Under the pieces are notes generated by a model. That model was not told the DNA's origin. It did not search any database and saw only the letters and a list, made by a program, of their open reading frames with translations. A stretch of 64,000 nucleotides of DNA from Bolinopsis microptera (Eukaryota; Ctenophora; Tentaculata; Lobata; Bolinopsidae). The DNA is taken from assembly GCF_026151205.1 (NCBI RefSeq), contig NC_087082.1, forward strand, positions 15,967,365 to 16,031,364. Reading direction: 5' to 3'. Position 1 is the first letter of the stretch. Every line of letters begins with the position of its first letter. Position numbers and translations under genes: made by a program. Below, one piece after another: positions 1 to 64,000 of the stretch.

Positions 1-240
1 CAGGAGGTGCATTTTGCTCTAAGGTTTTTTTAAACATATTTGATAGATTTACAGATCTGGCTTGACAAAAATTTTCAGAAACATCATGTTGCCGGGAAGC
101 AAAAAATCCGATGAGTTTTTAGGGGGGTGGGGTAGGGGGTTTGAGGGGGGTTGGGAAGGGTTGTCACAATGACGAGAAATTTTTTGCAAAAAATTAAACA
201 ATCTTTATTTGTTGATATTATTAACCCCCGTTGCCTAGAG
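1..240. other. left flank, no gene seen
   Basis: Unique AT/G-rich sequence before the satellite. It has G-rich runs near 120-165 but no coding exon or RNA gene that I can support. Confidence 0.5.
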
Positions 241-2790
241 TGGTGGGTCTGCACTTGAGGAAGAGTGGGTCTGGCCGCTAGAATTGGTGGTCTGCAATCT
301 AGAAGTGGGTCTGGCAAACCAGAATGGTGGGTCTACAATCTAGAAGTGGGTCTGGGCAACCAGAATGATGGGTCTGTACCCTTAAAGAGTGGTCTGACAA
401 CCAGAGTGGTGGGTGTGCACTTGAGAATAGTGGGTCCTGGCAGCTAGAATGGTGGGTATGCAATCTAGAAGTGGGTCTGTTAACCAGAATTGTGGGTCAA
501 CACCCTTGAATCGAAGAGTGGGTCTGACAACCAGAATGGTGGGTCTGCACTTGAGAAGAGTGGTTCTTGCGGCTGGAATGGTGGGTCTGCAATCTAGAAG
601 TTGGTCTAGCAACCAGAATTGTGGATCTGCAATCGAGAATGATGAGTCTTCACTCTAGAAGAGTGGGTTCTTCTGACAACCAAATAGTGGGTCTGCACTT
701 GAGAAGATGTGGGTCAGGCGGCTGGAATGGTGGGGTCTGCAATCTAGAAGTTGGTTCTAGCAACAGAATTTTGGATCTGCATTCGAGAATAATAAGTCCT
801 TCACTGAGAAGAGTGGGTCTGGCAGCTAAGAATGTTGGGTATGCAATCTATAAGTGGGTCTGGCAACCAGAACGGTGGGTCTGCAGTCTGCACCCTTAAA
901 GAGGTGGGTCTGACAAACCAGAGTGGTAGATCTGCACTTGAGAAGAGTGGGTCCTGGCCAGCGGAATGGTGGGTCTGCAATCTAGAAGGTGGTCTGGCAA
1001 CCAGAATGGTGGGGTGGTACGTACACCCTTGAAGAGTGGGTCCTGACAACCCGATGGTGGGTCTGGACTTGAGAATGATGGGGTCTTGCAGCTGGAATGG
1101 TAGGTCCTGCAATCTAGAAGTTGGTCTGGCAAACCAGAATGGTGGTGTACGTACACCCTTGAAGAGTGGGGGTCTGACAACCAGAGTGGTGGGTCTGGAC
1201 TTGAGAAGAGTGGGTCTGGCAGCTGGAATGGTGGGTCCTGCAATCTAGAAGTTGGTCTGGCAACCAGAAATGGTGGGTGTACGTACACCCTTGAAGAGTT
1301 AGTCTGACAACCCGAGTGGTGGGGTCTACACTTGAGAAGAGTTGGTCGGCGGCTAGAAGGTAGGGTCTGCGATCTAAAAGTGGGTTCTTGCAGCCAGAAT
1401 GGTGGATCTGCACTTGAGAAGAGTGGGTCTGGTGCAGTCTGCACCCTTAAAGAGTGGGTCTGACAACCAGAGTGGTAGATCTGCACTTGAGGATTAGTGG
1501 GTTTCTGGCAGCTGGAATGGTGGGTCTGCAATCTATAAGTGAGTCTGGCAGCTAGAATTTAGTGGGTCTGAAATCTAGAAGTGGGTCTTGCAACATGAAT
1601 GTGGGTCTGCACCCTTGAAGAGTGGGTCTGGCCAATCAGAAAGGTACGTTCTACTACTCTAGAAGAGTGGGTCTGGCAACCAGAATGGTGAATTTTCGCC
1701 CTAGAAGGGTGAGTCTGGAAACCAGAAAAGGGTGGGTCTACAATCTGGAATAGTGGGTCTGGCAACCAGAATTGCGGGGTCTGCATTCTAGAATAGTGGA
1801 TCTTCACTCTAGAGAGTGGGCCTGGCAACCAAATGGTAAGTCACACTCTGTCACCAGATTTGGGGGTCTATAAACTAGAATAAAGGAGATATGGCTACCA
1901 GAATTGTGGGGTTTGGACACCCGAATGGGGGGTCCTTCACTCTAGAATAATAGTCTGGTGGGTCTACACTTTAGAAAAGATGGGTCTGGCAACTAGATTG
2001 GTGTGTCTGCAATCAATAAGAGTGGGTCTGGCAACCAGAATAGTGGGTCTGCAATCAAGGGAACCAAGATGATTGAGTCTGGCATTCAGAATGTGGGTCT
2101 GCACCTTAGGGTAGTGGGGTCTGGAAACAAGAATGATGGGTCAGAATTCATTGAAATAGGTGGGTCTTCACTCTAGCTAAGTGTGGGTCTGGCAACAAGA
2201 ATGGTGGGTAAGAATTCTAGAATAGTGGGTCTTCACTCTAGAAGAGTGGGTCTGGCAACCAGAAATGGTAAGTTCTACACTCTGTCAAGTTGTCAACCAG
2301 AATTGGGGGGTCTAAACTAGAATATAGGATATATGGCAACCAGAATTGTGCGTCTGGAGTCTAGAGTCTAGAATAGTGGGTCCGGCTACCCGAAAGGTGG
2401 GTCTTCACTCAAGAATAGTGGGTCTGGCAATCGGAAATGGTGCGTCTACACTCTAGAAGAGTGGGGCTGGCAACCAGAATGGTAGGTCTTCGCCTTAGAA
2501 GAGTGGGTCTGGCAACCAGAAAGGTGGGTCTGCATTTTAGAATAGTGGGGTCTTGACTCTATACCTACTGAAGAGTGGGTCTCCTCTCTAGAAGAGTGAA
2601 TCTGGCAACCAAATGGTAATTCTTCACTCTGTCAACCAGAATTGGGGGTCTATGAACTAGAATATAGGAGATATGACAACCAGAATTGTGGTCTGGACTC
2701 TAGAATATTGTGGGTCTGGCAACCAAAATGTTGAGTCTGCACTCTAATAGAGTGGTGTCTGGCAACTAGAATGCAGACACGTAGCCAAGG
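241..2790. repeat. ~40-bp degenerate satellite array
   Basis: Dozens of diverged tandem units are seen. Each is built of two related ~20-bp halves that begin GTGGGTCTG and end in CCAGAATG or CTAGAAG, so the period is about 40 bp with a dimeric sub-structure. Units drift in length and sequence and decay towards the right edge. Open frames across it on both strands are by-products of a repeat with few stops and are not genes. Confidence 0.9.
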
Positions 2791-2989
2791 GGAAGACCCC
2801 CTGGAAAAAAATGAACCCCAAAAAAAAATAGGCCCCCTAGTCCCCATGGTCGCCTGGGTAAGTGGGCTGTGTTTATGACTGTTTAATTAAACGACACGAC
2901 AGGCAAGCGACTGTAGCATTTCGTAAATTATTCCCAAATCCCACTATACAATATGTACTTATTCCATTCAATGTGACAAGTACTGAGTT

Positions 2990-3660
2990 CCCCCCTAGCC
3001 CCCAACTTTATATTATTGTGATGTCTGATTATTACTGCGCCCCCCCAGCCCACCAACCTTGTATTATTGTAATGTCTGATTATTGCTGTCCCACAAATGT
3101 CGTCTGAATCACCCTATTTCTCAAAAATTTTCCGAAGGCCAGGGCTGCGCCTGCCTAGCCCTCAACTTTGTAGTATTGTGATGTCTGAGTATAATTACTG
3201 TCCTACAAATTTCTTTAATGCCAAATGTCGTCTAAAACACATAATTTCTCAAAAATTTTCTTATTGGCTGCGCCCCCACCCCCCCTCCTAGCCAACCAAC
3301 TTTATATTATTGTGATGTCTGATTATTACTGCCCTACTAATTTCTTTAATGCCTAATGTCGTCTGAATCACCCTATTTCTCAAAAATTTTCCGGGGGTTG
3401 CGCCCCCCAGCCCGGCCCACCAACCTTGTATTATTGTAATTGTCTGATTATTGCTGTCCTACAAATGTCGTCTGGAACACCCTATTTCTCAAAATTTTCC
3501 GAAGGCCAGGGCTGGCGCCCCCCAACTCTGTATTATTGTGATGTCTGATTACTTACTGTCCTAACAAATTTCTTTAATGCCAAATGTCGTCTAAACACAT
3601 AATTTCTCAAAAATTTTCTGGGGGGGCTGTGCCTTCCCCCCTCCCTAGCCAACCAAAGGA
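2990..3660. repeat. tandem repeat, ~110-160 bp units
   Basis: About five diverged units share the order: C-rich stretch with CCAACTTTGTATTATTG, then GATGTCTGATTATTACTG, then CAAATGTCGTCTGAA, then ATTTCTCAAAAATTTTC. Some units carry an extra TTTCTTTAATGC segment. It is distinct in sequence from the 40-bp satellite to its left. No coding potential is evident. Confidence 0.8.
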
Positions 3661-6060
3661 GCTTCGCCCCGGCTACGTGTCGAGTCGGGCTACGTGCCCA
3701 GAATCGAAAAAAACTTAAAGGAACCTGTTAACCTGAAAAAAAAGTTTTCCTCATAATTTGACAGATTGTGACAAATAGCAAACTAAGCAATGGAGTCGAA
3801 ATTCCTAAATCTCTAACTGCTCTCTAACGCGTGTAAATAGCGTTTGTATTATTTTGGCGTCTGACGTCACGAAGTCCCTTGCGCGCGCAGAAGAGCTCGT
3901 GAGACTGTATTTTTACAGGTAGAAGAAAATGACATAATACAATGTTTTTCCCCGAATAACTCGAAAAGTAAGTAATTTAGGGTACATGTTGCTTCATAAG
4001 TTGTATATAAACATGGCTTATTCTGCAACAATTTGCACACATTCAAAGACCTTTAGGGCCTTCATAGCCAATTTACCAGATACCCATAGTTTTGCTTGAT
4101 TTCTGGAACCGAAAATCAATTTTTCGCCAATAACTGAAAAAGTAAGCACTTTAAGGCATATGTTTGGTTCGTAAGTCATATATTAATATGCTAATTCCGG
4201 TTCTTTTGGCACCCTGTCTAAAAACTCTACACATCCTCGAAATGGGGTCGCCCACCCCCAATGGTTTTTGGCGAATTTTTTCGAAAAAATAAGGATTTAG
4301 GCCAGTATTGCCAATAACCAAAAAAAACGCAATGCGGGGTCGTTTAAAAGCCTTTTTGAAGTCCACAACCTTTAGAAACAAGGGTCGATTTCGTTATTGG
4401 GGCAAAGGGCGTGGCCCCCGGGGGCCCACTTCAAAAAAATTCCCAAACAAAATCGTTTAACTCCTTTGGGGGGGCGGGGGAAATTTCGTGAGATTGAAAA
4501 TTTTAGGTTCTTTTTCCCTAAAGCCATAAAAAACTGGGGCACCAACTTTTAGAGGAACTTTAGGGAAAAAATAAGCTTTTCAAATTAAGCTGTTTGTGTC
4601 CCTGTAACCGTGGGGACAAGTTTTACAAATTAAAAATCGGAGAATATAAAAAGTGATTTTAGTAAAAATGCTAGCCATATTTTTTTGAATTGTAAATTAA
4701 GTTGGGTCGTTTAAAAACCCCCTCTAAAAACGACGGGGGCCCAAATGGGGCCAAAAAATAAAGGTTTGGAAATTAAGTTTCAGTGGGGGATTGACGAAAA
4801 CGTTGCCCTTGGGGGTTTTTTTTAAATAACCATATTTTATTTTTTTAGTACCGATGTAATCAAAGATAACAACTGGTAAGCCCGTAAGTCTAATCAAAAC
4901 ACCGACCCGTACACTCCCCCATATTTTTAATTTGGTAGACCCGGGAATTTTGGGGGGGAATTTTGCCCCGGGACTGTTTGAAGAACTACTTCTACTAAGG
5001 CCCAGGGACGGCCGAAAAAAAGCCTACTTGCCCTTACTGGCGACCAACATTAAAGTTAAAATTTCTATGCTATAAAAAATAATTTTTCTCCGGAATTTAA
5101 CAAACCCCTACTTATCTAAAACCCTTTTTTTTAAAAACTTAGGTTTCATGGCGGGAAAAAATCGGTACAGCTCCCGCTTGGAAAACAATGAAAACAAACC
5201 AAAATTACACAAAGAATAAGAACTGTAATATCAGAAACTTTCTAACCGTACATTCACCCGCCCTGTTCAAGAACCTATATCACTGCTTTAAATCATGACG
5301 TGAGCACTGTACATCTAATCAGCTATTGCTTTAGTTTGGATGATAGCCAAAACTAAAGGATTTTGGAGAACTAGGGTAATAGTCATATTCTAAAATTTGG
5401 CCGTGAGTTACACGTGTTTTAATGACAACGATAAACATTTGTAACGTATTACGCTATGCCAGCGCGCACTGAGGGACTTCGTGACGTCACGAGGCCACAG
5501 CTTATTATTGCAATACCACGCGTTACCATCGTACGCTAGAGAGTTGGTTCTTTCCGGCGATACGAATTCTTTACCAGTTTGTCCACAGCCTGATTTAATC
5601 TTAGCCAAATTGGAGACTACAAAGTTTTCAGTTACTGGTCTTTAATACCTTAATGAATAACGACGACCTTCTTTATGAAGTTACGAGATGATAATAATTG
5701 GGAGGCAAAGTGGGTATCGGGCTTGGGGCTCATAATGCGCAAAATTTGGCCGCTGTCGAGTGGGTCTGCCTAAAATTCACAGATCTAGCTATGGGTCCGA
5801 GATATTTGTAAAAAAAAAACCTTATTTTGCTCTCAACATCTGTGTTTTGGTGACCCTCAGGTCCTTTGATTACATACGTTTTGTCCTAGAAAATCTGATT
5901 TTATCGGAGTCTTATACTTTTGAGAAGATTTAATGTTGTTCATTCATTGTGTAAATTTGTATGTAATTGATTGATTTGAAAGATTTCAATAAAAAAAGGC
6001 ACGTCACGTGGTAAATATAGGTCACGTGGTAAATAGAGGTTTGACTGATCACTACAAGAT
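3661..6060. other. non-coding region with diverged inverted repeat
   Basis: No gene is recognised. Segments at about 3761-3888 and 5461-5595 are related in inverted orientation: both contain GACGTCACGAAGTCCCT next to GCGCGC, with weaker similarity extending outward. Two diverged direct copies of a ~75-bp segment begin near 3957 and 4131 (AATAACTxGAAAAAGTAAG). About 4200-5170 has the same homopolymer-smeared look as 26.2-34.4 kb and is probably poor consensus. This may be a decayed inverted-repeat transposon, but the ends were not resolved. The 3' end of the kinesin-tail gene should lie near the right side of this block and was not identified. Confidence 0.45.
6001..6037. repeat. tandem 17-18-bp repeat with CACGTG
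   Basis: Two adjacent copies of GTCACGTGGTAAATA lie just downstream of the last recognised exon of the minus-strand kinesin-tail gene. Each holds an E-box-type CACGTG. Regulatory meaning is unknown. Confidence 0.5.
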
Positions 6061-6067
6061 AACTAAC

Positions 6068-9000
6068 CTCGACCCAGAGCTGTAGCCGTGTCATCATCTC
6101 ACTCCATCTATCATAAAGTGGAGCTGAAGCGTTGGTTGTTATAATGGATCCAGTACGAGGCACCTCTCCCATGTCCTCCTCCATTCTCAGTCCCCACACC
6201 TGAGGCAATGTGGGTTACAACAACTGGACAAGGAATAATAATAGGCTTTGGTAGTGTAGTTTGGGTATAGTATAGTTCCTACCTTAATTAAATATTAACT
6301 TCTAAAATCTACGTTAATCCTCCAAAAATCAACAGTTGACAGTTTCCCCTCTAAGTCAAGTTTAAAGACATATTTTGTACACTTTTTGGAGGGAAACGTT
6401 TGACATTTTCAACACTAAGTAAAGATATTTCAGTAACGATTTAGCTGAAAATAAGAACTGAGAGTATTCTAGGACTCCGAAAACAAACCTCCACAGCGAG
6501 TAATCCATCGTTGACATAGTTAAGAAAGCTTTGAGTAACGTTAACAGTGTAGGTCTCCTGGTGCTCAAATACGGCTGTGTTGGTTCGTGGGAGGTGCTGC
6601 TGGAACTCTAGACCGGGCAGGATCATGTCCTTGTGATCCCAGAACTTGTACTGCAATAAAGGTAATTAGGTAATTAGGTAGGTCATTAGGTGATAAGTTA
6701 GTTAGTTAGGTAGGTGATTAGGTAATTATGTAGGTGATTAAGTAATGGTAGAGTTTGGGAGGATGCCAAGTAAATGACTTGAGTCTAAATGAAGAACTGA
6801 AGAACAGATGCAGTGGTTTAAACTATCTTAATTGATATCCCAGATCCAGCGACCAGCACATTATAAATAGATTTAGTCAGGACTTTCAGACAGACTTAAC
6901 GTCTTAACTGCAAGTTGAAAAGATCGCTTTCAGTCACTCGCGTGTATTAAAATATATTTAAAGAACGATTTTCCTAACTTCTTAAATTTACCATCATAAT
7001 CAAAGATTTACAATTTTCTGGGATTTCTTAGTCGCTCCAAATACTCCAAATACTCCAATATAGCAGAGTTTATGAAATCCCAAGAAATTCTCAAACAATC
7101 GTCCGGTAGAGTGGAGACCAATGTCCAGATACAAATAGATTTAACGGTAAATATCTCGTTACTAAGCAACTTAATGATGTGGTTTAATTGTGTTAAGAAG
7201 ATGCACAAGAACTCATTACAAGAACTCATTACCCCAGGGTCATTGAGGTATTACAATGTGACAGGTATGGGTGAGTTATCCGAATATGGGGCTTTTAGCA
7301 GGAGACCAGGGTGATGTTTCATCAGTCCCGGCTGTCACTGTGAATTGGTGACAAACCATTCGGTTCAGTCTAATATCTCAATGACGAATAATTCCGAAGC
7401 CACAATTGTGTCGGATTACTATATTCCACGGACCACAGATAAAAGGTTTAATGAACATGGTGTGTTAATATTACAATTATTGACATACTGACATACCTGG
7501 CAAAATACATAGTTGTTGAGTTTTGTGGGGATTCCGTTAGCTTCAATAACACCTATGTGAACTGTCACCTGAAGGAACAACGAAACTTTAAACTTAACTC
7601 AAAATTTGCTGAGTGAAACTTAAATGTGTTATGTAACCACACACGTTGGAAATTGGTTACTTAAATATTCTAGGATAGAGGAACATAACAATGAATTCAA
7701 TTATTATTAATAGAGATAGCATAGGGGAGAATTACCTAAGCATTACGTTTGATTTCAGGGAGTAACTTAAACTAACACTAGTTATATCAACTAAAACACA
7801 GCTCTACTACCTTTAAGTAGTGTCACCCTGCTTACCTTGCTGCCGATGAGGAGGTCACCTATCGAAGCTGAATCAGTTCCAGTTCTGCTGTGGGTGTTGT
7901 TAGGGTGGGACGAAGACAGACGCTGAAGTTTCACCTTCAAATGGCCGAATACCTGAAAGAGACAATTTTAAATAAGTTGATAGTCTTCTCACGATTAGAG
8001 TTGACTCTGAAGTCTGAATGTCAAAAAATGCGTGCTTTAAACAAAATCTTACTCCCTATCCGATTACGATCCATAGCCATCAAATTCAATTTTCTAGATA
8101 ATTCAAACATGTAATATTTAAAAATAATATTATCGTTCACTAATTGACGTTAAATTTTTCCAAGCAAAGCAAGTGGCGCGTCTGTTCCTTTTATCATGTA
8201 AAATTTTGGGATTTAATGTAGGGTACATTTCGAAGTAAAAAAAGTAATGCATTCGTTGCTTTTTGGAGTATCACTTCAAATATTTTATTATGATTTTAGA
8301 ATATCAGCTAAAGATTTACATTGTCTTTTAATCGTTATTTAATGTGTTTATCGCAGACATATACATTTTTAGAGGACAAATCAATTCAAACAATTTTGTT
8401 TTATATGTTTGGAAATCATTTATTCAGAAAAAAGATTAACATAATAATCATAAACAGAATCATCGAGTGACTTTCACAACAACTAAACTCTAAAACAAAA
8501 GTATATAAGAAAGAGACAGTCTAATTGCTTGCCACAATACATTACTTCAGCAGCACAAAGTTAACTTTTGTACAAAACTGTCCAATCTACAAGGGCTCCA
8601 ATACTTGATAACTCAAGGATCTCAGAACCATGTTCAGAAATTCGGGGAATTAATAAAATATTTAAATATCCTCCACTTAGCAAATGCAAAAAATAGCTAT
8701 GCAATAGTTCCACAACATTCAATAGCTCATCTTGGCTTTAAAATGCACCGCAAACATTCCTGCTGATCATAGAATCCACTCATCTGACACCACTAGTCAA
8801 CTGGTAATAAATTCCTTACATTCCAGCCGATTCCAGGTCCAGTGTCCACTAGTAACCATGGTAACTAGTAACCAGTGTCCACTGGCAACGAACTCTTCAG
8901 AGTCCGTAGATGAGACTACGAAACTCCGAAAAGCTGATAGTCCCGTCAACGTTGAGATCTGCCTCGGCTAGCAGATACATGATGTCTTTTGTTGAGATTC

Positions 9001-12000
9001 CAACATCCGCCTTCTGCATAGCCACCGCAACCTTTAAGAAAGGAAAGATCAACTATGAAAATACAAATATCCACTTAATTGATCCAGGGCTCGACCTAGT
9101 AGTAGAATCACTGAAATTTGTTGGCTGATATCAGTAAAATTTGTCGCTGAAATCCCCTGAATTGATCATTAAAAATATCGATTCGGAAAAATAAGTTAAG
9201 GAATTACTTCCTCATGAGATACTTCTCCATTTCCATCTTCATCTATTAAGTTAAATAAGTCCATAACGTCATCTGTAGTTGGTTTTTCTGATAGTATCTC
9301 CTCGAGACATGCCATCATCTCATCAAAGTCAACAGTTCCGTCCTGATCGGTATCCACCTTTGGAGGAGCTCATTACATAATTGCATAATTAATTTAATAA
9401 TTGTCTAATTAATTAGTTTATTGGGTTTTAAGTAATCAAACGTAAAAGTGCCAAACGATTGCTCACGGCCATTACTTTCATATTAATATGCTGATCTGGA
9501 TTAGGAAATGAAACAAGAATGAAGAAGGTTACCCTAGTTACCCTAGTTACCCTAGTTACCCTAGTTACCCTAGTTACCTTTTCGATCAAAGCCTCAATGT
9601 CCTCTTTCAGTGCGATCACATTGAAGTTAGCATACATCTTCTGTAGTTCATCAAACTCTAGCATTCCGTTCTCATTCACATCGTACGTTGTGAAGAAGTG
9701 TTTCATTTCTTCTTCTTCTTCTGGGGACAGGCCACAGGAGTAGATCTCTGTCATGATGACAAGTCCAATTGTTTTGTCTAAAAGAGCAGCACAACTTTCT
9801 TCCAAAGTGGAAAGATCTTCAACAAATTGTCAATACGGTTGAGCCAAAGACGGCAAACATAAAAACTCGATCTGTCTTGGATTTGGCCAGTGGTATACAG
9901 TCACAGACAATGAAATAATGGTGATATCAAGACCTTTGTCATTGTGATATACAGTCACAGACAATGAAATAATGGTGATATCAAGACCTTTGTCATTAGA
10001 TCGATTGTGGCTCGTTAACCTCCCAACTTGGTAAGATTGGTATTTATTTAAGTACTGGTTAACATCATAGTCATAGGGTGATCATGAGACATATGCTGTG
10101 TTGGGTAGCGGATACAAAACAAGGAAGGTAGACAATATCCAACCAGACGATTTAAGATATAAGGTTACTGTAGCATGTTCTCTATGGTGTTACTATCATA
10201 AAACTGTATAAAATACATGTAAAATCCGGATTGGAGTATTATTTATGAGTCGCATTGTTGTAATGTATTCTGGGTAAAATTATCTTTATCCCGGTTGTTG
10301 CGACAAGTATAAAATACTTAAGTGAGCACTTCTTTATGCGATAAAATGGCAAGGCTTTTAGTAATTCGAAGGTATAAATAGACCGTATGTATATTTATAA
10401 ATATAGATAATATTTATTGTGAAGGCAGCTGTGCTGAGCCGAATGCTGAATTTGCCATTATACATTTTGATGATCATGTCACATAACAAAATGAGATCCG
10501 TTATTCGCTAACAAAATGTAAAATTAAAAATCAAATTTCAATTTAATTACAACAATATTATCACGATTCACGATCTCATTTATATGTTAAGTTGCTCAAC
10601 AAACTCTTCATTTTCAGCGGAGAAGACACATATTATCGTGATATCGAAGGCAAAATTTTAAATTGTGAACAAATAACAACATTTTAACACATTTAACACC
10701 CATTTTTAACACATTTAACACATTAAACACCCATTACAATTTGTTCACAGTCCGTGGATTATACTCCGGAACTCTGAGAAGCTGATGGTCCCGTCATTGT
10801 TGAGATCTGCCTCCTCCAAAAGAAACTTTATGTCTTCTGTTGGGATTCCAACGTCTGCCTTCTACATCGCCACCGCTACCTTCAAGAAAGAGATATTAAT
10901 GGCACATAACTGAAGAGGCGTAATTTACTTTTATCTACAGAATGTGGCACAGTGCAGTGTGGTTCTAAATTAAAGAAGAAGAGTCAACCCCGGCCCCTAG
11001 AACACTGACCTCCTCGTGTGACACCTCCCCCCGGCCCCTAGAACACTGACCTCCTCGTGTGACACCTCCCCCGGCCCCTAGAACACTGACCTCCTCGTGT
11101 GACACCTCCCCCCGGCCCCTAGAACACTGACCTCCTCGTGTGACACCTCCCCCGGCCCCTAGAACACTGACCTCCTCGTGTGACACCTCCCCCCGGCCCC
11201 TAGAACACTGACCTCCTCGTGTGACACCTCCCCCGGCCACCAGAACACTGACCTCCTCGTGTGACACCTCCCCCCGGCCCCTAGAACACTGACCTCCTCG
11301 TGTGACACCTCCCCCCGGCCCCTAGAACACTGACCTTCTCGTGTGCACCTCCCCCCGGCCCCTAGAACACTGACCTCCTCGTGTGACACCTCCCCCCGGC
11401 CCCTAGAACACTGACCTCCTCGTGTGACACCTCCCCCCGGCCCCTAGAACACTGACCTCCTCGTGTGACACCTCCCCCGGCCCCTAGAACACTGACCTCC
11501 TCGTGTGACACCTCCCCCCGGCCCCTAGAACACTGACCTCCTCGTGTGACACCTCCCCCGGCCACCAGAACACTGACCTCCTCGTGTGACACCTCCCCCC
11601 GGCCCCTAGAACACTGACCTCCTCGTGTGACACCTCCCCCCGGCCCCTAGAACACTGACCTTCTCGTGTGCACCTCCCCCCGGCCCCTAGAACACTGACC
11701 TCCTCGTGTGACACCTCCCCCCGGCCCCTAGAACACTGACCTCCTCGTGTGACACCTCCCCCCGGCCCCTACAACACTGACCTCCTCGTGTGACACCTCC
11801 CCCCGGCCCCTAGAACACTGACCTCCTCGTGTGACACCTCCCCCCGGCCCCTACAACACTGACCTCCTCGTGTGACACCTCCCCCCGGCCCCTAGAACAC
11901 TGACCTCCTCGTGTGACACCTCCCCCGGCCCCTAGAACACTGACCTCAGCTCCTCGTGTGACACCTCCCCCGGCCCCTAGAACACTGACCTCCTCGTGTG

Positions 12001-15000
12001 ACACCTCCCCCCGGCCCCTAGAACACTGACCTCCTCGTGTGACACCTCCCCCCGGCCCCTAGAACACTGACCTCCTCGTGTGACACCTCCCCCCGGCCCC
12101 TAGAACACTGACCTCCTCGTGTGCGCCTCCCCCGGCCCCTAGAACACTGACCTCCTCGTGTGCGCCTCCCCCCGGCCCCTAGAACACTGACCTCTTCGTG
12201 TGACACCTCCCCACTACCATCCTCGTCTATCAGATTAAAAGCGTCCACCACTTCATCTGAGGTAGACTTCTCTGCCATTATCTCCTCTATATACTGCATC
12301 AGCTCATCAAAGTCTACAGTTCCGTCCCGGTCAGTGTCAACCTTTAAAGCGATTAATTACATAATTATGTAATTGCATAATTGATATGGATACTGGTGGG
12401 TGAAATACATCTTCCTGGAAAGTGACCCAGCGGGCCAGCAAGTGACCAATCAGCTTCCATCATTGACCAATCAAAAGACAGAAGTATCCGGCATTTCTAC
12501 AAAATATACTGATTAACGTTTAAATCTATCTTAGCTGTCCAAATACTCGGGTACCAAAATGAAATAAACAATATTTTTAAAGCCAGAATTTAAGTAAATA
12601 TAAATCATAGTTACCCTAGATACCATGGCCATAGTTACCCTTTCAAAGAAAGCCTTTATGTCCTCTTTCAGCGCGATGACGTTGAAATTAGCAAACATTT
12701 TCTGCAGTTCATCCAACTCTAACATACCATTTTCGTCTACATCATATGTTGTGAAGAAGTGTTTCATCTCCTCCTCTTCCTCGGTCGTCAGCGCGTTCGT
12801 GCTGAAGTCCATCATGGAGTCATGTGTATCTTTGAAAGGTGTTTTGTCTTGAGATGTATGTAGTAGAAACCAAAGCAAACAACACTAAAATTGCTAGACA
12901 ACTTACTCACAAATTGCAGATAAAACTTCCGGCTACCTTATCAACAACGAAACAACACGACACTTTGTTTAAGTTAATATTCTAATCGACATCAGAGTAA
13001 ATGCAGGTTTGGTTTCTAAGTGGTTGCTAAGTGGTTAGTGGACTATAAATTCATGAGATGGTGATTTAAGCGAGATTGGTCCAAACATTATGAAATAATG
13101 TCAAGATTATAAGAAGTTAACTGTTACACTGTGCTCTGGTCGGAAACAAAGTATAGTAGTCAAGGTATAGTAGTCAGGAAGTTACAGACGATTACCCAAT
13201 TTAAATGAACGATATCTCATTCTACAGAATGAGCATAAACAGAATGCTTCCTGGAATCAGCACAATGAAGGGCACAAGATGCTGTTGAAATTTCAATTAT
13301 TCATCTTCCACCCGTAGTCCCTACGATTTTAAGCCTGAGAAAGTTGGGACAGATTATCTGTGTTCCAGGCTTTTAGTGGAGATCCACAAGGACAAAAAGC
13401 TTAGAATAAAAAATAAAAGGATAATTCGATGATATAATGGTAAAATATCCGTATTATATTATCTAAACTGGATAACAAGCGACGAACAAGATAAACTAGC
13501 TAGTAATAATTGTGTACAATAATAACATAAGCTGAGAACTGATATAGAAAGGTCTCACTAGCTCATGATTCATGATTATTTAAAAATCATCTATTTTTTG
13601 GAATAACCTTGCCCTTACATAGTATACAAATATCTTATAATGATCTTGGTTACTCCTCGTTTTATCGTTTACTAACATCAAGTTGCCTCTTAGACTAAAT
13701 GGCAAAAAGGTACTGTACCGACCAGCTATTAACCGGCCAATAGCCGGCCAATAGCCATAACAGAACACAAATAAGCGTCGGCTGTTTTGATTTTCCTTAA
13801 AACAAAGAGCTGACCGACGCGAGGTTGGTAGAAAGTTAAAAGTAAGCGTCGGCTGTTAAGACAGCTGTAATAGCCGGTTGGTATTGCCACTATTTGCCGA
13901 CTTAATATCACCTAAGCTGCAGCAGAACAAATAAAAGTATCAAATATAATATAATTGGTCCATCGCAGTATTTAACAACGTGCAGGATTACTAATTGGAC
14001 TTAAACCAATCGACCGCGTCGGGAAATTTGATTATATTTATAAGGCCATCAAGCATGGCTTAATTTAAATTAATGACATGGTTTAATTCCAGAGGACAAA
14101 CCGCTCAATTTCAAATTAAAAACAAAGCTTACCGAAGTAAATGCCTGAAGCATACGTATTATATAATACGCTACTTGACATATAATACTAAACGAAGATT
14201 AAAAATTGTTTAAATTTTGAATGATTTTAAAGCATTTTGGTACGCTCAAAAAGATCCTACATATCATAATACCTATCCGCTTTCTTTTGATACAAACTCC
14301 ACTAATATGAGTTCCTTAAATTTATCAGTTTATTAAGCAGAATAGCTTGCTTTCTATAGGCTGCCCTGTGTAATGAGGCCTACATGTATATTTCAGTGTG
14401 CACTACTACAATTCTAAAGCAATGATTTGACCACGGTGACATGATCAAAAGAAGTCTATTTTGGGCCGACCTCCACTGTCTTTCAAAAACATCGCATATC
14501 CCCATCACAGTGCATTTAACTGGACCGTTGCCAATATTATACCCGTATAAGGGCAGATGTTTACATTCACATTCCAGAGCCTAATCAATCCAGCCCTGCA
14601 CGGTCAACGTCGCTCATAACGTAGATTGAAAAATTAAGGACATTCATTAATCCATGAAAAAGTAACTAATACGGATCAGAAACATCTAAGGAAAACAACG
14701 TTAAAGTAAACAACAGATACTACTTAACTCTTACACAAAATGTTTACCAAGCCAGTTACCAGCTAGTCCCAAGCCAAATGATTACCGAGCCAACCAAATT
14801 GCGGGATTTTGTAAATTACAACGATTATATCGATACTTCAAAGCTGAATGTTTGCAGTGCCGCGCCATTTCTGATTCACCAGGGTATATAACTATTTATT
14901 TGGGGGAATTAAAATTGGTTTCGCTTCTTACTGTAAGGATTTTAACAATGTGATCTTTTATTTTTATTCATCCACTCTTCTTCCAATATTCCGACGTACT

Positions 15001-17205
15001 TCACACGTTTCTTACGATTGGCTCAGTGAACAATAAGATACTCAATTTCACCGGGTAAGCTAAAGTTTTGTTCATACTTGATAAAAGCATCACGTGATCA
15101 ATCAATACCCAAGCGGGAAAAAACACTTTTAGAGTAAAAAACAAGAAACAAACAAAAAGAAGAATACCGAAAGAGATACAATTAGAGAAACACTGGAACT
15201 AAACCGGAAAATAACCATAGCTTTACAAACTGTATGATACAAAGCTCCTACCCCTCCGTAACTGTTGGTTGATAATAGGTCATTTTCAGGAGTCAGCGAA
15301 ACGCTGAGCATGGAGAACAAGAGTTACAGTTGCCTATTACAAATTATAACTATTTCCCCCGAAATTTGATACCAGTAACTAGTGAAGACAAGTGCTATAT
15401 ACTGTTACATAGCTATGATACTTTGTGGTATTATTTAAAATACGATATTATATATATTCATTATTATGATGAAACCAACTTTTATATTTTTATGAATAAC
15501 GAGAGTTATTAGCAGATGAACTGATAGTTAAGGTTGAGCCAGTATTGAGCCAGTATTGAGCCAGTATTGAGCCAGTATTGAGCCAGTATTGAGCCAGTAT
15601 TGAGCCAGTATAATAGCCAATACTCTAGACTAAGTATTAAGTTGTTGTACTGAAACGTCAGTTATAGAACAATGCTTCTGTGGAATGCATTGCCAGCCTA
15701 TGTTAGACAGACTGAGAAAATTTGTCTTCTGACGTATGCTGGCCTGGAATATTATATATTTTATTTAAATTTATTCACCTGCACTAGAAAGCGCCGTTTT
15801 TTCTTCTTTGAAACAAGCGCGTCACGCAGTACGTGAAGGTCCATTGAGTGGTTAGATAGATTGGTATATTATAATATATAATTATGTTATTTTGTTGTTA
15901 TATCGTGTGAGTTTGTAGAGTAGTAGCAAGAAGGTATCGTATACATTTTAATTTGTTCTCTTGATTATTTATAAATGATTTTATGTAGGGTCGGCACCAA
16001 TGTAATTATGGTTTTACCGCCGTGTTTTGTTTCAGCCGAAATAAATTTTACTATGATGTTTACATAATGTTTCTCACTCCAGCTGCAGTCTGGTAGTGTT
16101 GAGTCTCATGCACATGAATATTTTTCTAGCTCTCTTTTTTCATGTTTTTGCCTCACAGGAGATATTGTGGTCTTTTCTAAATATAACTGTAATACCTTGA
16201 TATAAAGTTCATTTGAATTTTGAAATTTAAAAAAATCATGCTAGAGATAATATAGTGACTCACATCAGAGATTCATGGGCATTGTAAAAGGAAGCATTCT
16301 GTTTAAAAAAGCTGATCTGAAACAAAAGAACCCAAAAAGAAGCGACCTCTCAGTAATCACTATCAGGTTAAATCTCATACAGGTTCTGATGTTAACTCAA
16401 TTTTGAGGCACCCTGTGGCCTGTGCGCAAAATACTCCAAATGTTGTACTACCCTGCGCGCAAAATTTTCGCGCATTTCGACAGACCCCCAACCTAATTGG
16501 GGAGCCTTGTCTGAAGGCAGAATTGAGCACTTGATTTTATTATTATTTTCAATTAAAATTCCAACCCGTACCTGTCCGTTTTTGTCGACGATAGGAGGAG
16601 AGTAGCTGACGCCGATGTCGTGCCGGAGACAATGAAGGAAGAGTTTAGCGGTTCCTATAAGTACGTGACCGCAAATGCCGTCAGTTTGGGGCGGTGACTG
16701 GGGGGAGGAGCGAGCTAGGCCACTGTCTGGTAATGAGGTGGTATCCTGGGGTAATTAGGTAATTAATTGGGTACTTAATTGGATACTTCATGGGGTAATT
16801 AATGTTAATTAGGGGGTTATAATGTGTTGACACGATATGAGAGGATCTGTCTTATTCTATGTCTGCATTATACGGATTGTCTGCATTATACGGATTGTCT
16901 GCATTATACGGCTATAATGGTGTCGGTTAAACACCTCACGAAGAGTCAGTGAGATTATTTAAGAGTGTGTTTAGATTGCTAGGTTAATAAGGTTTAGGTC
17001 CAATGATTTGGATTTATTTATTTCTATAGAGAGACATTTGTAAAGCCCTGGTCAGTGACCAGGTTCAGGCAGCTTGTTGCACGCAGTTTGCAGTGCTCCG
17101 TGTTTAAAAGTCTAGCTAAACAGTGTATTATATGCGCAGCAATTATCGCTAGACAATAATATATTATTATGGGATAAAATGCACACACACACACACACAC
17201 ACGCA

Positions 17206-17236
<31 letters not shown>

Positions 17237-20200
17237 GTCACACATACACGCACACACACATATCCCAGCTTAGAGGGTATATTATTCCCCATTATTGCAT
17301 AATAACAACTGTGGACGACGAGCAGGGCTATACTGTGTTTACCTGTCTTGTGTAATATCATATATTAACCTATGCAAAAACCAATATCTACCACTACTAT
17401 TAAATATTCATATAATTCACTGCTATATAAGTTAGAATCCATTGTTTGCACACTCCTTGGCCCGTAATGATCGTACATTATTAGCTCTAATGGATCTTAT
17501 AATAATATTATGTAGATTGTTCTTGTGCACACATCTCTTTATATCTTGATCTAGTCAAATCACTGGGAGCATTACCAATTATATCAGTTGGAAATGTCTT
17601 TCAAACAAACTCCAGTATAATTAAATTGTGCATTTCATTTCTGCTGTTATATTATAATATGTAGTTTTTAAACTTTTCACAGTAGACCTACAGACAGAAC
17701 GTGAATGAGATCTGACAAGGTCGGCTCACCTCGTTGTTGATAATTTGAGGGATAACGTCATTACTGGACACCTCAGACTTGGTTTCCTCGACTCCTAACG
17801 CTGCTAGTTTAGCTTCAAGCTGCTTTACTTTGGTGTTTAGGACCTCGTTTTCGTCTTGAAGCTGCTCTACTTCCAGTCTGTGGGGATAGTAATTTATTCT
17901 GCGAGTTGTAGAGTGACGTCACGTGATCTACTGTTGTTGTTTCAACAGAGGATAATCCTCTGAGAGGATTCTTTGGTGCGATAGAAAATTCACATGTGTA
18001 TGTGATTGATAAATTTTTAATGCAATCTAATGAAATTTACTGTGAAATCTTACTTTGATTCAGTATCAGCCAACTCGTCAGCAAAACTGAAACCGCCCGT
18101 CGTGTCGTTCACTGCAGAGAATGAAGTATACTGACTCGTCTCTAACTGAAGAAGAAGTAACTGTCATGTTAGCTAATAAAATATGTAGATAATAGCTAGA
18201 GTTAGTAAATGAGTTAATAAAGAGTTAAGGGAAACTAACTGGTAGTATCTGCACGGTGTTAAATCGAATTCTCAGCAATTGGAGAGAAAGTGATGCATTA
18301 TGCATATTGTATCATTTCTACAAGTTAACGAAGGATCCACCAGTCACAGTGAGTATAATAATGTGCAGTAAATTTAGAATTCCAGAAATTTAAATATTCT
18401 ACAGCTCAGAGAGTGTAATGACTCATACATAATCATTGCTCAAATACTGCAGTAACAAAAGTGAAACGTCCCTGAACATTGACAACAACCTGCCTGGAAT
18501 ACATCCTACATCCTACATCTCTTCCTACATTCTAGATCCCGCAACACGTCGCATTCCCAAGCTAACAGCTCCTACAATTACAAAGCAAACTACAACACGA
18601 GTGTAAACACTCAACACACAACATGATAATATGACATTAATAAAACAGAGAGCTGTCAAATGTTGACTAAATGACGTTAATATGTTCTCGAGTAAACCAG
18701 GAGTTTGAGATGTGTGGAAGTGAGTGAATGTGGTGAATACACACATTTATTGTTGGGACTTTCATGTTGAAATTAAATATAGCAGTGGCATAATGAGTTT
18801 ACGAGCAAAGATTTAGGAAAAAGCGGCCGAATTTTAACTTTAAATTGTCATATAGAAATTGTATGGATGTATATAACATAGTTTTATCTTACACATATAA
18901 TACATACTATATAATATGTATATATATGTATAAGAAAAAACTGTCGAACAAACCCAAAATAAACCCTACATGACATCAGAAGATCAGTCTAAAAACTCAC
19001 ATTGTTGTTAAAAGAAGAAGTGAGAGGATCAGCGGGAGTTGTGCCTGTCGATCTGGTCCTTAGCTCCTCATATCTCTGAGAAAGCTCCTCGAAACTTCCC
19101 TTCATCTCCTCGTACTCTAACAGGATTGAGTCTCTTTCGCTGCTCATCTGCATCGTGTGCTGCTCCAAGTTCCTGAACAAACATATTAACTAATTAGATA
19201 ATTAATTTACTAATTAATTTAACCTAACAATACCTCTGAACAGGCAAATTTTGTCTCAACAAGAATTAAGAATAATTGAAAATCCAGCAAGCGAGATCTA
19301 ACCTGTACGCAGATTCCAGTTCCTTGACTTGAGTGAGATAAGTGTCAGCAGCATGCACCTTCACATTCATCTTCTTCTTCTCGCTGTTCAGTTGCTCTAT
19401 CATGTTCTCATAGTTAGATATATCGTCCAGCAACCTGCAGATTCTAGGCTGTGAACTTGCGGGGGATTTAACCCACGAGAATGGGTACAAACTATTACAT
19501 TTATCTTGCATTTAGCGATCAGATGATTAAAAAAGTGTTGACAAATATTCCCAATATTTGATTATAAAACAAGACATTTTCAAACAATATAATCATGAGC
19601 AAAATTCACGAGACACGCCCAATGATTAATTATCATAACTATCTGCTTATCCAGAACGGAGCATACCGTTGGCAGTTTTCACAGATGTGTTCCTCTGGGG
19701 TTGGTTCCTGTTTGAGGTTCTTATCTGAACGAGTGTTATCTGACGACCTCTTGGCACTGGTACTCGCTAGCTTGTCAGAACCTGAATACAAATTACAAAT
19801 TACAAGTTGCATATTACAAATTATATTTATAGTGAACTTTAGAATTAGAATATACTCACTCCAGTAACTCGACAAACATTCATTAACTGGGGGGGGGGGG
19901 GGGGGGGGGGGGGGGGGATGAGATGCTGTGTTTAGCAAAGCAACGTAATATAATAGCAAGTTTCATTAATTAAACGATTTAAATGCATTTCAAAATATTG
20001 TTTTGACAAAGGAAAAGACGGCATTAAAATTTAAAACTGCAAATGTTATGGAGGGCATGCTGGTTACATCTGATTAAATACCAGACCTGAATTAATTTTC
20101 TGGTTACACGATAAACTCACTAACAGTTACAGTCGAGATTTATATCAAATTATTCAACATACTTAATACGGCAATCATGTATACAAATTTAAACGGTCTA

Positions 20201-21881
20201 GTCAAGTTTCAACAACTTGATCTTGACGGCTGCGGTTGTCGTTTTATAATTTCGTTTATCAGATATAGTGACAAGAATCAAGAATAGCAATAAACACGAA
20301 TTGACAAGTAAGATCATCCAAGAATTAGCTAAAGCCTGGATAGCAGATCCGCAGGAACATTTGAGAAGACACGTGATTGACACGTGATTGACACGTGATT
20401 GACACGTGATTGTAAACATGACACTGCACGTTTTACTCCGGATATGACTTACCGGTGCTATTTTTCAAGTACAAGCCAGAGAAACGCAAATCAGTAGGTG
20501 TAAAGTTAATACTTGTGATAGAACCTGAGCACACAGAAAATGTACATGGCATATCAACGAAATCCTGTATAAACTATGCAAGGTTCAGTTAAAACAAGCT
20601 TATATACGCATTATATTATATTTCAATAGCTGGGCTGGATTGCCTAATTGCTTGAAATGGTTTGTTTGTAATAATTACCTAGCCGTGATCTGAAACTTTC
20701 GTTGGTGTAGGTTCGTTCTCTGACCTGGCAGTCATCTATCTGATCATACAAACTCTGAATTTCTTGCTTCAATTGCTTTTCACGGAGATTGAACTCGGTT
20801 ATACTTCTGTCTCTATCGTCGCATTCCTGAGGTTTTTGAAATGATTGCAGTCTTTTTCGTATCAAAAGCGATTTTCTCAGGCCACAATTTTCTAACTTTC
20901 GACAGGCAGGTTTTTTAGCTGAAATGAAATGAAATGAAATGAGGTATTTATATCCCGCTCATATGATTAACCAACAACACAAGGAAGGTGGTTAACCATG
21001 TCAGAGCCGCTGACTGTGAGTGATGTGAGCAAATGTGTAAAAATGAACAAGAGTATAACTTAAAATTAATATAAGACCAAGACAAAACTAAAACATCTTT
21101 TATTTTAAACCACACTAAACTAAAAAGAAGCAGAGACATACAGCTGCAATATCGAAATTCACATACCTAAAGTTACACAACATAGCTATGTACAAGCATT
21201 GCAAGTGATAGAAATTAGAATTTGTTTTTTGTTATTTCGTATTACTGAAGAATAAATTTATATTATCACTGAACATGATAGTACATATTTTGTACGATTG
21301 AAGAAACTCCAATAAGCTTTACCTGAATTAAAATAGTCAACTCTTTCCGAAAGTTTTCTTTCTCAGAATTACATTGCTGAAGCTCTGATTCTATCTCTAC
21401 AGCCCTCGTACGAAGGTAGGAGGTGGTTGTCTTCTGAAGAACAAGAAGAAGGTCAAAGATAGCTTCATAGTTGTTCTCAGCCAGTGCAGCAAGGTTCATT
21501 GATACATCACTTTGCCCAACAGTGTCAAACAGTCCACAGTAATAGATGTCATCCAATGTAATCGGTCTGCAAAGGATAAGCATTTGATAATATAGAATTT
21601 ATGAATGAAATTTATAAAACCATCTTTTTTTGAAAAGTTAATGAAAATAGCAATTTAAGCATATAATGCAATGTCAGCGCGATTCAAATTATTTGCTAAC
21701 ATTTGAAAGTTGACGTCATTTACCTGTCATCATCGAGCTGAAAACCAAGTTTGTACAAGAACGCATCAGGTCCCTCTTCAAGCTCTAGCCTGTCACAAAT
21801 GTTGATCAAGTCCTGTTTTGTAATAACACCATCGCAATCACTGTCAATGATATTAAACAACTTCTCAGCAGCGTTGTTCAT
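6068..21881 (-). CDS. EF-hand, coiled-coil, kinesin-3 tail-like protein (no motor seen)
   Basis: Thirteen exons, 5' to 3' on the minus strand: 21881-21724, 21566-21323, 20826-20679, 19781-19667, 19434-19303, 19172-19001, 18145-18054, 17877-17730, 16745-16572, 7952-7836, 7568-7497, 6650-6489, 6199-6068. All twelve junctions are GT-AG and phase-compatible, giving at least 622 residues. Residues 13-24 form an EF-hand loop (DSDCDGVITKQD). About residues 110-400 are heptad-rich coiled coil with a HICENC patch. From about residue 425 the sequence matches my memory of the kinesin-3 (KIF13/KIF1-type) region after the coiled coil: GTAKLFLHCLRHDI, PPIVDKNGQ, VFCQYKFWDHK, VNVTQSFLNYVNDGLLAVEVWG, RWSEMMTRLQLWVE. 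The ATG at 21881 follows an in-frame stop two codons upstream. The 3' end is not found; reading on from the last exon gives a stop at 5930. No ATPase P-loop or switch motifs were seen. It could be a motorless paralogue, or two neighbouring genes whose phases happen to agree. Confidence 0.7.
6660..6742. repeat. simple repeat (TAGGTAAT-like)
   Basis: Imperfect short units of TTAGGTAATTAGGTAGG type within an intron of the minus-strand gene, directly upstream (transcript sense) of the exon at 6489-6650. Confidence 0.6.
8897..9754 (-). CDS. calmodulin/troponin-C-like protein, four EF-hands
   Basis: Three exons on the minus strand: 9754-9578 (59 codons), 9357-9208 (50) and 9031-8897 (44 plus stop). 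All junctions are phase 0 with GT-AG ends, giving 153 residues, the usual calmodulin-family length. The four EF-hand loops are DVNENGMLEFDE (25-36), DTDQDGTVDFDE (61-72), DEDGNGEVSHEE (98-109) and DLNVDGTISFSE (134-145). Each has acidic or Asn ligands at 1, 3 and 5, Gly at 6 and Glu at 12, so all should bind calcium. The chosen start gives the same exon-1 length as the paralogue at 10.7-12.8 kb; an in-frame ATG at 9805 is an alternative. The gene lies inside an intron of the kinesin-tail gene on the same strand. Exon 1 ends at a 9-bp tandem repeat that multiplies the splice donor. Its partner is unknown. Confidence 0.85.
9528..9578 (-). repeat. 9-bp tandem repeat forming stacked 5' splice sites
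   Basis: Five and a half copies of GTTACCCTA on the plus strand, read as GGTAACTAG on the coding strand. The array starts exactly at the exon-1 donor of the EF-hand gene. Each unit supplies another AGG|GTAACT donor nine bases on, and nine bases keep frame, adding Val-Thr-Arg per unit. Confidence 0.85.
9894..9997. repeat. 54-bp tandem duplication
   Basis: A near-perfect direct duplication starting TATACAGTCACAGACAATG, with copies at 9894 and 9948. It lies upstream of the intact EF-hand gene, in its presumed 5' flank. Confidence 0.85.
10745..12815 (-). pseudogene. second EF-hand gene, nonsense codon in last exon
   Basis: Paralogue of the 8.9-9.75 kb gene with identical exon sizes: 12815-12639, 12341-12192 and 10879-10745. 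The first two exons are open and encode EF loops DVDENGMLELDE, DTDRDGTVDFDE and DEDGSGEVSHEE. In exon 3 the codon matching the paralogue's CAG (Gln, in AMQKAD) is TAG at 10862-10864, so the protein would end before the fourth loop, DLNNDGTISFSE, which is otherwise intact. The intron before that exon holds the 41-bp minisatellite made from the exon-2 end and its donor. Exon 3 keeps its acceptor and frame after the stop, so the damage is either recent, a sequencing error, or tolerated as a three-hand protein. It lies within the same kinesin-tail intron and on the same strand. Confidence 0.75.
10988..12210 (-). repeat. ~41-bp minisatellite of repeated exon end plus splice donor
   Basis: About 30 tandem units of 40-42 bp. 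On the coding strand each reads GAGGTGTCACACGAGGAG, then GTCAGTGTTCTAGGGGCC plus a short G-rich tail, i.e. the last six codons of exon 2 of the adjoining EF-hand gene followed by its 5' splice site. A higher-order repeat is visible: variant units (CCACCAGAAC; TTCTCGTGTGCACC) recur 325 bp apart, near 11236/11561 and 11333/11658. Open frames through it are repeat artefacts. Confidence 0.92.
12900..15530. other. intronic or intergenic DNA, no gene seen
   Basis: AT-rich sequence inside the large kinesin-tail intron, upstream of the second EF-hand gene. A local cluster at 13725-13885 has two copies of AAGCGTCGGCTGTT and several GCCGG-containing short repeats. I find no exon with a family match. 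Confidence 0.5.
15534..15610. repeat. 11-bp tandem repeat x7
   Basis: Seven perfect copies of TTGAGCCAGTA. Confidence 0.95.
15660..16065 (+). mobile_element. possible LINE 3' remnant
   Basis: A short frame near 15672 reads LLWNALPAYVRQTEK, like the WNxLP motif near the C-terminus of many non-LTR reverse transcriptases. It is followed by stop-rich AT sequence ending near AAATAAATTTTAC. No RT motifs are left. This is a weak call. Confidence 0.3.
16861..16911. repeat. 18-bp tandem repeat x2.8
   Basis: Perfect copies of GTCTGCATTATACGGATT in the intron upstream (transcript sense) of the exon at 16572-16745. Confidence 0.9.
17180..17260. repeat. (AC)n microsatellite
   Basis: Interrupted AC dinucleotide run within an intron of the minus-strand gene. 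Confidence 0.95.
19889..19917. repeat. 29-bp poly-G tract
   Basis: An unbroken G run (C on the transcribed strand) in the intron just upstream of the exon at 19667-19781. Its length may be unreliable. Confidence 0.9.
20369..20412. repeat. 11-bp tandem repeat x4 with CACGTG
   Basis: Four copies of ACACGTGATTG, placing four CACGTG E-box cores 11 bp apart, within an intron of the minus-strand gene. Confidence 0.92.
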
Positions 21882-22337
21882 TATCTAGAGGACATTTTAC
21901 CAAATTCTCTGATCCTTCAATCAAACATATCCTTTTAAGAGTTTAGAGAATTAAAATAACACAGAATTTCAAGTAAATTTATTATTATTTTTTATTTGAA
22001 AATTCAATTGATTATTATATTTACTAGAAAGCCTCAGTGGCGTAACAAAGGGCCCCGCTGACCCTGCCTGACCCCGCCATGCAAAATTACAATGACATAT
22101 TTTGAAATACTAATCTATAAATGGTACTACAATATAAGTTGCTTAATGTTTGGCCAAATGACAACTAACTAAACAAGAAAAATAAACTTGATTATATAAT
22201 AATTAAATCGGCTGAACCAACACATAGCAAGAGCCACATTAACGTTGGGGCCTGTCCCAGCAAGATCGTTGTTGGTTATACTACAGCATGTGGTTGTTGA
22301 AAATAACTTGTCTTTGGGAATACAAGAGCACACGTTG

Positions 22338-22544
22338 TTACCCACCAGTGCAGGTATCATAGTTTAACAACTTGGGTTGGTAAACCCAAGTTTTATAGAC
22401 CTTCTTGACAAGGTCTATAAAAGTATCATTGATCTGAAACAAATCATTCAGATAACGGACTACATCAGGCTTGGTCAACTTGTTAATGTTCCCACCATTG
22501 GCATTAATCTCACCAATTTCGACATAAGGTTTTTCAACTCTATT
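22338..22544 (-). pseudogene. unassigned exon-like fragment
   Basis: On the minus strand a TTTCAG acceptor precedes an open stretch of about 68 codons that includes EKPYVEIGEINANGG and KLTKPDVVRYLNDLF, ending at GGTGGGTAA. GG|GTAACA there could also be a donor. I do not recognise the family. INANGGNINKLT looks faintly like a degenerate EF-hand loop, and the neighbouring gene starts with an EF-hand, but the phase does not join to its first exon. It may be a separate gene piece or a decayed repeat. Confidence 0.3.
22369..22420. other. two adjacent perfect hairpins
   Basis: AACTTGGGTT-GGTA-AACCCAAGTT (22369-22392) is immediately followed by an 11-bp stem TTATAGACCTT / AAGGTCTATAA with a 6-base loop (22393-22420). 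Function is unknown; they fall inside the exon-like fragment. Confidence 0.7.
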
Positions 22545-22619
22545 CTGAAATCTTTATTCTATTCTAACGTATCTATCAACACAACATCAATCTCATAAAT
22601 TAATTCACTTTGCATTACA

Positions 22620-23400
22620 AGGTGAGGCTGTAGCGGTTAAAATAAGCCGTGTTGGATATTAATTAACAAAAATAAGCTAAGCTTTAATAACAGAGCAACA
22701 AATGGCAACAAATGTAAAAGTTTAATATCTGCGAGTGACAATATTCAAACCTCGATAAAGTATATCAAGTGGGTACTTCTCAGAAATGAAAAATGTATGC
22801 TAACACGATATGACTACTTTTGGGTTGATTTAATACAACTGCAGATAATTATTCAAACTTTAGGCAAAAAGGGCACATTTTGATATGATGACCATCCTTT
22901 TGGATTTTTACCCAGGAAAACCCCGAATGCTGAAATAATAGCTTAATTTTAGTGCTATCATGTGCGGCTGTGTCTCAGCTATTTTTGTTTAAATTTTACC
23001 AATATGCCACTGAAATTGACTTGTTCAAAAATTTTAAAAACATGGTTTTGAAGCCTATTTTTGGCCCTAAAATTAAAATTGCGATTTTACCAGGGGACTG
23101 GTCTATTTATTATTTCAAACTATTTTTAAACGATTTAAGGTGAAAATACGTATCGAGCAGAATATGCTCGTATAAGAGCTTTTATATATATTACATTATA
23201 CTACTAAACTCATATCATAATTATACACACAAAATTATATAAAATGCTTTTGTGGCTGTGGAAATAAATTTAGTAAGTTACGCAAAATAAAACAAAATTT
23301 AATTTTTTTTGTTTTATACCACTGCACAAAACAATTAATACTTGTAGCGCGATGCACTACTGGGTCGCGCGCGCATCAAATAATGCTTCTCGCAACCACT
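22620..23400. other. AT-rich spacer, no gene seen
   Basis: Long AT-rich stretch without a recognisable exon or repeat family. Confidence 0.5.
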
Positions 23401-23479
23401 TAAGCAGATCGGCGAGATGCGAAAGATTGACATCGTCAATCAAAATTAATACATATCATGTTATTTATTAACATACGAT

Positions 23480-23700
23480 ACAGGGGAGCCTCAACGGGTG
23501 CAATACTTGTAGAATATATTACGGTGCGCGTCCTGGTAGATTATAAACCTACAAAGGGAGCCGCGCGAGTGCGCGGCACCATGTATCGTAATATGTCGCA
23601 GAACATTTTTGTACCACGTCGTGACCCCCACTGTCGTTTCACTACAGGGTTTCTACAATACAGGACCGGGAGCCGCGCACTTGTGCGCGGCGCGGCGGGT
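23480..23700. repeat. diverged repeats with GC-rich hairpins
   Basis: Three places share (C)TACA-AGGGGAGCC-like starts, about 90-115 bp apart. Two carry strong foldbacks: GCCGCGC-GAGT-GCGCGGC at 23560-23577 and GCCGCGCAC-TT-GTGCGCGGC at 23672-23691. The GC content contrasts sharply with the AT-rich flanks. Confidence 0.5.
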
Positions 23701-23773
23701 CATATATGACAACGTATGACAAGGTTAACGAGCGCTTGATTTTTCATAAAATAGTTTGACAAGCTACAGAATT

Positions 23774-24370
23774 AGGGCCTGTCGTGATATTATGGATCGC
23801 GCGCTTAGGTTCCACCAGGATCTGGCAGTCCTCATAATTCTGCGGCCTCTATGTATCGTCATCTCGTACAACTCTTTAAGAATCTTAGGGATTTGGCATG
23901 TAAAAATGTGCAGCCTTCCAGACATTGATTGAGTTAACGAGGTGTCGTACGTCACCTCAAGATCGGGTGACAGGGGGCTGACCAGGCCAGAACCCAATTG
24001 ATTGGGTCTGAGGTCACGTGATTATGAGCCTGAGGTCACGTGACTATGACGTCACCAGACCTTCCTCTCCGTTTCCCGCTCATTGGATCAGGTGAGCTTG
24101 CATGCATGTGAATGTGGGTGTAAGTATAGCTGTACTGTAGTTTATACCTAATTAAACCCCTATAGAAACTGAAAATTTATTTTCTGGCAGAAAGCTAGAA
24201 ATTTACCAAAATATCGTCATTGTTTTAAATTTATTTTGATGACCATTCCTAACCTAAAATCGCACGAGAAATCTATTAAACTTGGTTTCAGAACTCAACG
24301 ATGCTTCCTTATGCCTAAAAATCAATGTTTTATCGATACAATCAACATCTCGATCCTGTAGTTCAACTTA
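23774..24370 (+). repeat. dispersed repeat, clean copy
   Basis: The same sequence recurs in inverted orientation at about 28840-29452. Similarity begins at GGGCCTGTCGTGATAT and runs to around 24370, then stops at both sides, so it is a bounded element rather than a large duplication. It carries two copies of TGAGGTCACGTGA and a TGACGTCA site near 24010-24052. A minus-strand open frame (23997-23764) reads SMSGRLHIFTCQIPKIL; I do not recognise it. Confidence 0.75.
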
Positions 24371-25035
24371 TTACTTAAAGGGTTCAAGTATAGTTACGCG
24401 GTAGACAAACTAAACAAAATTGTAGGTTTATAAAATATAACCTACCAGGATGTGCGCCGAGCTAAACTCGTCGAAGGTAATATTTGGAACAAATATTTTA
24501 CGAGTATCACCCGTTAAAAATAAAACACCAGTTTAATTGTCCTTTTGTCTGAACCATTATAACACTTATGATTTCCTTCGAGATTTTTTTAGAAGGGAAA
24601 AGAATATTCAAACAATATACACATAATATAGCAATGGCCAATTGGCTGACTATAAGGTCATGGCCTGAACAAACAGTTTTTTTAATAGTCAAGTGATGCT
24701 AAGCAGAGCACAAATATGTAATAAGTTAATAGATAAAAATACTGATTCAATGATTAAAATTATAGCTGTGAGTGTCAATAAATTACTGTGTCATAAAAAA
24801 AGGAACAATGTACACGTGATCTGAGATACCAATATCTCAATATCAAAAGGATAGTGTCTAGAAACATTCATAGTCCATGGTGGCAGGTATCAAGTTAAAC
24901 GAAGTTACACTGACTGGCAATGTATACGATTGCCGTCTCCCTCTCTCACCCCTGACCGCTATCAGGGTGCTCCTGAGGATTGAGAATCTAATCCTGGTGC
25001 GCATGTAACACATAATAGCCGCATAGTCTTCTCCT
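24371..25035. other. spacer, no gene seen
   Basis: AT-rich sequence between the dispersed repeat and the RT-linked fragment. I see no supported gene. Confidence 0.5.
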
Positions 25036-25039
25036 CTCT

Positions 25040-25470
25040 TCAGGATAGTTTTTCAGCGAGTCTCTTGTGGTATCTTGTGGCTTGTGGACCCCATCCGCCA
25101 TTTGTTGAGTATATAAGTGGGGTAAAGGTGCCTTTTTCCACCTGGATGATTCTGTTGTTGTACTTTTTCATTTTCCTCATTTCATGAGCTTTATAGATCT
25201 GTTCCATATCTTTTTTGACATATGTGGGTGAGTTCGGGTGGGTAACGCAGACATCAAAGAATGTTCGTTCAAATGTGCTCCAGAGACCTCGTGAGGATAC
25301 ATCAGGTGCAGCTCTATCAGCATTGGTACCAACAATTTCTTCATTATCAAGGGGTATCAATGCTGGCTCAGTCACTACATCTCTGCATACTTCACGCTGC
25401 AGCTCTGCATTTAGATCGCGGATGTTGTTGTGTCTCATAGAAACATAGCCAACTTTCTTGCATATAAGTG
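25040..25470 (-). pseudogene. transposon-linked protein fragment (cnidarian/sponge type)
   Basis: Minus-strand frame ending at 25040. About 140 residues, including VGYVSMRHNNIRDLNAEL, PDVSSRGLWSTFERTFFDV and EKGTFTPLIYSTNGGWGP. From memory this matches a multi-copy family found next to reverse transcriptases in cnidarian and sponge genomes. The PDV...FFDV spacing is reminiscent of a PD-(D/E)XK nuclease core, which is a guess. Its N-terminal part is cut where a plus-strand LINE starts, near 25470-25490, so the open frame beyond that point is chimeric. It was not found attached to an RT here. Confidence 0.5.
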
Positions 25471-25479
25471 TGATTTCCT

Positions 25480-26650
25480 TCGAGAACATCTCCGGATGCC
25501 ATGAAAAAATGCAGATGGTTTGTGACCACCTCAGCAAGTGGTGCATCAAGAACAAGCTAGTAGTGAACTGTGATACGAATAAAACGGAGGCCATAATTTT
25601 GAAAACTGCAGCTTATACTGAAGAACAAAAACCTGCAGAATTATGTATTAATGGGAAAAGCATCAACTACGTCCAAAGCACAAAGGTCCTTGGGGTAATA
25701 GTAGATGAAGACCTCAATTTCAAGAAACATGCGTCTCAAAAACTTAAAGAATGCAAAAGAAAGTGGGGATTAATAACAAAATCAACTAACCGCAACTACG
25801 GTCTAAACGTTTTACAGCCTCACTCTCCTCCTTAAAACAATGGTCCTCACTAAACTGTTCTACGCAGCACCTATTTGGCTTCACAAGTGTCTCAATCAAT
25901 TTAAAAGCTTCTGGAATAAAATCATTCTAAAAATATCTGGATCAGTCCTGAATCCACAATGCAAAGGGAATTAACCGAACTTGCTCTCCACCTCCCACCA
26001 CTGGATGTGCAACTCGAAGCTCTTTCGGTTAAATTCATGTGCAAAGTACTCACACAAGGTGACAACCTCTCAGCTACACTCTACCAAGTTGACGAAAGCA
26101 GAATACCAAGCTTTCATGTCTTAACAATGTCACTGAAAAAGTACTTCCTTTGGAAAGAAAATAAGTCACACGGAACCAGAATGATAGACCTAAAGCAGAA
26201 ACTTTTTCAAGGTTTGGGCCTATTAACCCCAAGGCAGATTTAAAGGAGCTAAAAAAAAAGGGATCTGGATTGACAGCATCGAAAAAAAAATCGCAATGCA
26301 GAACTTCGTAACAAAAAGGGAAAAAAAAAATATTGGGTGTCACAAAGAAAAAAAAACAGTGGGCTCCCCCCCCTTTTGGCCAAAAAACAACTTTTATTGG
26401 GGCACAACCAAAAAAAAAAAATTGGACGGCGAATAAGGGATACTTTTCAGGCAGTTACCACCTTTCCCAAATACCCAAAGGGATCGGGGTGGGGGAACAG
26501 TGGTGAGGCCTGTCTTTTTCGGGGGGAAAACTTTCGAGGGGGGTTTTCCCCGGGGAACAAAACCCCAAGGGGGGGTTTTGGGGTTTGGAAGACCCCCCGG
26601 GGGGTTAAACCTTGCAGCAAAAGGGGAAAAAGCTGGGTGGGGTTTGTTTA
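25480..26650 (+). mobile_element. 5'-truncated LINE, RT C-terminal part
   Basis: The plus strand encodes the thumb-side end of a non-LTR reverse transcriptase: LSKWCIKNKLVVNCDTNKTE, then INYVQSTKVLGVIVDEDLNF, then (after a frameshift near 25820) VLTKLFYAAPIWLHKCLNQF and, after another near 25965, LTELALHLPPLDVQLEAL. The catalytic YxDD motif is not present, so it is 5' truncated. From about 26250 it runs into the poor-quality block, where the frame dissolves. It is not functional. Confidence 0.8.
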
Positions 26651-28839
26651 ACTTCCTATCTGGGATGAAGTGTTAACAAAAAGCAGCACACAAAAAGCTT
26701 TCTTAGAAGAGGTTTTTCTTTGGGGTTCAAAATAAATGTTTCCCGGGGATTTTCCAAAAAAACTAGAAAGACATAAAATAAAGACTCGGGCAAACATCCC
26801 CAAGAAATAAAACCCCCGTAAAAAATTAAAGGGGGGATCCTGGCCCCCAAAATCCCCATTTTTTTCCGGGAACTTTAAAGGGGGTACCAATGGGGGCAGG
26901 AACCAGGGGTCATGCTGCCGCGAGTTTAAAGCATAGAGGGGATGGGGGCTTCTCTGGGACTAACACGCCTGAAGCGGGGCCCAAAAACTATGTCCAAACC
27001 CCTGGTTTTGGGGAAATGTCTGCCCCCGGTGCCTGCCCGGGGTTTCAATAAAGGTCAAGCATCTTTTAATTGTTAGGGTTGAGCATTCTAAACCAAACAA
27101 TGTGGGAACCCCCCAAAAAACACCAAAAAGATCAAAAGAGACACTTAAAAACTTTGGGAAAAAATAGATGCATTTTGTATATTTTAATTTAAAAGGTGTA
27201 TTATTCCCCACTTTAAAAGGGGTTTGTTAATAATTTTTTAAAAATTTTAGCTTTTTTTAGATTTAAAATAAAAATTTAAAAATTAGGTTTAAATGTAAGC
27301 TATATAAAAATACGTCAAAAATCATATAAAAACGAATGTATCAAAGTCCATCATCAGTTAAAACAGGGGAGAGTCGGGCAGAACAAAGGGAAACCCATGT
27401 TGCTTGGGGGAATTTTTTCTGAAATATTCCCGGGACAGGTTAAAAAAATCAATTGCATTTCCTTTATTGGGTGTGGATTTTAAAACATTAAAATGGTTTT
27501 TAAAAACCCTACATAATACATTTCTTGCGTAATTTTAGAAAAGCCTTTTTGGGCGTAATCTTAATTAAAACGGTGCCATTGGTCGATTATTCAATCAGTA
27601 GAATAAGCTGTTAAAAATTGGCCAAAACATTGCAAACTAATCCCCCCACAAAGGGGTGTCTTACCCCCGAAAAACCCATCCAAAAGCTATACACAAAACC
27701 TACCTAATTTCCCACTCACCCTTTTTAGGGGTATTTACCAATTAAACTAGAACTTTCTAAAAATCGATTATTAGGGCAAAAAAAACCCTGCTGTGTACGT
27801 TTTTGGGCCACGTGTAGTGCTCTAGCCCAATGTGTTTAAAAATATGCCGAAAATTTATTTCCAGTTTATTTCTCAAAAAAATTAAATAAGTACGGATCTG
27901 GATATTATCCTTGGGAAATTTTAGCATTTTAACGGTATAAAAGTTTTAAAAAATTACTAACATTTATAAAAATTTTTAGCCTGAAGAGGGCTTTGAGCCA
28001 AAAAATTTCCCCTTACTCCTAATTTTCCTTGTTTATTTTGTCCTTGTCTTTTTCCAAGGAAAATACCAAATCGTTTTTTAAAATAAATAAACCCTAAAAA
28101 ACAGCAAAACATCCTTATTTAAAATTAATAAGTAACCTAAAAAAAAATAAACCCATTATATAATTAAATACAAAGTAGTTGTCTTTTCCTTTTAATACTG
28201 TCCCAATCCCGACTAAATTTTAACTTTTTAGCCCCCCAAACAGCGAACTTAAATTTTTATTAAAATCGTTGACAAAATATTTTAAAAAAATAAATCTGCG
28301 GGGATTTGCAAGTGCTGGGAAAAAACCCAAAAAAGGTACCTTTTTAGTCATAAACTTTTCCCAGGTAGTACGTTTACAAAAAATTGAAAAAAAACGGGGG
28401 GACATTTTAAAAAAATTAAAATTACAACGGCCACAAAAACCCCAAAAAGGTTTTTATACTTAAAACTGTTTAAGACAATTGAAAGGGCATAATTCTAATT
28501 TTTCCAAAAATGTCAGGCCCCCCCAAACCCTCCGTCTCACTTTGAACTTTGGGTCATTTTCATGGTGCTTTTGCCTAAAATTTTCCTCCCCCGTTTTCCG
28601 GTTATTTTAAAGTTAACTTTTTCAATTCCCAAAATTTTTTCCGTAAAACGGGGGCGAACAAAAAACCTTGTTTTTAAAGAACTCCCGCCCTGTCTCTTGA
28701 ATTGCTGATGATGACGGGGAAACACATGAGTTCAAAACAACGATTATTGGTTAATGGTTATTCGAAATGACCCTTAAAAATACAAGTAATGTGATGAAAT
28801 TTTTTTCCTGCGTATTTTGTTACCTGTTACTAATTAATT

Positions 28840-29452
28840 AATAGACGAGTTTGTTGATTGAAATCGATAAAACAGGGGTTTTTTTAAAGGCATAAAAAAG
28901 AAATTTTTGAGTTAAAACCCAAAAGTTTTTTTCGATTTCGTTGCGTTTAAAAAGGTCGGAATGGTCATCAAAAAAAATTTTTAAAACAATGACGAAAATT
29001 TTAAAATTTTCAAGTTTTCTGCCAGAAAAAAAATTTTGGGTTTCAATGGGGGGTTTTAATTAGGTAAAAACTACAGTACACTATTTTAAAACCACATTCA
29101 CAGGGCATGAAAAGTCACCTGGTCCAATGAGCGGGAAACGGAGGGGAAAGGGTTGGGTTAAAGTCTAGTCACTTTGACCTAGGCTCATAATCAGTGTCCT
29201 CCCCAATAAATTGGGGTTTTCTGGCCTGGTCAGCCCCCTGTCCCACCCGATCTTGGGGGGGTGACGTACGCCCCCTCGTTAACTAAATCAATGTCTGGAA
29301 GGCTGCAAATTGCCCACCCCCCAAAAAAAACCCCCCCTAAGTTTTCTTAAAGAGTTGTAGGGGAAAACGAACTAGAGGCCGCGGGAATTTATGGGGACTG
29401 CCAGACCCTGGGGGAACCTAAGCGCCCCATGATATCACGACGGCCCTAACAG
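28840..29452 (-). repeat. degraded inverted copy of 23774-24370 repeat
   Basis: Landmarks in order: AATGGTCATCAAAA, TTTTCTGCCAG, CCAATGAGCGGGAAACGGAG, CTGGCCTGGTCAGCCCCCTG, AATGTCTGGAAGGCTG, TTAAAGAGTTGTA, GATATCACGACGGCCCTAA. All match the reverse complement of the clean copy. Similarity ends abruptly at GGCCCTAA. Confidence 0.8.
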
Positions 29453-31634
29453 CATCCCAAAAAAATGTTCGCTTTGCATAGCCCGGACTCAATGTAAGCG
29501 CTTTTTTAGCATTTCTTTTTGGCGCAAATTTTTCATTTTGTAGGTTTACAACCCTACCGGGACCGGCCGAGTAGGGAACAAATTTTTTATAAATTCCCCC
29601 GTTAAATTTTTTACCCCAATCAGCATCAGGGATCCGGAATTTTTTCCCCGTATTAAATATTAACTCGTTTTTCCCGACCTTTTAAAGACTGTTGACAAAT
29701 CCAATTTAATTTAAAATTTAAAAAACCTTAATTTTGCTCGATGCCTTTGAGCGGGGGCCGCGCTTTAAAAATTTTCTTCTGGTAAGTAGAAGATTTTGTT
29801 GAAGTTTTTACAAATCGAATTGATTTTAAGTGCTAATGATTCTTTTCTTAAATTTTGGTCGATGGGGCGTCAAAAAATAAATGAAAATTTAAAGGAACCT
29901 TTAAAGGAAAACTAAAAGCAATTTTTAGTGCCCCTCCAAATCTTATTTGGGGTGATTTTAAGAAAGGGAATTTTCAGGGTACCAAAAAAATGTTTTAACG
30001 GGCCCAGCTCTTTTGGGATGATCCCCTGATTTGTTTCCCAGTTATTTTATGGGGGTTTCTATGCAAAAGTTTTCTTCCAGACAAGAAGGGATTTCAAACC
30101 AGTGGAAAATTTTTTCACCAGCCGTTCCCTTTTTTTATTTTTCTTTCTCTTGTCCCCGGGGGTCCCCCCCGGTTTCCTTCTTTGGTCGGGAATGTACCCA
30201 AAACCCAGCTTTTTAAAGAGAAACCCCTCCTTTCTTCCAATTTCTTTGGTGTACCTTTTGGGTGAAAGGGGATTTCATGTAACTCCTTCAAAAAAGGCTT
30301 TTGGGTTTCCCAATGGAAATGTACACTAGCCATGAGAAAAAAAAAGGTTTGGCGAGTAGAAAAAGGGAACATTTCCCCAAAATAGTCCTATCAAAAACGG
30401 GGGAAAATTGGGAAAAGAGAAAAAATACTTTTTTAAAAAAGTTTTGAAAGAATGCTAAAAACGGAAAAAGATAAAAGGAAACAAAAAAATTTTAAATGAA
30501 ACAAAAAATTTTAAATTTTTTGCCCTTTTTTTACAGAAAAAAGGATGAAAAACAATTAAAAAAAATTAAAATTGCCCTTTGGTGAAATGACTTTTTGCCC
30601 TTTTGGGATGTATTTTGGTTTTTAAAAGACAGGAAACCTAAGGGGGGAAAGGGAAATTGGCGTCCCGGGGAAGTTTTTTCAACACCGAAACGCAGTTCAG
30701 TTAAGTTTATAGAGACAAGGTCAGTTTGGGATAGAAAAAAATTTAAGCGGGAACTTTAGGGGTTCTGTTTTTATTGTTATTAAAAGGTTGCAGTTTTGTT
30801 GGGGCCCAAAAAGTCTCCCCCAAAAAACACCCTTTTTAGTTTATAGTGTATTTTCAAGGATATAAAATGCGTTTAAAATTTGGATATTGGAGAGCTGGCG
30901 AAGATTAGGGTCTTTTTATAAGGGTTTTTAATAAACTAAAAATTACTTAAACTTTTACAGTGTAATTAAAAATTTTTTTAAATTTCTTTCTAAAATTTTT
31001 TTTTCAAAATTCAAAAGTAAATATCAAAAATTTAAAAAAAACCCTTTCCCCAACTTACTTTACTCACAGGACAAGATTTTGGAAAAAAACATTTGGGTAG
31101 GGTAATTTTAATTGAGATGTGTGTAAACCACCCAAATTTAAAATGTTTGGGAAATAAGTTTTGCGCAGTCAAAATCTTTACGTCCAATCAAGCAGGGCAT
31201 AAATTATTTTGGGATTCGTTAATAGGCACTTTTAGTTTTACCTCCAAGCACATTACATATGTAAAGTAAAGTATTCTAAATTTTTTTGGGGTTTAAAAAA
31301 TTTTAAAAAATTTGGGTTTTGATCAGTTTTTGTGATTGTAGGGGGGGTCTCCCCGACAGATTAAAAGGCAGGGTTTCCTGAGGAAATGGTAACCCCCCAT
31401 GAAAGGAAAAATTTTGGGACCCAGGGAAATTTTTCATTATCTTTAGAGCTCGAGGAAAACTGTGGTATGTATAGGATTTTTTTTATAGCTAAAATATTAT
31501 TATGTTTTAAATTTATGGGTTTTTGGTGTCTCTTTTTTTGAAAAATTTTTGGCAAGTTCTGGTGCCCTATGGGCCCTAGTAGTGCCCCATCTTAAACTTA
31601 CCAAGGTACCCCACCCTTCCCCCAAAAATAGTAC

Positions 31635-32800
31635 TCAAGACAGTACTTCGGAGCAGTAAAAAAAGGTTTTAACGTTTTTTCGCGGGGCCCCACCCCATAC
31701 AGAAATACAGTAGGAAAGATGTGATTCGAACAGGGTTTTTAAAATTATTGGTGTAAAAATTTTGGAAGGGAGCGGGGAAAAAGTTTTAAAAAAGGGAAAT
31801 GTGGAATGATTTAAGTCTTTAAAAAGTGCTTTGATTGATCTTCCCTGAAAAGGTTTCCCTCGCAATATAAACCCAGAAATTTTGCGGTGAAAATTTTTTT
31901 TGTTTTAAAAGTTGTCTATGGGAAATACAACTTAAGGTGTGATAAACTCTACTTAAAACCCTTGCCATGGGGGGTTTTGAAGTTATGAGCAGCACTTGGA
32001 CTTTTTTAATATGTAACTTATTCGCCCATAAAAAGATTTTAAATGATGACAAAAGCTTTTTCCCCCTTGTTCAAAGCCTCACGTTTTTTTTTTTGGCCGG
32101 GACAAAAAAAAAACGTGCCCCCCTAGTTTTATAAAAAATGTTGAAGGGGTCGATGGGTGTAAAAAAGCTTTGCTTGGGTAATGAATTTCCTAAAAAATGA
32201 TTTTTAAAGGTTTAAGGGGATTTCGTAATAAAAATTTTACAGAGAAATTTGGGACTGCATGAAAATGTAGAGTGAGTTTCCCTAAACCCAAACGCTTCTT
32301 CGATATAACTCCCGGGGAGCTAAAATCCATATATTCTAAATATATGAGTTTTTCCCAAAGACTTACCGAAGCGGACATTGGGGGAGTTAGGAGGGTTTTT
32401 CTAAAATTTCTTCGGGGTTTACCTTTTTTATACAAGTGTTATTTTACCAGTTTTCAGGACATCAAAATATCCCTTTTGGGGTATAAGGATTTTGAAGTAA
32501 TTCGTAATACAGGTGCGTTACAGGGAGATAAATTTTTTACTACCTTATGGGAATGTCACTGGCTTTACCATTTTCAAACTCGCTTAAAATTTTAATATTT
32601 CGTTGGGAGGAGAAATCTTCTAGCCAAATTTTTTTTTTCATTTTTTGGGGTTTCGGAAGTCAAGAAATTTTTTAAAGGGTTAATATAGGCAGGCCATCAA
32701 TAAAATTATCAGGGGTCTCATTCAGCTTTGGTGCAATAGAGACAAACCAAGCTTTTTTGAATCCTTTAGCAATTGCCCCTTCTGTAAAACAATTCTTTGG
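31635..32800 (-). mobile_element. decayed LINE reverse-transcriptase fragments
   Basis: Minus-strand islands in several frames, in LINE order: FKKAWFVSIAPKL near 32.76 kb, WANKLHIKKVQVLLITSK near 32.0 kb, and ILKTLFESHLSYCISVWGG near 31.7 kb, which is a typical post-RT segment. The frame is broken throughout, in part by the poor consensus. No complete motif set remains. Confidence 0.55.
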
Positions 32801-34449
32801 TTATCAAAGTAAATGGGGGCTTGGTTTGCCTCTTCTTTTTTGCCCCCGATTCGTTAATAATTTTTTCCAGGTTTTCTTGCTGTTTTCACAGTTGTTTAGG
32901 GTTTCGTTAAAAGTTTTGCCAACGTTTGGCAGCTTTAAAAGAAACTTTTAGCATCCTCAAAAATCACCAAATAAATTGGTAGAGCAAAAAGTTACCCCCA
33001 GGGGTTTTTATTAGTAACTTTTCAGGCCCCTCCCTTTCGCAGTTCCTTTCTTTATTTTTTACAGATGGGATGATACTGCTGTTCCATGGGTTAAGTTTGG
33101 GGGTTTCTTTTTTTCACTTTTGGTACCTCCGTTTGCAGTGTTTTTTAGTGTTGGGCAAAACATGCCCGGGGAAATATCAAATTTTGGTTTAAGGGGTGAG
33201 CTGGTTTACCGTTTACCCCCAAATTTGATACAAAAACTTTTTTTTTTGGAACTTGAGTAATAAATAGGGACATGTTTTTCGAGGCCCCTTATTGCGGGGG
33301 GATCTAAATGAAGTGAAAAGGGAAATATGGGGGAGGGTCCCCAAACCGTTCTTCAAAAACACCTGATAAGACTATATCTCAATTTTTTTTTGTTTTAAAA
33401 AGTTATCGATGCAGGAACTTTTCAGTTTTTACGAAAATGGTTGGGAATGGAGATGTCGGGGTAAAAGCCGTTTTGTAAAAGGGATCCCCAAAAAAGTGGG
33501 GGGCTGGTTTGGAATATTTAAATATGTTTTTGGGTTTAAAATCTCCCCAAAAAATACAGTGAAGGGAATGAATTTTATCAGGAAAAGAATAAATTTGACT
33601 TATTTAAAACAACAATTTGGGGAGCTTTAAGGGAAAGAGGGAAAAAAAAGTGGAGCACGTTAAAATATCAGAACTTGATAAAAAATTTTTTAAACCCAAA
33701 AAAATTGAAATGGCTACTTCATTTCTTAAAAGGGTTTTTTTTAAAAATTTTCTAGGATTTTTTATTTAATATCATATTGAATTTTTTTTTTTATATTTTT
33801 TTTTTTTATTATTTTTTTTTTTTGGGTCAAAGCTGTATTATTTTTTGGGTTTGGGAAATTTTAAAATTTTAAAAAAAGGGGGACATATTTTTTTAAAAAA
33901 AAAAAATTTTTCCAAAATTTGGTGGATCTACACGGATTTGCTATGATTTCAATGTTAAACATGCTTTATTTACGTCACTTCAAAATTTCCCCCTCATGGG
34001 GCCCTGTTCCCAGAAACCAAAAACCCTAAAAAATCCCCACTTTTCAAAAAATTTTGTTGTTTTTTTACTTTCTTTTTTTTTCACTTTTGGTGTGTTTAAA
34101 ACTTTTTTTTTCCCCCTTTTAGGTGTCCCCGTGGGGAAAAAATATTTAAAAAACTTTTTTGTCACATTTAAAGGGGCGAAAGTTTTCCAAATTTTTTTGT
34201 CTTTTTTAGGGGGTGTAAAAAAAATGGGTCCCAGGGGTGGCCCAAAAAAAATTTGGGGCAGCCCAAAAAAAAAAGTTGGGCTTGATTTTATGAACATCAG
34301 ACAAAAATTTTTTAGGCGGGCCCCCGGTATGTTTCGCCCCTGGGCCTCAGTTTATTAACACAATCACAATAATTTCCATCACAAATTTCAACCCAAAAAC
34401 AGTTGTATGTGACCCAAAATAATCAGTTTAACCTAGACCAAAAACCTAG

Positions 34450-37422
34450 GAGATCCCGCCAGTAAAAGTTCCTGCCAACTTGTGAAAATTTAAAACCCCA
34501 TCATTTGGGAACCTGGTGGGTGAATCTTTGAGATGGATCAAATGTTGAGGGTAAACTCGATCATAATGTCCCTCAACAGTCCGGTTATTGGAAACATCAC
34601 TACCAATCTTGGTCAGGTACTGAGAGAAAATATTATGCAGATTTTAACAAGTTACAGTTATCAAATTTAAGTTGTTAAACAAAGTAAGTGAACTATTTAA
34701 AGATATAGAGTTATGTGCCTCGCCGGGCTAAAGTAGTGGATGACCTTGCTGTACGGCAAGTTAAACAAGGATCTGAAACTACTAGGTTCCGTACAGACTC
34801 AACTCTGCACCCGTGTCAATATGTTCATTATATGCAAGCCTCTGATTTATAATCACCGAGTCTAGTAATTGTTTAAGAGAGTTCTCTGGCAGTTACGAAA
34901 CTCGAGAGACTGTGGGATACTGAAGGGAAAGGAAGCAGTTCTAACGAGCTCTTCTCAAACACAAGGAGTAAAACTTGTAAACTCGGCTAGTATATATGAA
35001 ACATTTGTCATGAGTTGTAGAGGGAGTTATGTGCCTCGCCGGCTAAGTAGTGGATGACCTTGCTGTACGGCAAGTTAAACAAGGATCTGAAACTACTAGG
35101 TTCCGTACAGACTCAACTCTGCACCCGTGTCAATATGTTCATTATATGCAAGCCTCTTGATTTATAATCACCGAGTCTAGTAATTGTTTAAGAGAGTTCT
35201 CTGGCAGTTACGAAACTCGAGAGACTGTGGGATACTGAAGGGAAAGGAAGCAGTTCTAACGAGCTCTTCTCAAACACAAGGATATAACTTGTAACTCGGC
35301 TAGTATATATGAAACATTTGTCATGGAGTTGTAGAGGGAGGTATGTGCCTCGCCGGGCTAAAGTAGTGGATGACCTTGCTGTACGGCAAGGTTAAACAAG
35401 GATCTGAAACTACTAGGTTCCGTACAGACTCAACTCTGCACCGTGTCAATATGTTCAATATATGCAAGCCTCTTGATTTATAATCACCGAGTCTAGTAAT
35501 TGTTTAAGAGAGTTCTCTGGCAGTTACGAAACTCGAGAGACGTGGGATACTGAACGGAAAAGGAAGCAGTTCTAACGAGCTCTTCTCAAACACAAGGATA
35601 TAACTTGTAAACCTCGGCTAGTATATATGAACATTTGTCATGGAGTTGTAGAGGGCGTTATGTGCCTCGCCGGGCTAAAGTAGTGGATGACCTTGCTGTA
35701 CGGCAAGTTAAAACAAGGATCTGAAACTACTAGGTACCGTACAGACTCAACTCTGCACCCGTGTCAATATGTTCATTATATGCAAGCCTCTTGATTTATA
35801 ACTTGTGTTTCATATTTCCATTACTCGTATTTTCATGATGTTTTAACTCGTCAAAATCAAATTTATTTAAGTTTAATATTTTCTATTTCAGTCTTCACTA
35901 GAGATGGACGACTTTAGTGTTGAAGCAGTACATTGTTTTGTGGATGCTATGTACTCTGGTGAATTGAGATGCTGGAGAGAGTAAACTTTGAGGACGTTAA
36001 CAAGATGGCCCACGTTCTTTTGGTGTGGGTGGTTTAGAAAAGAGGATGTTTAAAGTTCTGTTAAAAACACTGTCTTGAACTTTGAAAACAAATTCTTATG
36101 AGGAAATTTTGTTTGCCTGTGAGATTGCCAAGTCGTGCAAACTTCAACTTGAAACAGAGCAAGTTTGGGGTGGTTATTTGTCAAGAAATATGACATCCAG
36201 AAACATTGGCAAAAGGGTATTTCTACGGAAATACATGTCCAACTTTGCTGAGCTGTCAAACGTCAGATAGACATGTCAATTCAGATAGCTGGTTAGAGAA
36301 ATAAACATTCTGTTTGATTGTTTAATCAGTTATCTCACGTTTGGGTTGAAGTACACAGGATTTGATGAAAATTCTCTGTATTTACTCGAACAAGTAGATA
36401 TGAGACTATTTCAGCAAAGATATCCGGACCAGTTTGTTGAAGTAGTAGACCTGATGACTGAACTGTCGGGAGATCTGAGAGTGGTAAAGTAAAAGAGAGG
36501 TGGTAGAAAAGGTGGTCAAGTTGAGGAGTGAAGGTGTAGCTGGTGGTTCTGATGAGGTGCTAGAAGACAGTCAGTGTAGTGGAGATTCTGAAGATAGTGA
36601 TGATGAAGATGTACAAGAGGGTTTTAGACATATTGCTATTCAAACTGATGAGGTTAAAACAGGTAAATGGAATGTTTGAATTGGAAGGGTGAACACTGAA
36701 CTTACATCTGTTCATAATTTTTCAGCTTATTATAATTGATATCTAATCTCTTTGCAGATTGCATTGCCATAAAAATTGATGAGATTAAAACAGGTAAATA
36801 GAATGTTATTATTATCAGTTGGTACCTACTAATTAACGTACACATTTTAATCTTCACCCAAATTGTATGTCTCTAGTTAGTAATATTTCTAATTTCTGAA
36901 TTAACCATTAATTGTCAGTTACACGTTGTGTCACTTAATTTGTTTATTTTAACTAATTTATTTGCAGGTTGGATACAGCCTGTAAGTAACACAGACTACC
37001 CCCTGTTACCAGACGAACCAGTACAGTTCATAACAACAGATAATGAGTTACAGAAACATATTGGTGTGTATTATACTCTACCTGGAGAGGGGAGGACTGA
37101 TGAGAGGATGTTTATTATGAGATGTGAGAATATAAACACCAGTCAGTGGAGTTATCTTATTGAGGGGTATACTGTATTTAGTTTCAATACACAGTACTTA
37201 GACAGTGTTCCACCTGACAAAGTAAAACACTGGATTATAACTAAAACATGTACCCACCTAAAGGTTGTGTGTAACAATGTGACAGTACTCAGCTTTAACT
37301 TTGCTACTGACCACTCACCAGGTCATGAGACTAGTCACCAGATTTGGTTGAGAAGGTGCGGTAATTTGAGATTTGTGAGCTTTTTCAAGATGACTAATAT
37401 TCTTTTAAGAACTGTAAGTTAA
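34450..37422 (+). pseudogene. BTB-BACK array copy 1, error- or indel-ridden
   Basis: Recognised parts: exon 1 at about 34450-34616 (its ATG reads AGATC, and other smeared bases are present), exon 2 at 35892-36662 with several 1-2 base indels that break the frame (e.g. near 35964 and 36016-36062), one 36-nt microexon at 36758-36793, and an intact last exon at 36968-37422. Intron 1 carries a ~315-bp tandem repeat absent from the other copies. Exon 2 starts like copy 6 (FRKR-type) but ends like copy 2 (EGFRHIAIQTDEV). Because it adjoins the poor-quality block, the indels may be sequencing errors rather than real decay. The last exon (SNTDYPLLPDEP, GEGRTDERMF) is open with no defect. An AATAAA lies at 37624-37629. 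Confidence 0.7.
34708..35800. repeat. ~315-bp tandem repeat x3.5 in BTB copy-1 intron
   Basis: Units start at 34708, 35024, 35338 and 35655 (last one partial, ~146 bp). Each opens with GTTATGTGCCTCGCCGG and contains TGACCTTGCTGTACGGCAAG and GAAACTACTAGGTTCCGTAC. The other BTB copies have a simple ~185-bp intron here, and the array sits at their GATATA|TAACTTGTG point. No protein or known RNA is recognised. Confidence 0.92.
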
Positions 37423-38222
37423 TGTACTACAATCTGAACAATAACCTACCTTTTAAACTGATCGGTAATATTTCAAAATGTTGTTATGATTTAATGTATG
37501 TACTTAGACTAACTTACGTATTGTATACTTACGTATGTTATATGTGTGTACTTTTACAGTTAGTTTATTTTAAGTCTGTTTGAATTAAGTTCAGGTTTAA
37601 ATACAATTTCCTTATTTCTAATTAATAAATTCTGAGAACTCACCGTCTAATTTCCCGTTAATGAGTGAGCTTCGATTTTTGGGGGAGATTTGGAGGAAAC
37701 TGTAATCTTGAATGTAGTACCATAATTTTCATTTACGTTGTCAACCAATATTAATATATTTATGAACTTAATCAGTTGTACTGCGAGGATATTTACATCT
37801 TCCCACACTCATGATTGTCAAATATTTTGGCCCATATTGTTAAATTTTCTGTATCAAAATATCGAATTTATAATAAACTAAACTTCAGCAGATCAAGCTG
37901 CTCTGCGTTTTATTTTTTCAAGTTATAATTTTAAGTGTGAGTCCAAGATTTATTGTGCTATTTAATTTTAGGAAGGAATAAATAGGCTCCCAGTACAAAT
38001 AGCTTCTCAGCAAAAACTTTATTAGCTTAATGTTTTACAATTAATATTACGGTTTGAAGAGACCCTTCCTTTTTAGTTATGATTTATAATTTTAAGACAT
38101 TTTTCTCGAGTCTTCTTTTTAAGTGACAGTTACAAAATAAGTTTACTGTTCATATTTTTGCTGTCCCATGCTTTACACTACTTCTATTTTTTGTATCCAT
38201 TAAATTTTTATTTGTCTCTGGG

Positions 38223-38374
38223 GTTAGTATGGACTACAGCGAATAATTGAACTCATATTTCTAGTAGCTGAGTTGTATACATCGCAAATCACAATAGTCC
38301 ATCATCCAATTTCAACAAACACAGATTGTATGTGACGAGATGATCAGTCTTAACCTAGACTAACAATCCTAGTG
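38223..38374 (+). promoter_or_regulatory. conserved 5' flank of BTB array genes
   Basis: About 150 bp directly upstream of the ATG is near-identical in all intact copies: here, and at 43268, 46217, 51251, 53941, 56768, 59918 and 62618. It includes TACAGCGAATAATTGAACTC, a TTGTATACATC stretch and a CCAAT box (CAGCCAATTTC) about 70 bp before the ATG. An in-frame TAA lies 24 bases upstream of the ATG. It is probably promoter plus 5' UTR; the start of transcription is not determined. Confidence 0.5.
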
Positions 38375-41300
38375 ATGATCCCGCCAGTAAGAGTTCCTGC
38401 CAACTTTGGTAGAGAATTGATAAACTCCCCAGTACATGGTAACCTGGTGCTGAATCTTAGAGATGGATCAGTGTTGAGGGTAAACTCGGTCATAATGTCC
38501 CTCAATAGTCCAGTTATTGGAAATATGACCACCAATCTTTGTCAGGTACTGAGAGAAAATATAATGTAGATTTTAATAAGTAACAGTTATAAAATTTAAG
38601 TTGTTAAACAAAGTAAGTGTTATTTAATGATATTGTATAACTTGTGTTTCATATTTCAATTACTCATATTTTCATGACGTTTTAACTCGTAAAAATCAAA
38701 TTTGTTTAAGTTTAACATTTTCTATTTCAGTCTTCACTAGAGATGGACGACTTTAGTGTTGAAGCAGTACATTGTTTTGTTGATGCTATGTACTCTGGTG
38801 AATCTGAGATGCTGGAGAGAGTAAACTTTGAAGACGTTAACAAGATGGCCCACGTTTTTGGTGTGGGGTGGTTTAGAAAGAAATGTTTGAAGTTCTTTAA
38901 AACACATGTCTTGAACTTTGAAAAAAATTCTTATGAGGAGATTTTGTTTGCCTGCGAGATTGCCAGTCGTGCAAACTTCAACTTGAAACAGAGCAAGTTT
39001 GTGGGGTTATTTGTCAGAAATATGACATCCAGGAACATTGGAAAAAGGGTATTTCTACGGAAATACATGTCCAACTTTGCAGAGCTGTCAAAACGTCAGA
39101 TAGACATATCAATTCAGATAGCTGGTAGAGAATTAAACATTATGTTTGATTGTTTAATCAGTTATCTCACGTTTGGGTTGATATACACAGGATTTGATGA
39201 GAACTCTCTGTATTTACTCGAACAAGTAGATATGAGACTATTTCAACGAAAATATCCGGACCAGTTTGTTGAAGTAGTAGACCTGATGACTGAACTGTCG
39301 GGAGGATCTGAGAGTAGTAAAGTGAAAGAGTTGGTAGAAAAGGTGGTCAAGTTGAAGAGTGAAGGTGTAGCTGGTGGTTCTGATGAGGTGCTAGAAGACA
39401 GTCAATGTAGTGGAGATTCAGAAGATAGTGATGATGAAGATGTACAAGAGGGTTTTAGACATATTGCTATTCAAACTGATGAGGTTAAAACAGGTAAATG
39501 GAATGTTTGAATTGGAAGGGTGAACACTGAACTTACCTATTATTTAGTTTTAATTTCATATGTTAGTAATATGTCTGCTAATTTTGCTTTTAAATAGAGC
39601 AAACTTAGCAGATCTAATATAAATATTAGAATAATTTACAGGTTGTATACAGGTTGAAACATTTTTTGTTTAGTTAGAGTACACTAATTGTTCAGATAAA
39701 TGGGCCTGCTAATCATAGCTAATAACTAATTTATTTTCAGGTCAGATTGCTGTACAAACTGATGAGGTTACATCAGGTAAATAGAATGTTTTCATTGGGA
39801 GCGGAGGGTAAACGTAACTGTTACTTAGTTTGAATACATCTGTTCATAATTTTTCATTTAATTATAATTGATATTTAATCTATTTGCAGATTGCATTGCC
39901 ATAGAAACTGATGAGATTAAAACAGGTAAATACATATGGGCGATTTCACGTAAAGTAAATTACACTTTGCACAAAAATTTGGCCTTATTCTGACTCTCAA
40001 GCATTACACAAACATAACAGAATCATGATAAATTGCATGAAACATCTCTTATGTACTCCACACACAGCTATATTAAGATTTTTACTCCAACTGCTATGGC
40101 TTTTGAGTGAGGCACGTTGAAAATGTAAAGTAAATTACAGGGCACAAATTGACATTCCTGACCAACGTGTATTGAAATCTCATTTCGTGCCCAGGTGTGA
40201 GAGTAAACATTTAAATATTTTTCATGCACACTGGCAAATGTCTTGCCTGTACTGGAAAGGGTTTGTTTTGGTAAATGGTTAATAGCTGTGTTCTGTAGAA
40301 GCCTTTGTTCCTTGTAAAGTAAGTTACTCTTTAGTGTCAAGTAGTTTACACTGTTACACAATCCTTTGATTTTAACTGTTTAAAGCTGCCCCTTTGTCTT
40401 TAATTCGTTTGCTAAGTGTATGAACTATGTAATATATGATTAATAATGATATATCAGTTTATCATTAGCCAATTAAGGGGGCCGGGGGGGCCTTCATCAA
40501 AATTTTCTCGAAATTGACTTTATAGTTGTTTCTAATAGAGGGGAGTGATATCTATCAGATGCTTTTGGTCCCATGGAAAAATATTGTTCCTAGACGAAAT
40601 TATTATCGGTCAAATGTCAGCGCTTATGTGTAATTGTATTGCGCGAGCGATTTTCAATTTTTGAAAATCTTGGACCTCAAAAAATCGTCAAAAAACGAGG
40701 TTCAAGATTTTAAAAATCGAATAAAATATGTTTAAAGGCCTATCTCAAAATTCTGATTGGCTCATCTCTTTTAAATTATCTCTAGAACATATCCTGAAAG
40801 TTTCAGGGTGATTGCTCAAAACATGTAGGAGAAGATAGATTTTTAGACTCAATTTTCAGAATTTGCGATTGAAAATCGCTCGCGCAATACAATTACACAT
40901 AAGCGCTGATCTTTGACCGACAATAATTTCGGCTAGGAATAATATTTTTCCATGGGACCAAAAGCATCTGATAGATATCACTCCCTTCTATCAGAAACAA
41001 CTAAAAAGTCAATTTCGAGGGAATTTTGATGAAGACCCCCCGGCCCCCTTAATTGGTTGATTGATCCACTGATTGGGTCCACAGTTAGCCCAGTTATACA
41101 GAGTAGGAAGGTGGGCGTAAATGTACGAATGTTTCCCAGCTCAAAAATTTGTGTTCAAGCAGGCCACTGGATTTTCTGTAAAGTAAAGTATTATTTATAT
41201 TATATTTTCGAAAAGTCAATTTTTAACCATTTTAAACCATTTTTATAGATTTCTTTAATGAAATTCTGACCAGAACCAATCTATTATCACTTTTAAATAA

Positions 41301-42558
41301 CTTTTATTCTGTTTAACAATCGTTACTTGTTGTGTTTTACTACTATTACTGAATAAAAAGCATATGTGTAAATTACTTGACACGTAAATTACTTGACATG
41401 TAACTTACTTGACGCTGGTATTGACATGATCTGATATCTATGGATCTAAATAAACAAGTACATTATGTCTTGACATCAGAGTTAGCTTGTTTTAGCAAGA
41501 TTTCAGCAAGAAATAACATGAAATGTGGCCAGCAGAAAACTTTTTTGTTTTTTATGTATAGTAATTTACACTAAAAACAGGAGAAAGTAGAATAGCATTG
41601 CTCCGAATCTGCTTAAATTTTGAGTCCCAAATTTTGCATACAGCTTCAGTGAAGTGGTATGCACCTTTACAGATCAAGAATTAATGAATATTACAACAAT
41701 CTCTTTTTAGTAAACAGCTTTTATTATAGAGTAGTTTTAGCCTGTAAAACATGACAATTTATGGGTATTTTGAAAACGCGATAACACAGAAACGAAGTGA
41801 GATATTTATAAGCGGTTTTTTGTGTCTAACAGTTTATAATCTTCTCTTTCAGACTCCAATCAAAGCTAGTGCCATAACTGAAATTTATTTTTTTCCCTCC
41901 TTGTTCATGTTTCATGAAATTGCCCATATAATGTTATTATTATCAGTTGGTTGTTGGTACCTACTAATTAACATACACATTTTACTCTTCACTCAAATTT
42001 TATGTCTCTAGTTAGTAATATTACTAATTTCTGAATTAACCATTTAATTGTCAGTTACACGTCTTGTCACTTTATTTGTTCATTGTAACTAATTTATTTG
42101 CAGGTTGGATACAGCCTGTACGTGGCACAACCTACCCCCTGTTACCAGACGAACCAGTACAGTTAATAACAACAGATAATGAGTTACAGAAACGTATTGA
42201 TGTGTATTATACTCTACCTGTAGAGGGTAGTACTGATGAGAGGTGGTTTGCTATGAGATGTGAGAATAAAGACACCAGTCAGTGGAGTTATTATATTGGG
42301 TGGTGTACTGTAGAAAGGTGGAATACACAGTTCCTAAACAGTGTTCCACCTGACAAAGTAAAACACTGGATTATAACTAAAACTTGTACCCACCTAAAGG
42401 TGGTGTGTAACAATGTGACAGTACTCAGCTTTAACTTTGCTATTGACTACTCACCAGGTAATGAGACTGATCACCAGAGTTGGTTGAGAAGGTGCAGTAA
42501 TTTGAGATTCCTTAGCTATTACAAGATGACTAATATTCTTTTAAGAACTGTAAGTTAA
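38375..42558 (+). CDS. BTB-BACK protein, array copy 2
   Basis: Exons: 38375-38545, 38731-39493, microexons 39741-39776 and 39890-39925, last 42104-42558; 486 residues. Exon 1 holds the first BTB half (GNLVLNLRDGSVLRVNSVIM), exon 2 the second half (DDFSVEAVHCFVDAMYSGES), a BACK-like helical part and an acidic tail (DSEDSDDEDVQEG). Exon 2 and both microexons end with the IAxxTDExxxG motif (TDEVKTG, TDEVTSG, TDEIKTG). The last exon encodes the C-terminal domain with core VPPDKVKHWIITKTCTHLKV. BTB-BACK proteins commonly dimerise and serve as Cullin-3 adaptors; that is family knowledge, not shown here. The intron before the last exon carries a 1,988-bp DNA element, so correct splicing across 2.2 kb is needed. 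The ATG is the first after an in-frame TAA. Confidence 0.82.
39642..39673 (+). other. short alternative terminal exon candidate (copy 2)
   Basis: A TTTACAG acceptor is followed by a phase-1 frame GCIQVETFFV and TAG. Counterparts with the same frame and stop occur at 44696-44733, 49976-50013, 52675-52706, 58193-58230 and 61345-61376 (GCIQPLIDTLFV or GCIHVDTFFV types). They resemble the start of the main last exon (GWIQPV). Use of one would give an isoform that ends right after the exon-2 motif and lacks the C-terminal domain. They may instead be relics. Confidence 0.45.
39938..41925. mobile_element. 1,988-bp non-autonomous DNA transposon
   Basis: Terminal inverted repeats GGGCGATTTCACG and CATGAAATTGCCC (11 of 13 matching) are flanked by direct ATAT copies at 39934-39937 and 41926-41929. 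BTB copies 5 and 8 show the empty site, TACATATAATG. Sub-terminal GTAAATTAC/GTAATTTAC motifs recur near both ends. No transposase frame is seen. Superfamily not assigned. It lies in the last intron of BTB copy 2. Confidence 0.82.
40469..41056. mobile_element. 588-bp foldback/MITE nested in the DNA element
   Basis: Two inverted arms of about 190 bp (40469-40660 and 40865-41056) start CCAATTAAGGGGGCCGG and end CCGGCCCCCTTAATTGG, enclosing a ~200-bp centre that has its own small hairpin (near 40653-40717). The TTAA next to GGGGGCC at both ends would fit a piggyBac-type TTAA target, but the inverted match extends through it, so this is open. Confidence 0.75.
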
Positions 42559-43425
42559 TGTACTACAATCTGAACAATAACCTACCTTTTAAACTGATCG
42601 GTAATATTTCATAATTTTGTTATGATTTAAAGTATGTACTTAGACTACTTACGTATTGTATACTTACGTATGTTATATCTGTACTTATACAGTTAGTTTA
42701 TTTAAAGTCTGGTTTATTTAAAGTCAGGTTTAAATACAATTTCCTTATTTCTAATTAATAAGTTCTGAGACCTTATCCTCTAGTTTACCGAAAGTGAGTG
42801 AACTTTGATTTTTGGGGGAGTTTTGGAGGAAAATGTAATCTTAAAATGCAGTACCATCATTTTTATTTACGTTGTCAACCAATAATTAATATATTTATGA
42901 ATTTAATCAGTTGTACTGCGAGGATATTTACATCTTCCCACACTCATGATTGTCAATTATTTTGGCCCATATTGTTAAATTTTCTGTATCAAAATATCAA
43001 TATCACTAGATTTATAATATTGAATTTATAACAAACTAAACTTCAGCAGATCAAGCTGCTCTGCGTTGTATTTCTTCAAGTTATAATTTTAACTGTGAGT
43101 CCAAGATTTATTGTGCTATTTAATTTTAGGGAGGCATAAATAGGCTCCCAGTACAAATAGCTTCTCAGTAAAAATCTTTATTACAAAATAGGTTTACTGT
43201 TCTTATTTTTGCTGTTCCATGCTTTACACTTCTGGTATTTTTTGTATCCATTATATTTTTATTTGTCTCTAGGGTTAGTATGGGCTACAGCGAATAATTG
43301 AACTCATATTTCTAGTAGCTGAGTTGTATACATTACAAGTCACAATATGCCATCAGCCAATTTCAACAAACACAGATTGTATGTGACGAGATAATCAGTC
43401 TTAACCTAGACTAACAATCCTAGTG

Positions 43426-45619
43426 ATGATCCCCAAAGTAAGAGTTCCTGCCAACTTTGGTAGAGAATTGATCAACTCCCCAGTACATGGTAACCTTGTG
43501 CTGAATCTGAAAGATGGATCAGAGTTGAAAGTAAACTCGGTCATAATGTCCCTCAACAGTCCAGTTATTAGAAACATGACCACCAATCTTTGTCAGGTAC
43601 TGAGAGAAAATATTATGTAGATTTTTATAAGTTACAGTTATACGATTTAAGTTGTTAAACAAAGTAAGTGTTATTTAAAGAAATAATATAACTTGTGTTT
43701 CATATTTCAATTACTCATATTTTCATGACGTTTTAACTCGTAAAAATCAAATTTGTTTAAGTTTAACATTTTCTATTTCAGTCTTCACTAGAGATGGACG
43801 ACTTTAGTGTTGAAGCAGTATATTGTTTTGTGGATGCTATGTACTCTGGTGAATCTGAGATGCTGGAGAGAGTAAACTTTGAGGACGTTAACAAGATGGC
43901 CCACGTTTTTGGTGTGGGGTGGTTTAGAAAGAAATGTTTAAAGTTCTTTAAAACAGATGTCTTGAACTTTGAAAACAATTCTTATGAGGAGATTCTGTTT
44001 GCCTGTGAGATTGCCAGTCGTGCATACTACAACTTGAAACAGAGCAAGTTTGTGGGTCTATTTGTCAAAAATATGACATCCAGGAATGTAGGAAAAAGGG
44101 CATTTCTACGGAAATACATGTCCAACTTTGCTGAGCTGTCAAAACGTCAGATAGACATATCAATTCAGATAGCTGGTAGAGAATTGAACATTCTGTTTGA
44201 TTGTTTAATCAGTTATCTCACGTTTGGGTTGAAGTACACAGGATTTGATGAAAACTCTCTGTATTTACTCGAACAAGTAGATATGGGACTATTTCAGCAA
44301 AGATATCCGGACCAGTTTGTTGAAGTAGTAGACCTGATGACTGAACTGTCGGGAGGATCTGAGAGTGGTAAAGTAAAAGAGGTGGTAGAAAAGGTGGTCA
44401 AGTTGAGGAGTGAAGGTGTAGCTGGTGGTTCTGATGAGGTGCTAGAAGACAGTAAATGTAGTGGAGCTTCAGAAGATAGTGATGATGAAGATGTACAAGA
44501 GGGTTGCAGACACGTTGCTATTCAAACTGATGAGGTTAAAACAGGTAAATGGAATGTTTGAATTGGAAGGATGAACACTGAACTTACCTATTATTTAGTT
44601 TTAATTTCATATTATGTTCGTAATATGTCTGCTAATTTTGCTTTTAAATAGAGCAAACTCAGCAGATCTAATATAAATATTAACATTATTTACAGGTTGT
44701 GTACAGCCTTTAATTGACACATTATTTGTTTAGTTTGATTACACTTGTTCAGATTAATGTCCCGTCCCTGTTAATCATAGTTAATAACTAATTTATTTTC
44801 AGGTCAGATTGCTGTACAAACTGATGAGGTTAAAACAGGTTAATAGAATCTTTACATTGGGAGCGGAGGGTAAACGTAACTGTTACTTAGTTTGAATACA
44901 TCTGTTCATAATTTTTCAGCTAATTATAATTGATATCTAATCTATTCGCAGATTGCATTGCCATAGAAACTGATGAGATTAAAACAGGTAAATATAACGT
45001 TATTATTATCAGTTGGTACCTACTAATTAACATGCACATTTTAATCTTCACTCAAATTTTATGTCTCTTATTAGTGATATTACTAATTTTTGAATTAACC
45101 ATTAATTGTCAGTTACACGTTGTGTCACTTGATTTAGTCATCATTGTAACTAATCTATTTGCAGGTTGGATACAGCCTGTAAGTAACACATCCTACCCCC
45201 TGTTACCAGACGAACCAGTACAGTTAATAACAACAGATAATGAGTTACAGAAACATATTATTGTGTGTTATACTCTACCTGTAGATGGTAGTACTGATGG
45301 AAGTGGTTTTAGTATGAGATGTGAGAATAAAGACACCAATCAGTGGAGTTATTTTATTGGGGGGTGTACTGAAGGTAGTGACAATACTCAGTTTTTAGAC
45401 AGTGTTCCACCTGATAAAGTAAAACACTGGATTATAACTAAAACTTGTACCCACCTTAAGGTGGTGTGTAACAATGTGACAGTACTCAGCTTTAACTTTG
45501 CTACTGACTACTCACCAGGTAATGAGACTAGTCACCAGATTTGGTTGAGAAGATACAGTAATTTGACATTCTATATCGATTACAAAATGACTAATATTCT
45601 TTTAAGAACTGTAAGTTAA
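43426..45619 (+). CDS. BTB-BACK protein, array copy 3
   Basis: Exons: 43426-43596, 43782-44544, microexons 44803-44838 and 44952-44987, last 45165-45619; 486 residues, all phases consistent. Same order as the other copies: BTB, BACK-like helices, acidic tail (SGASEDSDDEDVQEG), three successive IAxxTDExKTG motifs, C-terminal domain. The first microexon's donor is CAG|GTTAAT rather than GTAAAT, which may weaken it; because the microexon is symmetric (phase 1-1), skipping it keeps the frame. The C-terminal exon is the most unusual of the array in its variable patches (IIVCYTLPVDGSTDGSGF, GCTEGSDNTQF, RRYSNLTFYIDY) but keeps the VPPDKVKHWIITKTCTHL core unchanged. No intron insertion is present. 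Confidence 0.85.
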
Positions 45620-46374
45620 TGTACTACAATCTGAACAATAACCTACCTTATAAACTGATCAGCAATTTTTCATTATTTTGTTATAATTTAATGTATGTAC
45701 TTAGACTACTTACTTATTGTATACTTACGTATGTCATTATGTGTACTTATACAGTTAGTTTATTTAAAGTCTGTTTTAATTAAGTTCAGGTTTAAATAAA
45801 ATTTCCTTATTTCTAATTAATGAATTCTAAGAATTCATCGTCTAGTTTACCGAAAATGAGTGAACTTTGATTTTTGGGAGAGTTTTGGAGGAAACTGTAA
45901 TCTTAAAATGTAGTACTATTTTCATTTACGTTGTTGATCAATAGTTAAATGTATTTACGAATTAAATCAGTTGTACTGTGAGGATATTTACATCTTCCCC
46001 AGTCATGATTGTCCATTATTTTGGCTAGTTATGTTTTACAATTACTATTATGCTTGGAAAAAATGCTTCCTTTTTAGTTATGATTTGTAATTTTTAGACA
46101 TTTTTTTTCAAGTTTTCTTTTTAAGTGACAGTTACAAAAAAGTTAATGTTCATATTTTTGCTGTTCCATGCTTTACACTTCTGGTATTTTTTGTATCCAT
46201 TATATTTTTATTTGTCTCTGGGGTTAGTATGGACTACAGCGAATAATTGAAATAATATTTTTAGTAGCTGAGTTGTATACATCACAAGTCACAATATGCC
46301 ATCATCCAATTTCAACAAACACAGATTGTATGTGACAAGATGATCAGTCTTAACCTAGACTAACAATCCTAGTG

Positions 46375-49300
46375 ATGATCCCCAAAGTAAGAGTTCCTGC
46401 CAACTTTGGTAGAGAATTGATAAACTCCCCAGTACATGGTAACCTGGTGCTGAATCTTAGAGATGGATCAGTGTTGAGGGTAAACTCGGTCATAATGTCC
46501 CTCAACAGTCCAGTTATTGGAAACATGACCACCAACCTATGTCAGGTACTGAGAGAAAATATATATAATAGATTTTGAGATGTAACAGTTATAAAATTTA
46601 AGTTGTTAAACAAAGTAAGTGTTATTTAAAGATATAATATAACTTGTGTTTCATATTTCCATTACTCATATTTTCATGACGTGACGTTTTAACTCGTAAA
46701 AATCAAATTTGTTTAAGTTTAACATTTTCTATTTCAGTCTTCACTAGAGATGGACGACTTTAGTGTTGAAGCAGTATATTGTTTTGTGGATGCTATGTAC
46801 TCTGGTGAATCTGAGATGCTGGAGAGAGTAAACTTTGAGGACGTTAACAAGATGGCCCACGTTTTTGGTGTGGGGTGGTTTACAAAGAAATGTTTAAAGT
46901 TCTTCAAAACAAATGTTCTTAACTTTGAAAATAATTCTTATGAGGAGATTCTGTTTGCCTGCGAGATTGCCAGTCGTGCATACTACAACTTGAAACAAGG
47001 CAAGTTTGTTGGTATATTTGTCAGAAATATGACATCCAGGAACATAGGAAAAAGGGTATTTCTACGGAAATACATGTCTGACTTTGCTGAGCTGTCAAAA
47101 CGGCAGATCAACATGTCAGTTCAGATAGCCGGAAAAGAATTAAACATTCTGTTTGATTGTTTAGTGAGTTATCTCACGTTTGTGTTAAAGTACACAGGAT
47201 TTGATGAGAACTCTCTGTATTTACTCGAACAAGTAGATATGAGACTATATCAGCAAAGATATCCGGACCAGTTTGTTGAAGTAGTGGACCTGATTACTGA
47301 ACTGTCGGAAGGATCTGAGAGTGGTAAAGTGAAAGAGTTGGTAGAAAAGGTGGTCAAGTTGAGGAGTGAAGGTGTAGCTGGTGGTTCTGATGAGGTGCTA
47401 GAAGACAGTCAATGTAGAGGAGATTCAGAAGAAAGTGATGATGAAGATGTACAGGAGGGTTGTAGACACGTTGCTATTCAAACTGATGAGGTTAAAACAG
47501 GTAAATGGAATGTTTGAATTGGAAGGGTGAACACTGAACTTACCTGTTATTTAGTTTGAATTTCATAGGTTTGTAATATGTGTGCTAATTTTGCTTTTAA
47601 GTAGAGTAAACTTAGCAAATCTAATTATTATTATTATCAAACTTTACACAAATCCAAAGTAGTTACTAAGAACATCCTAAAGACCTGATAAGTCTACTTA
47701 AAAGACTTGTAGAACTGAAAACTTACTATAAATACAAAAAATGGAACTTAAAACTGAACTTATCAAAATCAAAAATTATGCAAAAAATTGAACTTAAAAC
47801 TGAAATTATCGAACTAATCAAATTTAAAATAAATTTCTCCACAATTGGCGGTTCGAGGCTAAATACCTTAAGTCTGTCAAGTCGTCACTATTATTCAAAT
47901 TAATATTTCTTTTATTCAAATCGTCGAAAATAGTTTTAAAAATATTACATTGATGTCTACCAATCCTTCCCCTCATATTTGACATACTATCAACAGCAAA
48001 ATTTAGAGCTAGTTGTGGTGGTGAGTTGCAGTCGCTACGAAGAATGTGCCCAAACATTTTCCAGCGGGATTTATGAACTCTCTCTGAAAGTGGAGTTACA
48101 TTGCAACGAGCATACAAGTCCTTGTTGCTGATGATGCGGGGATAGGTCATGTTGATGATACGTCTTAGATGTTTGCGTTGACACACATCAACTTTATTGA
48201 TAATGTTCTGTGGAGCTGCCCAGCTGTTACAGTTGTACAATAAAACAGGGGTAACAAATGCTTCATACAGCTTGATTTTTACAGGAAGAGAAATGCGGGA
48301 TTTCTCTGCCCATACCTTGCTGTATTTCTCAAAGGCAACGTAAGCAAGGATGCATCGGCGAGAGATATCAGCCTTACTGCAGAGCTTGGATCCAAGAGAA
48401 ATGGTGTTGCGCCAGGGCTCTCTGTTCTTCACGGGTTCACCCTTGGCGTCTACCTTGTCCTTATCTGCAATGTAGAAGTGGACATGTTCTGTTTTGTCCT
48501 CGTTCACAAACAGGTTCCATTCTTCAAGGATCTCCTTACATATGGGCAGCATTTCTTTAAGAGTTTCCTCATCCTCGTCTGCAAAATCGCCATCGTCGGC
48601 GTATTCCCATTCAATAGGCATGAGGGTCTCGGGGTTGAACGGTGGGTTAGGCCGAATGGTAATCACTACTGCACGGAAGTGGTACAAAGCTCCAGCAAAG
48701 TACAGTGTGAAGAATGCACCAGATGCAGCATCACCTTGAAACGAACCCTCGGATGTTTCAAACTCTAAGGAAATGGTGTTGTTGATTTTTATCCTCAGTT
48801 TGGTGTTGGAGAGCAAGTATCTCGCCAAACGAATGTCATCCTCACAACAACCAGCATCAGCCAAAAGTTCCAGGATAACTGATATCTTGATGGTAGCGAA
48901 GGCCGAGCTCATGTCGATTCCCATCTTGTGGAACTCCCATCTCTTCTCTTTAACAACAGAAATCAGAATACGTTGAGTCCAGACAATATTGGCACAACTA
49001 TGACCAGCCTTGTATGCATTTTGCCATGGTCCTGTGTACTCTGCAATTTGTCTTTGAATTCTGTGTAGAGTAATCAAGGAGAGCAGTTTCCTAGTTCCAT
49101 TCAAAAGGCAAAGAGGTCTGAGGCTCTTTAGAGGTCCTTTTGGTTTCCCTGGCTTCTGAAGAGGGGTTAGAAACCCTTCCGTAAAAGAGGGTACATGCTA
49201 ATGTACTTCAAATGATCGATTAATGAGACATGCATATTGCTGGAAGAATACAGGTGGTGCGTACTTCAGCAGCTCGTTAGGAATCTCATCAGGACCTACT

Positions 49301-50900
49301 GCTTTCCCATTTTTCAACTTTGAAGCAGCATATTGGACTTCTAAGGAAGTTATAGGAGTATTCAGAGGACGTGGGGGTCCAGTGAAAGGTACCAAAGGAG
49401 GGTCTGAGCTGGTGTAGTGATTTTTAAACCACTCTCTAATGATACTTGCTTTCTCATCGTCACTTGCAACTAGCTGATTTTCAGAGTTGAAGACAGATAT
49501 TGGCTCTGACTCTTTGTTGGCAGCAAGAGCTCTGGTAGCCTCGAACATCCTCTTCGTGTCATCTGCAGCGTTGATGGTGTCAGCTAGTTGGTTGGCTAGA
49601 GCTGTCTCTAGCACTTTAAGACGTTTATTGATATCGTTCTTGAGTTTATTGATACGTTTTCTCAATACTGTCCTGTCTCTAACTGAATTGTCGTTCAGTT
49701 CTTGTAAAAGTTTGTGTCTCTCGTCAGACATATTACATACATGCTGATCTGATGAATGATGATGTCTTTGGGTTTTCTTCTTGACACCCACAGTGTTAGA
49801 GGCTGAAGACTTGATAGTTTTAAACAGCTGTTCGAATCCTGTCTTAGTGTCAGCGGAAGGTGGAAGACTGTCAATTTGCTGAGTGACAGTTTGCTGGTAC
49901 TGATCTTGTAGTTCCTTGTTACAAACCAGCGATGTCGTGTTGCAAATCTAATATAAATATTAAAATAATTTACAGGTTGTATACAGCCTTTAATTGATAC
50001 ATTGTTTGTTTAGTTTGAGTACACTTGTTCAGATTAATGTCCCTGCTAATCATAGTTAATAACTAATTTATTTTCAGGTCAGATTGCTGTACAAACTGAT
50101 GAGGTTAAAACAGGTTAATAGAATCTTTACATTGGAGCGGAGGGTAAACGTAACTGTTGCTTAGTTTGAATGTACATCTGTTCATAATTTTTCAGCTAAT
50201 TATAATTGATATCTTATCTATTTTCAGATTGCATTGCCATAGAAACTGATGAGATTAAAACAGGTAAATAGAATGCTATTATTATCAGTTGGTACCTACT
50301 AGCACTAATTAACATACACATTTTAAACTTCACTCAAATTTGATGTCTCTAGTTAGTTATATATTACTAATTTCTGAATTAACCATTAATTGTCAGTTAC
50401 ACGTTGTGTCACTTAATTTGATCATTGTAACTAATTTATTTGCAGGTTGGATACAGCCTGTAAGTCGCACATTGTACCCCCTGTTACCAGACGAACCAGT
50501 ACAGGTCATAACAACAGATAATGAGTTACAGGAATATATTGATGTGTGGTATACTCTACATGTAGAGGGTAGTACTGATGAGATGTGGATTAGTATGAGA
50601 TGTGAGAATGAAGACACCAATCAGTGGAGTTATCAGATTAGGGGGTGTACTGTAGAAAGTTGGAATACACAGTTCCTAAACAGTGTTCCACCTGACAAAG
50701 TAAGACACTGGATTATAACTAAAACTTGTACCCACCTAAAGGTGGTGTGTAACAATGTGACAGTACTCAGCTTTAACTTTGCTACTGACTACTCACCAGG
50801 TAATGAGACTAGTCACCAGATTTGGTTGAAAAACTGCAGTAATTTGAATTTCTATAGCTGTTACAAGATGACTAATATTATTTTAAGAACTGTAAGTTAA
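46375..50900 (+). CDS. BTB-BACK protein, array copy 4 (LINE in intron)
   Basis: Exons: 46375-46545, 46738-47500, microexons 50078-50113 and 50228-50263, last 50446-50900; 486 residues. Same BTB, BACK-like, acidic tail, microexon and C-terminal layout. Exon 2 has private changes in the BACK-like part (KQGKFVGIFVRN, SYLTFVLKYTG) and in the acidic tail (CRGDSEESDDED). The last exon shows SRTLYPLLPDEP, VWYTLHVEGSTDEMWISM and LKNCSNLNFYSCY. A 2,316-bp antisense LINE with target-site duplication splits intron 2; coding exons and splice sites are untouched. The first microexon uses the GTTAAT donor as in copy 3, suggesting common descent of that segment. Confidence 0.83.
47626..49941 (-). mobile_element. 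5'-truncated LINE insertion with 11-bp target duplication
   Basis: Flanked by GCAAATCTAAT at 47615-47625 and 49942-49952. Other BTB copies show the uninterrupted site (GCAGATCTAAT). On its own (minus) strand the element ends in an AT-rich (AAT)n-type tail at 47626-47640. It holds most of the reverse transcriptase but no endonuclease domain, so it is 5' truncated. The RT resembles RTE/Jockey-like non-LTR elements (NGKAVGPDEIPNELL); the clade was not determined. Confidence 0.92.
47824..49791 (-). pseudogene. non-LTR reverse transcriptase, one in-frame stop
   Basis: A single minus-strand frame of 656 codons, interrupted only by TAG at 49198-49200 (VHxHVPSF). Visible motifs: finger region LKNGKAVGPDEIPNELLKYA, motif A MGIDMSSAF, motif B SEGSFQGDAASG, catalytic WEYADDGDFAD, and NEDKTEHVHF with a LGS block after it. 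The tail RVHKSRWKMFGHILRSD with an arginine-rich RGRIGRH is typical of the post-RT region. The N-terminal ~100 residues are a helical segment. With one nonsense codon and otherwise intact motifs the copy is young, but it lacks its 5' part and cannot be autonomous. Confidence 0.88.
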
Positions 50901-51405
50901 TGTAATAAAATCTGAACAACCTTATAAACTGATCGGTAATATTTCATAATTTTGTTACGATTTAAAGTATGTACTCAGACTACTTACGTATTGTATACTT
51001 ACATATTATGTTATATTATGTGTACTTATACAGTTAGTTTATTTAAAGTCTGTTTTAATTAATTTAGGTTTAAATAGAATTTCCTTATTTCTAATTAATA
51101 AATTCTGAGACCTCATCGTCTAGTTTACCGAAAATGAGTGAACTTTGATTTTTGGAGGAGTTTTGGAGGAAACTGTAATCTCAAAATGTAGAGATGCTTT
51201 ACACTTCTGGTATTTTTTGTATCATATCCATTATATTTTTATTTGACTCTGAGGTTAGTAAGGGCTACAGCGAATAATTGAACTCATATTTCTAGTAGCT
51301 GAGTTGTATACATCACAAGTCACAATATGCCATCAGCCAATTTCAACAAACACAGATTGTATGTGACAAGATAATCAGTCTTAACCTAGACTAACAATCC
51401 TAGTG

Positions 51406-53599
51406 ATGATCCCCAAAGTAAGAGTTCCTGCCAACTTTGGTAGAGAATTGATAAACTCCCCAGTACATGGTAACCTGGTGCTGAATCTTAGAGATGGATC
51501 AGTGTTGAAAGTAAACTCGGTCATAATGTCCCTCAACAGTCCAGTTATTAGAAACATGACCACCAACCTATGTCAGGTACTGAGAGAAAATATAATTTAG
51601 ATTTTGATAAGTTAAAGTTATAAAATTTAAGTTGTTAGTGAGTGTTATTTAAACGTATAATATAACTTTTGTGTCATATTTCCATTACTCGTATTTTCAA
51701 TTTTTATGACGTTTTAACTCGTCAAAATCAAATTTATTTAAGTTTAACATTTTCTATTTCAGTCTTCACTAGAGATGGACGACTTTAGTGTTGAAGCAGT
51801 ACATTGTTTTGTGGATGCTATGTACTCTGGTGAATCTGAGATGCTGGAGAGAGTAAACTTTGAGGACGTTAACAAGATGGCCCACGTTTTTGGTGTGGGG
51901 TGGTTTACAAAGAAATGTTTAAAGTTCTTTAAAACAGATGTCTTGAACTTTGAAAATAATTCATATGAGGTGATTCTGTTTGCCTGTGAGATTGCCAGTC
52001 GTGCAAACTTCAACTTGAAACAGAGCAAGTTTGTGGGGCTATTTGTCAGAAACATGAATTCCAGGAACATAGGAAAAAGGGTATTTCTACGGAAATACAT
52101 GTCCGACTTAGCTGGCCTGTCAAAACGTCAGATCAACATGGCAATTCAGATAGCTGGTAGAGAATTGAACATTCTGTTCGATTGTTTAATCAGTTATCTC
52201 ACGTTTGGGTTGAAGTACACAGGATTTGATGAGAACTCTTTGTATTTACTCGAACAAGTAGATATGAGTCTATTTCAGCAAAGATATCCGGACCAGTTTG
52301 TTGAAGTAGTAGACCTGATGACTGAACTGTCGGGAGGATCTGAGAGTGGTAAAGTAAAAGAGGTGGTAGAAAAGGTGGTCAAGTTGAGGAGTGAAGGTGT
52401 AGCTGGTGGTTCTGATGAGTTGCTAGAAGACAGTCAATGTAGTGATGATTCAGAAGATAGTGATGACGAAGATGTACAGGAGGGTTGTAGACACGTTGCT
52501 ATTCAAACTGATGAGGTTAAAACAGGTAAATGGAGTGTTTGAATTGGAAGGGTGAACACTGAACTTGCCTATTATTTAGTTTTAATTTCATATGTTTGTA
52601 ATATGTCTGCTAATTTTGCTTTTTAAATAGAGCAAACTTAGCAGATCTAATATAAATATTAGAATAATTTACAGGTTGTATACATGTTGACACATTTTTT
52701 GTTTAGTTAGAGTACACTAATTGTTCAGATAAATGGGCCTGCTAATCATAGCTAATAACTATTTTATTTTCAGGTCAGATTGCTGTACAAACTGATGAGG
52801 TTACACCAGGTAAATAGAATGTTTTCATTGGGAGCAGAGGGTAAACGTAACTGTTACTTAGTTTGAATACATCTGTTCATAATTTTTCATTTAATTATAA
52901 TTGATATTTAATCTATTTGCAGATTGCATTGCCATAGAAACTGATGAGATTAAAACAGGTAAATACATATAATGTTATCATTATCAGTTGGTTGTTGGTA
53001 CCTACTAATTAACATACACATTTTACTCTTCACTCAAATTTTATGTCTCTAGTTAGCAATATTACTAATTTCTGAATAAACCATTTAATTGTCAGTTACA
53101 CGTCGTGTCACTTTATTTGTTCATTATAACTAATTTATTTGCAGGTTGGATACAGCCTGTACATCTCAGATCCTACCCCCTGTTACCAGACGAACCAGTA
53201 CAGTTCATAACAACAGATAATGAGTTACAGAAACATATTGGTGTGTATTATACTCTACCTGTAGAGGGTAGTACTGGTGAGAAGTGGTTTAATATGAGAT
53301 GTGAGAATGAAGACACCAGTCAGTGGGGTTATTATATTAATGGGTGTACTGTATGTAGTTACAATACACAGTTCTTAGACAGTGTTCCACCTGATAAAGT
53401 AAAACACTGGATTATAACTAAAACTTGCACCCACCTAAAGGTTGTGTGTAACAATGTGACAGTACTCAGCTTTAACTTTGCTACTGACTACTCACCAGGT
53501 AAAGAGACTAGTCACCAGATTTGGTTGAGCAGATGCAGTAATTTGAGATTCTATAGCTGTTACAAGATGACTAATATTCTTTTAAGAACTGTAAGTTAA
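51406..53599 (+). CDS. BTB-BACK protein, array copy 5
   Basis: Exons: 51406-51576, 51763-52525, microexons 52774-52809 and 52923-52958, last 53145-53599; 486 residues. Typical layout. Marked by FTKKCLKFFKTD, NSYEVILFACE, RNMNSRNIG and DLAGLSKRQINMAIQ in the BACK-like part, a first microexon with TDEVTPG, and HLRSYPLLPDEP with NGCTVCSYNTQF in the last exon. Copy 8 is almost identical over the whole unit at an offset of 8,670 bp, so this is the product of a recent block duplication. Intron 1 belongs to the shorter type (GTTGTTAGTGAGTG) shared with copies 6 and 8. Splice sites are all intact. Confidence 0.85.
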
Positions 53600-54098
53600 T
53601 GTACTACAATCTGAACAATAACCTACCTTATAAACTGATCGGGAATATTTCATAATTTTGTCACGATTTAATGTATGTACTTAGACTACTTACGTAATGT
53701 TTATTAACGTATATCATATGTATAGTTATTCAGTTAGTTTATTTAAAGTCTATTTTAATTAAGTTCAGGTTTAAGTAGAATTTCTTTTTTCTAATTAATA
53801 AATTCTGAATACTCATTTTAAGACATTTTTTAAAGTCTTCTTTTTAAGTGACAGTTACTAAAAAGTTTACTGTTCATATTTTTGCCATGATTTACACTTC
53901 TGGTATTTAATTTGTTGTATCCATTATATTTTTATTTGTCTCTGGGGTTAGTATGGGCTACAGCGAATAATTGAACTCATATTTCTAGTAGCTGAGTTGT
54001 ATACATCACAAATCACAATAGGCCATCAGCCAATTTCAACAAACACAGATTGTTTGTGACGAGATAATCAGTCTTAACCTATACTAACAATCCTAGTG

Positions 54099-55945
54099 AT
54101 GATCCCGCCAGTAAGAGTTCCTGCCAACTTTGGTAGAGAATTGATCAACTCCCCAGTACATGGTAACCTGGTGTTGAATCTGAGAGATGGATCAGTGTTG
54201 AAAGTAAACTCGGTCATAATGTCCCTCAACAGTCCAGTTATTAGAAACATGACCACCAACCTATGTCAGGTACTGAGAGAAAATATAATTTAGATTTTGA
54301 TAAGTTAAAGTTATAAAATTTAAGTTGTTAGTGAGTGTTATTTAAACGTATAATATAACTTTTGTGTCATATTTCCATTACTCGTATTTTCAATTTTTAT
54401 GACGTTTTAACTCGTCAAAATCAAATTTATTTAAGTTTAACATTTTCTATTTCAGTCTTCACTAGAGATGGACGACTTTAGTGTTGAAGCAGTACATTGT
54501 TTTGTGGATGCTATGTACTCTGGTGAATCTGAGATGCTGGAGAGAGTAAACTTTGAGGACGTTAACAAGATGGCCCACGTTTTTGGTGTGGGGTGGTTTA
54601 GAAAGAGATGTTTAAAGTTCTTTAAAACACATGTCTTGAACTTTGAAAACAATTCTTATGAGGAAATTTTGTTTGCCTGTGAGATTGCCAGTCGTGCAAA
54701 CTTCAACTTGAAACAGAGCAAGTTTGTGGGGTTATTTGTCAGAAATATGACATCCAGAAACATTGGCAAAAGGGTATTTCTACGGAAATACATGTCCAAC
54801 TTTGCTGAGCTGTCAAAACGTCAGATAGACATGTCAATTCAGATAGCTGGTAGAGAATTAAACATTCTGTTTGATTGTTTAATCAGTTATCTCACGTTTG
54901 GGTTGAAGTACACAGGATTTGATGAAAATTCTCTGTATTTACTCGAACAAGTAGATATGAGACTATTTCAGCAAAGATATCCGGACCAGTTTGTTGAAGT
55001 AGTAGACCTGATGACTGAACTGTCGGGAGGATCTGAGAGTGGTAAAGTAAAAGAGGTGGTAGAAAAGGTGGTCAAGTTGAGGAGTGAAGGTGTAGCTGGT
55101 GGATCTGATGAGGTGCTAGAAGACAGTCAGTGTAGTGGAGATTCTGAAGATAGTGATGATGAAGATGTACAGGAGGGTTGTAGACACGTTGCTATTCAAA
55201 CTGATGAGGTTAAAACAGGTAAATGGAATGTTTGAATTGGAAGGGTGAACACTGAACTTACATCTGTTCATAATTTTTCAGCTAATTATAATTGATATCT
55301 AATCTCTTTGCAGATTGCATTGCCATAAAAACTGATGAGATTAAAACTTACTTACTTTTACTATTTTAATCTTCACTCAAATTTTATGTCTCTTATTAGT
55401 GATATTACTATTTTCTGAATTAACCATTAATTGTCAGTTACACGTCGTGTCACTTTATTTGTTTGTTTATAACTAATTTATTTGCAGATTGGATACAGCC
55501 TGTGATTCGCACAGACTACCCCCTGTTACCAGACGAACCAGTACAGTTCATAACAACAGATAATGAGTTACAGAAAGAGATTGGTGTGCGTTATACTCTA
55601 CCTGGAGAGGGGAGGACTGATATGAAGTGGTTTACTATGAGTTGTGAGAATATAGACACCAGTCAGTTGAGTTATATTATTGAGGGGTGTACTGTACCTA
55701 GTTACAATACACAGTACTTAGACAGTGTTCCACCTGACAAAGTAAAACACTGGATTATAACTAAAACTTGTACCCACCTAAAGGTTGTGTGTAACAATGT
55801 GACAGTTCTTAATTTTAACTTTGCTACTGACTACTCACCAGGTAATGAGACTAGTCACCAGATTTGGTTGAGAAGATGCAGTAATTTGAGATTCAGGAGC
55901 TTTTTCAAGATTACTACTATTCTTTTAAGAATTACTGTAAGTTAA
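54099..55945 (+). CDS. BTB-BACK protein, array copy 6, microexon-poor
   Basis: Exons: 54099-54269, 54456-55218, last 55488-55945; 463 residues. The first microexon region is deleted. The second microexon's body survives at 55314-55347 (DCIAIKTDEIKT) but its donor is gone: sequence runs AAAACTTACTTAC where other copies have AAAACAG|GTAAAT, so it must be skipped. Exon 2 (phase 1) joins the last exon (GATTGG) in frame, giving Asp-Trp-Ile-Gln. The last exon has one extra codon near its end (LLRITVS) and strongly altered patches (IGVRYTLPGEGRTDMKW, SCENIDTSQLSYIIEG). Exon 2 matches copy 1's first half. Confidence 0.82.
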
Positions 55946-56767
55946 TACTACTACAATCTGAACAATAACCTACCTTATGAACTGATCGGTAATATTTCAT
56001 AATATTGTTATGATTTAATGTATGTACTTAGACTACTTACGTATTGTATACTTACGTATGTCATAATATGTGTACTTATACAGTTAGTTTATTTAAAGTC
56101 TGTTTTATTTAAGTTCAGGTTTAAATAAAATTTCCTTATTTCTAATTAATAAATTCTGAGACCTCATCCTCTAGTTTACCAAAAATGAGTGAACTTTGAT
56201 TTTTGGGGGAGTTTTGGAGGAAAATGTAATCTTAAAATGTAGTACCATAATTTTCATTTACGTTGTCAACCAATAATTAATATATTTATGAACTTAATCA
56301 GTTGTACTGCGAGGATATTTACATCTTCCCACACTCATGATTGTCAATTATTTTGGCCCATATTGTTAAATTTTCTGTATCAAAATATCAATATCACTAG
56401 ATTTATAATATCGAATTTATAACAAACTAAACTTCAGCAGATCAAGCTGCTCTGCTTTTTATTTCTTCAAGTTATAATTTTAACTGAGAGTCCAAGATTT
56501 ATTGTGCTATTTAATTTTAGGAAGGAATTAATAGGCTCCCAGTACAAATGAACTTCTCAGTAAAAATCTTTATTAGCTTAATGTTTTACAATTAATATTA
56601 CGGTTGGAAGAGACCCTTCCTTTTTAGTTATGATTTATAATTTTAAGACATTTTTCTCGAGTCTTCTTTTTAAGTGACAGTTACAAAATAAGTTTACTGC
56701 TCTTATTTTTGCTGTCCCATGCTTTACACTACTTATATTTTTTGTATCCATTATATTTTTATTTGTC
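55946..56767. other. array spacer, conserved between copies
   Basis: Representative 3' flank and spacer. Blocks shared with the other spacers include TTTTGGGGGAGTTTTGGAGG, GGATATTTACATCTTCCCA, CAGCAGATCAAGCTGCTCTG, and AATAAATTCTGAGA about 200 bp after the stop, which can act as a poly(A) signal here, after copy 1 and after copy 5. Spacers differ mainly by deletions of these blocks. No gene is seen in them. Confidence 0.55.
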
Positions 56768-56925
56768 TCTGGGGTTAGTATGGGCTACAGCGAATAATTA
56801 AACTCATATTTCTAGTAGCTGAGTTGTATACATCACAAGTCACAATATGCCATCAGCCAATTTCAACAAACACAGATTGTATGTGACAAGATAATCAATC
56901 TTAACCTAGACTAACAATCCTAGTG

Positions 56926-58967
56926 ATGATCCCGACAGTAAAAGTTCCTGCCAACTTTGGTAGAGAATTGATAAACTCCCCAGTACATGGTAACCTGGTG
57001 CTAAATCTGAAAGATGGATCAGTGTTGAGGGTAAACTCGGTCATAATGTCCCTCAACAGTCCGGTTATTGGAAATATGACCACTAATCTTTGTCAGGTAC
57101 TGAGAGAAAATATAATGTATATTTTGATATATTACAATTATACAATGTAAGTTGTTAAACAAAGTGAGTGTTATTTAAAGATATAATATAACTTGTGTTT
57201 CATATTTCCATTACTCATATTTTCATGACGTTTTAACTCGTAAAAATCAAATTTGTTTAAGTTTAACATTTTCTATTTCAGTCTTCCCTGGAGATGGATG
57301 ACTTTAGTGTTGAAGCAGTACATTGTTTTGTGGATGCTATGTACTCTGGTGAATCTGAGATGCTGGATAGAGTAAACTTTGAGGACGTTAACAAGATGGC
57401 CCACGTTTTTGGTGTGGAATGGTTTAGAAAGAAATGTTTAAAGTTCTTTAAAACACATGTCTTGAACTTTGAAAACAATTCTTATGATGAGATTTTGTTT
57501 GCCTGCGAGATTGCCAGCCGTGCATACTACAACTTGAAACAGAGCAAGTTTGTTGGTCTATTTGTCAGAAACATGACATCCAGGATTGTAGGAAAAAGTG
57601 TATTTCTACGGAAATACATGTCTGACTTTGCTGAGCTGTCAAAACGTCAGATCAACATGTCAATTCAGATAGCTGGTAGAGAATTGAACATTCTGTTCGA
57701 TTGTTTAATCAGTTATCTCACGTTTGGGTTGAAGTACACAGGATTTGATGAGAACTCTCTGTATTTACTCGAACAAGTAGATATGAGACTATTTCAACAA
57801 AGATATCCGGACCAGTTTGTTGAAGTAGTGGACCTGATAACTGAACTGTCGGAAGGATCTGAGGGTGGTCAAGTGAAAGAGTTGGTAGAAAAGGTGGTTA
57901 AGTTGAGGAGTGAAGGTGGTGGTTCTGATGAGGTGCTAGAAGACAGTCAATGTAGTGGAGTCTATTCTGAAGATAGTGATGATGAAGATGTACAGGAGGG
58001 CTGTAACCACGTTGCTATTCAAACTGATGAGGTTAAAACAGGTAAATGGAGTGTTTGAATTGGAAGGGTGAACACTGAACTTACCTATTATTTAGTTTTA
58101 ATTTCATGTGTTTGTAATATGTCTGCTAATTTTGCTTTTTAAAAATAGAGCAAACTTAGCAGATCTAATATAAATATTATAATAATTTACAGGTTGTATA
58201 CAGCCTTTAATTGACACATTGTTTGTTTAGGTTGAGTACACTTGTTCAGATAAATGTCCCTGCTAATCATAGTTAATAACTAATTTATTTTCAGGTCAGA
58301 TTGGTATACAAACTGATGAGGTTAAACCAAGTAAATAGAATGTAATTATTATCAGTTGGTTCCTACTGATCAACATACACATTTTAATCTTCACTCAAAT
58401 TTTATTTCTCTACCATTTGGTTATATCATTACTAATTTTTTGAGTTATTCATTTAATTTTCAGTTACACGTTGTGTTACTTAATTTGTTCATTGTATCTA
58501 ATTTATTTGCAGGATGGATACAGCCTGTATGTACTACATTCTCCCCCCTGTTACCAGACGAACCAGTACAGTTCATAACAACAGATAATGAGTTACAGAA
58601 ATATATTGATGTGTATTATACTCTACCTGTAGAGGGTAGTACTGACGAGAGGTGGTTTGAGATGATATGTGAGAATAAAGACACCAGTCAGTGGAGTTAT
58701 TATATTAAGGGGTGTACTGTACTTAGTTACAATACACAGTACTTAGACAGTGTTCCTCCTGACAAAGTAAAACACTGGATTATAACTAAAACTTGTACCC
58801 ACCTAAAGGTTGTGTGTAACAATGTGACAGTACTCAGCTTTAACTTTGCTACTGACTACTCACCAGGTAAACAGACAAGTCACCAGGTTTGGTTGAGAAG
58901 GTGCAGTAATTTGAGATTTAGGAGCTTTTTCAAGATGACTAATATTCTTTTAAGAACTGTAAGTTAA
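56926..58967 (+). CDS. BTB-BACK protein, array copy 7, one microexon
   Basis: Exons: 56926-57096, 57282-58041, microexon 58295-58330, last 58513-58967; 473 residues. Exon 2 is one codon shorter in net (SEGGGSDEV and SGVYSEDSDDED instead of SEGVAGGSDEV and SGDSEDSDDED). The microexon reads QIGIQTDEVKP and ends A|GTAAAT, so the next codon becomes Arg (RWIQPV) instead of Gly; the second microexon is absent. Private BACK-like changes include VEWFRKK and SRIVGKSVFL. The last exon has CTTFSPLLPDEP and KGCTVLSYNTQY, with the core unchanged. Frame and splice sites are consistent. Confidence 0.83.
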
Positions 58968-60075
58968 TTTACTACAATCTGAACAATAACCTATCTTATA
59001 AACTGATCGGTAATATTTCAAAATGTTGTATGATTTAATGTATGTACTTAGACTGACTTACGTATTGTATACTTATGTATGTTATATGTGTACTTATACA
59101 CTATACAGTTAGTTTATCAAGAGTTTAAATTCCCAAATAGTCAGACTGAGCAGGTTGAGCTGTAGTAAAACACAGTACTGAGGTGTTAAAACATTTTCAT
59201 TACTATCTTCAGTAACATCCTCAAATTATTTGTTATTTAGTAGTGTTGAAAGTATTAAAACAGTTAGTTTATTTAAAGTCTGTTTTAATTAAGTTCAGGT
59301 TTAAATACAATTTCCTTATTTCTAATTAATAAATTCTTGATTTTTGGGGGAGTTTTGAGGCAAATGTAATCTTAAAATGTAGTACACCATAATTTTCATT
59401 TACGTTGTCAACCAATAATTAATATATTTATGAATTTAATCAGTTGTACTGCGAGGATATTTACATCTTCCCACACTCATGATTGTCAATTATTTTGGCC
59501 CATATTGTTAAATTTTCTGTATCAAAATATCAATATCACTAGATTTATAATATTGAATTTATAACAAACTAAACTTCTGCAGATCAAGTTGTTCTGCGTT
59601 GTATTTCTTCAAGTTATAATTTTAACCGTAAGTCCAAGATTTATTGTGCTATTTAATTTTAGGAAGGAATAAATAGGCTCCCAGTACAAATAAACTTCTC
59701 AGTAAAAATCTTTATTACGGAGCTTAATGTTTTAAAATTAATATTATGGTTGGAAGAGATGAGTTCCTTTTTAGTTATGATTTATAATTTTAAGAGATTT
59801 TTCTCGAGTCTTCTTTTTAAGTGACAGTTACAAAATAAGTTTACTGTTCATATTTTTGCTGTCCCATGCTTTATAACACTACTTGTATTTTTTGTATCCA
59901 TTATATTTTTATTTGTCTCTGGGGTTAGTAAGGGCTACAGCGAATAATTGAACTCATATTTCTAGTAGCTGAGTTGTATACATCACAAGTCACAATATGC
60001 CATCAGCCAATTTCAACAAACACAGATTGTATGTGACAAGATAATCAGTCTTAACCTAGACTAACAATCCTAGTG

Positions 60076-62269
60076 ATGATCCCGACAGTAAGAGTTCCTG
60101 CCAACTTTGGTAGAGAATTGATAAACTCCCCAGTACATGGTAACCTGGTGTTGAATCTGAGAGATGGATCAGTGTTGAAAGTAAACTCGGTCATAATGTC
60201 CCTCAACAGTCCAGTTATTAGAAACATGACCACCAACCTATGTCAGGTACTGAGAGAAAATATAATTTAGATTTTGATAAGTTAAAGTTATAAAATTTAA
60301 GTTGTTAGTGAGTGTTATTTAAACGTATAATATAACTTTTGTGTCATATTTCCATTACTCGTATTTTCAATTTTTATGACGTTTTAACTCGTCAAAATCA
60401 AATTTATTTAAGTTTAACATTTTCTATTTCAGTCTTCACTAGAGATGGACGACTTTAGTGTTGAAGCAGTACATTGTTTTGTGGATGCTATGTACTCTGG
60501 TGAATCTGAGATGATGGATAGAGTAAACTTTGAGGACGTTAACAAGATGGCCCACGTTTTTGGTGTGGGGTGGTTTACAAAGAAATGTTTAAAGTTCTTT
60601 AAAACAGATGTCTTGAACTTTGAAAATAATTCATATGAGGTGATTCTGTTTGCCTGTGAGATTGCCAGTCGTGCAAACTTCAACTTGAAACAGAGCAAGT
60701 TTGTGGGGCTATTTGTCAGAAACATGAATTCCAGGAACATAGGAAAAAGGGTATTTCTACGGAAATACATGTCCGACTTAGCTGGCCTGTCAAAACGTCA
60801 GATCAACATGGCAATTCAGATAGCTGGTAGAGAATTGAACATTCTGTTCGATTGTTTAATCAGTTATCTCACGTTTGGGTTGAAGTACACAGGATTTGAT
60901 GAGAACTCTTTGTATTTACTCGAACAAGTAGATATGAGTCTATTTCAGCAAAGATATCCGGACCAGTTTGTTGAAGTAGTGGACCTGATTACTGAACTGT
61001 CGGGAAGATCTGAGAGTGGTCGAGTGAAAGAGTTGGTAGAAAAGGTAGTCAAGTTGAGGAGTGAAGGTGTAGCTGGTGGTTCTGATGAGTTGCTAGAAGA
61101 CAGTCAATGTAGTGATGATTCAGAAGATAGTGATGACGAAGATGTACAGGAGGGTTGTAGACACGTTGCTATTCAAACTGATGAGGTTAAAACAGGTAAA
61201 TGGAGTGTTTGAATTGGAAGGGTGAACACTGAACTTGCCTATTATTTAGTTTTAATTTCATATGTTTGTAATATGTCTGCTAATTTTGCTTTTTAAATAG
61301 AGCAAACTTAGCAGATCTAATATAAATATTAAAATAATTTACAGGTTGTATACATGTTGACACATTTTTTGTTTAGTTAGAGTACACTAATTGTTCAGAT
61401 AAATGGGCCTGCTAATCATAGCTAATAACTATTTTATTTTCAGGTCAGATTGCTGTACAAACTGATGAGGTTACACCAGGTAAATAGAATGTTTTCATTG
61501 GGAGCAGAGGGTAAACGTAACTGTTACTTAGTTTGAATACATCTGTTCATAATTTTTCATTTAATTATAATTGATATTTAATCTATTTGCAGATTGCATT
61601 GCCATAGAAACTGATGAGATTAAAACAGGTAAATACATATAATGTTATCATTATCAGTTGGTTGTTGGTACCTACTAATTAACATACACATTTTACTCTT
61701 CACTCAAATTTTATGTCTCTAGTTAGCAATATTACTAATTTCTGAATAAACCATTTAATTGTCAGTTACACGTCGTGTCACTTTATTTGTTCATTATAAC
61801 TAATTTATTTGCAGGTTGGATACAGCCTGTACATCTCAGATCCTACCCCCTGTTACCAGACGAACCAGTACAGTTCATAACAACAGATAATGAGTTACAG
61901 AAACATATTGGTGTGTATTATACTCTACCTGTAGAGGGTAGTACTGATGAGAAGTGGTTTAATATGAGATGTGAGAATGAAGACACCAGTCAGTGGGGTT
62001 ATTATATTAATGGGTGTACTGTATGTAGTTACAATACACAGTTCTTAGACAGTGTTCCACCTGATAAAGTAAAACACTGGATTATAACTAAAACTTGCAC
62101 CCACCTAAAGGTTGTGTGTAACAATGTGACAGTACTCAGCTTTAACTTTGCTACTGACTACTCACCAGGTGGTGAGACTAGTCACCAGATTTGGTTGAGA
62201 AGATGCAGTAATTTGAGATTCTATAGCTGTTACAAGATGACTAATATTCTTTTAAGAACTGTAAGTTAA
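60076..62269 (+). CDS. BTB-BACK protein, array copy 8
   Basis: Exons: 60076-60246, 60433-61195, microexons 61444-61479 and 61593-61628, last 61815-62269; 486 residues. Nearly identical to copy 5 from intron 1 to the 3' flank. Differences cluster: early exon 2 has SEMMDRVNF (close to copy 7's MLDRVNF), the region near TELSGRSESGRVKELV differs, and the last exon differs at three positions (GSTDEKW, SPGGETS, LRRCSNL). Its upstream spacer resembles that of copy 7's relatives, so the copy looks like a mosaic made by unequal exchange or conversion. Microexons and donors are as in copy 5 (TDEVTPG, TDEIKTG). Confidence 0.85.
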
Positions 62270-62773
62270 TGTACTACAATCTGAACAATAACCTACCTTA
62301 TAAACTGATCGGGAATATTTCATAATTTTGTCACGATTTAATGTATGTACTTAGACTACTTACGTAATGTTTACTAACGTATATCATATGTATAGTTATT
62401 CAGTTAGTTTATTTAAAGTCTATTTTAATTAAGTTCAGGTTTAAGTAGAATTTCTTTTTTCTAATTAATAAATTCTGAATACTCATTTTAAGACATTTTT
62501 TAAAGTCTTCTTTTTAAGTGACAGTTACTAAAAAGTTTACTGTTCATATTTTTGCTGTTCCATGATTTACACTTCTGGTATTTAATTTGTTGTATCCATT
62601 ATATTTTTATTTGTCTCTGGGGTTAGTATGGGCTACAGCGAATAATTGAACTCATATTTCTAGTAGCTGAGTTGTATACATCACAAATCACAATAGGCCA
62701 TCAGCCAATTTCAACAAACACAGATTGTTTGTGACGAGATAATCAGTCTTAACCTAGACCAACAATCCTAGTT

Positions 62774-64000
62774 ATGATCCCGCCAGTAAGAGTTCCTGCC
62801 AACTTTGGTAGAGAATTGATCAACTCCCCAGTACATGGTAACCTGGTGCTGAATCTGAGAGATGGATCTGTGTTGAGGGTAAACTCGATCATAATGTCCC
62901 TCAACAGTCCAGTTATTGGAAATATGACCACCAATCTTTGTCAGGTACTAAGATAAAATATAATGCAGATTTTGATAAGTTACAGTTATAAAATTTAAGT
63001 TGTTAAAAAAAGTAAGCGTTATTTTAAATTATAATATAACTTGTGTTTCATATTTCCATTACTCGTATTTTCATGACGTTTTAACTCGTCAAATTTATTT
63101 AAGTTTAACATTTTCTATTTCAGTCTTCAATAGAGATGGACGACTTTAGTGTTGAAGCAGTACATTGTTTTGTTGATGCTATGTACTGTGGTGAATCTGA
63201 GATGCTGGAGAGAGTAAACTTTGAGGACGTTAACAAGATGGCCCACGTTTTTGGTGTGGGGTGGTTTAGAAAGAAATGTTTAAAGTTCTTTAAAACACAT
63301 GTCTTGAACTTTGAAAACAATTCTTATGAGGAGATTTTGTTTGCCTGCGAGATTGCCAGTCGTGCAAACTTCAACTTGAAACAGAGCAAGTTTGTGGGGC
63401 TATTTGTCAGAAACATGAATTCCAGGAACATAGGAAAAAGGGTATTCCTACGGAAATACATGTCCGACTTAGCTGGCCTGTCAAAACGTCAGATCAACAT
63501 GGCAATTCAGATAGCTGGTAGAGAATTGAACATTCTGTTCGATTGTTTAATCAGTTATCTCACGTTTGGGTTGAAGTACACAGGATTTGATGAGAACTCT
63601 CTGTATTTACTCGAACAAGTAGATATGAGTCTATTTCAGCAAAGATATCCGGACCAGTTTGTTGAAGTAGTAGACCTGATTACTGAACTGTCGGGAGGAT
63701 CTGAGAGTGGTAAAGTGAAAGAGTTGTTAGAAAAGGTGGTCAAGTTGAGGAGTGAAGGTGTAGCTGGTGGTTCTAATGAGGTGCTAGAAGACAGTCAATG
63801 TAGTGAAGGTTCTGAAGATAGTAATGATGAAGATGTACAGGAGGGTTGTAGACACGTTGCTATTCAAACTGATGAGGTTAACTCAGGTAAATGGATTGTT
63901 TGAATTGGAAGGGTGAACACTGAACTTGCCTATTATTTAGTTTTAATTTCATATGTTTGTAATATGTCTGCTAATTTTTCTTTTAAATAGAGCAAACTAA
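62774..64000 (+). CDS. BTB-BACK protein, array copy 9, cut by window end
   Basis: Exons 62774-62944 and 63124-63886 are complete; microexons and last exon lie beyond the window. Exon 1 starts at an ATG preceded by GTT where other copies have GTG. Exon 2 opens SSIEMDDF (SSLEMDDF elsewhere) and has AMYCGESEM, a Cys for Ser. The BACK-like part combines FRKKCLKFFKTH (as copies 2 and 7) with RNMNSRNIG and DLAGLSKRQINMA (as copies 5 and 8). The acidic tail (SEGSEDSNDEDVQEG) and end motif (TDEVNSG) differ from the rest. It shows the array continues to the right. Confidence 0.8.

Follow-up and report, generated by a model that had tools for sequence, protein, structure and literature searches.

A tandem array of ctenophore BTB-BACK genes with a fast-diversifying C-terminal domain of predicted galectin-like fold

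Introduction

In SPOP the MATH domain is located N-terminally, and in KLHL proteins the substrate receptor is located C-terminally. Galectins bind sugars through motifs that include HxNPR and WGxE. The nematode MATH-BTB and F-box adaptor families were reportedly treated by Thomas in 2006. According to the available portion of a paper on these nematode families, they undergo rapid birth-and-death, show positive selection in the substrate-binding and not the cullin-binding part, and have been proposed to detect foreign proteins (PMC4334554). For ctenophores, the accessible part of a paper on immune genes describes expansions of TIR, NACHT, SRCR and C-type lectin genes, and the term BTB has 0 occurrences in that part of its text (PMC11797021). 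That work also concerns Mnemiopsis exposed to Vibrio, and Iso-Seq and RNA-seq data for Bolinopsis are mentioned elsewhere (PMC10232365).

Here we analyse a window of 64,000 nucleotides of the Bolinopsis microptera genome, in which positions 34450-64000 hold nine BTB-BACK units arranged head-to-tail. Like the nematode MATH-BTB and F-box families, these ctenophore genes appear to be adaptors that have duplicated fast, with selection falling on the putative receptor and not on exon 2; unlike nematode MATH-BTB proteins, they would use a C-terminal galectin-fold domain, not MATH, as the receptor. The fold and order of the BTB-BACK part, as modelled, resemble those of KLHL/KBTBD proteins (KLHL11, KBTBD2), and the receptor would be C-terminal as in KLHL, but the array genes have been duplicated many times and diversify, show no Kelch domain and are predicted to carry one galectin-like sandwich as the receptor. 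No title or abstract among the openly licensed papers listed in our searches describes this BTB-galectin-like family. We propose, with a probability of about 0.6, that the genes encode ubiquitin-ligase adaptors of the CUL3 type. Their variable receptor would be galectin-like, and their targets would most likely be foreign or antagonistic.

Results and discussion

The first-pass annotation had described nine head-to-tail paralogues, and exon 1, exon 2 and the C-terminal exon were indeed located for each of the nine. Only eight of the C-terminal exons lie inside the window, however; the ninth, at C11:16031714-16032165, completes unit 9 0.8 kb beyond it, and no tenth unit was found in the 4.1 kb after unit 9. 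Each gene consists of a BTB-half exon, a BTB-BACK-acidic exon, optional 36-nt cassettes and the C-terminal exon, and encodes 461-486 residues:

Unit 1, damaged, 34450..37422, + strand: exon 1 remnant 34450-34616, minisatellite 34708-35801, exon 2 from 35892 (frameshifts), one cassette 36758-36793, C-terminal exon 36968-37422, open
Unit 2, 486 aa, 38375..42558, + strand: exon 1 38375-38545, exon 2 38731-39493, cassettes 39741-39776 and 39890-39925, C-terminal exon 42104-42558; GT-AG, open frame
Unit 3, 486 aa, 43426..45619, + strand: exon 1 43426-43596, exon 2 43782-44544, cassettes 44803-44838 and 44952-44987, C-terminal exon 45165-45619
Unit 4, 486 aa, 46375..50900, + strand: exon 1 46375-46545, exon 2 46738-47500, cassettes 50078-50113 and 50228-50263, C-terminal exon 50446-50900; intronic reverse-transcriptase element
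Unit 5, 486 aa, 51406..53599, + strand: exon 1 51406-51576, exon 2 51763-52525, cassettes 52774-52809 and 52923-52958, C-terminal exon 53145-53599
Unit 6, 463 aa, 54099..55945, + strand: exon 1 54099-54269, exon 2 54456-55218, cassette remnant from 55314, without donor, C-terminal exon 55488-55945
Unit 7, 461 aa without cassette, 56926..58967, + strand: exon 1 56926-57096, exon 2 57282-58041, cassette 58295-58330 (donor GTAAAT after A, by eye), C-terminal exon 58513-58967
Predicted galectin-like C-terminal domain of unit 7 (the modelled protein), 58515..58964, + strand
Unit 8, 486 aa, 60076..62269, + strand: exon 1 60076-60246, exon 2 60433-61195, cassettes 61444-61479 and 61593-61628, C-terminal exon 61815-62269
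Unit 9, 62774..64000, leaving the window, + strand: exon 1 62774-62944, exon 2 63124-63886; past the window (L001), one cassette and C-terminal exon C11:16031714-16032165

Consistent splice phases had been claimed for seven clean copies, and the spliced models of units 2-8 are all GT-AG and open; units 2, 3, 4, 5 and 8, each with two cassettes, give 486 residues, unit 6 gives 463 and unit 7 gives 461. With flanking sequence added, unit 9 likewise reads as an open GT-AG model of 461 residues without its cassette. Since units 3-9 share 89-95% identity with unit 2 over exon 2 and the same exon order is seen again in arrays at other genomic places, the array is not a product of chance. The genome holds dozens of tandem genes of this architecture, of which the window array is one part.

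In unit 1, exon 1 is degraded, intron 1 contains a 316-bp minisatellite and exon 2 is frameshifted. Because the stretch from 32.9 to 36.6 kb resembles unpolished long-read consensus, sequencing error and pseudogene formation cannot be told apart here. Positions 51201-55259 and 59876-63927 are 97.1% identical, so units 5-6 and 8-9 either arose by recent duplication or represent haplotypes that the assembly did not collapse. The reverse-transcriptase element of unit 4 lies in an intron; a reverse-transcriptase-like frame, similar by eye, also occurs in another array locus, L038.

Five units have two cassettes, units 1, 7 and 9 have one and unit 6 has no intact one, and skipping of a cassette leaves the frame intact. 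The cassettes of units 1 and 7 were identified by eye because our scan demands a G before the donor and an exon 2 match extending to the tail; that of unit 9 was identified on flanking sequence. Under these demands the scan returned two cassettes in each of 7 genes of the window or locus L002, a single cassette in a third gene of L002 and none in the remaining loci scanned.

The C-terminal exon could be imagined as a gene of its own, and no Pfam model connects the two parts. The genomic arrangement makes such a reading scarcely credible. When the 58 best of 149 exon 2 matches were compared with 82 of 114 C-terminal matches, 57 of the 58 were followed on their own strand by a C-terminal exon within 6 kb, at a median distance of 341 bp; in reverse, 55 of the best 56 C-terminal matches paired with an exon 2 on the same strand within 6 kb. 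Moreover, throughout units 2-9 a phase 1 donor of exon 2 joins a phase 1 acceptor with the reading frame open and intact. The two parts thus almost certainly belong to one gene, as had been proposed. A perfect donor, AGAACT followed by GTAAGTTAA, spans the stop codon in the window copies, and a further exon beyond it was considered and rejected: the C-terminal exon is taken as the last because the C2 relatives, which end in ILLRTLDS and ILLRTIDN, stop at the matching place without that donor.

The BTB assignment of the first-pass annotation is upheld by Pfam, which scores joined exons 1 and 2 of unit 6 at 37.0 bits against BTB (PF00651; cut-off 20.5; E 4.1e-9); exon 2 of unit 2 by itself reaches 20.2 bits, slightly below the cut-off. 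Pfam reported no BACK domain, joined exons 1 and 2 included, and the support for BACK comes from the predicted structure of an intronless homologue, in which the BACK region is modelled at pLDDT 77. This model matches KLHL11-Cul3 with Z 12.7 over 232 residues at rmsd 4.4, a helical Z of about 13 being one that can be generic, and it also matches KBTBD2-CUL3 and SPOP; the BTB-BACK part of the homologue aligns with exon 2 at 100% hhalign probability (7.7e-41). We infer that the BTB-BACK part binds CUL3. No Kelch domain was detected in four array C-terminal exons (Pfam to E 10), and no Pfam match to MATH in these exons or in joined exons 1 and 2. The array proteins start MIPxVxVPANFG, by eye without a signal peptide. 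The intronless BTB-BACK family had been expected to share the array C-terminal domain, which profile comparison did not support.

The C-terminal domain, previously noted as being of a little-known kind, can now be described more closely as having a predicted galectin fold. The AlphaFold model of the unit 7 domain has pLDDT 94.9 and pTM 0.89, and 49 of the 50 listed Foldseek matches bear the names of galectins or of galectin relatives (GRP, GRIFIN, galectin-10; best E 1.6e-4); among the 50 matches listed for structure alignment, Z runs from 10.9 to 9.7 over 119-128 residues. Judged by its sequence, the domain is not a galectin. No Pfam family was found for the domain itself in four array exons or ten diverged relatives, with no match to Gal-bind_lectin (PF00337) to E 10 in the former or to E 5 in the latter. 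When PDB sequences were searched with a 55-row profile, the outcome was two chance-level matches (E 1.1). Seven galectin domains encoded in this genome did not match it by profile either (probability 0.1%), so it is the predicted fold that makes the galectin link. Unlike galectins, the array domain is fused to BTB-BACK and almost always lacks the sugar-binding motifs: HxNPR occurs in 0/55 and WGxE in 1/55 sequences of structure alignment A3 (built from 56 places, minus L023, L030 and L046:8355, plus L031 and L036:3239), whereas among the seven galectin domains used HLNPR is found in two and WGxE in four. In this genome, two diverged relatives of the domain adjoin a Sushi domain and a weak Ig-like match.

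The earlier suggestion of a selected, diversifying family is borne out by strong positive selection in the C-terminal exon of two groups of genes. M8 compared with M8a gave 2dlnL 163.8 for 14 sequences of the window group (omega+ 7.3, 12.5% of sites; L002:9524 left out as an identical protein) and 241.4 for 22 sequences of a second group (omega+ 5.4, 15% of sites; 22 of 25 exons, without L043:1368, L043:5652 and L051:1284, which are truncated, misstarted or contain stops). In contrast, the same comparison for exon 2 gave -0.01 and -1.97; exon 2 is conserved (omega 0.28 and 0.23 in 12 and 23 copies), reflecting purifying selection of the ordinary kind. Damaged or partial copies were left out of this control (unit 1, L049, L055; L037:434 and 529, L044:2413, L046:7507), and the exon 2 and C-terminal gene sets are not identical because different copies were dropped. 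In an intronless second array (six sequences) 2dlnL is 16.1 for the C-terminal half, and the BTB-BACK-linker half shows weak selection too (7.1).

Selection falls on the same places in both groups. Over 148 columns, the second group has 23 selected sites, and 14 of the 16 sites in the window group coincide with them (P 5.9e-12), namely residues 6, 7, 9, 30, 32, 34, 47, 49, 63, 65, 70, 72, 136 and 138, counting W as 1. These are mainly alternate residues of strands. Judged by DSSP strand order, the selected strands would correspond to the sugar-binding S-sheet of galectins, and we infer which face is exposed.

Among near-identical copies, gene conversion, poor trees or assembly error might produce such an omega signal as an artefact. 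Stretches of the assembly are unpolished, there are 97% duplications, and wrong trees raise the control statistic to about 10: star trees gave 192.8 and 391.5 for the C-terminal exon and a label-shuffled tree 184.9 (window group only), with exon 2 controls of 9.6, -7.5 and 10.0. Silent divergence in the second group is also unequal (dS 0.143 in the C-terminal exon against 0.383 in exon 2), which may reflect gene conversion. Nevertheless, an artefact is very unlikely: exon 2 of the same groups in the same pipeline gives no support for selection, the same positions emerge again in the second group, and tree-free counts agree, sites picked in one group yielding dN/dS of 2.29 and 2.34 in the other.

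According to our proposal, a constant BTB-BACK part would form dimers and dock on Cullin-3, a flexible acidic linker carrying a QT[D/E] motif would space the receptor from it, and the galectin-fold domain would bind its target via the face of the S-type sheet. Gene birth coupled with strong diversifying selection on this face would give each copy its own target; likely targets would be foreign or antagonistic intracellular proteins or glycans (of microbes, viruses or mobile elements), which, once bound, would be ubiquitylated and then removed. The ubiquitylation and the immune role are both putative. Fast change mainly along one face is what might be expected if the receptors mark foreign or rapidly changing targets for degradation. 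If correct, this would be a further animal case of ubiquitin-ligase adaptors evolving as immune receptors do, in a lineage whose immune receptors are poorly known, and a case of a galectin-like fold serving as a variable receptor, with residues named for testing.

Diversifying selection is expected equally from self-recognition or genetic conflict. The same adaptors could instead use the variable face to read polymorphic self molecules, in self/non-self discrimination, gamete recognition or cell identity. Tandem duplication and position-specific selection suit any recognition conflict, and the Sushi and weak Ig-like neighbours of the two domain relatives are typical of cell-surface recognition; the MIPxVxVPANFG start without evident signal peptide, together with the BTB domain, points to the cytosol, however, and we consider self reading possible but doubtful. 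It is also conceivable, if improbable, that these are selfish or drive-like genes whose expansion reflects intragenomic conflict of the toxin-antidote or anti-transposon type. The recent duplications, the element in unit 4 and the similar-looking frame in L038 would fit such genes, but reverse-transcriptase-like frames are seen by eye in the non-array loci L025 and L027 as well, and exon 2 is under purifying selection in both groups.

The linker invoked in the adaptor proposal, whose flexibility we presume, has a recurrent motif. QT[D/E] is repeated in the first-type 36-nt cassettes and is present in 47 of 49 exon 2 tails. The available part of PMC3078936 gives the LC8/DYNLL-binding core as [T/V/I]Q[T/V][D/E] within a disordered segment, and this full core occurs in 18 of the 49 tails.

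Structure of the array and its genes

The array of BTB-BACK genes is real, and is more interesting than first described. Marker searches and reading of the sequence place nine units at 34450-64000, as the first-pass annotation proposed, and its claim of consistent splicing in seven complete copies is borne out, with units 2-8 having GT-AG introns and open spliced frames of 486 amino acids (units 2, 3, 4, 5 and 8), 463 (unit 6) or 461 (unit 7). Unit 9 also encodes 461 amino acids once flank beyond the window is added. Throughout units 2-9 exon 1 has 57 codons; the exon boundaries are in phase 0 after exon 1 and in phase 1 after exon 2. Unit 1 is damaged, and lies in a stretch resembling unpolished consensus. 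Repeats and other features of the window are:

10988-12212: tandem repeat, period about 40 bp
32900-36600 and about 26070-26650: letters doubled as is usual in long-read consensus that has not been polished (judged by eye)
34708-35801: 316-bp minisatellite, within the first intron of unit 1
47824-49947, minus strand: reverse transcriptase (PF00078, 5.8e-16) and adjacent frame

Unit 1 also has frameshifts, which by eye are typical of such consensus too. The reverse-transcriptase element is inserted in unit 4, in the intron that separates exon 2 from the first cassette. The two-unit blocks 51201-55259 and 59876-63927 are 97.1% identical, and a copy outside the window (L002:7657-10000) is 96.0% identical to the last unit; these represent either recent duplication or uncollapsed haplotypes.

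One gene, arrayed across the genome

The genome searched comprised 264.65 Mb in 232 contigs, and the window occupies C11:15967365-16031364 in it. One C-terminal exon as query gave 114 matches at E up to 0.1, and exon 2 gave at least 149, a lower bound from scoring 148 of 305 candidates. The 58 best exon-2 matches lie on contigs C11 (52), C2 (five) and C7 (one), and 57 of them have a C-terminal match on the same strand no more than 6 kb downstream (median distance 341 bp, largest 2949), which upholds the earlier assignment of both exons to one gene. Reciprocally, exon 2 lies upstream in 55 of the 56 best C-terminal matches. The three-part exon order was seen again in other loci examined, and 61 C-terminal exons were extracted by requiring an acceptor AG two bases before the W codon.

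The distant exon-2 matches are intronless; among 17 examined, 14 encode 541-600 amino acids and three are shorter. Hhalign finds their BTB-BACK region homologous to exon 2 (100%), and profile comparison of their C-terminal half with the array C-terminal domain found no similarity. They make up a large family (loci L004-L020, L064 and L065) that is arrayed on several chromosomes and has another C-terminal half; one member is:

L006:81-1880 (C10:12560980-12562779): BTB protein encoded without introns, with a nucleoporin-FG-like repeat (PF13634, 3.8e-23) making up its C-terminal half

A BTB half with a putative BACK domain, and a predicted galectin-like C-terminal domain

Joined exons 1 and 2 match Pfam BTB at 4.1e-9, in agreement with the first-pass assignment, and seven of eight scanned intronless homologues pass the BTB cut-off. 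The proposed BACK domain may be present. Pfam did not report it; the model of an intronless homologue (L012, pLDDT 77) can be superposed on KLHL11-Cul3 (Z 12.7, 232 residues, rmsd 4.4), as well as on SPOP, gigaxonin and KBTBD2-CUL3, although Z values of this order may be generic for helical folds.

The C-terminal domain, modelled from 55 sequences (pLDDT 94.9, pTM 0.89), has a predicted galectin-like fold. Named galectins or their relatives account for 49 of the 50 Foldseek matches listed, and the title of the remaining one gives only CRD-SAT (best E of the list 1.6e-4, TM about 0.5); a second aligner matched Agrocybe lectin (Z 10.9, 123 residues, rmsd 3.4, 10% identity) and human galectin-4 (Z 10.5, 126 residues, rmsd 3.3, 8% identity). 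Judged by sequence, the domain is not a galectin: Pfam scans of four array exons and ten relatives gave no match to PF00337, its profile gave a probability of 0.1% against seven galectin domains of the same genome, and among 55 C-terminal sequences HxNPR occurs in none and WGxE in one. Relatives of the domain in two other loci have neighbours that suggest extracellular use of the same domain:

L032:1517-2257: relative beside a Sushi domain (5.5e-5)
L034:1312-2499: relative next to an Ig-like match that falls below its cut-off (1.4e-4)

In loci L061 and L062 a galectin domain is followed or preceded by a long region whose resemblance to a transglutaminase-type fold was judged solely by eye.

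Diversifying selection on the C-terminal exon

Codon models were fitted with a custom script on IQ-TREE topologies to two sets of C-terminal exons, a window group (14 sequences, 150 codons) and a second group (22 sequences from C11 16.87-17.11 and 20.1 Mb, 148 codons). The selected, diversifying family suggested earlier is evident in both.

Table. Codon-model results (window group; second group)
C-terminal exon, mean omega: 1.13; 1.27
C-terminal exon, M8 vs M8a 2dlnL: 163.8; 241.4
C-terminal exon, selected class: omega 7.3 at 12.5% of sites; omega 5.4 at 15%
C-terminal exon, 2dlnL on star trees: 192.8; 391.5
Exon 2, omega: 0.276 (12 sequences); 0.227 (23 sequences)
Exon 2, 2dlnL: -0.01; -1.97
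Exon 2, 2dlnL on star trees: 9.6; -7.5
dS, C-terminal exon: 0.153; 0.143
dS, exon 2: 0.160; 0.383

The same test gave no support for selection on exon 2, where one site exceeds 0.9 in the second group. On a label-shuffled tree of the window group the C-terminal exon reaches 184.9 and exon 2 reaches 10.0; since the exon 2 controls reach as much as 10.0 on wrong trees, a wrong tree inflates the test, though not to the size of the C-terminal signal. Fourteen of the 16 window-group sites above 0.9 are among the second group's 23 (148 shared columns, P 5.9e-12), and tree-free dN/dS at sites picked in the other group is 2.29 and 2.34. Synonymous divergence of the two exons is alike in the window group, and the lower value for the C-terminal exon in the second group may come from gene conversion. 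In six intronless paralogues of the C3 20.4-Mb array the C-terminal half is also selected (2dlnL 16.1), and the signal from the BTB-BACK-linker half is weaker (2dlnL 7.1).

Position of the selected residues

With the W counted as residue 1, the model strands are 10-12, 18-22, 30-39, 42-54, 59-64, 86-92, 96-101, 104-110, 132-137 and 144-146, which we take, from the galectin order, to be S1, F2, S3, S4, S5, F3, F4, F5, S2 and F1. The 14 shared sites (6, 7, 9; 30, 32, 34; 47, 49; 63, 65; 70, 72; 136, 138) are alternating residues in or just past S3, S4, S5 and S2, the remainder falling in the segment at the N-terminus and in the loop that follows S5. Because the residues in between are mostly hydrophobic (I31, V33, Y35, F48, M50, Y62, I64, F135), the changes probably lie on one sheet face, which the strand order of the model would make a face of the galectin sugar-binding sheet. 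Nine sites, some off-pattern, occur only in the second group (26-28, 46, 71, 74, 139, 142, 149) and two only in the window group (20, 119).

Cassettes and linker

The cassettes can be used or skipped because they are 36 nt long. Their sequence is similar to the last part of exon 2 (AIQTDEVKTG), and there are two types, the first AVQTDEV and the second AIETDEI; five units have two, units 1, 7 and 9 have one, and unit 6 has none intact. The linker motif QT[D/E], present in 47 of 49 exon-2 tails, is repeated by first-type cassettes, ET replacing QT in the second type. Eighteen of the 49 tails match the LC8 core [T/V/I]Q[T/V][D/E], as given in PMC3078936; putative LC8 binding by the linker is a lead only.

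A plan resembling substrate adaptors

A conserved docking part, an acidic linker and a variable receptor would together give the layout of a substrate adaptor for a ubiquitin ligase. The nematode adaptor families (MATH-BTB and F-box) are reported (Thomas 2006, as cited in PMC4334554) to have the same pattern, with positive selection on the part that binds substrate and none on the part that binds cullin; the receptor fold of the ctenophore family is another. Because nematodes and plants already show this evolutionary plan (title of Thomas 2006), the family is not categorically new. Its receptor fold, its lineage and how sharply the selected surface stands out are new. An immune role would be the likeliest explanation of the diversification.

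Other genes

Two ionotropic glutamate receptors were compared with solved structures: one has as its best relative ML032222a (407 bits), of Mnemiopsis leidyi by its entry name, and the other best matches kainate receptors.
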